Part shown: positions 1-64,000 of the stretch, piece by piece
Layout of the letters: each line of letters starts with the position of its first letter
How positions within the stretch are numbered: the stretch's first letter is position 1
Origin: Beroe forskalii
Lineage: Eukaryota > Ctenophora > Nuda > Beroida > Beroidae
Length of the DNA stretch: 64,000 nucleotides
Direction: 5' to 3'
Assembly (NCBI GenBank): GCA_011033025.1
Contig: WFMF01000376.1
Span: forward strand, 1 to 64,000
Translations under genes and position numbers: made by a program
Notes under the pieces: model-generated
The model's database searches: none
What the model was told of the DNA's origin: nothing
Seen by the model: the letters and a program-made list of their open reading frames with translations, nothing else

Positions 1-27
1 GGTAAGACAGTTGTTAACCACGCCATG
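1..27 (-). CDS. Start of exon 5, left copy (cut by window edge)
   Basis: The first 27 bases are the reverse complement of the start of the right-arm exon at 62,487 (HGVVNNCLT), preceded on the minus strand by a TTTCAG acceptor. The rest lies outside the window. Confidence 0.55.
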
Positions 28-323
28 CTGAAACAAAGTTATAATAGCCGTTATATGAAACAGCATCGCTCATAATGATACACTATTTGTTTATTTATTT
101 TCAATATAACCAACCCAATCGTCGTTCATGAAAGCTATAAAAGTATGAAGGCATATAATATAGAGACCACACAATATGTATGGTGTTCATTTACTCCATG
201 TTTGGTAAAGAGTACTTTTTAAGCTTTTAAGAAAACTGCTTTCAAAGAACTGTTTTAAGAAAATCATGTTTTTCTAAAGGAAAATTTTTGAAAAACTTTT
301 TTTTTCCGAAAAAAAAAACATAC

Positions 324-467
324 CGAGTGATTAGGGCACAGGACAGTAAAGGTTGTTTTGATGAGTTTGCACTTCTGAGCTACGGCGCAGTGAAAGTGGT
401 AGCGTGCCGAGCATCCCTCCTTGAAGCAACCCACACTGGCTCCGATCTCTTCACAGCTCGAGCAGAT
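324..467 (-). CDS. ePHD exon 4, left copy
   Basis: Forty-eight codons on the minus strand with CSSCEE, CFKEGC, YHFHC and CPNHS ligands, flanked by an AG acceptor and a GTATGT donor. It is the inverted counterpart of 62056-62199. The plus-strand frame covering this interval is a shadow. Confidence 0.7.
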
Positions 468-802
468 CTGGTTATCAAATTACGGGAATAATTTCATACG
501 TAAGAAGGACAGATTTTTCAAGGTGACCAATGTCTAAAATTGAGAATAACTCAAACATTAAGAATATAAATTTCTGATACAATAATTTAATGACACTTGG
601 TCCAAGAAATAATGCCACTTGGGCTAAAATCAGTCAAGAAGTAAGTCAGATAGATAGTGGCTCCAGCCACCCAATCTTCATTGCTGTGTAGCATTGAGCA
701 CAGGCAAAAAAGGCACTTTGTAGCACTGCCAATAGAAGTGTTGCAAATAAGAGTTTTGTCCGATACTATAGTCTATCATGTCTTGATACAAGAGTAACTC
801 AC

Positions 803-907
803 AGTGAACCTGGCCACTTTGAAGAGCTCCTCCAATCCATACACATCGAATCCGATCATGTAAACACCGGGGGACCAGCAGATACAGTCTTCGTGCAGCC
901 ACACCTC
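803..907 (-). CDS. ePHD exon 3, left copy
   Basis: Thirty-five codons, identical in structure to the right copy: begins EVWLHEDC, continues WSPGVYMIGF and YGLEELFKVA, and ends before a GTGAGT donor. The acceptor AG is chosen by phase 0. It supplies the His and Cys of the middle zinc site. Confidence 0.7.
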
Positions 908-979
908 CTCCCTACGATATGAAATAGTTATAAACTCTAACTAATGACAAATTAATAATAAATTAATAAGTTAACGAGA

Positions 980-1345
980 ATTGCGCCTGCCGACGCATTT
1001 CTTCCCGTTGTTCCCGAATGCAGGCGCTTAATTTCCCTCCCCGCAGTACTTGCTAACCCTCTTCAATGCCTTTTTGTAAGACAAAAAGGCGTGGTGGGGG
1101 ATGTGTAACGGTAGTTCTATGATAACCTTTAGTTATGTAATAAGGTTATCAAAGTAGAGAGCACTGGATTCCCGAATGAGGGTACAAAAAGTCCCATTTC
1201 GTAGACCCTTAAATGAGGACGTTACGATCGCTGGACATCAGCGTGTGCGCGTAAACGCGCGCGTTTGAGCGATTATGACTGAGAAATTGCGCCGAAGTCA
1301 CTGCAATAAATCTTTCGCGTCTCGATTTTACAGAAGACCTTATCG
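980..1345 (-). repeat. Dispersed two-hairpin repeat, copy 1
   Basis: On the minus strand this block holds a CGCC-T-rich hairpin (GCCTTTTTGT / ACAAAAAGGC, 1068-1091) and a second hairpin built from GCGCCTG / CAGGCGC (983-1027), joined by a GGGGAGGGAAATTAAG-type stretch. The same modules recur at 27,365-28,275, 35,500-35,580, 61,140-61,560 and 62,990-63,305. No coding capacity is seen. It lies in intron 2 of the ePHD gene copy and is paired with 61,140-61,560 by the duplication. Confidence 0.6.
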
Positions 1346-2473
1346 TGAGCAGAACATGTTTTACGCGACTTGGGACAAGCCGCGCCGCAAATTTCGGCAC
1401 TCCAAATGCGCGCGTCGCGCGCGCGTGAACATGTGCAATTTCCTCCCATGAACGCACACAAAATCGTGAATGATTTACTATCTCGTTGAAGCGATTTACA
1501 TCAATTAGTTTGACTAGTTCATAATCATTGTTAGTTGCTTAAGTTGTCAATTGTCTTTGATTTGTTTTGAATTCAGCCGACCTTTTTCATCCAACCAAAG
1601 TCTAAAATTGCCTTCTAATCTTCGAGCCATTATAACCGGTCATTAAGACGATTCCAGTAACTCGAATTTTTATAAAGTTGTTGTTCTTGTTTTAACTATT
1701 ATCTCGTAATCGCGTAGGTAGATGCTTTAATCACGCCTTTAAAGGACGGGTGTACTTAAAAATTGACTTCTTCTAAATTTAACAAAAAATTCAGTATATC
1801 ATGGTTATTATTATAGTAATCGAATCTCGAAAGTCCCACCTCTCTACTCCGTGTGTAACGCAAGATATGGGCGTAAATTAGAAACATGATACCTTATGGT
1901 GTGACGACTGACGTCAGTTCTTCCTTGGAATCACTGCCCACAGCCGCCGTGTATGTAAAATCGCTATGTAAACACTAATTCTGTTGCTATACCTAATTGA
2001 TCTATTATTGTTGTGTTTCACTGCAGATTACAAAACTTCAGTTGTTCAATCTGGTTTATAACAATAAATCTTCTGTTGTTTAATAACGCACTATAATATA
2101 TTGATTATCAATCAATAATGACAAAATCCAGATATTATGTGAACATATTATCCTTATCCATACAAAGTAGAACAAGAACAAGACGTATCTACGTATGATA
2201 TGCCTTAGACAACAGTGTATCGTTTTAAACTAAATCGTTAACTTTATGTTGTAATCGCCACAAGTACTGTCGGATACTTAGAATTCTTTCAGTGAATTTA
2301 ATTCGTCTAATCCATGAAAACCTGTGTATTGTCCATTAGGAATAGAGTATAATTCTCTGATTACGTGCTCAACACAGGATGGAAGCCTGTACCTTTTACC
2401 TATTCCCAAACCTCTAAAATTAAGAATATGTAGGAATGCCCTGTATTCTGATTGCTGTGTGTCTCAAGAGTCG

Positions 2474-3032
2474 GTAAAAGGGTCACAAGAGTTGTTAATT
2501 TTGTCCATTGGATCCATTGGATCCATCATGTCAAATGGACATCTTCAATGGACGTCCATTGGAGATCCAATGAATATCCATTGAGCATGATATCCATCGA
2601 TAAAATTTCCAATGGTGTTAAATGGATCCATTGGATGCATTTTTGATGTGCAATGGACATGTTTATTCATGGATTATATGGATGTTTAATGGGTCCATCT
2701 GAGTGCATCCAATGGATACAATCACCAAACATGGTTTGGTAAATGGATATCAGTCTGATATATTTGTTCAAAGGACCCATTATGTCCATTGGTCCAATGG
2801 ATCCATTGTGTCCATTGAACACCATTCGACATGTCTATTGAATCCATTGCGACATTGGATCCAATGGATACATTTTTTCCATTGAACAATGTTTGGTGAT
2901 TTTGTTCGTTGGATCCACTCAGATGGATCCATTGAACATCTATTGGATCTATTGAACATGTCCATTGAACATCAAAAATGGAACCATTGTATCCATTGGA
3001 CAAAATTCACCACTCTTGTGACCCTTTTACTC
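2474..3032. mobile_element. Foldback element with CCATTGGAT/ATCCAATGG core, copy 1
   Basis: The ends are inverted: GTAAAAGGGTCACAAGAGTT at the left and its near complement AACTC/ACTCTTGTGACCCTTTTAC at the right. Between them the sequence is almost entirely the octamer CCATTGGA, its complement TCCAATGG and GGATCC junctions, so the whole unit can fold on itself. All frames here are repeat shadows (HWIHWIH, SNGYNGS). A second copy with the same ends is at 25,500-26,132. Confidence 0.75.
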
Positions 3033-3959
3033 ATGAGTCTATTAAATTTTTCCACTTCTTCTCTTTTAATTTAACTGGAAAACAAGAAACATCGACACAA
3101 AATGATAACAAATCTGGAGGAAGCGTAATGTACTCATTGTTGTTGTAGTACTTTACGGTATTATTGAAATGTGAAACGTACAGACATGATATCACGTCTA
3201 TTCATAATGATATCGGAATATATACTTGATTGGATCAATGAATCTTCTTTTCATTTATTGCACATGATTTTACATTGTATTACCACAACTACCACTCACA
3301 GGTGTGATCTAAAATTTCTCTCTAAAAATTAATGATTAATCAGCAAAACGCTTTCATTATGATATAAAACTGGTGTTAGTAAGCTCTCAAGCAGTATATA
3401 CGAGAGCGCACAAGGAAGAACTGACGTCACAGCGTAATTTATTTATTTAGCTCTCACACGCGATAGGAAGGGAATTTGATTACCGGGATTTCACAGAAAT
3501 GCTTAGTAACATGTACTTGACATATGATTTGAATATGAGCATAGGTTAATTTTAAGTACACTCGTCCTTTAAATCGACCCCACTTTGACTGCCCGATTGG
3601 AAGGTGAGAAGAGCCTCAATTTCAGCCTGAAGATGGGATACATTATCAAAGTATCATGTACGATGACATTAATTTGACAATAATTGAGAATAAGCACCAT
3701 TCCCAGTCGAGAGGCAAAGATGAAGGCAAATGTTTCATGGGGGAAAAAGGTCTCAAATGCGTTGTTAAGATATCGTGTCTACATATTTTGCCTTGTCGGT
3801 CACCATGGCTGCTAAGCCATACCTTGCTAAACAACTCAAATCCCATATTGATCTGCCAAGATGTAAAAAAGGAACTGACCTAGTGACCTACTTATCTAAT
3901 ATCCATAATCCAATTTAGCCGAAATGCAACTTTTGACCCAAATTCAGTTAATCTGAATC

Positions 3960-5460
3960 AGGTGGCAACAGGGGAAAATGTCGCCCGAGGCAACATAAGA
4001 TTTTGACACCTCAAATTTGCTTGATATGAGCCACACCCGAAAGGCGAAAATCCCATCTTCCCTGCCAATCTGATGGCAAAAGAGGGACAAGTGGTGGCAA
4101 AAGAGGGACATTATCAGCCCGTGGCCACGCCCGTCACCCAGATTCCAAGCCCCATAAATGCGCGAAAAGTAGCTAGCTGGGTGACAAAAAAAGGGACAAA
4201 GGTCGCCTGAGGCGACATGGGATTTTAAGGCCTCAAATATGCTTAATATGAGTTGTTATGGTTAGATATCATGTTTAAGAGTTGCCAGGCCATCATAGGA
4301 GCCATGCCCAACCTTGGGCCACGCCCAAAAATCCCATCTTTCCTGTCAATATGGTGGCAAAAAAGGGACAAGTGTGGACATGGCAATTTCAGCCGATAAA
4401 TCACTCCAAATCATTTCATTTCGATCTTAAAAGTTAATTTAGGGTTCCTAGACACTAAATCAATCATTCACAGCCCATTAATGCCCAGATTCCACGCCCC
4501 ATAAATGCGCGAAAAGTCGCTAGCTGGGTGGCAAAAAGGGACACAAGTCGCCTGATTTTGAGGCGATGAGTTGTTAATGTTATGGTTGGGATTTTAACAG
4601 ATAAATGTGCTTAATATGAGTTGTTAATGTTGGTGGTTAGGGTTATGGTTCATGGCGAGTTGCCAGGCCATCATAGGAGCCACGCCCAACCTTGGGCCAC
4701 GCCCAAAAATCCAATATTTCCTGCCAATATGGTGGCAAAAAAGGGACAAGTGTGGACATGGCAATTTCAGCCGATAAATCACTCCAAATCATTTCATTTC
4801 GATCTTAAAAAGTTAATTTAGGGTTCCTAGACACTAAATCAACCATTCACAGCCCGTGGCCACACCAGATTCCACGCCCCATAAATGCGCGAAAAGTCGC
4901 TAGCTGGGTGGCAAAAAGGGACAAAAAGTCGCCTGAGGCGACGTGGGTTTTAAGGCCTCAAAATCACTTAATATGATTTTTTTATGGTTTAGATATCATG
5001 TTTAAGAGTTGCCAGGCCATCATAGGAGCCGCCCCAACAGGCCACGCCCAAAAATCCAATCTTTCCTGCCAATATGGTGACAAAAAAAGGGACAAGAGTG
5101 GACAAGGCAATTTCAGCCGATAAATCACTCCAAATCATTTTCTTTTGATCATAAAAGTTAATTTAGGGTTCCTAGACACTAAATCAACCATTCACAGCCC
5201 GTGGCCACGCCCAGATTCCACGCCCCAAGAATGTGCGAAAAGTCGCTAGCTGGGTGGCTATGGTTAGATATCAATATCATGTTTAAGAGTTGCCAGGCCA
5301 TCATAGGTGCCACGCCCAACCTTGAGCCACGCCCACAAATCCCATCTTTATTGCCAATATAATGGCAAAAAAGGCAAAAGTGTGGACAAGGCGATTTCAG
5401 CCGATAAATCACTCCAAGTCATGTTATTCCGATCAAAAAAGTTAATTTAGGGTTCCTAGA
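3960..5460 (-). repeat. Array of about 350-bp units, first orientation
   Basis: Four to five partly degenerate units, recognised by GTCGCCTGAGGCGAC (a perfect 15-base hairpin) near 4,203 and 4,928, the run GCCAGGCCATCATAGGAGCC, and GCTAGCTGGGTGGCAAAAA. Units are in the opposite direction to the array that follows. No gene is visible. Confidence 0.75.
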
Positions 5461-7235
5461 CACATTTGAGGCCTTAAAATCCCATGTCGCCTCAGGCGAC
5501 ATTTTTCCCTTTTTTGCCAACCAGCTAGCGACTTTTCGCACATTTATGGGGAATGTAATCTTGGCGTGGCCACGGGCTGGGAATGGTTGATTGAGTGTCT
5601 AGGAACAATAAATTAACTTTCAAGATCGAAATGAAATGATTTGGAGTGATTTATCGGCTGATTTATGAACACTTGTCCGTTTTTGCCACCATATTGGCAG
5701 GAAAGAAGGGATTTTTGGGCGTGGCTCATGGTTGGGTGTGGCTTCTATGATGGCCTGGCATGATATCTAACCATAACAACTCATATCAAGCACATTTGAG
5801 GCCTTAAAATCCCACGTCGCCTCAGGCGACTTTTGTCCCTTTTTTGCCACCCAGCTAACGACTTTTCGCGCATTTATGGGGCGTGGAATCTGGGCATTGC
5901 CAAGGGTTGGGAATAGTTAATTTAGTGTCTAGAAACCCTAAAATAACTTTTATGATCAAAAGAAAGTGATTTTGAGTGATTTATCGGCCGAAATCGCCAT
6001 GTCTGCACTTGTCCCTTTTTTGCCACTGATTGGCAGGAATGATTGGATTTTTGGGCGTGGCTCCTAGGATGGCCTGGCAACTCTTAAAAATGATTTCTTA
6101 CCATAACCACTCATATCAAGCACATTTGAGTCCTTAAAATCCCACGTCGCCTCAGGCGACTTTTGTCCCTTTTTGCCACCCAGCTAGCGACTTTTTGCGC
6201 ATTTATGGGGCGTGGAATCTAAGCGTGGCCACGGGCTTTGAATGGTTGATTTAGTGTCTAGGAACCCTTAATTAACTTTTAAGATCGAAATGAAATGATT
6301 TGGAGTGATTTATCGGCTGAAATTGCCATGTCCACGCTTGTCCCTTTTTTGCCACCATATTGGCAGAAAAGATGGGATTTTTGGGCGTGGCCCAAGGTTG
6401 GGCGTGGCTCCTATGATGGCCTGGCAACTCTTAAACATGATATCTAACCATAACATCTCATATTAAGCACATTTGAGGCCTTAAAATCCCACGACGCCTC
6501 AGGCGACTTTTGTCCCTTTTTTGCCACCCAGCTAGCGACTTTTCGCGCATTTATGTGGCGTGGAATCTGGGCGTGGCCACGGGCTGTGAATGGTTGATTT
6601 AGTGTCTAGGAACCCTAAATTAACTTTTAAGATCGAAATGAAATGATTTGGAGTTATTTATCGGCTTAAATTGCCATGTCCACACTTGTCCCTTTTTTGC
6701 CACCATATTGGCAGGAAAGATGGGATTTTTGGGCGTGGCCCAAGGTTGGGCGTGGCTCCTATGAATGGCCTGGCAACTCTTAAACATGATATCTAACCAT
6801 AACAACTCATATTAAGCACATTTGAGGCCTAAAAATCCCACGTCGCCTCAGGCGACTTTTGTCCCTTTTTTGCCACCAAGCTAGCGACTTTTCGCGCATT
6901 TATGGGGCGTGGAATCTGGGCGTGGCCACGGGCTGTGAATGGTTGATTTAGTGTCTAGGAACCCTAAATTAACTTTTAAGATCGAAATGAAATGATTTGG
7001 AGTGATTTATCGGCTGAAATTGCCATGTCCACACTTGTCCCTTTTTTGCCACCATATTGGCAGGAAAGATGGGATTTTTGGGCGTGGCCCAAGGTTGGGC
7101 GTGGCTCCTATGATGGCCTGGCAACTCTTAAACATGATATCTAACCATAACAACTCATATTAAGCACATTTGAGGCCTTAATTAAAATCCCACGTCGCCT
7201 CAGGCGACTTTTGTCCCTTTTTTGCCACTTTTTTG
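5461..7235 (+). repeat. Array of about 350-bp units, second orientation
   Basis: Six units with the hairpin GTCGCCTCAGGCGAC near 5,486, 5,814, 6,144, 6,491, 6,840 and 7,193, giving a period close to 350 bp. The last units are nearly identical, the first more diverged. Together with the inverted array before it, this makes a head-to-head foldback about 3.3 kb long inside the larger insertion. Confidence 0.8.
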
Positions 7236-7261
7236 TCCCACGTCGCGTAAAACATCGCCTC

Positions 7262-8163
7262 ATCGTGAGTGTATGTCAATTATACATACAAAGAATTGTA
7301 CCACTTTCATGAACTGACCTAAAATCGTGTTGGATAGAACTATGAAATGACTAAGAAGGGGAAATATCAAAAACTGCCTAATTCCATGGCCGCAATGGAG
7401 TGAATTTGTTTTTTTTCCTAGATTATTATGGTAACATACCTTTCTACCGTTATATGATCATCATCAATAGACTGTAAGACATCGTTATTGAAAGTGCTGC
7501 TCAGCTTCTCAAACAAATTCTTAGCGCTTTCAGACATGTTCTTGTTTCGGTAACTGTTCTGAAATGGACATATCAATGGGGGAGTGTTGGTTTTCATCTT
7601 CCTGACTGTATCAGTTTCAACTTTTCTACAGCTATTGAAGATAGCATAGAGGTCGAATATATAACAAAAAAGGGGACTAATTTTTGGCCATTCTTTTTTG
7701 GGAATTGCTCAAAAGCTTGTATTAACGATATCTCTGCTTCTCTTTGAGCAAAAGTAATGAATAACCACTTAACTAATCGATGCAGAATTGTCGGTTTTGG
7801 TGAAGCATAGTTTTAAGGCTCTATCTCAACCGTTCAAAGACTCATAATCGTTGAAGTAGCTGACAAGTTGAAAGGTTGGAGCTCAGAAGGACCTACAACA
7901 CAGTGTGCTGTACATTTCGTTGTATTTTCTCAGCTCTTGCTAATTGCGATAAATGCACTGCTTCAGCTAGGGCATAATGCTAGTGCTACTTGTGCTTGTG
8001 TAACGAAACAATAATACAAGTACAAAATGACGAACGTGGAAGTTATGAATCAGTACATCAGCTTCATGGGCGATTGTGGTCGACCTGGTAGGAAAGATGG
8101 AGTGAAGTTGATGATTTCAGTGCTGAACTGATGATAGATGTGCTCAAGAAATCCCATCGTGAG
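7262..8163 (-). other. Intron 2 of left ePHD copy, between the insertion and the satellite
   Basis: Homologous in inverted order to 61,150-60,600 and 59,489-59,079 in the other arm. At about 7,814-7,822 the left arm has the empty site of the 1.1-kb insertion present on the right. The stretch 8,040-8,163 leads into the satellite with a short frame ending KKSHREG, which also precedes the right-arm array. No complete gene is seen. Confidence 0.55.
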
Positions 8164-8870
8164 GGCAGTGGTTGCAGCTCTCAGTTGTCACGCAGTACCC
8201 CTCCTACAGGATTTCATTGGTTGCAGCTCTCAGTTGTCACGCAGTACCACCCTACAGGATTTCATTGGTTGCAGCTCTCAGTTGTCAAGCAGTACCCCTC
8301 CTACAGGATTTCATTGGTTGCAGCTCTCAGTTGTCACGCAGTACCCCTCCTACAGGATTTCATTGGTTGCAGCTCTCAGTTCTCACGCAGTACCCCTCCT
8401 ACAGGATTTCATTGGATGCAGCTCTCAGTTGTCACGCAGTACCCCTTCTACAGGATTTCATTGGTTGCAGCTCTCAGTTGTCACGCAGTACCCCTCCTAC
8501 AGGATTTCATTGGTTGCAGCTCTCAGTTGTCACGCAGTACCCCTCCTACAGGATTTCATTGGTTTCAGCTCTCAGTTGTCACGCAGTACCCCTCCTACAA
8601 AATTTCATTGGTTGCAGCTCTCAGTTGTCACGCAGTACCCCTCCTACAGGATTTCATTGGTTGCAGCTCTCAGTTGTCAAGCAGTACCCCTCCTACAGGA
8701 TTTCATTGGTTGCAGCTCTCAGTTGTCACGCAGTACCCCTCCTACAGGATTTCATTGGTTGCAGCTCTCAGTTGTCACGCAGTACCCCTCCTACAGTATT
8801 TCATTGGTTGCAACTCTCAGTTGTCACGCAGTACCCCTCCTACAGGATTTAATTGGTTGCCGCTCTCAGT
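8164..8870 (+). repeat. 49-bp satellite array, left copy (about 14 units)
   Basis: Tandem 49-bp units (key run CTCAGTTGTCACGCAGTACC, then CTCCTACAGGATTTCATTGG). 49 is not a multiple of 3, and the unit has no stop in any of the three plus frames, so all three frames are open and spell the same 49-residue cycle in different phase (LQLSVVTQYPSYRISLVAA and so on). Units differ by scattered point changes with few indels. The array is embedded in a degenerate transposon-type reading frame (KKSHREG before, KKSYSSVLQK after). Confidence 0.9.
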
Positions 8871-9055
8871 TTTCAGTTCAAAAAGAGAAGAAGTCATATT
8901 CTTCAGTCTTACAGAAGGAGACACAATCCACTCTGTTTCAGGAAAATGAAGCGAGTGTGGTGACCGTCAAGAAACTTGGTGAAGCAGTCAAGGATGGCTC
9001 TGACGTTCCTTATCTCATTATCGACCCAAGAGCTAAAATTGGGCCTCATGGATAG
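8871..9055 (+). pseudogene. Remnant of transposon ORF after the satellite (left)
   Basis: In frame with one of the three satellite frames, the sequence continues QKEKKSYSSVLQKE and ends in KLGEAVKDGSDVPYLIIDPR before a stop at 9,053. The right arm has the same segment (55,160-55,330) plus a coiled-coil stretch that is absent here. It resembles the first ORF of LINE-like or other retroelements of aquatic invertebrates, but this is recognition by pattern only. Host function is not supported. Confidence 0.4.
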
Positions 9056-9509
9056 CCAAAATAGCCAACTTTGGGATTAATATCTTAATATCTCGGGAAC
9101 GAACTGAGTTAGAGTCTTGAAAAGATAAAGATATTGTTTCTATCTTGATCTTCTTGAAACGTCTGGCTCGCTTGGGGCTGCTGACCTCAGACCCCTCCTT
9201 ACAACTGTTAGACGCACACTTAAATCAGTTCCCCATGCCAGTAACCCTAAAATTTGCAGCAAAAATAACATTTGGACTTTATATCAGTTCTCCATGTTAG
9301 TATGTTACTGGGGGGAATCTCACTGTCCTAACTGCCCCAATTTTCCCTGTTCCAATTTACTTTTGTTACGAAAGTCAAATTTATCCCTGTCCCGGTTCAC
9401 TTTTTCCAGAGTTAGGACTTAGGGACATATCGGAAAGTGGCACTAGGTAATTAAGTAATTAGTGAACGTGAGCTCATTAAAATCTGTAAGTAAATATATT
9501 ATATCCTAC
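9056..9509 (-). other. Intronic sequence of left ePHD copy
   Basis: Inverted counterpart of 54,265-55,150. It includes a GGGACA-rich dispersed segment near 9,300-9,410 that is also seen at 54,400-54,500 and more distantly at 46,000-46,150. No exon is recognised. Confidence 0.5.
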
Positions 9510-9610
9510 CTTTGGAGGGACATTCAGATCAAACGGTCCAAACAAAGGTCCCATGTCACCATAGTCACCAGTCAGATTGCACAGCGAACAAAACCATGTA
9601 GGTTTTTTGG
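9510..9610 (-). pseudogene. Truncated ePHD exon 2 of left copy
   Basis: This matches the last 101 bases of the 144-bp right-arm exon 54121-54264 and keeps the WFCSLC zinc-ligand pair, the LFGPFDL motif and the GTAGGA donor. The first 43 bases and the acceptor are missing. The sequence switches at 9,610/9,611 to a short stretch and then to the terminus of the foldback element that starts at 9,626. Expression of an intact ePHD from this copy would need a new splice acceptor. Confidence 0.75.
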
Positions 9611-10399
9611 AACTGTGTGGCATACCTGTGAAAAAATTCGTTCTTAAGGTTTTGATGCTCCAATCGACTCCAATAGGTGTCTAGAGTCACCAAAAAAATT
9701 TATTCAATTTTTGGAGTTGCGGAAAACCCAGGGTGACCACGCCCTTTTTTGACCGTGGGAATTTTTGAGGTAAATCACTAGAATTTAGCTGAATCGCAAC
9801 TAAGGCATGATTATACTCTAAACCTAGGTTTTTTGATACGAAAAATCGATTACAACCATTTTCTAGACGTCAAATCGCATATTTTGGCCATAATTGGCCA
9901 CGCCCAGTTTTTGTCATTGCCATTTTGACTAAAAATCTCAAAATTTTGATAAGACCATACCATATCATGATTATACTCTAAACCTACGTTTTTTGCTACG
10001 AGAAATCGATTAAAGCCACTATCTAGACGTCAACTTACATATTTTGGCCATTTCTGACCACGCCCAGTTTTTGTCATTGCCGTTTTGGCCAAAAATCTCG
10101 AAATTTTGATGTGACCGTACCATAACATGATTATACTTTAAACCTATGTTTTTTGATACGAGAAATCGATTAAAGCCACTATCTAAGCGTCAACTCGCAT
10201 ATTTTGGCCATAACTGACCACGCCCAGTTTTTGTCCTGATTGTTTTGGCCAAAAATCTCGAAAATTTGATAAGACCATAACATACCATGGTTATACCATG
10301 ATTATACATTTTGATTCGAGGCAATAACATTACACCATGATTATACTATACTCCAGGCACATGTCTTCGATGGGTTTGATAAGAAACATCCATTGAAAC

Positions 10400-11540
10400 C
10401 AGTATCCAGACCAGTATTGACCCAATTTTTCTCATGCCAATTTTGGGAACACTTAATTAATGGTAGCATTCCAACCTTGACAGCATATTCCTCCAGACAA
10501 CACTCTTTCCTTGAGAGCCGGGGAGCATTCTTTACTCTACCCTTGACAACACTTCATCACAGACACTTTACAGTACACTCCACCTGGCAGCACTCTACCC
10601 CTTGACACACTTTATCCTTGACTCTTGACAGCTTACAGAATTCTACTCTCAACAGCACTCCACCCTTGGCAAGAATCCTTCCTTGCCAAGAGAGGAAGAA
10701 TCCCTCCCCACCCATGGCATCAACCTGTTTATCCTTGACAACAATCGACCTTTGACTGCACTTCACGATAACAGCTTTCGTTACTTGACTGCAGACAAAT
10801 AACTTATTCAATCGCACATTTTAGCCTTGAACCTTTGATAGCATTCTACGCTTGGCTTTTACAGCACTTAATTTTTGACAGCACTTTCCCTTGACAGCAC
10901 TATATCCTTCACAGCTCACTTCAACCTTTACACCAAGCTACCCTTGATAGCACACATCCCTAGACACCACTCTACGGGGTATTACACCACTTTACAGTTT
11001 ACCCTTGACATCACTCTATCCTTGACAGGACTCTTCCCTTGGCTCCACTCCACACTTCACCATTCACTTCGATGCTATACATCACTTTAACCTTTGAAGC
11101 ACTCTATCCTTGACAGAAATCTACTCTAGACTGCTAGACATCACTCTTCCTTAGATTAAGTCAAGGGTAGAGTGCAGTCAAGTTGATGGCACTGTACACT
11201 TGACAGCAGTATACATTTAACAACACTCCACATTTCACAGCACTCTTCCCTTGATAGCAATTTATTCGTAACAGCACGCTTTCTTTGAAGCTTTGAGAGA
11301 ACTCTTACCTTGATACCAACTTTTCCTTGACATTGGTCTTCCCAATTTCTCCTTGACAGCATTCTACCCTTGACTTTTTGAAACCACTCAACCTTTGGCA
11401 ACACTCTTTTCTCTGCATCAGTGTTCTCTTGAGTTTGACAACACTCTACCTTTGACAACAATCCTTTGACACCACTTGCACTCTTCAGTCTTGACTTGGC
11501 CTCACACAAACCTTGACGATGCACTTGAGTATGCATCATC
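10400..11540. repeat. Degenerate TTGACAGCACTCTACC minisatellite
   Basis: Dozens of variants of CTTGACAGCACTCTACCC with variable spacing, mostly on the plus strand up to about 11,150 and with a short stretch of complement near 11,160. It is the core of the foldback element. The minus-strand frames (10,557-10,817; 11,156-11,539) are repeat-derived. Confidence 0.75.
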
Positions 11541-11993
11541 AGATATCAAGTGAACTCCTGAATAATATCACCACTTAACAACACTGCTTATAATATCAAA
11601 TTTGAGGATGTGAGGGGGATAGTATTCGGTTTCTATAGGCTTATAAGGCAGACAGAGCTCAAAACGTTTCCAATCAAGTTCGGCTGCAGTGACCGTTACT
11701 AAAAAGTCCCATTTTTTAGTTATCACCCGTAATGAAACATATGTAAAGATGAAAGTACCAGAAGGCAACTTCATCTGATACTTTGACATTTTGAGGGGCT
11801 GGCCTTGGAGTTTGCAGTAAAGTTAAGAAAGGAATAGGTGGAAGGCTTAACGAACCTCCAGTATTCAACAGATTGAAGCCAACAGACATTCAGAAGCTCG
11901 CCAATGTCAGAATTTTGGGTGCCAGACTTAACAGTTCATCGTGTCGTTTAGAGTATGTTTTATGCTATGGCCTTCTAAATCGCAATTGTTATA

Positions 11994-12159
11994 AGGGATC
12001 GTTCACGTCATACTACGTAATCAATTTTTGGCCGATTTTATCCCCCTCCCCTCGTAATCAAGTTTACAGTTGTTGCATTTATTACAATAACATTAAACGT
12101 AATCATTCGGAAACCTCCCCCCTCCCCCAACGTGATTCCGTAATATGTGAACGATCCCT
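11994..12159. mobile_element. MITE with AGGGATCGTTCAC ends, copy A
   Basis: A 166-bp unit starting AGGGATCGTTCAC and ending in the complement GTGAACGATCCCT, with internal ACGTAAT/ATTACGT-type and CCCCCTCCCC segments. A diverged copy lies at 46,732-46,892 and a partial one at 12,823-12,917. No coding sequence. A TA target is possible but not clear. Confidence 0.6.
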
Positions 12160-12822
12160 AATTAAGTAATTACCAGATTTTTTAGCAAAACGGCTGTAAA
12201 AAGCGGGCGAGACCAATTTTTGCTTAAATATGCGATTTGGAGTCTAGATACGGGCTTCTATTGATTTCTCGCATCGAAAAACATAGGCTCAGACTATAAT
12301 CATGGTATGGTACGGTCTTATCAAGATTTCAAGATTTTGGCCAGAACGGCCATGACAAAGCTGGGCGTGGTCAGTAGTGGCCAAAATATGCGAGCTGGCG
12401 CTTAGATAGTGGCTTTAATCGATTTCTCGTATCAAAAACGTAGGTTTAGAGTATAATCATGATATGGTATGGACTTCTCAAAATTTTGAGATTTTTAGTC
12501 AAAATGGCCATGACAAAAACTGGGCGTGGCCAATTATGGCCAAAATATGCGATTTGAATCCTAGATTATGGTTGCAATGGATTTCTCGTATCAAAAAACC
12601 TAGGTTTAGAGTATAATCATGCCTTAGTTGCCATTCAACTAAATTCTAATGATTTTCCTCAAAAATTCCCACGGTCAAAAAAGGGCGTGGTCACCCTGGG
12701 TTTTCCGCAACTCCAAAAATTGAATAAATTTTTTTGGTGACTCTAGACACCTATTGGAGTCGATTGGAGCATCAAAACCTTAAGAACGAATTTTTTCACA
12801 GAGGACCCCGGCATTTGATGAT

Positions 12823-12917
12823 AGTTCCCTTACTGTATTTGTTACAATAACATGTAACGTAATCATTCTGGAACCCCCTCCTCTCCCCCTTGGTGATAAC
12901 GTAATATGTGAACAATC
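12823..12917. mobile_element. Partial MITE of the AGGGATCGTTCAC family
   Basis: Shares GTTACAATAACATGTAACG, AATCATTC, the C-rich run and GTAATATGTGAACAATC with copies A and B, but lacks the left end. It occupies the junction between the foldback element and the resumed ePHD intron homology at about 12,928. Confidence 0.5.
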
Positions 12918-13181
12918 TCTTACAAAATTTCGACAACCTCTGTCGAAAATGGTGGAAGCAGTTGTTTACTTGCCTGTGTCCCCTTCCCCTTGGCTCACCC
13001 CTGGGTTCAATAGATTTTACAGTTCAAATTTTATTCTAACTTTAATTCTAATTTCAAACTTTCGTGTCCTAATAAGCCTAGGTACTTAATAAAAAGAATG
13101 ATGTCTTGATTTAGGATCATAGTTGATAATAGAAAATAGTGCAATAACCTCATGCAAAGAAAGTAAGATTGTTAGGTTTAC

Positions 13182-14777
13182 CTTGTGAACTGAGGCAATT
13201 GACGATCCGGAAACATTTGAGAACTGAGGATATGAAATAAATCCTGAACCAGTATTTCTCTTGTGAAGAAATGAACTACTTGAAGTCTTTTGAGGTGAAT
13301 TTGTTTTGTAATCAACTTGCACAGATGAATCACGCTTATTCATTTGCTTATAAGCATTTAAGGCAGAAGTCCGTTCTTGTGGCCTTTTCTCAAATTTGAT
13401 ATTTTCTGCTCTGGTTGAGGAAGAGTGTACATCAGTGGTCCTGTGATTAGAAGCTGCTGATGCATGAGATTCCTTTTTTATACAAATAGACCGATTATGT
13501 GAATCACTATCATTGCTAGATTGTTGAGATTCTAAGGGGTCTAAATTATCCTGACCATCAGTTTCAAATGCAGATGAGATAGCATCAATGTCTTCAGAAA
13601 CCTTGAATTTCAAACAATTATCTGAATCAAGGAAATTAACATCAAAATTGATATTAACTGATCCCTCTTTGGCAATCAAATTCTTTATTGAATCAGGCAT
13701 AGACAATGTTACTTCACCTTTGGTATTCAAAGATATACCAATATCTCTCAGGGAAAATGTACACAGGGCATCTTGTTGCTTACGAGAGTTATGTTTCCTT
13801 TGGAACTCCTCTAGCTTCTGTAACTTAAGCTTTTCAGAATCTAAATCAGACATTGTGGCTTCATGATCATTATTTGAGTGAGTTCTTTCACTTTTGATTC
13901 TCTTGTGTTCATTGATAATAATAGCTGTTTCTTTTGCATTTTTCATTATTGATTCATCTGATAGCTTTGATGGAAGTTTACGCTTCCTTTGGGGTCTTTC
14001 AGGAGTTGAGGAAATATTCGATTTTGATGCCAGCAGTTCTTCAGACATTGATTCATCAATAACTTTGCCACTTTCTTGGATTATGCCAGTGATTCCATGA
14101 TTATCATTTGTGATTGAATCTATCTTTGATGAACTATCAGTAGAAACATTTTCGATGTTTGTTTTGGCATCAATCTTTAAAGTACCTTCTGTAGCAGATG
14201 GACAAGCATTAGATTTTATCAGCTCATTAGATACATCGTTGCCTATCTGAAAATTTTCACCCAGGGGGTTGTTTTCTTTTAAAAATCCAGCAGTAGTGGC
14301 TTGATCATCTGATATTGAGTCACTTTGACCTATATCTGGCTGATGTATATTATGAAGCAATTTTACAGTAACAGATGCATCAGGTTGAGCTTCACCTATT
14401 TCATTTGTTGGTCTGTGGCTAGTCCTTATCTCAGGCACTTCTTTATTTTCATTAACAAGCTGACTTGAACCATGATCAGAACAGTTAGACTTCAAAACAC
14501 AATCATTCTCTCCACTTACACCTGATAACCCAGCTTGTTCATTAGTGGATGCATTCCTGCCATGAAATAATTTCTGGTTACAAGGTGTGTTCAATTCATT
14601 TGTGTCACAACATAATGACCATGCTTCTGATAAGATATTGCTACTCTTATCTGTGCCCTGAGAAAAATGAGGAACATCCAACATTTCTTGTTGGCTTTCT
14701 TGATCAGAGACTTTGTCATCATGTTCCTTTTCACCATCATCATTGCCCAGAAATTTAAGCATTTCATTTGACTCCAT
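13182..14777 (-). CDS. Exon 1 of left ePHD gene copy (N-terminal disordered nuclear region)
   Basis: Open reading frame of 532 codons from an ATG at 14777 to a GTAAAC donor just below 13182. The frame would read on into the intron to a stop at 13086. The protein is Ser/Asn/Asp/Glu/Lys-rich, low in hydrophobics and probably disordered. A basic cluster near residues 258-268 (RPQRKRKLPSK) looks like a nuclear localisation signal. It differs from the right-arm copy at about 25 residues, with no frameshift or early stop. No fold is recognised in this exon; the family assignment comes from the downstream zinc-finger exons. Confidence 0.75.
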
Positions 14778-15059
14778 TCACCTCAAAGGCAGGTGATTAA
14801 CTGGTTAATAAAGTACCCACTTTGAGTAACCTTTTAAAAGATACTCTGAGTACTCATGAGTACCAGGAGAATATTTTTGTTTTACTAGGAAATTATTAAA
14901 AAATTGAATTTTGCAAAAAATTTTTATCGATCACAAGGTCTATAATCATGCTTCAATTTCAATGTGGACACATTCCAGAGGCCATAAATCAAAAATAAAA
15001 ACTACTAGGGGCATGATCATTTTTAAAAACCATAGAATGGTGGATATGCCTGCCATGAG

Positions 15060-15812
15060 CTAGTTCTTTTTATTGAATTTTAAGCTGTGTTACAGCAATC
15101 AAAAACTGAGGTGGAGTATGTCCCCAAGTTCCCCACTAATTCTGGGCCTAGTACATACACAAATAATCATTATTTCAATTAAACAAAATTTCAATTAAAC
15201 AAAATTGCAACACTTTACAACAGTGCAGACCAGCATTATATTTATCACAATTGATTTAATTCCAATGCAAATTGAATTTAAATTGCTGATGAAAAACTTG
15301 CAAATTACTGCATTGATTAAAAGAACCAAATCAACTTACTTCATATACACACAACTTTTTAAAATAGATAAAAAAAATAAGATATACAGGTACCTATGTA
15401 AGCAAATAAATAAATATTTGCTAGCTAAACATTGCTATTCATTGATTAAGAAATCAGATCAAATTAAAGTTAAAAACTATAGCTAGTTATAATAAGTTTA
15501 GTTTAGTTTAGTTTAAGAGTTATGGTATTTAACCATCACTGCTCACAATATATCAAACATGTTTGCTTACATTCTTTACACACCTTTGGACGCAGGTGCC
15601 CATTTAATATCATTAAAAAACACATTCAGGAAAACTGCAACTAGAATTGAATAAATAACAACATAAATAACATGTACTTTAATGATAAAGTACATGTGAA
15701 TAATTTATTAGAAAATAAATAGACTAAAAATGCCCCATTTGGCAGCAAATTACTAGATTGAAACAACAAAATAAAAGTTTAAAAACTAACTGTAATTAAA
15801 AAACCTCTATGA
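15060..15812. other. AT-rich flank outside the left arm
   Basis: Arm homology ends near 15,055. A short (TTTAG)n run at about 15,495-15,518 may be the 3' tail of the LINE on the minus strand. Otherwise AT-rich, with no gene visible. Confidence 0.4.
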
Positions 15813-15813
15813 C

Positions 15814-16848
15814 CTATGCTGAATAAATGTTTATTCCCTTTTTCTTTGCCACAAATGGATTATTACTCAGATACTGGTTGAACTTTTTCTTGTTATGTAA
15901 ATAGGTATCACCCTCTATTTTCTCAAGAACAACTGTAGATATGTACCAAAAGTTATTAGGTGAAAATACTTGTGCATTAGTCTTGTAGTGTTCTAATAAA
16001 GCTTTAAATGTGTCAACACTCGAGGCCTCTCTAACAAATTTAGGCAAATCATTCCAATGAGGCTTAATTCTTTCTGCAATAAAACTCCCATCAATTCTAC
16101 TAACCTCTTTAGACAGATTTTTACAAGATTTTCTATAAGTAAGTAAATTTCTTCTGCTCCTGCCTAATTTAAATAAGTCCTGGCCATAGCTTACTTTATC
16201 ATTCAGGATCTTAAAAGTCTCAATAAGATCACCCCTAATTCTTCTTTCAGCTAGTGTAGTAAGTTGTAGCCTGTCCAACCGCTCACTGTAGGGAAGTGTA
16301 CCTATGCCATTGATCAGTCTGGTGAAACGACGCTGGACTCCTTCCAGCTCAAGAATGGTACCCCAGTTCCCATGGTGAGCAGCAGGACTCCAAAGTTGAA
16401 CACAGTACTCAAGCTTTGGACATACAAGAGCTTTGTAAATATTCAGCATAACTTCAACATCTTTAGCTATAATATTTCTAATTATCCATGCTATAGTCCT
16501 ATTTGCATCTTTTACACATTTTGCAATATTTGAATCCCATTTCAAATTTTCATCCATAAGAACACCTAAGTCTTTTTCTGAACATGTCTGTTTAAGAGCT
16601 CCATCATCTAAAAAGTATTCATTCCTTGGATTGTCATTCAAATCTATATGCATCACCTTACATTTATCTAGATTAAATTTCAAAAGCCAAGTTTCCTCCC
16701 AAATTTCTAGTGATCTCAAGTCAACAGAATTTTCATCATAATTAGTAGCATTTACAATCATCTTTAGATCATCTGCAAAGATTTTAGAAACATTTTTCAT
16801 TCCATCTGGTAAATCATTAATGTAAAGGACAAATAATAAAGGTCCCAA
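15814..16848 (-). CDS. LINE reverse transcriptase, C-terminal half
   Basis: 344 codons from the LGPLLF motif to the stop. FADD at about residues 24-27 is the metal-binding centre. The motifs KCKVMHI, KDLGVLMDENLKW, YKALVCPKLEYCVQLWSP and LERLDRLQL-type helices are standard for the CR1/L2/Jockey group. It is a fragment of the split element, not an independent host gene. Confidence 0.8.
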   Translation of the reverse strand: MGPLLFVLYINDLPDGMKNVSKIFADDLKMIVNATNYDENSVDLRSLEIWEETWLLKFNLDKCKVMHIDLNDNPRNEYFLDDGALKQTCSEKDLGVLMDENLKWDSNIAKCVKDANRTIAWIIRNIIAKDVEVMLNIYKALVCPKLEYCVQLWSPAAHHGNWGTILELEGVQRRFTRLINGIGTLPYSERLDRLQLTTLAERRIRGDLIETFKILNDKVSYGQDLFKLGRSRRNLLTYRKSCKNLSKEVSRIDGSFIAERIKPHWNDLPKFVREASSVDTFKALLEHYKTNAQVFSPNNFWYISTVVLEKIEGDTYLHNKKKFNQYLSNNPFVAKKKGINIYSA

Positions 16849-16886
16849 GACTGATCCGTGAGGGACACCTGACTTAACATCCTTAA

Positions 16887-19453
16887 GGGGGCCGGGGGGG
16901 GTCTGAGGTCGATTTTCGGTTTTTTGTTGTTTCTGATAGAGCTGAACGCCAGCTACCAGTAGGTTTTTACCGCATCAAAAAATATTGTTCCTAGCCAAAG
17001 TTATAAATTTTTCAAATCGTGATTTCGCCTGTAATTACAGCAGTCATAACTTACGACGCGATTTGCCGAAAATAAACTTTAAAATCTATCTCCTCCTACA
17101 GTTTTTGAGGAAAACCCTTGAAACTTGGTAGTTATGTTCTAGGGCATAAAACAAAACTTTCATGCGAGCCGATTTTTGATTTAGGCCTCAGAAGTGAAAA
17201 TATGAATTTTTGAAATTCGAAAATCGTCATTTTTGACCATTTTTAATTAATGGCCTGAGCATCAAAATTAGCGAACACAATTAGTAATTACTTCCATCAC
17301 GTGCACGAGGTGGCTAGAAAACATTTACATAGAGCACGATAATTTGTTTCTCTGATAAAAAGATTACATTAATCTGAACTTCTGAACGAGCAAAAATGAA
17401 ATTTTCAAAAGCCAAAAACGCGAACGGGCTTTAAATATTAATAACATTTAGTCTAAAGTGACAGTAAATTATTTAGGATTCCTCTGCTACCCGTGAGGGC
17501 TCCGGGCGGTGCGATTCCGTCAGTATCGCATATGGTACCCCCGGTGCTCATAGAAGCTGCTAAGGCAAATGAGCTTCCTTTCAGCAGCCATTGTGCGATA
17601 GGGGCGGGATGCCGCTACTTCCCGGGTGTCATCACGAGCTAGCGACGAACCCCAACTACACAGTTTTATACAAATCTCTTGAATTGAAAGCGAAGATGAA
17701 GTCGTCACTCGACACACATACTGAGTTAACAATGTCACCATGAAGATAAATCTCTCATACCGCGGATCAAGGCCTGTAACATTTTAGGTTTCAACTTAAT
17801 TACATAATCAAGCATCTAATCTATCAATTTATGAAGGAAAATAGCGAGAAAAGCGATACGCCTATTTTAAATGATTTTAAATTATACTAACTATTATACT
17901 AAAAATACCAACCATTACTAAAAATACTAATTCTATTAACTATTTCTAAAATGAATACTGTTAAAACTAAAACGCATGCTTTAGAGGATAACTGAAATAT
18001 ATAAAATAAAATGCGTGTTTTTATACTTAAGATTTATGCGTATTTGAGTATTTGAATTAAAAATGCGCGACGTTTGGACGACAAAAACGCCGTATGTTTT
18101 AAACTTTATATTTTAACTCTATTTTAGTCACGTATTTGAATTTATTTTATTTAAAAATTATTTGAAAATTATTTTATTCAAAAATGCGTACGTTTAGAGT
18201 TGGAAGACTTAAATGCGTGTTTAGAACTATAGTTGTATATCAATAAAAATTGAATTATTACGAGTATAGTATTCTATATTTTATCATTTTGAATTTAAGA
18301 TTTATATCATTTAGATTATAAAACGCCTGCTAAAATAAAAAATAAGGGCGCATCTAAATACAAGACTGCATTAGCATTTTTCAAAGATTGAGTTTCAAAT
18401 TTATTTTTTAATGGTGTTAATTTGCATTTTTCAAACGTATTAGTGACGTAAGGTGCACGGATTTCGATCATGGTCTCGGATACACGTGGTTAGCGGGATC
18501 CGTTCTGCCTGGGCCGCGGCAATGCGACCGCATTTACGGCGCGGGCGGAACGGGTCGCTGCTGTGCACGGGTGCCCGCACAGCTGCCAAAACAAAATTAA
18601 CATTGTGCGTGCGCGCTTGTCTATATGCAAAAAGGTGCATTATACGGAAAATTCTGATCAGCCTGATCCAGTCCTTCTTTTAGTTTGATAACTATTTAAT
18701 TTAAATTTAATTAATTTTAAAAATACAAGTTCGATGTTTTGGCTATTTTGATTTAATCTTATTTTGAACTTAAATCAAAGCTCAAAATGTAAAGTTATAA
18801 AATTTTTGAGTAGTGTTACCCTGTTGTCTCGGCCTTTCGGGCGCGGGTGTCTTCGCTGCGCGCCTAGGTTGGTGTTTCTTTTCGGGTGCGTTGCATTGCT
18901 GCGCCAAAGTGCCTGCAGGATGTCAGCGCACCGCTGGAGGGCATCATCATCACAAAGGGCGTGGTGCACTGCGCCTGGGAGGTCGGCACACCTGGGCCAT
19001 GTTTAAAATGGGTGATTTATTGGGATAAGGAAAGGAATTGATTTGATTTGATTTTTATTATGTATTGAAAATGTTGATAAAAAATAAATTTTGTTTCCCT
19101 AAAATTTTGTTTCCCTTGGGACAGGAGCCAACTTTGAAAATTCATATTTTCACTTCTGAGGCCTAAATCAAAAATCGGCTCGCATGAAAGTTTTGTTTTA
19201 TGCCCTAGAACATAACTACCAAGTTTCAAGGGTTTTCCTCAAAACTGTAGGAGGAGATAGATTTAAAGTTAATTTTTCGCAAATCGCCGTAAGTTTGGCG
19301 CTGCACTGTAATTACAGGCGAAATCGCGATTTGAAAAATTTATAACTTCGGCTAGGAACAATATTTTTGATGTAAAACCTACTGGTAGCTGGCTCAGCTC
19401 TACTGAAACAACAAAAACCGAAAATCGACTCAGACCCCCCCCCCGGCCCCCCT
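16887..19453. mobile_element. TTAA-flanked nonautonomous transposon (piggyBac or Kolobok type)
   Basis: Bounded by TTAA at 16883-16886 and 19454-19457. The ends are GGGGGCCGGGGGGGGTCTGA and its complement, continuing as inverted repeats of about 330 bp (to about 17,215 and from about 19,125). Precise removal leaving one TTAA gives GEKSDVKDVKSGVPHGS in the host RT, the expected spacing; removing 8 bp instead would lose three residues. The interior has no transposase and includes a GC-rich block at 18,430-19,010. Remnants of the same end are at 30,375-30,470 and 33,575-33,716. Confidence 0.75.
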
Positions 19454-19949
19454 TTAACATCAGATTTCTCACCTCTCACAACAGCTCTCATTTTTCTATT
19501 TGATAAGAAATCCTGAATTATTGCCAATGTTTTACCACTAATACCAAGCTTTTCTAACTTTAAAAGAAGTCTGTTGTGAGGCACAGTATCGAAAGCTTTC
19601 ATAAAGTCTAGATAAAACACATCAACAGGTGAACCTTCTTCAAGAATACTTATAATGCTATCGACTGTGTCTAATAAGTTTGACAAACAAGACTTTCGGG
19701 GAACAAAACCATGCTGATGATCAGTTATATTACTCTCAACAAACTCAAGGATATGACGTTTAACAAATTTCTCATAAACTTTGCATAATATACAGGTAAG
19801 AGAAACAGGCCTGTAGTTGTAAGGGTTATTCCTAGAGTCTTTTTTATATAGAGCTGTCACATGTGCTCAGATATTGATCAATATGTTACTAATAACAACT
19901 TAAAAATGCAGTTAGGCATTTCTCATCATAAAGTTATTAAAACTGCCAT

Positions 19950-20300
19950 AAAACTGGTATATCTGATAGAGCATAGAGCATAGGGCTATTTAGTGATCTA
20001 AAATCAAGTCTAATTTCACTTGAAATTTTGGGTCAGTCTCCCATATAGACGGGAGCCTTCATTAGCTATGACAATGACATCACTCAGAAAAAATAATTAT
20101 GCACATCTAGCCATAATGCACATCTAGCCATAAAAGTGGTATATCTGATAGAGCATAGAGCATAGGGCTATTTAGTGATCTAAAATCAAGTCTAATTTCA
20201 CTTGAAATTTTGGGTCAGTCTCCCATATAGACGGGAGCCTTCATTATCTATGACAATGACATCACTCAGAAAAATACTATGCAATATCTAGCTATAGCAC
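19950..20300 (+). repeat. Tandem pair of about 182-bp repeat units
   Basis: Two near-identical copies, each with GGTATATCTGATAGAGCAT, AAATTTTGGGTCAGTCTCCC and ATAGACGGGAGCCTTCATTA. One copy in reverse orientation lies at 49,540-49,690. No coding signal. Confidence 0.75.
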
Positions 20301-20329
20301 TTTAAAGGTCAGGGGTTAGTACTCTGTTA

Positions 20330-20850
20330 GCAAAGCCCATAGCATATAGTGCGCGGCGCTTCGGAAGCGCGCCGCGCAACGCAGACAGGGATATACGTGT
20401 TTAGCAAGTAAGCCAGGGCCGGCCAGCATAGGTGTGTGTACGCGCCGCGCCTCGCGTTCCTGAGGAATTGAGGAAGCGCGCGTTGTCCTACATTGTGGGA
20501 TCGGAACCTACTCTGCGCGCGCAAGCGGGCGTGTGCAGTGTGACTTGGTTGGATGAAGAAAAGGGACGAAGGAAAGGCGCGCGCGCGCGAACAAACAGGG
20601 ACACCTAGAATGTGGCAAAATATACGTGTTTAGCAATCTTAGAGAATGGCTTAAAATGCGCCAATAGAAATAATTATTAATTGCATTGCACGAGGAGAAG
20701 CCGAGTGCAAAAATTTTTTAAATTTTACTACTTTACTAGTGCCATTACCATTTACCTTCACCTAACCAGGTGCTAATGCCTATCGCATCGGCGGAGTGAA
20801 ACGACGGCGCGTGCCGCGCGCAAAAGAGGGCTCTGGTTAGAGTAACCATT
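20330..20850 (+). repeat. GC-rich dispersed repeat block, copy 1
   Basis: Rich in GCGCGCCGCGC, with the landmark GGGATATACGTGTTTAGCAA, then GCATTGCACGAGGAG and CCATTACCATTTACCTTCAC. The landmarks recur in inverted order at 48,230-48,700 and in part at 36,590-36,660. Base composition is far above the surroundings. The short frames in it are not convincing genes. Confidence 0.6.
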
Positions 20851-21109
20851 TACCATGCTTCCAGTGTATAAGCCAATTAAGCCAATTGCAATGTGAGGAC
20901 TCTTAAACCCATATAGGCGCATCATGATCATACGAGTGGTAGGCAACGTCTGGCAACGCAATAAGTTATTTTCTTTTATCACATCACAGTATAAAAATAA
21001 ATCAGATTTTCATTGATCAATTGGAATTCGAATTATCAAGCTTGGGTTATGGAGGGATGAGCCCTCCAAATCAATACACCTATGTTCTGCTTTCAATCAC
21101 CTCAGCTAT

Positions 21110-22210
21110 CTGTTCAACATGAGACTGAATCCATTTTCCTGGGAGATCCCCTTTGATGCTGGGAAAGACTCCTTGATCCTGGGAATGACTCCATCCAAGG
21201 ATACGCCCCTTCATCCTAGGACTGATTCCTTGTTCCTTTGATTCTTGCCTGGGATAGCCTCCTTGATACACTAATCTATACTGGGATGCACATCTTGATA
21301 CTGGAAAAGAATCCTTGAACGGTTAAGACTCCTGTATCTTGGAATAGACTCTTATTCCAGGCTCCACTTCTTCATCACAGGGTACATTCCTTAATCCCAG
21401 GACTGGATCCTGGGAAACATAGTCCTTGATCCTGAGAGATTATCCTTGATCCTGAGAAAGTATCCTAGATGCTGAGAGAGTCTCCTTGAGCCTGAGAGAG
21501 TCTCCTAGATGCTGAGAGAGTCTCCCTGATCCTGAGAGAGTCTCCTTGATCTTGGGGTGTCTCTTTGATCCTGAGAGAGCCTCCTTGATCCTGGGAGAGT
21601 CTCCTGGATCCTTGGAGAGTCTTCTTGATCCTGGGAGAGTCTTCTTGATCCTGAGAGAATGGCCTTGATCTTGGGAGAGTCTCCTGGATCCTGAGGGAGC
21701 CTCCTTTTATATCCTGAGAGTGAGATAGTCTCCTTGATGCTGAGAGTCTCCTAGATGCTAAGAGAGTCTCCTTAATCCTAGGGAAGACTCAAGGATCCTG
21801 CTGAGAAAGTTTCCCTGATTTAAGTGAATACTCAAGGATCCTGAGAGAGTCTCCTTGATCCTGAGAGAGTCTCCTTGATCCTGAGAGAGTCTCCTTGATC
21901 CTGAGAGAGTCTCCTTGATCCTGAGAGAGTCTCTTTGATGCTGTTAGAGTCTCCTTGGTCCTGAGAGAGTCTCCTTGGTCCTGAGAGAGTCTCCCTGATC
22001 CTAGGGAAGAATCTATGATCATTAGGGAGTCTCCTTGATCATGATTCATGGAAAAGACTCCATGATTCTGGGAGTGACTCCTTGATCCTGGGATACACTC
22101 ATCTAGCCTGGAATGTGCTCTTTCATCCCAGGCTGCACTCTATGACTGACTCCTTGGACCTTGATCCTTGAAAATAGTGCTGGATTCTGGGCCTTGGATA
22201 CCTATACTCC
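21110..22210 (+). repeat. Minisatellite of about 20-21 bp (CTTGATCCTGAGAGAGTCTC)
   Basis: Best ordered at 21,440-21,990, where units are nearly identical. The edges are diverged (TGGGAATGACTCC, GGGATACACTC). The minus-strand frame at 21,789-22,049 (repeated LSQDQGDSL) is a shadow of the repeat. Confidence 0.85.
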
Positions 22211-22589
22211 TCTATCCACAGAGCTACTTCCAAAAAGGTGCTGTTTTGTGTATAGAAGAATCACACCTAGATAGGAATCATATAACAATGATCTTTTATT
22301 AAATCATGAAGCATTCAAGGTCACCAAGTCTCCCTACTTTAAAACAATTTTTTATATTCAGGTTGCTAGTCCACTCTGTCATCTGATTCTACCTATTCCA
22401 TTCATATTAAACTACACACTTCTTCGAAAAGACAATTGATGCCTCCCTTCCTGGACATATATCAGTAATCAGATGTGGAACCTTAACCCTTGTCCCTTGA
22501 GCTCAGTGGTACTTCACAAGACTCTCCTGACTCCCATGCCCACCCTCTCAGCAGAAGGTAAGCACCTACTTTGAATTTGCTTGTATTGC

Positions 22590-23235
22590 AGAATGCACTG
22601 TATTTGTATAAACTTATTCCCCCTCTCATCAGAATGCAATGTGTTTGTATAATCTGATTCCCCCTCTCATTAGAATGCACTGTGTTTGTATCATCTTATT
22701 TCCCCTATCATCCCCCCTTAGATTTTCTCAAAAATTTGAATGTAGAGAGGAAGTTATAAGATTAAGTTCAGTTAGACAGACATTTTCCTGAAATTCACCT
22801 TTTTTAGAGATAAGACAAATACTCAAATATTGGCAAACCAGGTCTTTGAGTCACACAGGCACACTACCCTTGAGTTGAGCCACCATTCCATCCAGAAGAG
22901 AGTCTTTGACTAGTGTTAGAACTCGAAGAGACTTCGGGTGATAGTAATTCTTCTTCAATAGTGTACTTCTAGCTATGTGGTCCCGGGCTTATTACCTCCA
23001 TTCTGGTGTTATGAAATGGAGTCACGACCGGCTTAGGCGGAGTTAAACGTCGTGGCCCCCACTAACTCGAAAAAGTGTGTAATGGCATGCTCTCATAAGA
23101 CTGTAGGTACTGTGTAAGTATCGTCTAATTCCCCCTCTCATCAGAATGCACTACATTCGTCTTATTCCCCCTCTCATCAGAATGCACTGTGTTTGTTTAA
23201 TCTGATTCCCCCTCTCATTAGAATGCACTGTGTTA
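22590..23235 (+). repeat. Interrupted 45-bp-type repeat (CCCCCTCTCATCAGAATGCA)
   Basis: Three units near 22,600-22,715 and three near 23,125-23,235 share ATTCCCCCTCTCAT, AGAATGCACTGTGTTTGTAT and a variable link. The 400 bp between them show no gene. Confidence 0.65.
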
Positions 23236-23486
23236 GTAAAAAGTTTTGACAAATTCATTGCTACATATTTGAGTATTTAAGCTGGCTGTTTATATTCGCA
23301 TACCCGATATCATTTGCAAAAAGCCTTTTGTCGATACATAACCATACTTTTATGAATCAATCAATTAAATTGAGAACCTTATACATAATTTGTTGCACAA
23401 TACTCCATTCAAAAGTACTTCATGAATACAAATTGTTTGGTACAAGATTTTGTTTAAAGGTTCCGCTGAAATGAGGGCTACTTGAG

Positions 23487-24500
23487 TTACTGGCTTGACC
23501 AATCCAATACAGAGTTGTTGTTAGTTGCAGTGTAGCTAGTTACAGGAGGATGGTCAGGGAAAGTCTTGAGGAAGTTACCAAGGCGTACTTTGAATGCATC
23601 CAAGTCGTCAGATACTGTGTTTACATCCTTGGGCAGTAGATTCAATAACTTTGCTCCCGCCACAGCAAAAGATGCATCATACAGCGTTTTAGCAGATGAT
23701 TTTGCTCTCCCATGTAGCTTAGGTAGTTTTGCTTTCCAGCCTAGTCTTTCGTTGTAGCTGAACTCCATATTGATGTCATTGGGTACTTTGTTGTTAAGGA
23801 GTTTCCACACGTGTATGGTGATGAATCTCTCACGTCTTCTTTGAAGTTATTGTAATCCAAGGACTTGTAACCGTGCCCAGTAACTCATGTCCTTCAGGCC
23901 ACAGATGTGCCTTGTGAAGAAGCGTTGTACATCCTCTATAGCTTTGGTGTCCCCCAGCTTGTGGGGGTGCCACAAGGGCTGCAGTATTCCAGCTTGCATC
24001 GAATGAGATTTCCACAGTGTTAGCATCACCGGTGTACTTCGGTCTCTAAATACTCCAAGAGCCCATCCCGCCAGTTTTCTAGCTCCAGCAACCATCGAGT
24101 TTATGTGGGTGGACCAATGATAGTTGGAAGACAGTAAAACTCCCAAGTCCTTCACAACATCCTTGGAATCAAGGCTAAAACCCGCTGGAGTGTTGTAGTT
24201 GAACGTGCTAAATGGTAGTTCGTCCAGCCAATTGGGTCTCCCTGCTCTGTAACACAGGACTCGAACTTACCCTCGTGCAAGACCATATTGTTTTGTATCG
24301 ACCAGTCCACAACCTTGTTGAGATCGCTTTGTAGGAGGGTCATTTCAGCCTCCCGGGTGATCGGTGCTGTGAGTCTAGTATCGTCAGCAAAACTTGCAGA
24401 GGATGCAAAGTCCACGACTTCTTCAAGGTTGGTTGAATTGGCAGTAATAGAATTTGATGTTCCTGGCGAGTTTTCCCTGATACACATTACTTTTGTGACG
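23487..24500 (-). pseudogene. Second LINE reverse transcriptase relic, frameshifted
   Basis: Minus strand. SFADDTRLTAPI (RT centre) and LNKVVDWSIQNNMVLHEGKFE lie at about 24,440-24,230. After a frame change, KDLGVLLSSNYHWSTHI and RFFTRHICGLKDMSYWARL lie at 24,155-23,850. After another, a C-terminal piece at 23,810-23,487 (RLGWKAKLPKLHGRAKSSAK, FAVAGAKLLNLLPKDV) resembles the end of CR1-like polymerases. At least two frameshifts make it dead. It is not the same family as the element at 15,814-19,862. Confidence 0.75.
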
Positions 24501-24607
24501 CGGAACTTTCTAAGTTAATCTGAAATTTTTAAATTTTTAGCCCAAGGTCATGATTCCGCGGAAGTGGATACAAAATGGATACAATGGGACAAATTTGGGA
24601 CAAATCT

Positions 24608-25037
24608 GGGGCAAATGACCACATTGCAAAATCGCCGACTCGGCGCCGATGGAAAATCAACCATTTTCCATCGGCGGTTGTCGGCGCTGATCGCGCCGAC
24701 CAGCCACCGATCGGCGCTGGCGGCGCCGATCTGCCCCCGATCGGCGAGATCAGCGCCGACAACGGACAACCGCCGATGGAAAATGGTTGATTTTTCCATC
24801 GGCGCAGATTAACACTGATCGACGCCGATGGGAAAATCATGGGGAAATCTGGAATAAAACACACCAGACAGCTTCCTTTATACAGGTTTTTTATCGGCGC
24901 TGATCGGCGGAGATCGGGGGCAGATCGGCACCGATCAGCGCCGACGACCGCCGATGGAAAATAGATGATTTTCCATCGGCGCTGATCGGCGCCGGACGGG
25001 CGCCGAGTCGGCGATTTTGCAATGTGTTCATTTGACA
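24608..25037. mobile_element. Short foldback with GATCGGCGCCGATGGAAAA palindromes
   Basis: The ends are inverted: ATTGCAAAATCGCCGACTCG near 24,622 and its complement near 25,020. The interior is a chain of self-complementary GGCGCCGATC, CGCCGATGGAAAA and TTTTCCATCGGCG words. Overlapping frames on both strands are palindrome shadows. Confidence 0.7.
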
Positions 25038-25129
25038 AATCTGGAACATCGATTTTCTGGCAATATTTAAGTTTTATTCTGACTTTCAAGTTTCAACGGT
25101 TCCAAATGGTTTGTAGGATAATTCCAAAG

Positions 25130-26345
25130 TATGTCCTTCGAATTTTGAGCCAGAATGACGAAAAAGGCCCGAATTTCAAATTGCTCCAATCGGTCTAGAA
25201 ACGCTTCAAATCGATTTATTAACCGTCTGAGAGGCACTTTACAAAGTTTTACGGCCAGAAATTGTCTCTAAGTGTCCCAAAAACACTGTATCCGCTTCAC
25301 TTTTCAAAAGTCAAAAGTGGATACAGATGGGACACATCTAGGACATCGGTTTTCTGGCCATATTGGGACCCAAAATGGCCTTTCCTGCTCAAAATTCGAT
25401 GAAAATACTTTGGAATAATCCTACAAATCATTTGGATCCATTGGAAGTCAGAATACAACGTAAATGTAGCCAGAAAACCGATTTCCCAGATTTTTCGGTA
25501 AAAGTGTCACAAGAGTTGTGATTTTTGTCCAATGGATCCATTGGATCCATCATGTCCAATGGACGTCCATTGGACATCCAATGGACATCCATTGAACATA
25601 ATGTCCATCGGTAAAAATTTCCAATGGTGTTCAATGGATCCATTGGATCCATTTTTGATGTCCAATGGACATGTTCAATGGATCCAATGGATGTTCAATG
25701 GATCCATCTGAGTGGATCCAATGGACACAATCACCAAACATGGTTTGGTAGATGGACATCAGACTGGTATTTTTGTTCATTGGATCCATTGTGTCCATTG
25801 GATCCGATGGATCCATTGTGTCCATTGAACACCATTGGACATGTCCATTGGATCCATTGCACATTGTGTCCATTGGACACAATGGATCCATTGGACACAA
25901 TGCATCCAATGCACACAATATACAATGGATACAATGGATTGAACATGTCCATTGAACATCAAAAATGGATCCAAGAGATCGATCCATTGGATCCATTGAA
26001 CACCATTGGACATTTTTACTGATGGACATCATGTTCAATGGATGTCCATTGGATGTCCAATGGACGTCCATTGGACATGATGGATCCAATGGATCCATTG
26101 GACAAAAATCACAACTCTTGTGACACTTTTACCGATTTTTCCCACCTGTATAGTGAAGTTCATAATTCATATACAGCGTTTTTGGGACCCGTAGAGACAA
26201 TTTCTGTTCGTGTGACTTTGTAAAATACTTCTCAGAATGGCTATAAATCTATTCGAAGTGTTTCCGCTTTTCAGACTGATTGAAACAGTTTGAAATTTGG
26301 GCCGGGCCTTCTTGGCCAAATTGGATTCGAAGTGGCTCCAGACTT
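25130..26345. mobile_element. Foldback element enclosing CCATTGGAT core, copy 2
   Basis: The outer arms (about 25,130-25,300 and 26,150-26,345) are diverged inverted repeats sharing GGCCCGAATTTCAAA/TTTGAAATTTGGGCC and CAGAAATTGTCTCTA. The inner unit 25,500-26,132 starts GTAAAAGTGTCACAAGAGTT, ends with the complement, and is filled with CCATTGGA/GGATCC palindromes as at 2,474-3,032. All overlapping frames (NGHNGS, IHWIHW types) are repeat translations. Confidence 0.75.
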
Positions 26346-26349
26346 TTCG

Positions 26350-29300
26350 GACACATTAGGAATTGATCCTTAAGACATAAATCCGGTAAAAACATGTAGC
26401 TGGTATACTTATAAATTTCATTAACTCAAGAAGGTTTTTGGCTGAACTGGTTGATATATTGGGACAAAACGACGGCGCGCGCATAAATCGCATTTTTGCC
26501 GCGCCGCGCATTGTCCCAAATCTGTTTCCACTTCGCGGAATTATCATCTGCTTGCGTGTACCGCGCGGAGCAATATCAGTATGCACTTTGCTTTAATAAG
26601 CATTTACCGTAGCATAAAATATCAGATCATACAGTAGGGTTCTATATTATGTTTTCATCGTTTTGCTTTTTTAGCCTTTTTAAGTGCTATATTTCCATTT
26701 TAAGTGATCACTGTCCAAAACAATTCAATAATTCCACCTTGAGTGTTCATAATATCATGAGACTAATCATTGCCCTGAGCTTCTAAAATTTGCCTATGAA
26801 TAAGCGAGTTAGGGCTAAAAACGTGGGTATCCAAATTTCTCATGTTTTGATACGAAAAATGCTACAACTTCTACAATTTTCTGAATTACTCTGTGATTTG
26901 ATTTGTGTTAGCTTTATCACAAAAATAGTTACTTGTTATGACTATTGGCTTATTCTATTCCTAATATGACCCATTCCCAGGATTGAGTTGAAGAGGCTCC
27001 GTGTCTTACAGACATAGGAAAGATCACATTGCTTCCTTTGTTACTGATGGGCGTCTGTTCTTTGTACTTCCAGTACAAGACTAGCAGGAAAGACCAGCAG
27101 ATGGTCGACTCTCTCTCTCTCTCTTGAAGCCGTGATGGGGACTACACGAATATTGGCGAGGTTAATTGTCTGTTCGATACCGTGTTCATCCCTCATCGAC
27201 CTACCACATCCGACATCACTCATTGCACTCGTTATCCTCATTCCTCACTCTCTATATGTGTATAGACTGTGTATATACTCTAATCTACAATCCTGTTCTC
27301 ATCAGCCATAATTCATAACAAACAATTGTCTGCAGTGTCGCGTCCCATTTTTAATTTTTTTTCATCCCTAGTCGCCTTTTTATTTAACAAAAAGGCATTA
27401 AGAAGGGTTGCTAGTGAACAAGTTTAAAAAGTGCCCGGAAAATTTGTACATACTACCTATACCAATCAGAGGCACTATTTGGTAATTGGTTGCACGTGCG
27501 CGCGCATATCCGCCCGTCCATGCCCTTTTTCATGATTCATGATTCAACTTTCAGGCTTACGTTTACTCGACATAACAATAATAAGTGCCACCGGCCGCTT
27601 TAACGGCGGCTATCAGAACATCAGCCATTAAATCCTGCGGCTATCAGAACATAAGGCCGTGGAGTGAACTTAATTGTTATTTACTTACAAACTCATTTAG
27701 TCATTTTAAACAGCAAAATTAGGCAACAGCTATTCCAGGAAATAATAATCTAATTGCTGCGACATGAAAGCAATCGAGCAAATTCGACAGAGTTATGGGG
27801 CTAGCTACTGAATCGTCAAAGTTCCGTTCGAAGAAACATGTCGAACCAATTCCAATGAAAATTATGAATCATTGAATCATAAAGACTGATCATCTCGGAG
27901 TAAAAACCATCAATCAAAGAAGCAGTATATTCATAAGTAGGCAGACGTGTACGCAGGATTCAACAAACTGCAAACGTAACAAAACTCACATGAAGTCATG
28001 AAATGAAATTGAAATAAAAGCCACGCGCGATCAGATCATTACATTTACAACGATCATGTCGGCGTTCGTGAACTGATGATCACATGTTGACATGTGTAAC
28101 ACCTCAAAATTATGCGTATGCGGTACAAGGGGCTTAAATAAGGCATAAGCTGTTAGTGTTATCTTATTAGACTTCGTGATTTCTTTCAGAGAAAACGGGG
28201 GAGGGAAATTTAGCGCTGGCATACGGAACCAACGGATAACAAGAATGGTGCCGGCAGGCGCAATCCTATTTCTTGTTTGTGTACCAGTGTTCATTGCATC
28301 ATGAGCTAAGTCAAACTAAAATAAAGATAGTTATTTTACTTTCAATGGTGTTTGAACGCACCTATTTGCGCTTAAAATCAATGTATTCGGGCTTCAATAA
28401 TGAAAATGATAAGTTGAAACGGGGACACAGCACCGCCTATCCTGCATTTTGAACGCTTTTTGAGATGTGACCACCCACCCTGTATTTTGGTGCCTGGGTG
28501 CTAAGAGATTTTTACAATAAAAACTATTACACCCACTCAAAAATACACTTACAGTACGCAGGTAATACACACCCAATCCATCACGATCTCTGTTAACAAT
28601 TTCTCAGTTCCTTTTTGGAAACTGAATTTATCTCGCAAAATACAAGTTTTTTAATCTGAATTTTAATAAAATCAAGACTGAGACACAATATGATTCAATT
28701 TATTTCCAATAGCTGAAAGAAAATAAGAGAAATGTTAATTATATTCAAACAAAGTACTAAAATATCTGACATCCGTTATAAAAGCATACAATTAAGATAA
28801 TATAATAGTCTCACGACAGGTTTAGAGCGATTTAAAGGGTAATACTATTTGCATAGAGTCGTGTTACTACACGAATTTTATAGCATGTGTTTGTTATGAC
28901 CTGCACTGTAATCTAATACCCATTTAAATGCAAAACTATGCATCCATTTGATATGCGTTATAAAAATGCGCATATGTCCGAGGTTTTTTTGAGCAAACTT
29001 GATGAGACTTTCAGGATATTTAACGCTTGATGAAAACAACATCTCAGTGAAGTTTAGATTCATTTTTGAGCTCTAGAAGCGGAGTAATAACCGAAAAGCC
29101 AGTTTTTAAGTGATAACTTTAAAAGCTCGAAAATAAAAGTATTTCTCGTTCCGTTCGACTACTAATATAGTACTTTAGACGCTCAAACTCACTGCAGAAA
29201 TGATTTAAAGTGCTTGGCTTCGCCTCCCACTCTAAATCATTTAAGTGTCTCCAGCTGCGCTGTCGACATTTAATCATATAAAGCCCTGCTGCTGCAGGGC

Positions 29301-29390
29301 TTTATGTTTTTGGCAGTTCGTCTTACGCCTCTAAAGTACATATAACTCACATCTTCATTGATACCTCAAACCATCTAAAACTAAATAAAT
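26350..29390. other. Intergenic DNA without a recognised gene
   Basis: Mixed AT-rich sequence. It holds a (CT)n run at 27,112-27,126, a two-hairpin repeat (27,365-28,275), and a perfect short palindrome AAAGCCCTGC/GCAGGGCTTT at 29,280-29,305. No frame shows family motifs. Confidence 0.45.
27365..28275 (+). repeat. Dispersed two-hairpin repeat, copy 2 (with internal insert)
   Basis: 5' module GCCTTTTTATTTAACAAAAAGGC at about 27,373, followed by GGGTTGCTAGT and AGTGCCCGG. The 3' module GGGGGAGGGAAATTTAGCGC at about 28,197 is followed by GTGCCGGCAGGCGCAA. About 750 bp separates the modules, against about 70 in copy 4, so something is probably inserted between them. Confidence 0.5.
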
Positions 29391-29393
29391 CAT

Positions 29394-29399
29394 TTTATT
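29394..29399 (-). promoter_or_regulatory. Polyadenylation signal of the mucin-like gene
   Basis: AATAAA on the minus strand, immediately after the stop codon at 29401-29403. The 3' UTR would be very short. Confidence 0.45.
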
Positions 29400-29400
29400 T

Positions 29401-29537
29401 TTATAAGTGTAAAATTAGGACTGGCAGAGAGAGTATAATTAGACTAAGCTTAGAGCAGTCAGCGGAAGCAGTTGTGGTTGAATTACCAGCTACTGTAGTT
29501 GAATTACCAGCTGCTGTGGTACTGTTTTCCGTATTAC
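29401..29537 (-). CDS. C-terminal exon with GPI-type hydrophobic tail
   Basis: 44 residues and a TAA. It begins after TTTTAACAG. The first bases (GTAATACGGAA) duplicate the sequence at the exon 2 donor, so the splice boundary is short-repeat ambiguous, but phase fixes it. Confidence 0.7.
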
Positions 29538-32500
29538 CTGTTAAAATTAGACTATTTCAGTTTTCAATTCACAACAGAAAAAAAATTATACTGAAGAAAA
29601 GAAAAGTAATTTAGGTCGTAAAATCGCCCCGGAACCCATGCCCTTGAATAAGAACTGTACAAAATATTTCAGTTTTATGGCATGCATTCAAAAAGCGTTC
29701 CGTATTACCTGCAGCCTGTGTTGTGACGCTTGTAGTTGAATCAGCCTGAGTTGTGACGATTGTAGTTGAATCATCTGAAGTAGCTGTTGAATCACTCGTT
29801 GAGCCAGCAGTAGGAGAGTCTGTACTGGCGGTTGTAGATGATTCTGTAGTCGTAGAAGCACCAGTTGTAGAGCCTGCTGCTGGTGAAGAAGTCGATGAGT
29901 CAGAAGCTGTTGAGGAACCAGCTGCAGCCGAACTAGATCCTGCGGCGGTTCCTGTTGCAGTAGTTCCTGCAGGAGTTGTTCCTGTTGCGGTAGTTCCTGC
30001 AGCGGTTCCTGTTGCAGTAGTTCCTGCAGGGGTGGTTCCTGTAGCGGTAGTTCCTGCAGGGGTGGTTCCTGTAACGGTAGTCACTGCAGGGGTTCCTGTA
30101 GCGGTAGTAGCAGGGGTTGTTCCTGTGGTCCAAGTTGCACTGCTCGAAGTTCCTGTGCTCGAAGTTCCTGAAACGGCGGTCTTATGTTGTTGTCGTTTTT
30201 TCCAAACCAAATTGGAATTATTTGGTGGGGAAGCAGTGGACGTCATTTGAGGACATCTAATTCTATGTGAATGGCCGGCGCTATGATACTGATAGACGAG
30301 TTCCAGGTAGGCTTCTCTACTTATCTGCAACGCACCAGCCTTCACAAACTATAGTTATGTGCATTGCTCAATTCGGCCGGGAGGTCTGAGGTCGATTTTT
30401 GGGTTTTTGCTCTTTCTTTTTAAAGGAGAACGCCAGCTGCCAGTAGGTTTTTTACCATTGGCATTGAAAGCAGGGAAATTTCGAAACCACTGAATCGATT
30501 CCGAACCCACCGGATTTGGCTACGAAACGACCTGAACCAGATATCGACTGGGATCCCGGTAGGGATTTGTTGATTTTGTTCCGGTCCCGGTACCGGCCGG
30601 GATGACTTGTTTTGCCGGGATTTTAGCCGGGTTTTTCGTTGTATTACAAGTGAAAATTTGAAGGAAAAACATCATCATTTTGTGAAATATGATTTATTAA
30701 TATTTGAATTGAGCAAAATGAAAGAGCATTCTATCTAATTTGTGTTATGATGTTTTCGGAGTAGAAATTGGCTTTTTTGAGATCCATTGGTGGAAAAACA
30801 TTGTTATATATAATGGGTATAGGAAAGACACTGACAGTGTCAGGCTGAGGTAGTTAAGCGACGCCAAGAAAGTGAATCAGTGTCAAAGTAGTAGTATGTA
30901 ATATTGAAGCGGTGTCAACGTACTAAAAACAAAAGGGCGTCATCGTGCTACTACTGAACTATTTAAGTGATGTCATAGATGTAAGACGGTGTCAAGACTC
31001 CAATAAACTAAGGCGGCGTGATGGTAGTGAAAAGGGGCCAAGGTAGTTGGCATGGTATTTTAGCGGTGCCAGGTAGTAAGGTGACGTCAAAGATGTGAGA
31101 CGGTGTAAAGGTAGTAAGACAGTGCCAGGTTGAGGTAGTAAAGTGACGCCAAGAAAGTGAATCAGTGTCAAAGTAGTAGAGTAATACTAATGGTTTGTAG
31201 TAAAACATCAAAATGGTGCCAGCGTAGTGAAACGGTGTCAGCGTAGTGAAATGGTGTCAGCGTAGTGAAATGGTGTCAGCGTAGTGAAATGGTGTCAGCG
31301 TAGTGAAATGGTGTCAGCGTAGTTAAATGGTTTGAAAGACGTATATCTTAAGACGGTGTCAAGGAAGTAAGACGGTTTCAAGGAAGTAAGGTTGTGATGA
31401 TAGTGAAGAGGTACCACGGTAGTAAGGCAGTGTCACGATAGTTAGCTTAAAAAGGTAAAGGTAGTAAAGTAGTATTTAGGTGGCATCAGGGAAGTAAACT
31501 TAAAGCGGTGTCAAATAAGTGAGTCAGTGTCAAGATAATAAGGCGGTGTCAGGAAGCAAAGCGACGTCAGGGAGTAAAGCACTGTCCAATTAGTATTATG
31601 TACTGAAACGGTGTCAAAGAAGTGGATCCAATGTAGTATTAGGTGATTTCAAGGCGGCACCACGGTAGTTAAGCGATACCAGTAGCCAAGGAAGTGAAGT
31701 GATGTGAAGGTACCTAGTAGTATTTATTTGCTGTCAATGAAGTAGAAATAAAATGGTGTGAAGGTAATCAGGCGGTGAATTTGAAACGGTAGGAAGTTAG
31801 CACTAGTAAGGTATTGATGAAAGCGGTCCCAAGCTATAAGAGCAGTGACAAGGTGGTAAAATAGTAAAGCAGTATCAACGTTGTAAAGCCCTGCCAAGGT
31901 GGTAAAACGGTGTCAAGGTCAAGGTGGTAAAGCAGTGCCAAGGTGATGAAGCGGTGTCAAGGAAGTAAAGCGGTGTAAAGGTAGTGAAGCAGCGCCAAGG
32001 TGGTAAAATGGTCTCACCGGTGGTGTAAAGTAGAGCAATATCAAGGTGGTAAAGCGGTGTCAAGTCGATAAATCGGTGGCAAGGTGGTAAAGCAATGTTA
32101 AGATTGTAAAGCGATACCAAGGTGGTTAAGCGGTGTCAAGAAAGTAAAGCAATATAACGTGGTAAAGCAGTGTCAATGCAGTGAAGCAATGTCATGGTGG
32201 TAAAACGGTGTCAATGTGCAGTAAAGCGGTGTCAAGGTGGTAAAGCAGTGTTAACATTGTGAAGCAATGTCAAGGTGGTAAAGCGCTTTCAAAGTAATAA
32301 AGCAGTCACGGTGATAAAGCGGTGACAACTTGGCACCGCTTTATCACCGTGACAAGGTGGTAAAGCAATGTCAAGGTAGTAAAGCGGTGTCGAGGTGATA
32401 AAACAACGTCAAGGTGATAAAGCAATGTCAATGTAGTAACTATAAAGAGGTGTCGAGGTGATGCAAAAATGTCAAGGTGATAAAGCGGTATCAAGGTGGT

Positions 32501-33002
32501 AAAGCGGTGTCAACGTAGTAAAGTAAAGCAATGTTAAGGTGGTAAAGCGTAGTCGAGGTGATAAAATAATGTCTAGGTGATAAAGCGGTGTCAAGGTGGT
32601 AAAGCGGTGTCAACGTCGTACTTGTAGTTGTAGTGAAGCAATGTCAAGGTGGTAGGTAAAGTGGTGCCAAGGTGGTAAGGCGGTATCAAGGAAGTAAAGC
32701 GGCGTCAAGGTAGTTATGCAATGTTAAGGTGTTAAGAAAATTATTGAAATCCCGGTTAGAATCCCGTTATCCCGACCAGGATGACCCTGATCTCGGGTTC
32801 GGCCGGATTTGTGAAGTCATCCCGGTCCCGGCCGGGACGCAAAAGGTCATCCCAGTGGATCACTGTTTTCTTTTGCCATGAATATAATTGTCAACTTATG
32901 GCAAACGACGACAGATGACAAAATTGCTATTGCTAAGTGAGAGAAATTTCACTTACCGTAGGAAAGAAGTCCCAAGAAGACAACCACATTCAGTAGCTTC
33001 AT
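29401..33002 (-). CDS. Secreted, probably GPI-anchored, Thr/Ser-rich mucin-like protein (three exons)
   Basis: Exons on the minus strand: 33002-32957 (15 codons plus 1 base), 30167-29709 and 29537-29401. Every junction is phase 1 with GTAAGT/TTTCAG and GTAATA/TTAACAG sites, which supports the model. Exon 1 encodes a signal peptide (MKLLNVVVFLGLLSYG). Exon 2 is about 152 residues of TTATGTPAGTT-type low complexity followed by SSAAAGSSTASDSSTSS, ideal for O-glycosylation. Exon 3 has three N-x-S/T sequons (ENST, GNST twice), then SADCSKLSLIILSLPVLILHL and a stop: a small-residue omega site plus hydrophobic tail, as in GPI signals. Predicted 213 aa, at the cell surface. AATAAA follows the stop directly. 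No named orthologue is recognised. Without splicing, exon 2 would run on to a stop at 29,611. Confidence 0.72.
29709..30167 (-). CDS. Mucin-domain exon
   Basis: 459 bp with repeated GTTATGT/GTTPA units. Acceptor CCGTTTCAG precedes 30167 and donor GTAATA follows 29709. The plus-strand Val/Pro-rich frame across it is an antisense shadow. Confidence 0.7.
30375..30470 (+). mobile_element. Solo end of the TTAA-type element
   Basis: GGTCTGAGGTCGATTTTTGG and GAACGCCAGCTGCCAGTAGG match the left end of the element at 16,887. Truncated on the inner side. Confidence 0.6.
30550..32866. mobile_element. Element with CCGG-rich inverted ends and minisatellite core, in mucin-gene intron 1
   Basis: Left end near 30,550 has ACTGGGATCCCGG, CCGGTCCCGGTACCGGCCGG and GATGACTT. 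Right end near 32,866 reads inward CCACTGGGATGACC, CCCGGCCGGGACCGGGATG. The arms are short and diverged. The interior 30,830-32,735 is the minisatellite listed next. No coding capacity. Confidence 0.55.
30830..32735 (+). repeat. Degenerate minisatellite (GGTGGTAAAGCGGTGTCAA)
   Basis: About 19-bp units, variable in length. The best blocks are 31,210-31,330 (GCGTAGTGAAATGGTGTCA) and 31,900-32,720. It lies within intron 1 of the mucin-like gene. Minus-strand frames here are repeat shadows. Confidence 0.8.
32957..33002 (-). CDS. Signal-peptide exon of the mucin-like gene
   Basis: ATG at 33002, hydrophobic core VVVFLGLL, donor GTAAGT at 32956. It ends in phase 1, matching the acceptor at 30168. 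Confidence 0.7.
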
Positions 33003-33054
33003 AACTCCCTGAACTTCTTCGCTCAGTTAGTTAAGAAATTTTAAAATTCAACGT

Positions 33055-33064
33055 GATATTTATC
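33055..33064 (-). promoter_or_regulatory. Possible TATA box of the mucin-like gene
   Basis: GATAAATATC on the minus strand, about 53-62 bases before the ATG, which would give a 5' UTR of some 25-30 bases. Weak evidence from one motif. Confidence 0.3.
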
Positions 33065-33574
33065 AAAAGTGCCCTGAAAAGACGAACAACATTCTAAATC
33101 TAATATTAGTGGGGTTCTTAGTGCATAAAACTGATAAAATACTTCAGTCGAGAAACAGTTCGGATGAGGATGCCAAAATAGTCATCGCAGGATGTCTACT
33201 TTCGAAATTCAAATAGTACAGGTCAGTAAGCCCAAATTCGATGTAATCGGGGTCTAACTCTAATTTGGCTTAATTGGGGTAATATCAAAATGGGACATAG
33301 TTTGGGGTCTTAAATCAATAAATATAATGCCAAGGGTTTTAAAACGGTTTTTTGGGGTTTATGAGGGTTATAAGGAACTTTGACCCCAGGAAGTAACTCT
33401 TATTGGTCCTTATTAAAGTTAAAGTTAATGGGGCAGGGGGTATTGGGGGTGGAAATGACAAATATTTAGTTTTTGGCTGGACAAGATTTAAAGGAGCATG
33501 CTAGTTACCATATGCCCTACATACTTACATAGTAGTAATACCTACTCACCTTACCCATGCGCTTAGTACAGTAT

Positions 33575-33716
33575 GGGGGTGTCAAAGATCGGTTTTGGGG
33601 TTGTTTGGTGTTTCCTATAGAGGAGAACGCCTGCTACCAGCACGTTTTTATCCCTTGTAAAATATTGTCCCGAAGTTATGAATTTTTCAAATCGCGATTT
33701 CGCCTGTATAGTGTAT
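33575..33716 (+). mobile_element. Second solo end of the TTAA-type element
   Basis: GGGGGTGTCAAAGATCGGTT, GAGAACGCCTGCTACCAGCA and AATTTTTCAAATCGCGATTT follow the left inverted repeat of 16,887-17,215 in order, diverged. Confidence 0.55.
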
Positions 33717-33730
33717 CCCTCCCTCTGAGG

Positions 33731-33915
33731 GGGAACGGACATTTCATCTCACGACATTTCATCTCAGGACACTTCATCTTTCTATCCTGACCCTAACCCA
33801 AACCCTAACCCTGACCCAAACCCTAACCCAGACCCTTACCTTTGCATAGAGCTGACTTATTGCGAGATAAAGTGTCCTGAGATGAAGTGTCGTGAGATGA
33901 AATGTCCGTTCTCCC
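33731..33915. mobile_element. Foldback MITE with telomere-like CCCTAA core
   Basis: Inverted ends GGGAACGGACATTTCATCTC and complement at 33,893-33,915, continuing as GACATTTCATCTCAGGACAC / GTGTCCTGAGATGAAGTGTC. The 70-bp centre is CCCTAACCCAAACCCTAACC-like, close to the animal telomere repeat TTAGGG. A decayed relative lies at 39,998-40,125. Confidence 0.7.
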
Positions 33916-34043
33916 AATGAATTCACGACTCTCCTTATGAATATCTAACGACTTCCTACTTTGCTTGTCCAAGTATCATGAGAGCATGAGAAATATAGTA
34001 CCAACCAGAGCATTGTTTTTAGCTGATTAGATTTCTGATGATT

Positions 34044-34125
34044 ATAGTCTCTGCGACAATAAAAATCAGCTTCTTTCATTTTGTTGTCAGCTTCTTTTAG
34101 TTTGTCGCAGAGACTATGGTCATTA
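34044..34125. repeat. Short inverted repeat around GCTTCTTT motifs
   Basis: TATAGTCTCTGCGACAATAAAA and its complement TTTTAGTTTGTCGCAGAGACTA flank a 35-bp centre. It could form a hairpin. No other support. Confidence 0.5.
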
Positions 34126-34149
34126 ATCAGTATCAGTATGCGACTAATA

Positions 34150-35590
34150 AACAATAATCCGATCATTCAGTTAAGATTAGATTTCTGATTCATTATATCA
34201 TTTTTTGGACGACTTTGCAAGATATTGTGGTTCCCTGTTTGTTCATAACAAAAAACGAAAAAAAAGCAGGCGTCACGTAACGTACGTATGCGCGCGCGCG
34301 ACTGAATACACGTGCTTTGATTTTACTCCTTTATAATGTTTTTCGTCTGGGTGAAAATTGCGCGCCTAATTTTCTTTGATATTGAAAACGTGCTGCGCGC
34401 CACAATTAAATTTTGTTGAATTATTCTTGATTCTGCAATCTTTCATTTTAAATTCGAATACAAGAAACTGACAAGATGAAGAAAAGTGCCTAGATGATGT
34501 GGCAGATTGCATACCTTATCGGAAATAATTATCACGGACATATTAAATGCACGGACCTGAAATTTCATTGACATTAATATTCACGCTTGATGATCCAGCC
34601 AATTCAACAAACATTTTCAACAAAAATTCTAAATTTTCGGCTTGATCTTTCTCATATTCTTCCACAATGCGACTACTTGAGTACTTGAATTGCAGATTTT
34701 TTTGATAATGAGAAATTTTCATTTTGCATTTACTATAAGCATGGAAAATAAGTATAATTTCACAAAGAATTTTATTATTTTCGTGTTTAAAGAGATGAAT
34801 TCAGAAAATTTGCGTCTGTGCCCAATCTGGGGTTGTGTTGAGAAACACACTTTTTTTATATATACCAACATTTGACACAACAGCTGTTCGGACTGAACGG
34901 AACCTCTCAGCTTCAGTTCCTTGTTTAACATGCAGTTCAGCAAGGACATCCACTGTGTTCGCCAGGCTAGGCACATATCCGAACAACCATAGTGACAACC
35001 ATGATAGTGACAAGAAATTTTAAGAGGAAATACTTGACTTAATTTTCATGGACCTGAAAGTCACGGACATTAGTATCACGAACATTAATATTGACGCTGA
35101 GATGCTCAGCGTGACACTGACAGTAATATCCGCGATAATATTTAAATTATTCTGATAAGGTTAGTGATTTGAAGATTAAGACAAAAAATTGAAGTTTAAG
35201 AAGTTGCTTCGTTCAGTATAATTAACATTCAAGAAAATACAGCACGTAAATATACGGTGGCACGATCCGATGCGAATTGCAAACGTTAACGTAAACCAAT
35301 TGAGCAAAATGGCGCGAAATCTACAATGTACAACAAACTGAGTCCAACACTCCAAGTCCAACAACTTTGCGCGCAAGAATGAAGAATTTTGGATAAATGG
35401 CACGTGCCAATGTACGTTCCCGGTCCCCGTTCCTGTTGTCGCGCGCAGCATAGGAGCATAGATACTCTCACCATGTATCATCAAATTTAACAACAAGCAC
35501 CACGGGGGAGGGAATTTAAGCGCCTGTATACGGACACAACGGACAAACAACAAGAATTGTGCCGGCAGGCGTAATTTTGTCAACAGTCAA
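34150..35590. other. Intergenic DNA, no gene seen
   Basis: Contains a pair of diverged segments sharing CACGGACATTAAT, GGACCTGAAA and ATTAATATT (34,535-34,595 and 35,045-35,100), and the 3' module of the two-hairpin repeat at 35,500-35,580. Frames at 34,719-35,013 on both strands have no recognisable domain. Confidence 0.4.
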
Positions 35591-37000
35591 GGGGCTATTC
35601 TTGTCGTACGATGTATGACCCGCTGACGCCAGCCGCTGATTCTCGAGAGGTTCTGTTAACCGTAACGTCAGACAAGGCTATTCGTAATTGTCAGGCGTTG
35701 CCTGAACCCCTCGCGCGCGCCACGACTCGCTTGAAAATTTCAATGAAAGAACGGGTCTGACGACGTCAGACAAAATTTCAATGAAATAAAGGGTCTGACG
35801 ACGTCAGACAAATTCGTAAAGGACGTCCGCAAAGTTTCGGCCATTCTACTCCCTCTTCCCCTAGTCCGCGTCCGCAAACTTTAACTACCGCGTTCCAGAA
35901 TCCCATCCCTCGGGCGTCCGGGGGAGGCTGAGGCCTCGGACGTCTGCATTTTTCCTAATATATATTTTCATTCATCAATTTTGGGCTTGAAATTTCACGA
36001 TTTTCTTGTGAAATACCCATAAAATCGACCAAAATTTTCTATGTTTGCATTGACCAGACTGACCCCTCCCCCTCATTGCGGACGTCCTTTCTGGATGACC
36101 CCTTGGCCTAACGCCTTAGGGGTGGCTCATGTCCCTCTACGGACGTTGCCCGCCGAAGGCGCAAGGTGACGTCCAAATTGAATTTGAAATGTGGAACGTT
36201 TCGCCATGCACGAGCGAGGGTCTTGGTTGCCTGGTGATAGCAGGCCCACTGATGCAGCCGCGAAGCCGGAAGCGGCGCGTCGCTGGTCGCCCGGAAGGGT
36301 TTATCATATTCATCGATAGACACGGGTCTGGGACTAGGGTATTGAAATAATAATATCCTACGAGTACGACTACGAGGATGGCCCCTTCGGCGGACGCGCG
36401 CGCCCACCGAAGGCAAGGGGGTCAGCCAACGTCTGACAATGTAATTGTATTTGTATTATTTATATTATTTGTATTATTTATATTATTATTTATATTATGT
36501 CTCCCAGTTTTAAGTGATATCCCGGATCCCCTCGGGGATTGTCAGGCGTTGCCAGACCCCCTCGCGGGCGCCACGACTCAGACGACGTCAGACTACTCGG
36601 GGAAGCACGCCGCGCGAGCCAAACAGGGATATACGTGTTTAGCAAGGGCTTAGGAAGTCACATTTGCGCTCTCGCCATTGGCCATCCTGACAGTGACAGC
36701 TACAGTGTCACAGTGATCCAGTCAGAAATAGACGGGCAACATCCGTACCGAACATTGTCGGCCGTTGACAGACACGTGAGAATAGGGGCGCGCGCGCGCG
36801 GGGTCTGGCAACGAGAATGAATTTTCATCGAGATGACGACCCGCTTGACGCCAGCCGCGAACAGCGAAGCGGCTAGAGAATCTGCAGCTAGAGAATCAGC
36901 GATGAGATTAGAATTGGACTGTTATGTTTGACTTGTCGTACGACTACGATCGCGTAAGACTCTTAAGTCTTACACTGTAACAAGGAAATGGATGGTTGGG
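35590..37000. repeat. GC-rich dispersed repeat block, copy 2
   Basis: Landmarks: GTCGTACGATGTATGACCCG, TTGTCAGGCGTTGCC, CCCCTCGCGGGCGCC, GACGACGTCAGAC (three times) and GGGATATACGTGTTTAGCAA. Parts recur at 48,230-48,700 and 54,885-54,940. CpG-rich and unlike the flanks. Several short frames exist, none with a family motif. Confidence 0.5.
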
Positions 37001-38450
37001 TACCGGTACCCACCCAAAATTAACTTTGGGTGAGTATCGTAATCGACGGGCGATGTCCGTCCCTTTCTTCTGGCGTCCAAATGTGGAACTGGAAATGGAA
37101 CGTAAAGTTGCGCTGTGCGAGCGAGCGAGGGTACTGGTTGGGTACGAGGTGGGTCAGGGTACGGATGGTTCACTTTCAGCGTTTTTTGGCTGGGTTTGGG
37201 TGGTTTCGGTCCTTCAACTCTTCAAGTACTTAAAGTTAAAATTAAATTTATGCGGTATGAAACTGAAAGCTGGTTTTATTGAAACCACTACCAGCCCCCA
37301 AAATAAATTTGTCAATTTTAAATTGAATCTAAATTCTAACTAAAAGAGTAAAAGTGAATGCGATGTTATCAGACGTTGTCCGCTGAAGGTGTGTTGGTTC
37401 GTTTCGCCTTCGGGTGGGTAGAACTAACACACTTTCGGCGGACCCAGTTAGGTCGTTTCGGGTGGGTTGCATCGTTTCGGAGGGTTCCTGCTAGCATCAG
37501 TTATTAGCATTGACGCGTTTCATTTTCAAAGCATTCTCTACGATCGAAACACAATTAAACGATGAATTTGATGTAAAACGTAAATCTTAAAGAGTAAAAG
37601 ACAACATAAATGAAATTGAATATAATTATGGCGTTTAATGGCGGTTTATTCAAGTTTTCACGCGTAATCACCATGATGGTGACCAATCACCATTGACCAT
37701 ACTAGTACTATTACTGATATGTGTGCTCATAGGTTGAAAGCAACAGGTCGAAAAGTAGGTTGAAAAGGTAGGTAGAAAGGGCTAATAAAGACCCTTCTTG
37801 GCTTGGAAATTGCAGATCATGCTTTCTATCTTCAAGAGTTAGAGAGATGAGGAAAAGATAGTTCCTGTTGTGAAAACCATCCAGACTGGGGCGCAGTAAA
37901 ATTCTACATGTCCTTTCGACTTTCTTTTCGACCAACTTTTCAACCTGTTGTTTTCGACCTATGATAATGAAGACACATATGCGTTTAACTACCATAGCAA
38001 CGCTATCAGTCTCAATTCTTTAAGTTTAACTCAATCTGGTTTTTCGGCTCTCGCGTCGTTTTTTTTCAAATTATTTACAAAAAATATAAGGTAATAATAT
38101 AGTAAATGCTATCTTTGTTAGATATAATTTTTCTGGCACCATTCAAATGATTACGGGGTCTCAACTCCATATGTTTCACAGTACTGGTGACTGGCTCAGT
38201 TATTCACATACTTATAGTTATATACTTATAGTGCGTGAGCGTCTCAACTGCCTCTTTCCATTAAAAATAAAATATAAATGATATTATTATTAGAAATAAG
38301 ATATTCTGATGCTTCTCTGTATGCCCCTCACAGGTGGCCCTTGGTCTTCAACTCACTAAGTGAAAGTTTAAACCATGATTTTGATAATGACGTTGCTCCA
38401 CTCTCTCGACCGCCAAACATTCGCATGTGCAAAGAACACTGCGAATAAAT
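37000..38450. other. Intergenic DNA downstream of the SLC23 gene
   Basis: No gene recognised. Local repeats include GTTGAAAAGTAGG/GGTCGAAAA variants at 37,730-37,950 in both orientations. Confidence 0.4.
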
Positions 38451-38451
38451 G

Positions 38452-41400
38452 TTACTGATTGACAAAAGGCAGCTTCCTCAGAACAGGGAATTTAGTGGCG
38501 AGCATCTCCATTAGAGGTTCGTGGTAAATCCTCCTTGCCAGGGCGGAGTCAACAGCCTGGTCCGTAGCCTGCTTGTAACTCGTCATCCCTGAGAGACATG
38601 AAAAGTCATCACCTAGTCATATAATTATTCTGTAACACGTTGGGGGATTAAACCAAAGAATCGTAAAAGTAAGATAGGGATGCAGATAGGGATAAATATG
38701 ATGATATTTTGAAGATGAATGCTTTAGAATATCATCATGCGGTGGGTTTAATCGAAGCTCAGCTTTTAACCCTTTTATTCCAACATAAAGTAATACATAA
38801 GCGATTTGTTCTTTTGACAGATTATGTACTATGCAGATAATGATATAGGTACAAGGGGGCTATCCAGAAATGAGCTCATCACTTGGGTAGGTTTGTATTA
38901 CATACCCAAGCGATGAGCTCATTTCTGGATAGCCCCCTAGTACCTATATCTGCATAGTGCATAATCTGTCAAAAAAACAAATCGCTTATGTATTACTTTA
39001 TGTTGGACATACATTATGTATATTATACATAATGTACTATGAGGTACAAAGTAAAACTGCGATGGTTCCCAACTCTAAGTCTAAGTTTCACGAAAAGTAA
39101 GAGTACTAATCGATCTTCAAGGTGCAACCGATCTTCGGTAAAAATGACGGAAGTGATATCGAGATTACTCCTTTAGAAAACTCCCTCCTCACAAAAACAC
39201 ATTATAAAAGCCCAAATTCGGCCAAAATGTGAAAATCTCCACGACTCAGTTGGATAAAAGCTATAAAATTGATATTGACTAAAATCTGCGTTTAAAATCT
39301 GGAAATTTGTGAAATTTTGAAAATCTTTAAAACTGATGAAATACTAAAACACTGTAAATCTGCACTTAAATGTTCGACAGAAAGGTAATTATATACATAA
39401 TGTATGTACGTTTTGGAAATGATGAGGTAGTACGATGAGCTACGTATTGTGATTTGTGACTCACCCCTCTCATCATCTGTTCCTGGGATTGTGTTGTCGA
39501 GGAAGCAAGCTATGACAGCCCCGATTATCATTCCGGAAGTGAGTATCACCGCCACAATCTGGTCTATCACGTCAACTCCAGTCGATATTGTTGCTTTCTG
39601 AAGAGTATCATATGTAATTGGTAGTCATATTAATGAGAGGAAGGTATCCACCATTCGGTTATCTACTTATATATTATATAGATCATACGTTTGTAGAACT
39701 TGGGTGCTGCTTGTTGCCACTTGTTGGTGGCGAACCCTACTGCTCAGGGATCGGTGGACTTGTAGGGTCACAATCACTCATACCCTCTCAACATCAATGT
39801 TCTGATGGCTAATGCCTAATAGCTTTCTGACGTCAACCATCAGTCCCCACAAGGACTTGCAGTTTGCATGGCAGTTGACATGAACTCCGGGCATTCGTGC
39901 TCCTTTTTATTTTTAGTGCAACCCGCGTAGGTATCTGCAGTAGCGAGCTAGCCCTTCCAATTTTACTGGTTCTCTATAGTCTATGCATCTATAGGGTAGC
40001 ACGACATTTCATTTTAGGACACTTCATATATTCCCTTTGTCCTGTTCCTAACCCAAACCCAGACCGCTTTGCTCGAAGTTATTACGAGATAAAGCATCTC
40101 GGGAAGAAATTTCGTGAGCTAATGAGTCACTATACCTAGTAAGTCGCTACCTAATTGAGTGACTTTCATTGCATACGGGCCCAAATGTTCCTTCTCCGCA
40201 CCTAGATCCTGACTTGACGCAGGTCTTGACAGTGCATTGGGCCTGCAAAGCCACTGTGGGCACATACGCGGCCTAATCCCCCTACAAAACCGCTGTACGG
40301 GCAGCTAATCTCTCAGACGGTTTAATTGACAAAAATAATCGTCTTATAGTTATATTAGTAATAGAGATAACGCGTTATCTCAAAATCCATGCCAGTTAAT
40401 CTTAGCAATCTTCGCATTCTTATCATGTTTGCATAAGACCAAAATACTTTTCTCTCCAAATTGTAATCTTCCGCCACTTGCACAAACTCAACCAGTGGTG
40501 TGCTCATTATAGAGCACAGTGTTAGAAGTGCTTAGCTCGTTATAGGACGCATCATCAAATTATTCAATATTAAGAGGCCCCCGCTGAAGAGTATAACCAC
40601 CAGCTGGCACCCAAGTAAGGGGTTGCTAGTTCGGCTAGTAGTAGTAGTGCAGCACTGCAACCAGGTGGATCCAGTCAACAGAGAGGGAATCTCTGTTGAA
40701 TGGAGACTTTTCATCACACCCGTGAGGGGATGCGATGGTCAGTTGGATATTGCACAAAAACATGAAAAAAATTGATAAGAATTCATCAAAAAGAGATGGA
40801 TGAGCATTGAGCACAACCAAAGACGTAATTGATAAGCTTATTCAATTTGAATAAATAAATAATAGTCGTTCAGCATTGAGAAAATGAATATCAAGTCTTA
40901 CTTTCACTGGATCAGCGTAAACTGGACCCGACCACATGGGTACCACTAAGCCAATGTAGAGGGACACTCCGATAATGAAGACGTTTCTCGAGGATGTTAA
41001 GTCCACGAACTGAAACATGGAGAGAGAGTTTGAGAGGGGGTTTGAGTTGTCAAAAAGTTAAACTAATTGATTTCAACTTTATTATGCTTGTTATAGGAAT
41101 CAGAATCTCCCAATAACTAACCACTTATCCGTTGCAAATATTAACGGTATACACCTAAAAAGCTAAAAGGACACATTCGGTAGTTCTAACCTCGTTGGCG
41201 ACTTTATCTTAATGTTAATCAATGAACGATAAAGCTAAATTGTAGATGAATGATATTGATCCATCAAGAACAAGCACTTAATCAAAATCCCAAGAAATAT
41301 CGGTTCTATTACCTGAAGGTTGGCGATGCCAACTGCAGCAATAATTCCAAACATGACCAGATACATGCCACCAATTATTGGAACTGGCATGGAAGCGAAT

Positions 41401-44400
41401 ATCACTCCAATCTTGCCTATAAGTCCGATAATCAACATGAAGATGGCACTGCATAGAATAACTCTTCTGCTTCCCACCTAATAGAATAGAATAGAATATT
41501 ATATAAAGTCAAATTACAACATGTAATGTCAGACTTCTCTGAAAAAGGGGTTAGAAAACTCAAACTCTGTCACAAGCTCATATCACAAAAACTTCACACA
41601 ATGACACATGAAATGGTTTGGCAGCAATATAAAATTAAATAATATCAGCACAGAGTTTAATTCAGCGGGTGTGGTGGCATACCAAGGTATAGATGAAAAT
41701 TTGCAAATATTTTGGGTGACAAAATATGAACAATATCGGCAAACATTACAAAATACGAAATGTTAATTTCCACCAATGAAAATGGATGTATGGTATATCA
41801 CCTTGGTGAGACCAATAGCGCCGATATTCTCACTGTAGCTCGTAACTCCTATTCCTGGACCACACATTCCAGTTAGGAAACATCCCACACCCTCCATGAG
41901 AATACCCCTGTTCAACACGTACTTGGCAGCAAGCGAACCGTAATGTGATAATGCAAACATCTAAAGTATCGAAGTAGTCATAGACTGCATCGTCGACGCC
42001 CCATTTTAGCCTCCTAATTATTAGCTAGGGGGTGGCCGACATATTTTTTGTTTTTTGTTGTTGTTTTTTGTATCCCAAACATCTCCCATATCCCCTACAT
42101 ATCCTAGTCCTAAATCTTTTATAGATTTTGTAAAGAAGAATTTGATCGAAATTTACAATTTCTTCTTCCAAATTGGTGCCAAACTTTGCAACATTTTGCA
42201 ACGTTTACTTAAGTACTTATGGTATTTATTCGTTCGAGAAAAATATACAATATTATCTTTGGCAACGGATCTGACTTCAACACGTACTTGGGTGGTGGCG
42301 GCGCCCCACTGAGTTTGGCGCAGGCGTAGTAGTCTCCAATACTCTCAACCATTCCTGCTATAACACCTGCAATCATGCCCACAAAGCCGGCCAGTGATAC
42401 CGTGGGTGTACCAAACTGACCTGAAAAATTTTTATTGCATTGCAAATTTAAGAACATGAGAAATTTAAGAATGAACATTGTTTAAGAAGCGATTTCAATA
42501 CAAGAAATTAACTTTCATTTTGGAGACTGTAGCTGGTGTCTCGACCTTTTGAGTTTTGAGGCGAGGTGGATTAACTGCGCCTGGGTAATTCTTTGCAGCA
42601 TGTGACAGCGCGCACTTGATACAGCTTGATACAGCTGCACTGTATGACTTAATCTCACTGACAGTATCAGATACTGCCTCGGCCGGTGACAACTTGACAA
42701 ATATGTCAATATGCTTTTCAGGGACTTTTATTGAAAATCAAGAAGCAACTGAATGGCCTTCTCAAACATATCCTCCCTGTCATATTTCAACCTCTTCATC
42801 AGATCTTTCTGCCTCAATATGATTCTCCAAAAATCAACTGCACGAGGTCAAAAATTCCTCAATTTTGACCTAGAAAGAATTTTTGACCTTTTGATCAGGA
42901 TGAAATTATTTTTGGACTTTTGAAGGACTAAAACACTTCTTTGATGCATGGAATGGCTAATAACTGTAAAAACTGTGAAACAGGGCATTTTTGCCACAAA
43001 TAAGAGAATATCATATTAAGAAAAGTGATTTTGGTCTCTGAAAATGTCCAAACTAACTCTTTATGTGAAAAATGCACTATAAGTTTAACCTTTTTGAAAA
43101 ATGATCTAAAAAATAAAAATAAGCCATTTCACAAATTTTGTTCCAAGTTAGAATATCGTGGTTTGGACTGCATAAGGGTGAGTTATGTAGGCAAATTACG
43201 TGGCTTCAAACTGCGTGAGGGTAAGTTACGTAGGTTGAATTGGGCAAGTTATGTATGGATTCAAATTGCGTAAGGGCACGTTAGGTGGATTCCAACATGC
43301 ACATCTGTTAAGATATCGCTACAAAATCAAGGACCAAAAAAATTTGGTCCTTGATTGAAATGGTACCATTTTTGGTAATTTTGGCCTTTTCCGAAATGGT
43401 ACCATTTTCATTGAGGAAATTTGGCACATTACCGAGATGGCATTTCGAATTTCAACCAAATTTGGCATATATTCAAGTTGTAATTGAAGATTTTAACCCC
43501 GTTCAATCCCCGTTAAGTGGAAATGAAACAAGTCAAAACGAGATTTCATTTTTATGGGGTTGATGTTTTTTTCGGTATTGAACCCCTCCTCTTCATAGTG
43601 GTCCGCTCACAGCTCAAATTATATTCGTTAGAACTTTGAAAGTTAGACCACGCCACTGCAGTTTAAATGAATAAATTCCAAACTGACCTGGATAAGGGAA
43701 GTAGAACCAGTTCGCATTTGACAGAGATTCCGTGAGATTCTTTGTCCTTGCTGGACTGTCTTCGGGAAATACATCCGTAACAGTGAAAATAGCACATAGA
43801 GACCACATGATGGCCAAAGACAAGATGATCTGAAAACGTGAAACTCATGTAATGTTTAGGAAAAAGAAGGGTGATTTGACCCATATCATAATTTCATACT
43901 TTCATAAGAAACCAATGCATTTGTTTTATTCTTAACAAGGTGCTGATGCTGCTACTGAAATTTTAAAGTATAATTGTATAATATAACAAGCTGATTTCAC
44001 GTGGATCTGTTCATATTGAGTCCCCTGAGATCCCAAAAAATCTACCAACATCTGAGTGGGACACGTCGTATTAAATTAGCTAACTAAGACCAGAAGATGT
44101 CGTAGAACGACGAAATTGATTGTCATGAAAGAACAACATCGTTTGAATTTGAACCATTGAGTCAAAAGAGAATAGCTTAAGTAGTAGAATCAAATTACAT
44201 CTGATCCATGCATGATCAGCTCAGTATTTTCACTTTTGTTATTTAATGTCGATATTTGTTTGACTTATAAGCAAAGTACCTGCATATGTTTAAGGGGGTT
44301 CACCCCTCATATTTTGAAAAACACGAATCCATTATCCAATGTCTTATCTATAGAGGTGTATGGATATACTACAAACATAACAAAATACTGAATATCGATT

Positions 44401-47244
44401 TTCTAATTGAAGGATTGACATAAGAGGCGGAAGAGACTAAACTATGAATCATCAGCGGTTACCCTACAGTTGTAAGGTCTCCCTGCCATCTGCGATGTAG
44501 GTGTCCCATCAGCAGGTGACAAAGGGAAAAGGAGGGGTTTCGGCTAACGTACCCCTCACAGCTTACAACTGCAAGGCTGGGCCACCCAGGACTCCGGATT
44601 CCTGAGCAGCGCAGTTTAAAGGGAAGGGGGAGGAAAAGGAAAGAGTTCAGTAGAGGCAAAAGATCAATGAGTGTTAAAATCGGGTGAAACATCTTAATGT
44701 ACGCTATCTAAAACCTGAAAGTGAAAGTTAAAATGAATGGGAGGTTACAGGCATCTGCCTGTCCAGCCCCACATTCTTTCTTACATCTTGATGCATTTTA
44801 TTTCATTTGATATTGGTTTTATTATCAACTGTAGTTCCACTTTTTTGGCACTGTAGTTGCACTTTTTAAAAAGTGTAACTGTTTTAGCTTGTATAATGGG
44901 TATGAAGGAGCACTACGTAAACATCCTTAAAAGTTGCATTAAATTATAGAAGCTCATTCCTGTAATTAATTGAATTTTCTTAAATTATTTAAGGAACAGA
45001 CCAAGTAAATCATAACTCCAACTCACTGATAATGTCGAGAATACTTTGATCCACTTCACTTCCCACCCGTTAGATTTAGAGTAGGACGGCACAGGAACGG
45101 GAACATTCTTCAGATATTCAGAGAAGAGAGTTATGAACATCACCATCCTGACGCAAGACAATAGCATAGCAAAATTGGTTGAAATAGAATTCAAATACTT
45201 AATTGAATTCAAATACTTAATTGTTCCACGGATTGTTCAACTGATTGCAGCAAATGTATGAAGATTTGGCAATATGTAAATATTTATAACTTATCAGTTA
45301 TCTGTCAATCTACCCGATGGAAATGCCCCAGTGAGCGCTGGCATTGTTAGCGGCAACTCCAGCCAAACAAAGTCCGATGAGAGAAATGAGAACTGTGATG
45401 GTAATCGGACCAATCACCTTCAAGAGAATGCCGACTAGTCCAAACGCACCTAAGAACATCTGAGAACAATTTGGTTTTGACTTAGGCACTTCCTGATATA
45501 TTGATGTTGAAAATTGTTTCAATAAATATTTTAGAACATTTTTGATCTCAATATGAAAAGGATCCTTTTGCTGCGACCAAATAATGATACAAATTTATTA
45601 AAACGCCCTATACCTGAAGGACAGAACCAAGCATCAAGTTACCCTGGAGCTCTGCCATTCTCTTGTGCCAATGAGTTTTGTCCTCTGGAGTTTCGTCCCC
45701 TGGAGTATTATAATTAATTAACAGAACATACAAACGTTGCAGAAGTGCTTTGATTCGACCGGTACTTCACAGATATTCTAGAATATCGCACAAGCAATTT
45801 AAATAACTTTTATAATGTTCGAGTGATTTTTTAAAGTTCTAGTTCGTAGAAATCAGTGCAATGCGCTGCGAATGGATATAAATTTCAGGCAGAAATAGTC
45901 AAAATTTATTTGAACAGTAATAAACTCGGATGATTCGTTTAAAATGGAAATTTTCATTACTTAATTTTGTCATCTTTTTGGTTTCTCATTTGACTCTATT
46001 GTCCCATTTGTCTGTCCCATTTGTCTTAATTTTTGAGACCATTTTTCCCATTTGGCTCTGTCCAATGTTTCCCATATTATGTTCATTTGTCCCGATTATT
46101 CCTGTCCCAATCAAGCAATTTGAGTTATTAGGGACAAATAAAATTGGGACAGTGACAGACCCTCTCCAATATGCTAAGCATGATTCGTAAGTATGAGGTG
46201 ATGATGTTTTCCTTACCACAGGGATTCTTGCTAAGTATACCAGCAGCCACAGCAAAGTAGACATACGAACCACTCTGTATGATTGGCAATCTGGTACCGA
46301 AGAATGTCTGCAAAATAGTACAATAGTTTTAGCCCAATGTTTATCAACTATCATGGGTATCAGAATTGTCTCAATTATGATTTGCGATGAGAATATAGAC
46401 TCGAAAACGGATCAACGTTACTGCTTCATTGCAACGTTGGCACTGCTTCATAAATACCTGAATCAATGTTGACAGTCCACACATCACAAACATCGTGTTA
46501 ATCACTTTCCCTGTTTCTGTTGCATCCCCTACGAATGATACAATCACTATTAATAGTAGAATATTGAACTTGAATCTAATGAAGTAATGAAGAATATATA
46601 AGTCTGCATCTCACTGACTATAATTTTCCAGATTCTACGACAATTGTACTTAGATTTTTCAAATTTCAGTCCGGTTTTTCATATTTTAGTTCCCGTTGGG
46701 AACTCAAGAAGAAATTATCCCAGTCATAGTAAGGTATCGTTCACATATATTAAGTAATCAATTTTTTGCCAATTTCAACCCCCTCCCCCTCGTAATAATG
46801 TTTGCAGTAGTTGCATTTGTCACAAGAACATGTAACGTAATCATTCGAAAACCCCCTCCCCTCAGTGACTACGTAATATGTCAACGATCCCTTAAAAGAA
46901 AGAACTTGATGAATGTATAAATATTGCTTGTGCCAAAATATTTTTCAAATTTCAAAATTCTAAAGTTTCCGGGCACTTTTAATTAAGTTTTTTTTTCTAT
47001 TTCAAACAGCTGCTATACACATCCTATAACTCACCTCCTAAAGTATGCCATAATATCTGCAAACCCTCGTTTATGCTTTAATAATAAGATTAGTTGCCGA
47101 GGCGCTCTACTCACCTTCAATACAGAGAAGTGGAGCCAAGATTACTGGGACAGTGAAGGTAGGGCCAAACATGATGAGATACTGCTGCATTCCAAGGATG
47201 AAGCTGATTGGCCACGGTGGGTTGGTGTCCACAGTAAACCTCAT
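38452..47244 (-). CDS. SLC23: SLC23-family nucleobase/ascorbate transporter, thirteen coding exons
   Basis: Exons on the minus strand: 47244-47115, 46528-46458, 46307-46217, 45699-45614, 45459-45314, 45147-45027, 43829-43688, 42420-42284, 41921-41802, 41477-41313, 41009-40902, 39597-39465, 38588-38452. They join in phase to 528 codons with no stop. The protein is a multi-pass plasma-membrane transporter of the NAT (UraA) fold. Visible landmarks: HWGIS (exon 5), PYPGQFG (7/8), [13 protein letters not shown] with the substrate-site Glu (8), the NAT signature [10 protein letters not shown] (9), VGSRRV and GIANLQ (10), SSRNVFIIG (11), LDNTIPG (12). Order and length match vertebrate SLC23A1/2. In TM1 the usual GFQH is GMQQ, so the substrate may not be ascorbate. 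The first exon starts with ATG at a splice acceptor. An upstream exon with the short cytosolic N-terminus is likely but not found. Confidence 0.9.
38780..39006. repeat. 227-bp near-perfect palindrome in the last SLC23 intron
   Basis: Arms of about 105 bp, from CCAACATAAAGTAATACATA to the complement ending CTTTATGTTGG, meet around TTGGGTAGGTTTGTATTACATACCCAA-type sequence near 38,893. Almost no mismatches, so it is recent. It may be a palindromic MITE. Transcribed as intron, it would form a long hairpin. Confidence 0.85.
39998..40125. mobile_element. Decayed copy of the telomere-like foldback MITE
   Basis: CACGACATTTCATTTTAGGACACTTCAT, CCTAACCCAAACCCAGACC and GAGATAAAG...TTTCGTGAG appear in the same order as at 33,731-33,915. 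Lies in intron 11 of the SLC23 gene. Confidence 0.55.
41911..42291. repeat. 16-bp direct repeats bounding SLC23 intron 8
   Basis: TTCAACACGTACTTGG occurs at 41911-41926 (exon 9 start) and at 42276-42291 (exon 8 end). The intron lies between, so both splice edges sit in the same duplicated word. A GTGTTG donor and CCAAG acceptor keep the frame and give PPPPKYYVLNRG, one residue longer than vertebrate proteins. The pattern fits intron gain by insertion with target duplication. Confidence 0.7.
42490..42830 (-). pseudogene. Retroelement ORF fragment in SLC23 intron 7
   Basis: Minus strand, with at least one frame break: [20 protein letters not shown], then (new frame) [20 protein letters not shown]. 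The KSYSAAV-type stretch after a possible coil resembles KKSYSSVLQK at 55,300 and the first ORF of invertebrate retroelements. Recognition is by pattern only. Confidence 0.35.
46732..46892. mobile_element. MITE with AGG(G/T)ATCGTTCAC ends, copy B
   Basis: 161 bp. Starts AGGTATCGTTCACATAT and ends ACGTAATATGTCAACGATCCCT, with TA on both outer sides. Same internal order as copy A. Lies in intron 1 of the SLC23 model. Confidence 0.6.
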
Positions 47245-48069
47245 CTGAAATGTTGATAATTAGCACTGCTCGTTATATACACACTCTCTGTCATACCCTA
47301 ACCCCGTTCACCCTTCTAGGATGTGAATGACTCCCTTGTTTTCATCTTACCCTCTTGGATACCTTCAATCATCTACGTACTCTACTCCTGGCTCCTACGG
47401 TACACACACTACACCGCGTATTAGTGAACTTATCAGTATAAGCGTCTGAAGCTAATCGGGCATTCAGTCCATTCAAAACAACCACTAGAAGTTTTGCATT
47501 TCATGGCATACCTTCTAATCTAGTGATTATGCAGCATAATTATAGCAAGAAGAATCACCATTGAGCTCGACAGGCCATGGTTGGGATTATCAAAGAATGA
47601 TGAGACATATGCAATGAGGGAAGGTTCTGTGTTCCTATAACTCTTTGTAAATTGTTACCTCTTGTATTTCAAACCATTGGCAATATCTTATCAGTTCCTG
47701 GTTAATTTGAAATACCTCCATACGGGCGTGTTCTGTATTTCTTTATTTTGAATCTCCGAGCCTGTTCGAGCTTCTTGTGAGTATATGATACGGCTAAAAA
47801 TCTTCAAATTAAAATGCTATCAGCGTCTCAAAATCATGAAGCTTTTTATCGATATGATATATCCTGAGCAAGTGCTGTAAGCAGTATGTGTAACTGTATT
47901 TGTATTTGATTGCTTGTATTTGTATTTGATTACTTTGGGAATACAGAGTGTAGTTTTCAATTTGTAAATTATCTGCAATCTGTATCAATCAGAATCGACA
48001 TTTCAATGTCTGCACAAGTACAATGAGAATTTTCAATGATTACGCGGATTTTCCCAAAATCTAGTTTTT

Positions 48070-49080
48070 CGATCTTTCTTGTTAAGTTGCGGCGCGGCGT
48101 AACGCCGCGCACGTACTCAAAAAAGCTTAGTGAGAAATAGGGGTGTCGTCTCGCGACACCCCTGGTTAGGGGAAGGTAAATGGTTCCCCTAACCAGGGGC
48201 GCCGCGCACTCCGTGTGCTAAACCAGGGTCCTTGTTAGGGCAAGGTAAATGGTAATGGTGCTACTAATTTTTTGTCTGACGATCGACGGGCGATGTCCGT
48301 CCCTTTCTTCTGCCGAAGGCGCAAAGTGACGCGCGCGAGGGTAGGGTAACATCCTACGAGTCTGACGCGGACGATGACTTCCTAAGCCCGCATAGGTGTG
48401 TGTACGCGCCGCGCGCTTCCCTATGCCCTACGTGCTGGGGAAGCGCGCCGCGCGAGCCACACAGGGATATACGTGTTTAACAAGACGTTGACAGACCCTT
48501 TCGAGAATCAGCGCCGCGCGCGCGGCGCTGATTCTCATCTCATTCTAGCTCATCTCATTCTAGCGCCTGACGCCAGCGGCCAGCCGCTTCGCGGCTGGCG
48601 TCAGCGGGTCATACATCGTACGTCTCGTACGACAAAAATTTTTGCACTCGTAGCTCAGCTCCTCGTGCAATGCAATTATATTTTTATTATATTAGCGCAC
48701 TCCTAGCCATGCTTTATGTTTGCTACTTTGCTAAACAAGCAAGTATATTTTGCTTGTACATGTTATGTGTTTGTTCGCGCGCGCGCCGCGCCTTTTCTTC
48801 GATCAACAGTCACATGCGCGCTTAAGCTTGCGCGCGCAAAATAGGTCCCACAACGTATATCATTGCTCTAACCAGATCCCTAGTTTTACGCGTGCGCGCG
48901 CACCGCGCCTTGCTCCAAACACCCCTGGTTAGGGGAAGTCTATGCCTTGTGCCTGGGGCAGACAAAGTTTGGCAAGTAGCAACGCGGCGCGGGGCCGAGG
49001 GCCACCTTCTCCAGGGAATTGGAAGCGCGCGGTACGTATGTACACTAATGTGGGCTTAGGAAGTGATAGTAAATAATCAT
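48070..49080 (-). repeat. GC-rich dispersed repeat block, copy 3
   Basis: Landmarks GGTAAATGGTAATGGTGCTA, GGGATATACGTGTTTAACAA, GTGTGTGTACGCGCCGCGC and CTCCTCGTGCAATGCAATTA are those of 20,330-20,850 in the opposite orientation. CGTACGATGTATGACCCG-type sequence and GCCGCTTCGCGGCTGGCGTCA link it to 35,590-37,000. Confidence 0.55.
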
Positions 49081-49429
49081 CAAGTTAACAAAAGGTGAAT
49101 GTACATGTACCATGACCAGAAAAACCTGCAACGCATCATGCAATGCAAACAATGATGTCACTTTGTAGATTGATAAGTTAAATTCCAATATATTGCCCTG
49201 AAACTTTGAAGAAGGATTGATTGATGATTTTTTTTACAAATCACTTCTTTTTTGATCACAATTGACATGCAAGATGTGGTTTATCGATGTCTCCCATGGG
49301 AATGGGGATGAGTGACGTCACAGATCTAAAGGTCAATTTTTCTGTATCCTTAACCTAACCATAGCATTGCCAGTATTTGTCTGTCCCATATTTTTTCAGA
49401 CTCTTCGAGTCTGGGCAATGTTGCCTGGC

Positions 49430-49530
49430 AAACCATAGCCCTAACCAAAACCCTAATCTTAATCCTTACCCTTAACCTAAAAAATCCTGACCCTAATCCC
49501 GATCCTAACCCTAACCTTTAAAGTGCTAGA
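49430..49530 (+). repeat. Telomere-like CCCTAA interstitial repeat
   Basis: CCCTAACCAAAACCCTAATC, CCTTACCCTTAACC and CCTAACCCTAACC: a degenerate run of the TTAGGG complement without clear inverted ends. Comparable cores occur inside the MITEs at 33,731 and 39,998. Confidence 0.65.
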
Positions 49531-51349
49531 TGTGCTTAATTTTTTTTCTGAGTGATGTTATTGTCATAGATAATGAAGGCTCCCATCTATATGGGAGACT
49601 GACACAAAATTTCAAGTGAAATTAGATATGATTTTAGATCACTAAATAGCTCTATGCTCTATGCTCTTTCAGATATATACCAGTATTCGCTTGTTAGCAT
49701 TGTATAATAAATCTAAATTCATGTTGAAAATGGCATAAAGCATATGTCGAAATATCCCTACAATGAGGGCTTTTTATTTTGAGTTCAAGTTTATTCTACT
49801 ACTCTGCTTCCCGCCCAATATACCAGTTTTATGGCACTTTTAATAACAGAGTCATCCTGAACTATCTCGGGCATGTAAGAGTGTGTGTAATTAGTTTACT
49901 TTTTACATGTAAATCACATTCAAGTGTCATTACCATTTCTCCCTCCGAGTAACGTGTACACATCATAAGAAAAAAAAAAACGTGCATGTTTTCAATTTCG
50001 TCTGAGTATTGTCCGCATTTTTGTCCGCGTTTTCTTGCCGGGAAAACGCAGTACAGGAACATCGCTGTAAACCTCATTTTGATGATAAAGTAGCTGTAGG
50101 TGTATTTGTAGAATTGTTATTTTTCATTGAGTTAATAGATGCTTTTTAGAGAGTTCATTCTTAGGTTTTCACCATGGGTTCATTTATATATTGTTGTGTT
50201 TTTGTGTTTTTGTGTTTTAACATTTTATATTGATTTTCATACTTTCAAACATCACTTCACATTAATCTCAGAATGTTGTGTTGCACTATATGGAGTTCCT
50301 GAAGAAGAGATTTTTATCAATTGCTTCAGTGGGGTTATACTCAAGAGTCTCATTGTTTCAATTGATCTGAGTAAATTTTTGATATTCCTCTAACTTTTGC
50401 GAACTCGTTTAGAGAAACAAAGATTTATTATTCAAAAATATTTTCAATGATCGACACCATCTTCAGTTCTGAAAATTAAAAATTAGTTATTAAAATGAAA
50501 AATCTGAAAATTAAGTTAAAATAAAATTTGCAATTATAATTACGTCTTAAAATTGTCAAAATATACATTATACAAATATTGGTCTATGTATACAATATAC
50601 AATGTTTTAAATACTATGATAATATACTAATCAAAACCTGGAACTGTAAACATCAACATTATAGTATACATACGAGGCTGCTACACACATTATACACAAC
50701 ATACTACCAAGCTCCTACTCTATGATACATTCTCAATTCCTGGTTTAACTGATCTATTGAAACTGTCAGTAGAATAGTGGAGTATAGTGTGTGGGTTAGA
50801 TTACTTTATTGAAAGTTGTTTGTTTCACTGCATCAATGATCAATCACATCAAACACGTTTTAATAACTTCGAGGAGAAATGTTCAAATTGATAAATAATG
50901 ATTATTTGTATATGTACTAAGCTTCTAGAATCGTGTCTTAAGCGGGATTATGTTTTTAAAAGTAAATATGAGAGATTCGACTATTAAATCTGGTAGTTCT
51001 AGCATGTAAACTGCGCCATAAAAGTTGTTCGCATAGATTTATGTTTCTTGTTTGCAAGGATGCAATTGATATCTGTTCTACAAAGAAAATGATATTAATA
51101 ACAATATTGTATATTCTAATCAGCAAAATGTGCTATTAAAGAAATCCATTCGACACTCTGGCAATTCAATGCTGTGTCCTGTGCACAGGCTATCCTCATA
51201 CGGCTATGCGTAGGCATTAGCCAACGGAGAACCTGTGCGAGGCCCAGCAGTGAGTAGCCTTGATGTTTTGTGTTCTGCGATTTGAATCTGTCTCAATGTA
51301 GTTCAATAAAACTTAATTTTTGCATGAAGCATTACTGTTTCTTTCTTTC

Positions 51350-52156
51350 CTGTGCAGGCATCTCCACCACTCTATAGTTTTAAAAAATGATCATGTCCCC
51401 AGTAGTTTTTCTTTTTGATTTATGGCCCCTGGATCACAAAAGATCTTGCAAGTAATGAATTTGGTGATTGCTATAATTATGCTGCATAATCACTTGTTTG
51501 AAAGGTATGCCATTGAAATTCCAAATTCCTAGCATTAGAGTGAATGGGTAGAATTTCCTGCCATTTACCTTCAGATGATGATAGAAGGGTGGGTGGGATG
51601 GTGTAGGGAGGGAGGATGGGAGTAGGGAGGTTTTGTGTGTTGATGAGATGAGGCTGCCATTTGGGGCAAGCAGCACCAATGAGCTGAAGTATTCCTGTTG
51701 CAGCCATCAAGGGATTAGATGCCTTCCATGCCTGGTAAAATCATATCTCAATGAAGTGGATAAAGTGGGAAGAACCATGAATTATGGGAGTGTCCTGGCT
51801 TCTTGTAGTACTGATAGATGATCAGCATCTACACACTTACACAGCATAGGTTGCATACCCAGACTTATGCATGCATGCAGTAAGCCCTGTTTCATTTTCA
51901 GAGTTGTTCAGGAGGGTTATGTGAAACATCTGCTCTCTTGTCTGCTTCATGTCTCAGATGACACATCGGAATTGGAGCATTTTTATTGTTTATAGACCTT
52001 GTGATCAATAAAAATTTTCACTAAATTCAATTTTTTGATAATTTCCTAGTAAAACAAAAATATTCTCCTGGTACTCATATGTTCTCAGAGTATCTTTTGA
52101 AAGGTTACTCAAAGTGGGTACTTTATTAACCAGTTAATCACCTGCCTTTGAGGTGA
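51350..52156 (+). other. Upstream region of the right ePHD gene
   Basis: Arm homology starts near 51,350. About 510 bp (51,437-51,950) are absent from the left arm. The last 200 bp before the ATG are conserved in both arms, so promoter or 5' UTR sequence is likely there, but no core promoter motif is clear. Confidence 0.4.
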
Positions 52157-53752
52157 ATGGAGTCAAATGAAATGCTTAAATTTCTGGACAATGATGATGG
52201 TGAAAAGGAACATGATGACAAAGCTTCTGATCAAGAAAGCCAACAAGAAATGTTGGATGTTCCTAATTTTTCTCAGGGCACAGAAAAGAGTAGCAATATC
52301 TTATCAGAAGCATGGTCATTATGTTGTGACACAAATGAATTAAACACTCCTTGTAACCAGAAATTATTTCATGGCAGGAATGCATCCACTAATGAACAAG
52401 CTGGGTTATCAGGTGTAAGTGGAGAGAATGATTGTGTTTTGAAGTCTAACTGTTCTGATCATGGTTCAAGTCAGCTTGTTAATGCAAATAGAGAAGTGCC
52501 TGAGATAAGGACTAGCCACAGACCAACAAATGAAATAGGTGAAGCTCAACCTGATGCATCTGTTAGTGTAAAATTGCTACATAATATACATCAGCCAGAT
52601 ATAGGTCAAAGTGACTCAATATCAGATGATCAAGCCACTACTGCTGGATTTTTAAAAGAAAACAACCCCCTGGGTGAAAATTGTCAGATAGGCAACGATG
52701 TATCTAATGAACTGATAAAATCTAATGCTTGTCCATCTGCTACAGAAGGTACTTTAAAGATTGATGCCAAAGCAAACATCGAAAATGTTTCTACTGATAG
52801 TTCATCAAAGATAGATTCAATCACAAATGATAATCATGGAATCACTGGCATAATCAAAGAAAGTGGCAAAGTTATTGATGAATCAATGTCTGAAGAACTG
52901 CTGGCATCAAAATCGAATATTTCCTCAACTCCTGAAAGACCCCAAAGGAAGCGTAAACTTCCATCAAAGCTATCAGATGAATCAATAATGAAAGATGCAA
53001 AAGAAACAGCTATTATTATCAATGAACACAAGAGAATCAAAAGTGAAAGAACACACTCAAATAACGATCATGAGGCCACAATGTCTGATTTAGATTCTGA
53101 AAAGCTTAAGTTACAGAAGCTAGAGGAGTTCCAAAGGAAACATAACTCTCGTAAGCAACAAGATGCCCTGTGTACATTTTCCCTGAGAGATATTGGTATA
53201 TCTTTGAATACCAAAGGTGAAGTAACGTTGTCTATGCCTGATTCAATAAAGAATTTGATTGCCAAAGAGGGATCAGTTAATATCAATTTTGATGTTAATT
53301 TCCTTGATTCAGATAATTGTTTGAAATTCAAGGTTTCTGAAGACATTGATGCTATCTCATCTGCATTTGAAACTGATGCTCAGGATAATTTAGACCCCCT
53401 GGAATCTCAACAATCCAGCAATGACAGTGATTCAAATAATCAGTCTATTTCTATAAAGAAGGAATCTCATGCATCAGCAGCTGCTAATCACAGGACCACT
53501 GATGTACACTCTTCCTCAACCAGAGCAAAAAATAGCAAATTTGAGAAAAGGCCACAAAAAGGGACTTCTGCCTTAAATGCTTATAAGCAAATGAATAAGC
53601 GTGATTCATCTGTACAAGTTGATTACAAAACAAATTCACCTCAAAAGACTTCAAGTAGTTCATTTCTTCACAAGAGAAATACTGGTTCAGGATTTATTTC
53701 ATATCCTCAGTTCTCAAATGTTTCTGGATCGTCAATTGCCTCAGTTCACAAG
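52157..53752 (+). CDS. Exon 1 of right ePHD gene
   Basis: 532 codons, then donor GTAAAC. Retained intron would add 32 residues and a stop at 53,851. Same exon length as the left copy. A first coding exon is inferred from the conserved ATG with acceptable context (GTGAATGG). An upstream noncoding exon is possible. Confidence 0.78.
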
Positions 53753-56700
53753 GTAAACCTCACAATCTTACTTTCTTGGCATGAGGTTATTGCACTATTT
53801 TCTATTATCAATTATGATCCTAATTCAAGACATCATTCTTTTTATTATTAATATAAGTACCTAGGTTTATTAGGACACGAAAGTTTGAAATTAGAATTGA
53901 AATTAGAATTAAAATTAGAATAAAAGTTAAATTGTAAAATCTATTCAACCCAGGGTTGAGCCAGGGGGAAGGGGACACAGGCAAGTAGGCAACTACCCCA
54001 TTTCCGACAGAGGTGGTGGAAATTTTGTAATGATTAATGAGACATTCTACTGGTTTTAAATGTTACTTGCCGACCCCTTTCCAAAAACCCGGCTATGCCC
54101 TCAATACAACCTTTTTTCAGGTTATGAAAAATGTGAAGAAAGGATTGAGCATTGACAAGAAGACCAAAAAACCTACTTGGTTTTGTTCGCTTTGCAATCT
54201 GACTGGTGACTATGGTGACATGGGACCTTTGTTTGGACCATTTGATCTGAATGTCCCCCCAAAGGTAGGATATATATTACTTATTTACTCAATTACATAT
54301 TATATATACAGATTTTAACGAGCTCACATTCACTGTGATAACCTAAAAACCTAAAATTGGGAGTGCCACTTACCGATATGTCCCTAAGTCCTAACTCAGG
54401 AAAAGGTGATTCGAAACAGGGACAAATTGGACTTTTGTGACAAAAGTAAATTGGGACAGGGAAAATTGGGACATTTAGGACAGTGACATTCCCCCCAATA
54501 ACATAGAGAACTGATATAAAGTCCAAAGGTTATTTTGCCACCAATTTTGAGGTTACTGGTATGGGGAACTGATTTAAGTGTAAGTCTAACAGTGTGGTGA
54601 CTCTCTAGGTAAGTGGTTCTCCTTTCCGGCATTCAACACAATGGGCGCAAGACGCAAGAAAAGGGAAGGGAACCGATGTAAGGGGTGGAATTTTCGATAA
54701 CTGTAGGAATACATATAGATGCAATGGGCACTAAGACGCTAGTATATCGTTATAGAAACATAGAAGACACTCTTGGATCAGTAAATGCTCTTCAATAGAA
54801 ACCTAAATTAAGAAGTATTTCATTATGGGGAAACCAACGGGGAATGGGGAAACAAATTGGGAAATAAAAGGGGGTACAAAGATTGTCCGACGCTGTCCTG
54901 ACCCCCTCGCGGGGGCCAGACGACGTTTGACAATACAAGGAGAGTATTCCATAACCAAGTCCATTGCCCAAACACCCCAAAAGGGGAGTATCCGGCGAGT
55001 TTTGGCTAGTTAAATTTTAAAAAAAGAAAAAAAAAGTCTAACAGTTGTAAGGAGGGGTCTGAGGGCAGCAGCCCCCAGCGAGCCATACTCTTCAAGAAGA
55101 TAAAAACATCGTTATCCAACTCAATCCGTTCCCGAAATATCAATCCCAAATTTGGCTATCCATGAAGCCCAATTTTAGCTCTTTGGTCGATAATGAGATA
55201 AGGAACGTCAGAGCCATCTTTGACTGCTTCACCAAGTTTCTTGACGGTCACCACACTCGCTTCATTGTCTTAATCTCCTTCTGTAAGACTGAAGAATATG
55301 ACTTCTTCTCTTTTGACTTAATTTCTTTGCTATTGCGACGTATGTGATTATACAGATGAGATTTAGATTCGTACACAGTTTCTTGGATCTTTTCAACCTG
55401 AACCTCTCTCTCATCAATGATCTGCTTTTGTAACTCGATTATCTTGGCTTGGTCGTCGATTATCTCTTCTCTCAGTTTCTGAATTCGCGCTGCATCTGGA
55501 TCTTTAATGAAATCCTGTAGGAGGGAAGCTGCGTGACAACTGAGAGCTGCAACCAATGAAATCCTGTAGGAGGGATACTGCGTGATAACTGAGAGCTGCA
55601 ACCAATGAAATCCTGTTTGAGGGGTACTGCGTGACAACTGAGAGCTGCAACCAATGAAATCCTGTAGGAGGGGTACTGCGTGACAACTGAGAGCTGCAAC
55701 CAATGAAATCCTGTAGGAGGGGTACTGCGTGACAACTGAGAGCTGCAACCAATGAAATCCTGTAGGAGGGGTACTGCGTGACAACTGAGAGCTGCAACTA
55801 ATGAAATCCTGTAGGAGGGGTACTGCGTGACAACTGAGAGCTGCAACCAATAAAATCCTATAGGAGGGGTACTGCGTGACAACTGAGAGCTGCAACCAAT
55901 GAAATCCTGTGTAGGAGGGTACTGCGTGACAACTGAGAGCTGCAACCAATGAAATCCTGTAGGAGGGGTACTGCGTGACAACTGAGAGCTGCAACCAATG
56001 AAATCCTGTAGGAGGTGTACTGCGTGACAACTGAGAGCTGCAACCAATGAAAGCCTGTAGGAGGGGTACTGCGTGACAACTGAGAGCTGCAACCAATGAA
56101 ATCCTGTAGGAGGGGTACTGCGTGACAACTGAGCTGCAACCAATGAAATCCTGTAGGAGGGTACTGCGTGACAACTGAGCGCAATGAAATCCCTGTAGGA
56201 GGGTACTGCGTGACAACTGAGAGCTGCAACCAATGAAATCCTGTAGGTACTGCTTGTCAACTGAGAGCTGCAACCAATGAAATCCTGTAGGAGGGTACTG
56301 CGTGACAACTGAGCTGCAACCAATGAAATCCCTGTAGGAGGGGTACTGCGTGACAACTGAGAGCTGCAACCAATGAAATCCTGTCCTGTAGGAGGGGTAC
56401 TGCGTGACAACTGAGAGCTGCAACCAATGAAATCCTGTAGGAGGGGTACTGCGTGACAACTGAGCTGCAACCAATGAAATCCTGTAGGAGGGGTACTGCG
56501 TGACAACTGAGAGCTGCAACCAATGAAATCCTGTAGGAGGGGTACTGCGTGACAACTGAAATCAGCTGCAACCAATAGTAGGAGGGGTACTGCGTGACAA
56601 CTGAGAGCTGCAACCAATGAAATCCTGTAGGAGGGGTACTGCGTGACAACTGAGAGCTGCAACCAATGAAATCCTGTAGGAGGGTACTGCGTGACAACTG

Positions 56701-59700
56701 AGAGCTGCAACCAATGAAATCCTGTAGGAGGGGTACTGCGCGTGACAACTGAGAATCCGAGCTGCGTGACAATGAAATCCTATGAAATAGGAGGGTACTG
56801 CGTGACAACTGAGAGCTGCAACCAATGAAATCCTGTAGGAGGGGTACTGCGTGACAACTGAGCTGCAACCAATGAAATCCTGTAGGAGGGTACTGCGTGA
56901 CAACTGAGCTGCAACCAATGAAATCCTGTAGGAGGGGTACTGCGTGACAACTGAGAGCTGCAACCAATGAAATCCTGTAGGAGGGGTACTGCGTGACAAC
57001 TGAGCTGCAACCAATGAAATCCTGCTGAGCTGCAACCAATGAAATCCTGTAGGAGGGTACTGCGTGACAACTGAGCTGCAACCAATGAAATCCTGTAGGA
57101 GGGGTACTGTGACAACTGAGAGCTGCAACCAATGAAATCCTGTAAGAGCTGCAACCAATGAAATCCTGTAGGAGGGGTACTGCGTGACAACTGAGAGCTG
57201 CAACCAATGAAATCCTGTAGGAGGGGGTACTGCTGACAATGAAATCCTGTAGGAGGGGTACTGCGTGACAACTGAGAGCTGCAACCAATGAAATCCTGTA
57301 GGAGGGGTACTGCGTGACAACTGAGAGCTGCAACCAATGAAATCCTGTAGGAGGGTACTGCGTGACAACTGAGAGCTGCAACCAATGAAATCCTGTAGGA
57401 GGGGTACTGCGTGACAACTGAGAGCTGCAACCAATGAAATCCTGTAGGAGGGGTACTGCGTGACAACTGAGCTGCAACCAATGAAATCCTGTAGGAGGGT
57501 ACTGCGTGACAACTGAGCTGCAACCAATGAAATCCTGTAGGAGGGGTACTGCGTGACAACTGAGAGCTGCAACCAATGAAATCCTGTAGGAGGGGTACTG
57601 CGTGACAACTGAGAGCTGCAACCAATGAAATCCTGTAGGAGGGGTACTGCGTGACAACTGAGAGCTGCATTCAATGAAATCCTGTAGGAGGGGTACTGCG
57701 TGACAACTGAGAGCTGCAACCAATGAAATCCTGTAGGAGGGGTACTGCTTGACAACTGAGAGCTGCAACCAATGAAATCCTGTAGGAGGGGTACTGCGTG
57801 ACAACTGAGAGCTGCAACCAATGAAATCCTGTAGGAGGGGTACGTGACAACTGAGAGCTGCAACCAATGAAATCCTGTAGGAGGGGGTGACAACTGAGCT
57901 GCAACCAATGAAATCCTGTAGGAGGGGTACTGCGTGACAACCGAGGCTAAATGAAATCCTGTGGGAGGGTACTGCGTGACAGCTGAGGTCTGCAACAATG
58001 AAATCCTGTAGGAGTACTGACAACTGAGAGCTGCAACCAATGAAATCCTGTAGGAGGGTACTGCGTGACAACTGAGAGCTGCAACCAATGAAATCCCTGT
58101 AGGAGGGGTACTGCGTGACAACTGAGAGCTGCAACCAATGAAATCCTGTAGGAGGGGTACTGCGTGACAACTGAGAGCTGCAACCAATGAAATCCCTGTA
58201 GGAGGGTACTGCGTGACAACTGAGCTGCAACCAATGAAATCCTGTAGGAGGGGTACTGCGTGACAACTGAGAGCTGCAACCAATGAAACCTGTAGGAGGG
58301 GTACTGCGTGACAACTGAGAGCTGCAACCAATGAAATCCTGTAGGAGGGGTACTGCGTGACAACTGAGAGCTGCAACCAATGAAATCCTGTAGGAGGGGT
58401 ACTGCGTGACAACTGAGAGCTGCAACCAATGAAATCCTGTAGGAGGGGTACTGCGTGACAACTGAGAGCTGCAACCAATGAAATCCTGTAGGAGGGGTAC
58501 TGCGTGACAACTGAGAGCTTCATTGCAACCAATGAAATCCTGTAGGAGGGGTACTGCGTGACAACTGAGGAGCTGCACAATGAAATCCTGTAGGAGGGGT
58601 ACTGCGTGACAACTGAGAGCTGCAACCAATGAAATCCTGTAGGAGGGGTACTGCGTGACAACTGAGAGCTGCAACCAATGAAATCCTGTAGGAGGGTACT
58701 GCGTGACAACTGAGAGCTGCAACCAATGAAATCCTGTAGGAGGGGTACTGCGTGACAACTGAGAGCTGCAACCAATGAAATCCTGTAGGAGGGGTACTGC
58801 GTGACAACTGAGAGCTGCAACCAATGAAATCCTGTAGGAGGGTACTGCGTGACAACTGAGCTGCTGCAACCAATGAAATCCTGTAGGAGGGGTACTGCGT
58901 GACAACTGAGAGCTGCAACCAATGAAATCCTGTAGGAGGGGTACTGCGTGACAACTGAGAGCTGCAACCAATGAAATCCTGTAGGAGGGGGTACTGCGTG
59001 ACAACTGAGAGCGAGCTGCAACCAATGAAATCCTGTAGGAGGGGTACTGCGTGACAACTGAGAGCTGCAACCAATGCCCTCACGATGGGATTTCTTGAGC
59101 ACATCTATCGTCAGTTCAGCACTGATATCATTTCTTCACTCTATACTGACTTCTTGGAAGAAAGCTTGTGTCGCATTGCCAATCAACTTCACTCCATCTT
59201 TACTACTACGTCGACCACAATCGCCCATGAAGCTGATATACTGATTCATAACGTCCACGTTTGTCATTTTCTACTTGTATTATTGTTTCGTTACACAAGC
59301 ACAAGTAGCAACTAGCATTATACCCTAGCTGTAGCAGTGTATTTATCGCAATTAGCAAGAGCTGATAAAACGTAACGAAATGTACAACACACTGTGTCGT
59401 AAGTCCTTCTGAGCAACTACCTTTCAACTTGTCTGCTACTTCAATGTTTATGAGTCTTGGAACGGTTGAGATAGAGCCTTAAAACTATGACTGCCAAGTA
59501 ACTTTTCACCAGGGCGACCGAGCCACTCTTTTACCATTGTACATCATAGAATCACATAATTATATATAACAATAATCATTACAGGACCAATTTGAAAATT
59601 TCTTCCTATTCATGAGCCATAGCATAATTGATGGACATATATTCCAAAAAAAGAATGAATAAAATTATGAAAATGAAAGATCCCCTCTCAGTCCATCTGG

Positions 59701-62700
59701 GATGAGATTGAATGAAATATCAGAAATAGGAATCTCGCGCTTGAGAGGAGCATGCCCCTAGATCCTCTCACTGACACAAGCACACTTTTCAGTAGTGCAA
59801 ATGACAGTTTGGTTCGCATCAAACTGATCACATCCCGGTATTCCTCGTGAGTTTTCTCTGCGATGAGCTCTGCAACCCTTCTGTGGAAAGCATGAGCTTG
59901 AGGAGCCATTCCTCCTGATGTACTGTACACGAGAGGTGTAAAGCTACACTTCTCAACCTGGATAACACGTTGCTCATAGTCTTTCTTCTTGATGTTTTCG
60001 TGCTGGGTGTAAACTGATTTTATGTCCCGATCTTTGTAAGAGTCAGCATTGGGGTGGAAGATTCTGACATCGAACATTGTCTTCTGAAAAGGCCCCCATA
60101 GCCCACGAGCAGAGATGTCAAGGCGAGCTCTCTCCTCGGTATTCCCTGGAATTGCCTGACAGGAATCGATAGGAATGAGCTCTGGCTCGGTCTTAACGTC
60201 ATGGCAAACTTCTCTAAGAAACGCAGCATTTGTGTCTCGAACTTTGTTGTGTCGGAAGATTAAATAGCCACCATTTTTACAAATCAAAGTGTGGTCTACT
60301 GAATTCTTCTTTCCACAGACACAAAATGCGGGAATGTTAGGGATTTGCCACCCGTACCTGAGCCTGAGTGCATCCTGGAACTCTTCCTTGTTCAGCACCC
60401 ATCCAAGGGAACCAATAGGAAGAACGGTAAGCCAAGCCCCGGCACCCTTTTCTTGGGCCAAGGTAATGGACCTCTTCATCTGACGAGTCTGATATAATGC
60501 CAGATATCTTCCTCAGCATCCTCACCTCTTTGTCCTTCATGCAGTCCCTGGTCACCTCAACCACACCGTCAGTCTGATATCCATCGAGCGTTGACTATGC
60601 TTCACCAAAACCGACAATTCTGCATCAATTAGTTGAGTGGTTATTCATTAGTCATTACTTCTGCTCAAAGAGAAGCTGAGATATCGTTAATACAAGCTTT
60701 TGAGCAATTCCCAAAAAAGGGTGTGGCCAAAAATTAGTCCCCTTTTTTGTTATATATTCGAACTCTTTGCTATCTTCAATAGCTGTAGAAAAGTTGAAAC
60801 TGATACAGCCAGAAAGATGAAAACTAACACTCCCCCCATTGATATGTCCATTTTCAGAACAGTTATCGAAATAAGAACATGTCTGAAAGCGCTAAGAATC
60901 TGTTCGAAAAGCTGAGCAGCACTTTCAATAACGACGTCTTACAGTCTATTGATGATGATCATATAACGGTAGAAAGGTATGTTACCATAATAATCTAGAA
61001 AAAAAAAATACAAAGTCACTCCATTGCGGTCATGGAATTAGGCAGTTTTTGATATTTCCTCATTCTTATTCATTTCATAGTTTTATCCAACACGATTTTA
61101 GGTCATTTCATGAAAGTGGTACAATTCTTTGTATGTATAATTGACATACACTCACGATAAGGTCTTCTGTAAAATCGAGACGCGAAAGATTTATTGCAGT
61201 GACTTTGGCGCAATTTCTCAATTATAATCGCTCAAACGCGCGCGTCTACGCGCACACGCTGATGTATGTCGATCGTAACGTCCTCTTTTATGGCACTCAG
61301 GGGTCAATGCTAAGGGACTTTTTGTACCCTCATTCGGGAATCCAGTACTCTCTACTTTGATAACCTTATTCCATTACTTAAGGTTATCATGGAACTACCG
61401 TTACACATTCCCCACCACGCCTTTTTGTCTTACAAAAAGGCATTGAGAGGGTTAGCAAGTACTGCGGGGGAGGGAAATTACTAAATTAAGCACAAAATTA
61501 CTAAATTAAGCACATTCGGGAACAACGGGAAAAATGCGCCGGCAGGCGCAATTCTTGTTAACTTATCATTAACATATTGTTATAAGTTAGTGTTCATTAC
61601 TTCTATATCGCAGGGAGGAGGTGTGGCTGCACGAAGACTGTATCTGCTGGTCCCCCGGTGTTTACATGATCGGATTCGATGTGTATGGATTGGAGGAGCT
61701 CTTCAAAGTGGCCAGGTTCACTGTGAGTTACTCTTGTATCAAGACATAATAGACTAGTATCGGTCAAAACTCTTATTTACAACACTTGTATTGGCAGTGT
61801 TACAAAGTGCCTTTTTTGCCTGTGCTCAATGCTACCCAGCAATGAAAATTGGGTGGCTGAAGCCACTATCTATCTGACTTACTTCTTGACTGATTTTAAC
61901 CCAAGTGGCATTATTTCTTGGACCGAGTGTCATTAAATTATTGTATCAGAAATTCATATTCCTAATGTTTGAGTTATTCTCAATTTTAGACATTGGTCAC
62001 CTTGAAAAATCTGTCCTTCTTACGTATGAAATTATCCCCATCATTTGATAACCAGATCTGCTCGAGCTGTGAAGAGATCGGAGCCAGTGTGGGTTGCTTC
62101 AAGGAGGGATGCTCGGCACGCTACCACTTTCACTGTGCGGTAGCTCAGAAGTGCAAACTCATCAAAACAACCTTTACTGTCCTGTGCCCTAATCACTCGG
62201 TATGTTTTTTTTTCGGAAAAAAACAGTTTTTCAAAAATTTTGTTTTAGAAAAACATGATTTCCTTAAAATAGTTCTTTGAAAGCAGTTTGCTTAAAAAGT
62301 ACTCTTTACCAAACATGGAGTAAATAGAACACCATACATATCGTTTGGTCTCTATATTATGTGTATTTATACTGAACAGCTTTCATGAACGACGATTGGG
62401 TTGGTGATATTGAAAATGAATGAACAAATAGTGTATCATTATCAGCGATGCTGATTCATATAACGGCTATTATAACTTTGTTTCAGCATGGCGTGGTTAA
62501 CAACTGTCTTACCGAAAAACCGTTCGTGAAAGTTAGGAACTGTGAGTAATTTGAAAAGAATATTTTTTATTTGGAGTTGGTGAAAAAAATATTGGTGATT
62601 TTTGTTACTCAGTTTTCAATTCCCCTTGTCATATTATTTATGCATGCAGATCAGAATAATGGTGGCCAGTTGGATTAATAGTCTGGGTGGTGATCGAAAG

Positions 62701-63636
62701 ATCCCCGGTTCGATTCTGTGCCATTCCCACTGTGCTAAGGGTAAGAGTATTATCTAAGCAGCCACACGGTTCACTCAGGAAACTGTGCAGGAATTAAATG
62801 AGTAGCTGCCAATTGGAACGAAGTCTCGGGCGGATAAAATAGGATTTCTCTCCCTTAACTGGCATCTTGAATACTTCGATTCCTATCACCGGCCGTGCGG
62901 CTGTTGGAATAGAAGTGAAACCTTGTAGATTAAAAAAGAAAAAAACAACTATCATAAATCCCTGCCTCTTTATATTATTTTTCCCTCTCCAATCGCCATT
63001 TTGTTTTACAAAAAGGCAAATGAGAAGATTAGAAATGGACGTGGTTTGGAGGATTGTGAGAGAATTTGTGTATACTACCTTAATATCCGAAAAGTGCCCG
63101 GGTGGGGGAGAAAATGGAGAAATATCCAAAATTTCCACAGAAGTTTCAACAAACTGGGAAGAAATCATTCACCGGCTCCTTCAGTGTCACTCAATGTTTC
63201 GCTTGCGTGAATGTACGCGTTAAATCAAGCTCATAGAGGGAAATTAAGCGCCTGCACACGGGAACAACGGAAAAGAAATGCGCCGGCAGACGCAATTCTT
63301 GTTATCTAAGTACTACATGTCGGTAATCGTTTTTTTCAGTTTTATCTCCTGAAGAGATCATGGAATCGGAGAATCTAATGGTTGGTAATGACAACATGGA
63401 AGATCGAGAAAAAGCTGTAAAAATCACCAAAACTAGAATCATCCGATCGAGGCACACCAACAAGGGTACACCTGCTGGTAAAAGAAGATCCAGTAAAAAG
63501 AAATCGGAAATAGTGGTTAAAAAGAAATTGAAAGTGCCTCACTCTATTATAAAGGAACCACTCACCACTCATATTGAAACAGAGCAATCGATGGAATGCT
63601 CTGAATCAGAGTTAGTCGCTGATGATTCTTCCACTC
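52157..63636 (+). CDS. TCF20/RAI1-like ePHD chromatin protein, right-arm copy, 3' end outside window
   Basis: Exons: 52157-53752, 54121-54264, 61618-61722, 62056-62199, 62487-62541, 63340-63636. All have GT-AG borders and matching phases (0,0,0,0,1,1). About 780 residues lie in the window. Residues 1-532 are disordered, acidic/Ser-rich, with an NLS-like RPQRKRKLPSK. Exons 2-4 make an extended PHD: WFCSLC, LFGPFDL, VWLHEDC, GVYMIGFDVYGLEEL, CSSC, CFKEGC, RYHFHC, CPNH, in the order and with the LxGLxEA-like helix seen in TCF20 and RAI1. That family binds nucleosomes and acts in transcription. Exon 6 is Lys/Arg-rich (KRRSSKKKSE). Intron 2 (7.35 kb) contains the satellite. The exon 3 acceptor at 61,617 was chosen by phase over one four bases earlier. 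Orthology beyond the ePHD type is not certain. Confidence 0.82.
54121..54264 (+). CDS. ePHD exon 2, right copy
   Basis: 48 codons after CTTTTTTCAG and before GTAGGA. Basic linker (KKTKKPTW), then CSLC and LFGPFDLNVPPK. Intact here, truncated in the left arm. Confidence 0.82.
54880..54940 (+). repeat. Fragment of the GC-rich dispersed repeat
   Basis: GTCCGACGCTGTCCTGACCC, CCTCGCGGGGGCC and GACGACGTTTGACA match 36,540-36,600. It sits in intron 2 of the ePHD gene. Confidence 0.5.
55165..55503 (-). pseudogene. Coiled-coil transposon ORF fragment next to the satellite
   Basis: Minus strand, continuous with one satellite frame: DPDAARIQKLREEIIDDQAK, then ELQKQIIDEREVQVEKIQET, SHLYNHIRRNSKEI and KKSYSSVLQKE; further on, the KLGEAVKDGSDV region in another frame. 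Strong heptad-like charge pattern, so a coiled coil is likely. This looks like an ORF1/gag-like N-terminal region of an invertebrate retroelement. The left arm has lost the coil but keeps the end. Confidence 0.5.
55504..59078 (-). repeat. 49-bp satellite array, right copy (about 74 units)
   Basis: Same unit as at 8,164-8,870, on the opposite strand, so duplicated with the arm. Roughly five times longer. Many units have 1-6 bp indels (GGGG versus GGG, GAGAGCTG versus GAGCTG) and a few are rearranged (56,740-56,800; 57,950-58,020). Open in all three minus frames over long stretches, giving overlapping frames of up to 937 codons that are the same repeat shifted. Lies in intron 2 of the ePHD gene, antisense to it when read as protein. 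Confidence 0.92.
59490..60599 (-). mobile_element. 1.1-kb retroelement fragment, right arm only
   Basis: The other arm has the uninterrupted site. Here ACTATG is present on both sides (59484-59489 and 60594-60599). The minus-strand frame 60479-59688 (263 codons) holds KGAGAWLTVLPIGSLGWVL, LRYGWQIPNIPAFCVCG, CKNGGY...RHNKVRD, ARLDISARGLWG, FDVRIFHPNADSYKD, YEQRVIQVE and SFTPLVYSTSGGMA. This C-terminal domain recurs in multicopy retroelement proteins of cnidarians, sponges and other invertebrates. Its function is not known to me. A frameshift near 60,490 separates it from upstream sequence (SDGVVEVTRDCMKDKEVRML). Confidence 0.65.
61140..61560 (+). repeat. Dispersed two-hairpin repeat, copy 4 (allelic to copy 1)
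   Basis: GCCTTTTTGTCTTACAAAAAGGC at about 61,420, then GGGTTAGCAAGTAC and a GGGGGAGGGAAATTA stretch. The GCGCCTG half of the second hairpin is replaced by a duplicated ACTAAATTAAGCACA. CGGCAGGCGCAATTCTTG closes it at 61,540-61,557. Confidence 0.6.
61618..61722 (+). CDS. ePHD exon 3, right copy
   Basis: 35 codons with the His-x2-Cys ligands (HEDC) and the YGLEELFKVA helix. GTGAGT donor. The overlapping frame MAARRLYLLVP on the same strand is a shadow. Confidence 0.78.
62056..62199 (+). CDS. ePHD exon 4, right copy
   Basis: 48 codons from ICSSCEE to CPNHS with all C-terminal zinc ligands. Acceptor ATAACCAG, donor GTATGT. Phase 0 at both ends. Confidence 0.8.
62487..62541 (+). CDS. Exon 5, right copy
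   Basis: Follows TTGTTTCAG. 18 codons (HGVVNNCLTEKPFVKVRN) plus one base before a GTGAGTAA donor. Read-through would stop two codons later, so splicing is expected. Confidence 0.65.
62655..62950 (+). mobile_element. tRNA-derived SINE
   Basis: The head has a polymerase III A-box-like segment (TGGCCAGTTGGATTAATAGT) and a B box GGTTCGATTCTG about 35 bases on. A body with GGAATTAAATGAGTAGCTGCC and CACCGGCCGTGCGGCTGTTGG follows, and the tail is A-rich (ATTAAAAAAGAAAAAAACA). Lies in intron 5 of the ePHD gene. The tRNA-like head is too diverged for a functional tRNA. Confidence 0.6.
62985..63305 (+). repeat. Dispersed two-hairpin repeat, copy 5
   Basis: CGCCATTTTGTTTTACAAAAAGGC at 62,993, AAAAGTGCCCGGG near 63,090, then GAGGGAAATTAAGCGCCTGC...GCGCCGGCAGACGCAATTC at 63,234-63,297. 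Both hairpins can form. It immediately follows the SINE and precedes exon 6. The short frames in it are not genes. Confidence 0.6.
63340..63636 (+). CDS. Exon 6, right copy (basic region)
   Basis: Follows TTTTTTTCAG in phase with exon 5 and ends at a GTGAGT donor. Lys/Arg/Ser-rich (GKRRSSKKKSEIVVKKKLK), then acidic. The gene continues beyond the window. Confidence 0.7.
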
Positions 63637-64000
63637 GTGAGTATTTTTATTCATTAATCAATGATAATTGAGACTATATAATAATTGATTGACTATTTTT
63701 TCCGCATGAAAAAATTCCGATCAAATCAAAAGTTACAGAGCAACGAGATCAAAACAGCATGAAACAGAAATCAATGCGCGCGCTATTAATCTGCACGTGC
63801 AATTTTCCCATTGCGTGCGCGTTGCCGTGGGGCGTGACGCACAAAAAACATGCACAATATGCGACTTTATAAGTTGAAGGCTCGTTGGGCCTGCACATAC
63901 CCAGCTCTTTAAGCACTTCAACTCATATTGATTGAATACTTTATCGCATCAAGAAATTCTAATCCGATCAAATTTTATGAGCAACAAAATCAAAAAGGCA
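63637..64000 (+). other. Start of intron 6 of the right ePHD gene
   Basis: AT-rich sequence after the GTGAGT donor with a GC-rich patch at 63,770-63,845. No exon is recognised before the window ends. Confidence 0.45.

Follow-up and report, generated by a model that had tools for sequence, protein, structure and literature searches.

Local duplicates in inverted orientation are frequent among animals, and the locus described here is another of that known sort, going by the extracts of PMC4546093 on which this comparison draws. Young duplicates in C. elegans are mostly adjacent and inverted, and inverted pairs make up 77 of the 143 young human same-chromosome duplicates (PMC4546093, in extract). 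Palindromes that hold several genes have been reported as well, in Folsomia candida (PMC5490193) and in Adineta vaga (cited in PMC5490193), both again as given in part of the source.

We analysed a stretch of 64,000 nucleotides, called the window below, which contains two copies of a segment in opposite orientation, each with a copy of the same gene. Like the local inverted duplicates of C. elegans and human, as far as the extracts of PMC4546093 describe them, the two copies are intrachromosomal and face opposite ways; they differ from them in lying ~29 kb apart and in having a dS of 0.050 in exon 1, which places the window pair outside the youngest cohort. With the palindromes of F. candida and A. 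vaga, as portrayed in parts of PMC5490193 and PMC7953838, the locus shares the presence, on a single contig, of reverse-complement blocks whose arms both contain genes, whereas the papers on those species took into account blocks with five or more genes (PMC7953838, in extract) and one gene was found in each arm of the window. The gene resembles RAI1 and TCF20 (SPBP), as described in an extract of PMC3799622, in its predicted C-terminal ePHD placed after a long low-complexity N-terminal region, a likeness drawn from the published description. The locus, which comes from an animal genome, is probably an ordinary, diverged case of local segmental inverted duplication; the evidence for this reading, and for three others to which we give less credence, is set out below.

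Layout of the arms and the spacer

The window comprises bases 1-64,000 of contig C443, which is 174,719 bp long and free of Ns, in an assembly of 216 Mb and 1,134 contigs. A comparison of the window with itself gave seven collinear inverted blocks, which pair 1-15,053 with 62,513-51,354. From the left end inward, the reverse-complement matches (gaps counted) are 1-1349/62513-61151 (90.6%), 7258-7811/61162-60594 (93.0%), 7806-8875/59489-58358 (90.1%), 8881-9213/55314-55036 (78.1%), 9204-9610/54593-54164 (82.2%), 12920-14966/54030-51962 (95.2%) and 14974-15053/51433-51354 (90.0%). The larger ones have E = 0, far beyond chance, and over all seven, 273 of 5,747 aligned bases are mismatched (4.75%). 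An earlier note on this DNA had described one arm as the reverse complement of the other apart from indels. The seven blocks agree with this description, but only ~38% of 1-15,053 aligns: left 1350-7257 and 9611-12919 (9.2 kb) have no counterpart on the right, and the right side carries a private insertion of 1.1 kb, while its array of a 49-bp unit has 73 copies (14 on the left).

The positions 15,055 and 51,350, previously named as inner edges, are not the ends of the arms, as collinear homology runs further inward. A 37-bp match (15146-15180/50922-50886) keeps the collinear order inside these edges, and so do blocks within 19933-20319/49847-49505 (88-97%). The false edge is due to a left-only stretch (15181-19932) that separates them. 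According to a search of the assembly, part of the 19933-20319/49847-49505 stretch is a dispersed repeat, and 19930-20024 matches contig C443 only, where it hits itself, its tandem neighbour at 20127-20206 and the right-side 49611-49687. A pair lying still further inward, 20503-20718/48849-48634 (70%), sits in a dispersed repeat and was rejected as an extension of the arms. The left arm accordingly extends over 1-20319 (minus strand) and the right arm over 49505-62513 (plus strand). Since the arms reach ~20,319 and ~49,505, the spacer measures ~29.2 kb (20320-49504, 29,185 bp by subtraction) and not the ~36 kb first proposed. Base 1 of the window is also base 1 of the contig, so that the left arm is truncated there and cannot be followed outward.

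Copy number in the assembly

In searches of the 216-Mb assembly, the arm segments 12920-14966 and 1-1349 had near-full matches at the two arms only, and their remaining matches were short (about 70-110 bp) and due to repeats. Two reverse-complement copies are thus found on one contig, with homology that goes beyond that of transposons. The collinear inverted blocks, the private inner block and the lack of a third full copy of the searched segments support a duplication. It is also supported by the single-copy state of the neighbouring DNA: neither the right flank 62,515-70,000 nor the spacer stretch 38,000-46,000 has a second copy in the assembly, where both gave short repeat matches only.

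That the left arm begins exactly at the contig end speaks against a duplication and raises the question of an assembly artefact, of which the earlier note had fairly warned. The left 15-20 kb would in that case be the right arm as carried by the other haplotype, attached erroneously and in reverse to the spacer at a repeat; there would then be one copy of the gene, and the difference between the arms would be heterozygosity. With the left arm at the very end of the contig, a single misjoin would suffice, and the inner end of this arm is rich in transposons. Misassemblies occur among the palindromes of draft assemblies (PMC7953838, in extract), and heterozygosity reaches 3.63% in a tunicate in which a read-depth check backed some palindromes (PMC12448946, in extract). 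We nevertheless consider such a misjoin unlikely. It would require a heterozygosity of ~5% overall and of 7.6% in noncoding sequence, in a contig devoid of Ns. The search found no allele of the flank 62,515-70,000 elsewhere in the assembly, nor a second copy of the spacer stretch. Finally, the walk through a simple haplotype bubble is unable to reverse through a spacer that is not palindromic.

A zinc-finger gene in both arms

The earlier note had seen a chromatin-type gene in both arms, and the protein matches confirm it: the C-terminal part of the right-copy model matches Pfam zf-HC5HC2H (1.3e-9; 38.6 bits, for a curated cut-off of 29.1) and zf-HC5HC2H_2 (1.4e-6). Judged by its sequence, the C-terminal domain of the gene is an ePHD zinc finger, and the nearest solved chains are those of KMT2D, PHF6 and JADE1, with NTO1 also among the hits. 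Pfam runs on single open reading frames missed the gene, because the domain spans exons. The gene may belong to the RAI1/TCF20 family, which its exon 2 motif appears to resemble.

The right copy (52157-62549, plus strand) is modelled as 724 residues in six exons, with an open frame and GT-AG introns: 52157-53752, 54121-54264, 60858-60976, 61614-61722, 62056-62199 and 62487-62549 (stop included), the limits of the first and last exons being presumptive. The left copy (1-14777, minus strand) comprises exon 1 at 13182-14777 (532 codons, open), the core of exon 2 at 9510-9608, exon 3 at 7440-7558, exon 4 at 803-911 and exon 5 at 324-467, and its last exon is cut at base 1. The two copies, ~29 kb apart, face outward and are transcribed away from the spacer. 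Searched against the assembly, the C-terminal protein gave nine exon-wise matches, all nine of them within these two arms.

Between the copies, the 532 codons of exon 1 align without gap or stop and with 20 residue differences (dN 0.016, dS 0.050). In the 471 bp (157 codons) that run from the core of exon 2 through exon 5, 12 bases differ, all 12 of them silently, and the protein is identical. An intact exon 1 and silent-only change in later exons, despite the divergence of the noncoding sequence, support a duplication of which both copies are maintained. The alleles of a single gene also show silent-only change, however, and this observation is shared by the misjoined-haplotype reading.

The left copy does not have the usual acceptor of exon 2, since 9,611-12,919 replaces right-arm 54,031-54,163, which includes it. 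A frame-compatible AG is present at 9681, inside this left-only stretch. The idea that the left copy is a plain pseudogene is not supported, given the open exon 1 and the 157 later codons that encode an identical protein, and is also countered by this AG in the right phase. The left copy may still be expressed, perhaps by means of an acceptor site that its insertion supplies.

Arm-specific insertions and tandem arrays

Three stretches are specific to the left arm. The first, at 1350-7261 (5.9 kb), has terminal inverted similarity and internal 349-bp repeats, and is flanked by an 8-bp target duplication, ATCGTGAG (1342-1349 and 7262-7269). The right arm holds ATCGTGAG once, that is, as the empty site of this insertion. 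Its ends and the 8-bp length of its target duplication suggest a hAT-like element. The second, at 9611-12919, contains an element with long inverted ends (9626-10232/12801-12198, 90%). The third, at 15181-19932 (minus strand), contains two reverse-transcriptase pieces (RVT_1, 19312-19866 and 15814-16974) and, between them, a segment that has inverted ends of its own (16887-17210/19451-19137).

The right arm has a 1.1-kb insertion at 59490-60593 (minus strand), with ACTATG at both sides, where the left arm has ACTATG once; its 274-aa open reading frame (59688-60512) has no Pfam match. The arms also differ in their 49-bp tandem array, which counts ~14 copies on the left (8169-8871) and ~73 on the right (55506-59076). 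Insertions that are found in one arm with target duplications, and as an empty site in the other, support the duplication.

The mechanism usually proposed for copying of this kind is replication-based template switching. In an ordinary duplication, a segment with one ePHD zinc-finger gene would have been duplicated, in the opposite orientation, to a site tens of kilobases distant, presumably through germ-line copying of genomic DNA. Later, each arm would have gained its own transposon insertions and altered the length of its 49-bp array. Noncoding sequence would then have diverged by ~7.6%, and both coding copies would have stayed under purifying selection.

Divergence between the arms

Differences were counted at 221 of 2,923 aligned noncoding sites (7.6%) and at 48 of 2,093 coding sites, and 36 indel events were found in 5,016 aligned bases, or 7.2 per kb. 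Gene conversion between the arms, which had been suggested as a consequence of their structure, finds no support in the noncoding sequence: the longest identical run is 73, and 25% of 2,000 shuffles match it. Over all sites, the longest identical run is 152, a length reached by 1.7% of the shuffles. It lies in the exon 1 block, where selection accounts for it as well as conversion does. A palindrome with arm-to-arm gene conversion was considered and set aside, the noncoding sequence having no excess of identity tracts.

Other duplicate pairs in the genome

Same-contig pairs were collected in a pattern survey, originally made for another purpose and then extended, whose four listings stand for 352, 213, 83 and 95 matches in all. 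Pairs were kept when their strings were identical or differed by one mismatch; low-complexity strings, and those present on several contigs or with close variants there, were dropped. Among others, pairs on C11, C153, C159, C165, C179, C192, C225, C228, C247, C358, C401, C434, C802 and C937 were dropped before the count, as were further strings of C199 and C270 and extra direct neighbours within C270. Among the matches listed, at least eight pairs are inverted (C132, C190, C234 twice, C110, C199, C371 and C270) and at least four are direct (C173, C229, C349 and C441). As the sequence of three of these 12 pairs was verified, the 8:4 ratio is a hint only.

The three pairs fetched (C190, C234a and C234b), which were chosen because they are inverted, all proved to be inverted duplications, with 1.9-4.6 kb aligned. 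Similar inverted duplications thus exist elsewhere in the genome, and the window exemplifies a class. In C234a, the fetched flanks have no homology on either side of either arm. That three of three fetched pairs are inverted, one of them between unrelated flanks, supports duplication. The outer flanks of the other two pairs carry extra short matches (several of 25 to 84 bp in C190, and matches of 44 and 35 bp only in C234b), which speaks against it. A misassembly is harder to conceive for C234a, as its four arm ends lie inside contigs beside unrelated sequence, so that two misjoins per arm would be needed.

Mismatch rates are 5.1% for C190, 5.4% for C234a and 4.2% for C234b, close to the 4.75% of the window pair, and the members of a direct, tandem pair of receptors on C443 diverge by ~6%. 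This near-sameness in four inverted pairs and a direct one speaks against the duplication reading: unrelated pairs that diverge so similarly look suspiciously alike, and a divergence shared by haplotypes, as in the misjoined-haplotype reading, would also give such rates. The near-equal rates are compatible with a shared age, with a shared haplotype divergence, or with coincidence among five pairs.

Two further readings take the uniformity at face value. The genome may be rich in local inverted duplications that are almost equally old (4-6% divergence), either from a single episode of inverted copying or as allele-like copies on the same chromosome, the window gene pair being one of them and its left copy being kept alive by a transposon-provided splice acceptor; we think this very improbable. 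Alternatively, alleles might truly be laid out as spaced palindromes on one chromosome, an arrangement reportedly once proposed for a bdelloid rotifer. Reports of palindromes are cited in PMC7953838 (in extract). The uniform 4-6% divergence of four inverted pairs and one direct pair favours such a layout, but just five pairs were measured, flank and spacer are single-copy in the stretches searched, and most survey places have no same-contig partner among the matches listed. We give it hardly any weight.

If the duplication is real, the window contributes an inverted pair of genes that have diverged and yet are maintained by selection, along with a hint that in this genome direct local duplications do not outnumber inverted ones. 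If it is an artefact, it warns of inflated counts of genes and of 'palindromes' in this assembly. Either way, the corrected arm limits and the inventory of arm-specific insertions ease the settling of the case with reads.

Genes of the spacer

No Pfam family matches the mucin-like open reading frame of the spacer (29611-30348) at E <= 0.01. A putative transporter gene lies at 41238-46610 on the minus strand, as five collinear open reading frames that match Xan_ur_permease with E values from 0.0035 to 2.4e-11; relative to the 27-bit cut-off, two of the matches score above (43.4 and 28.0 bits) and three below (25.5, 20.0 and 16.5 bits). The transporter is presumably of the SLC23 type.

Features of the arms and right flank

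At its inner end (window 19945-20319), the left arm carries two tandem copies of a 182-bp unit, as against one in the right arm. About 90 bp of this unit is made up of a repeat dispersed genome-wide, which at several genomic places has neighbouring matches on opposite strands. For exon 2 of the left ePHD zinc-finger gene copy (minus strand, window 9510-9681 with its candidate acceptor), the sequence suggests that an AG inside the inserted stretch could act as the splice site, with the frame preserved. Beyond the right arm, C443, the contig of the window, contains several long open frames at 62843-68936, in which Cys/His pairs are abundant. Judged by eye, these frames probably resemble zinc fingers.

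Other duplications

Two receptor-like reading frames of 354 codons each (L030; C443:120336-121928 and 123670-125248) stand in direct tandem. They differ by about 6% and gave weak phmmer matches to leukotriene receptors. On C234, another contig of the assembly, the arms of an inverted duplication (L038 and L039; C234:128034-135504 and 164503-170618) show 4.2% mismatch over 4.6 kb aligned, and contain tandem arrays.
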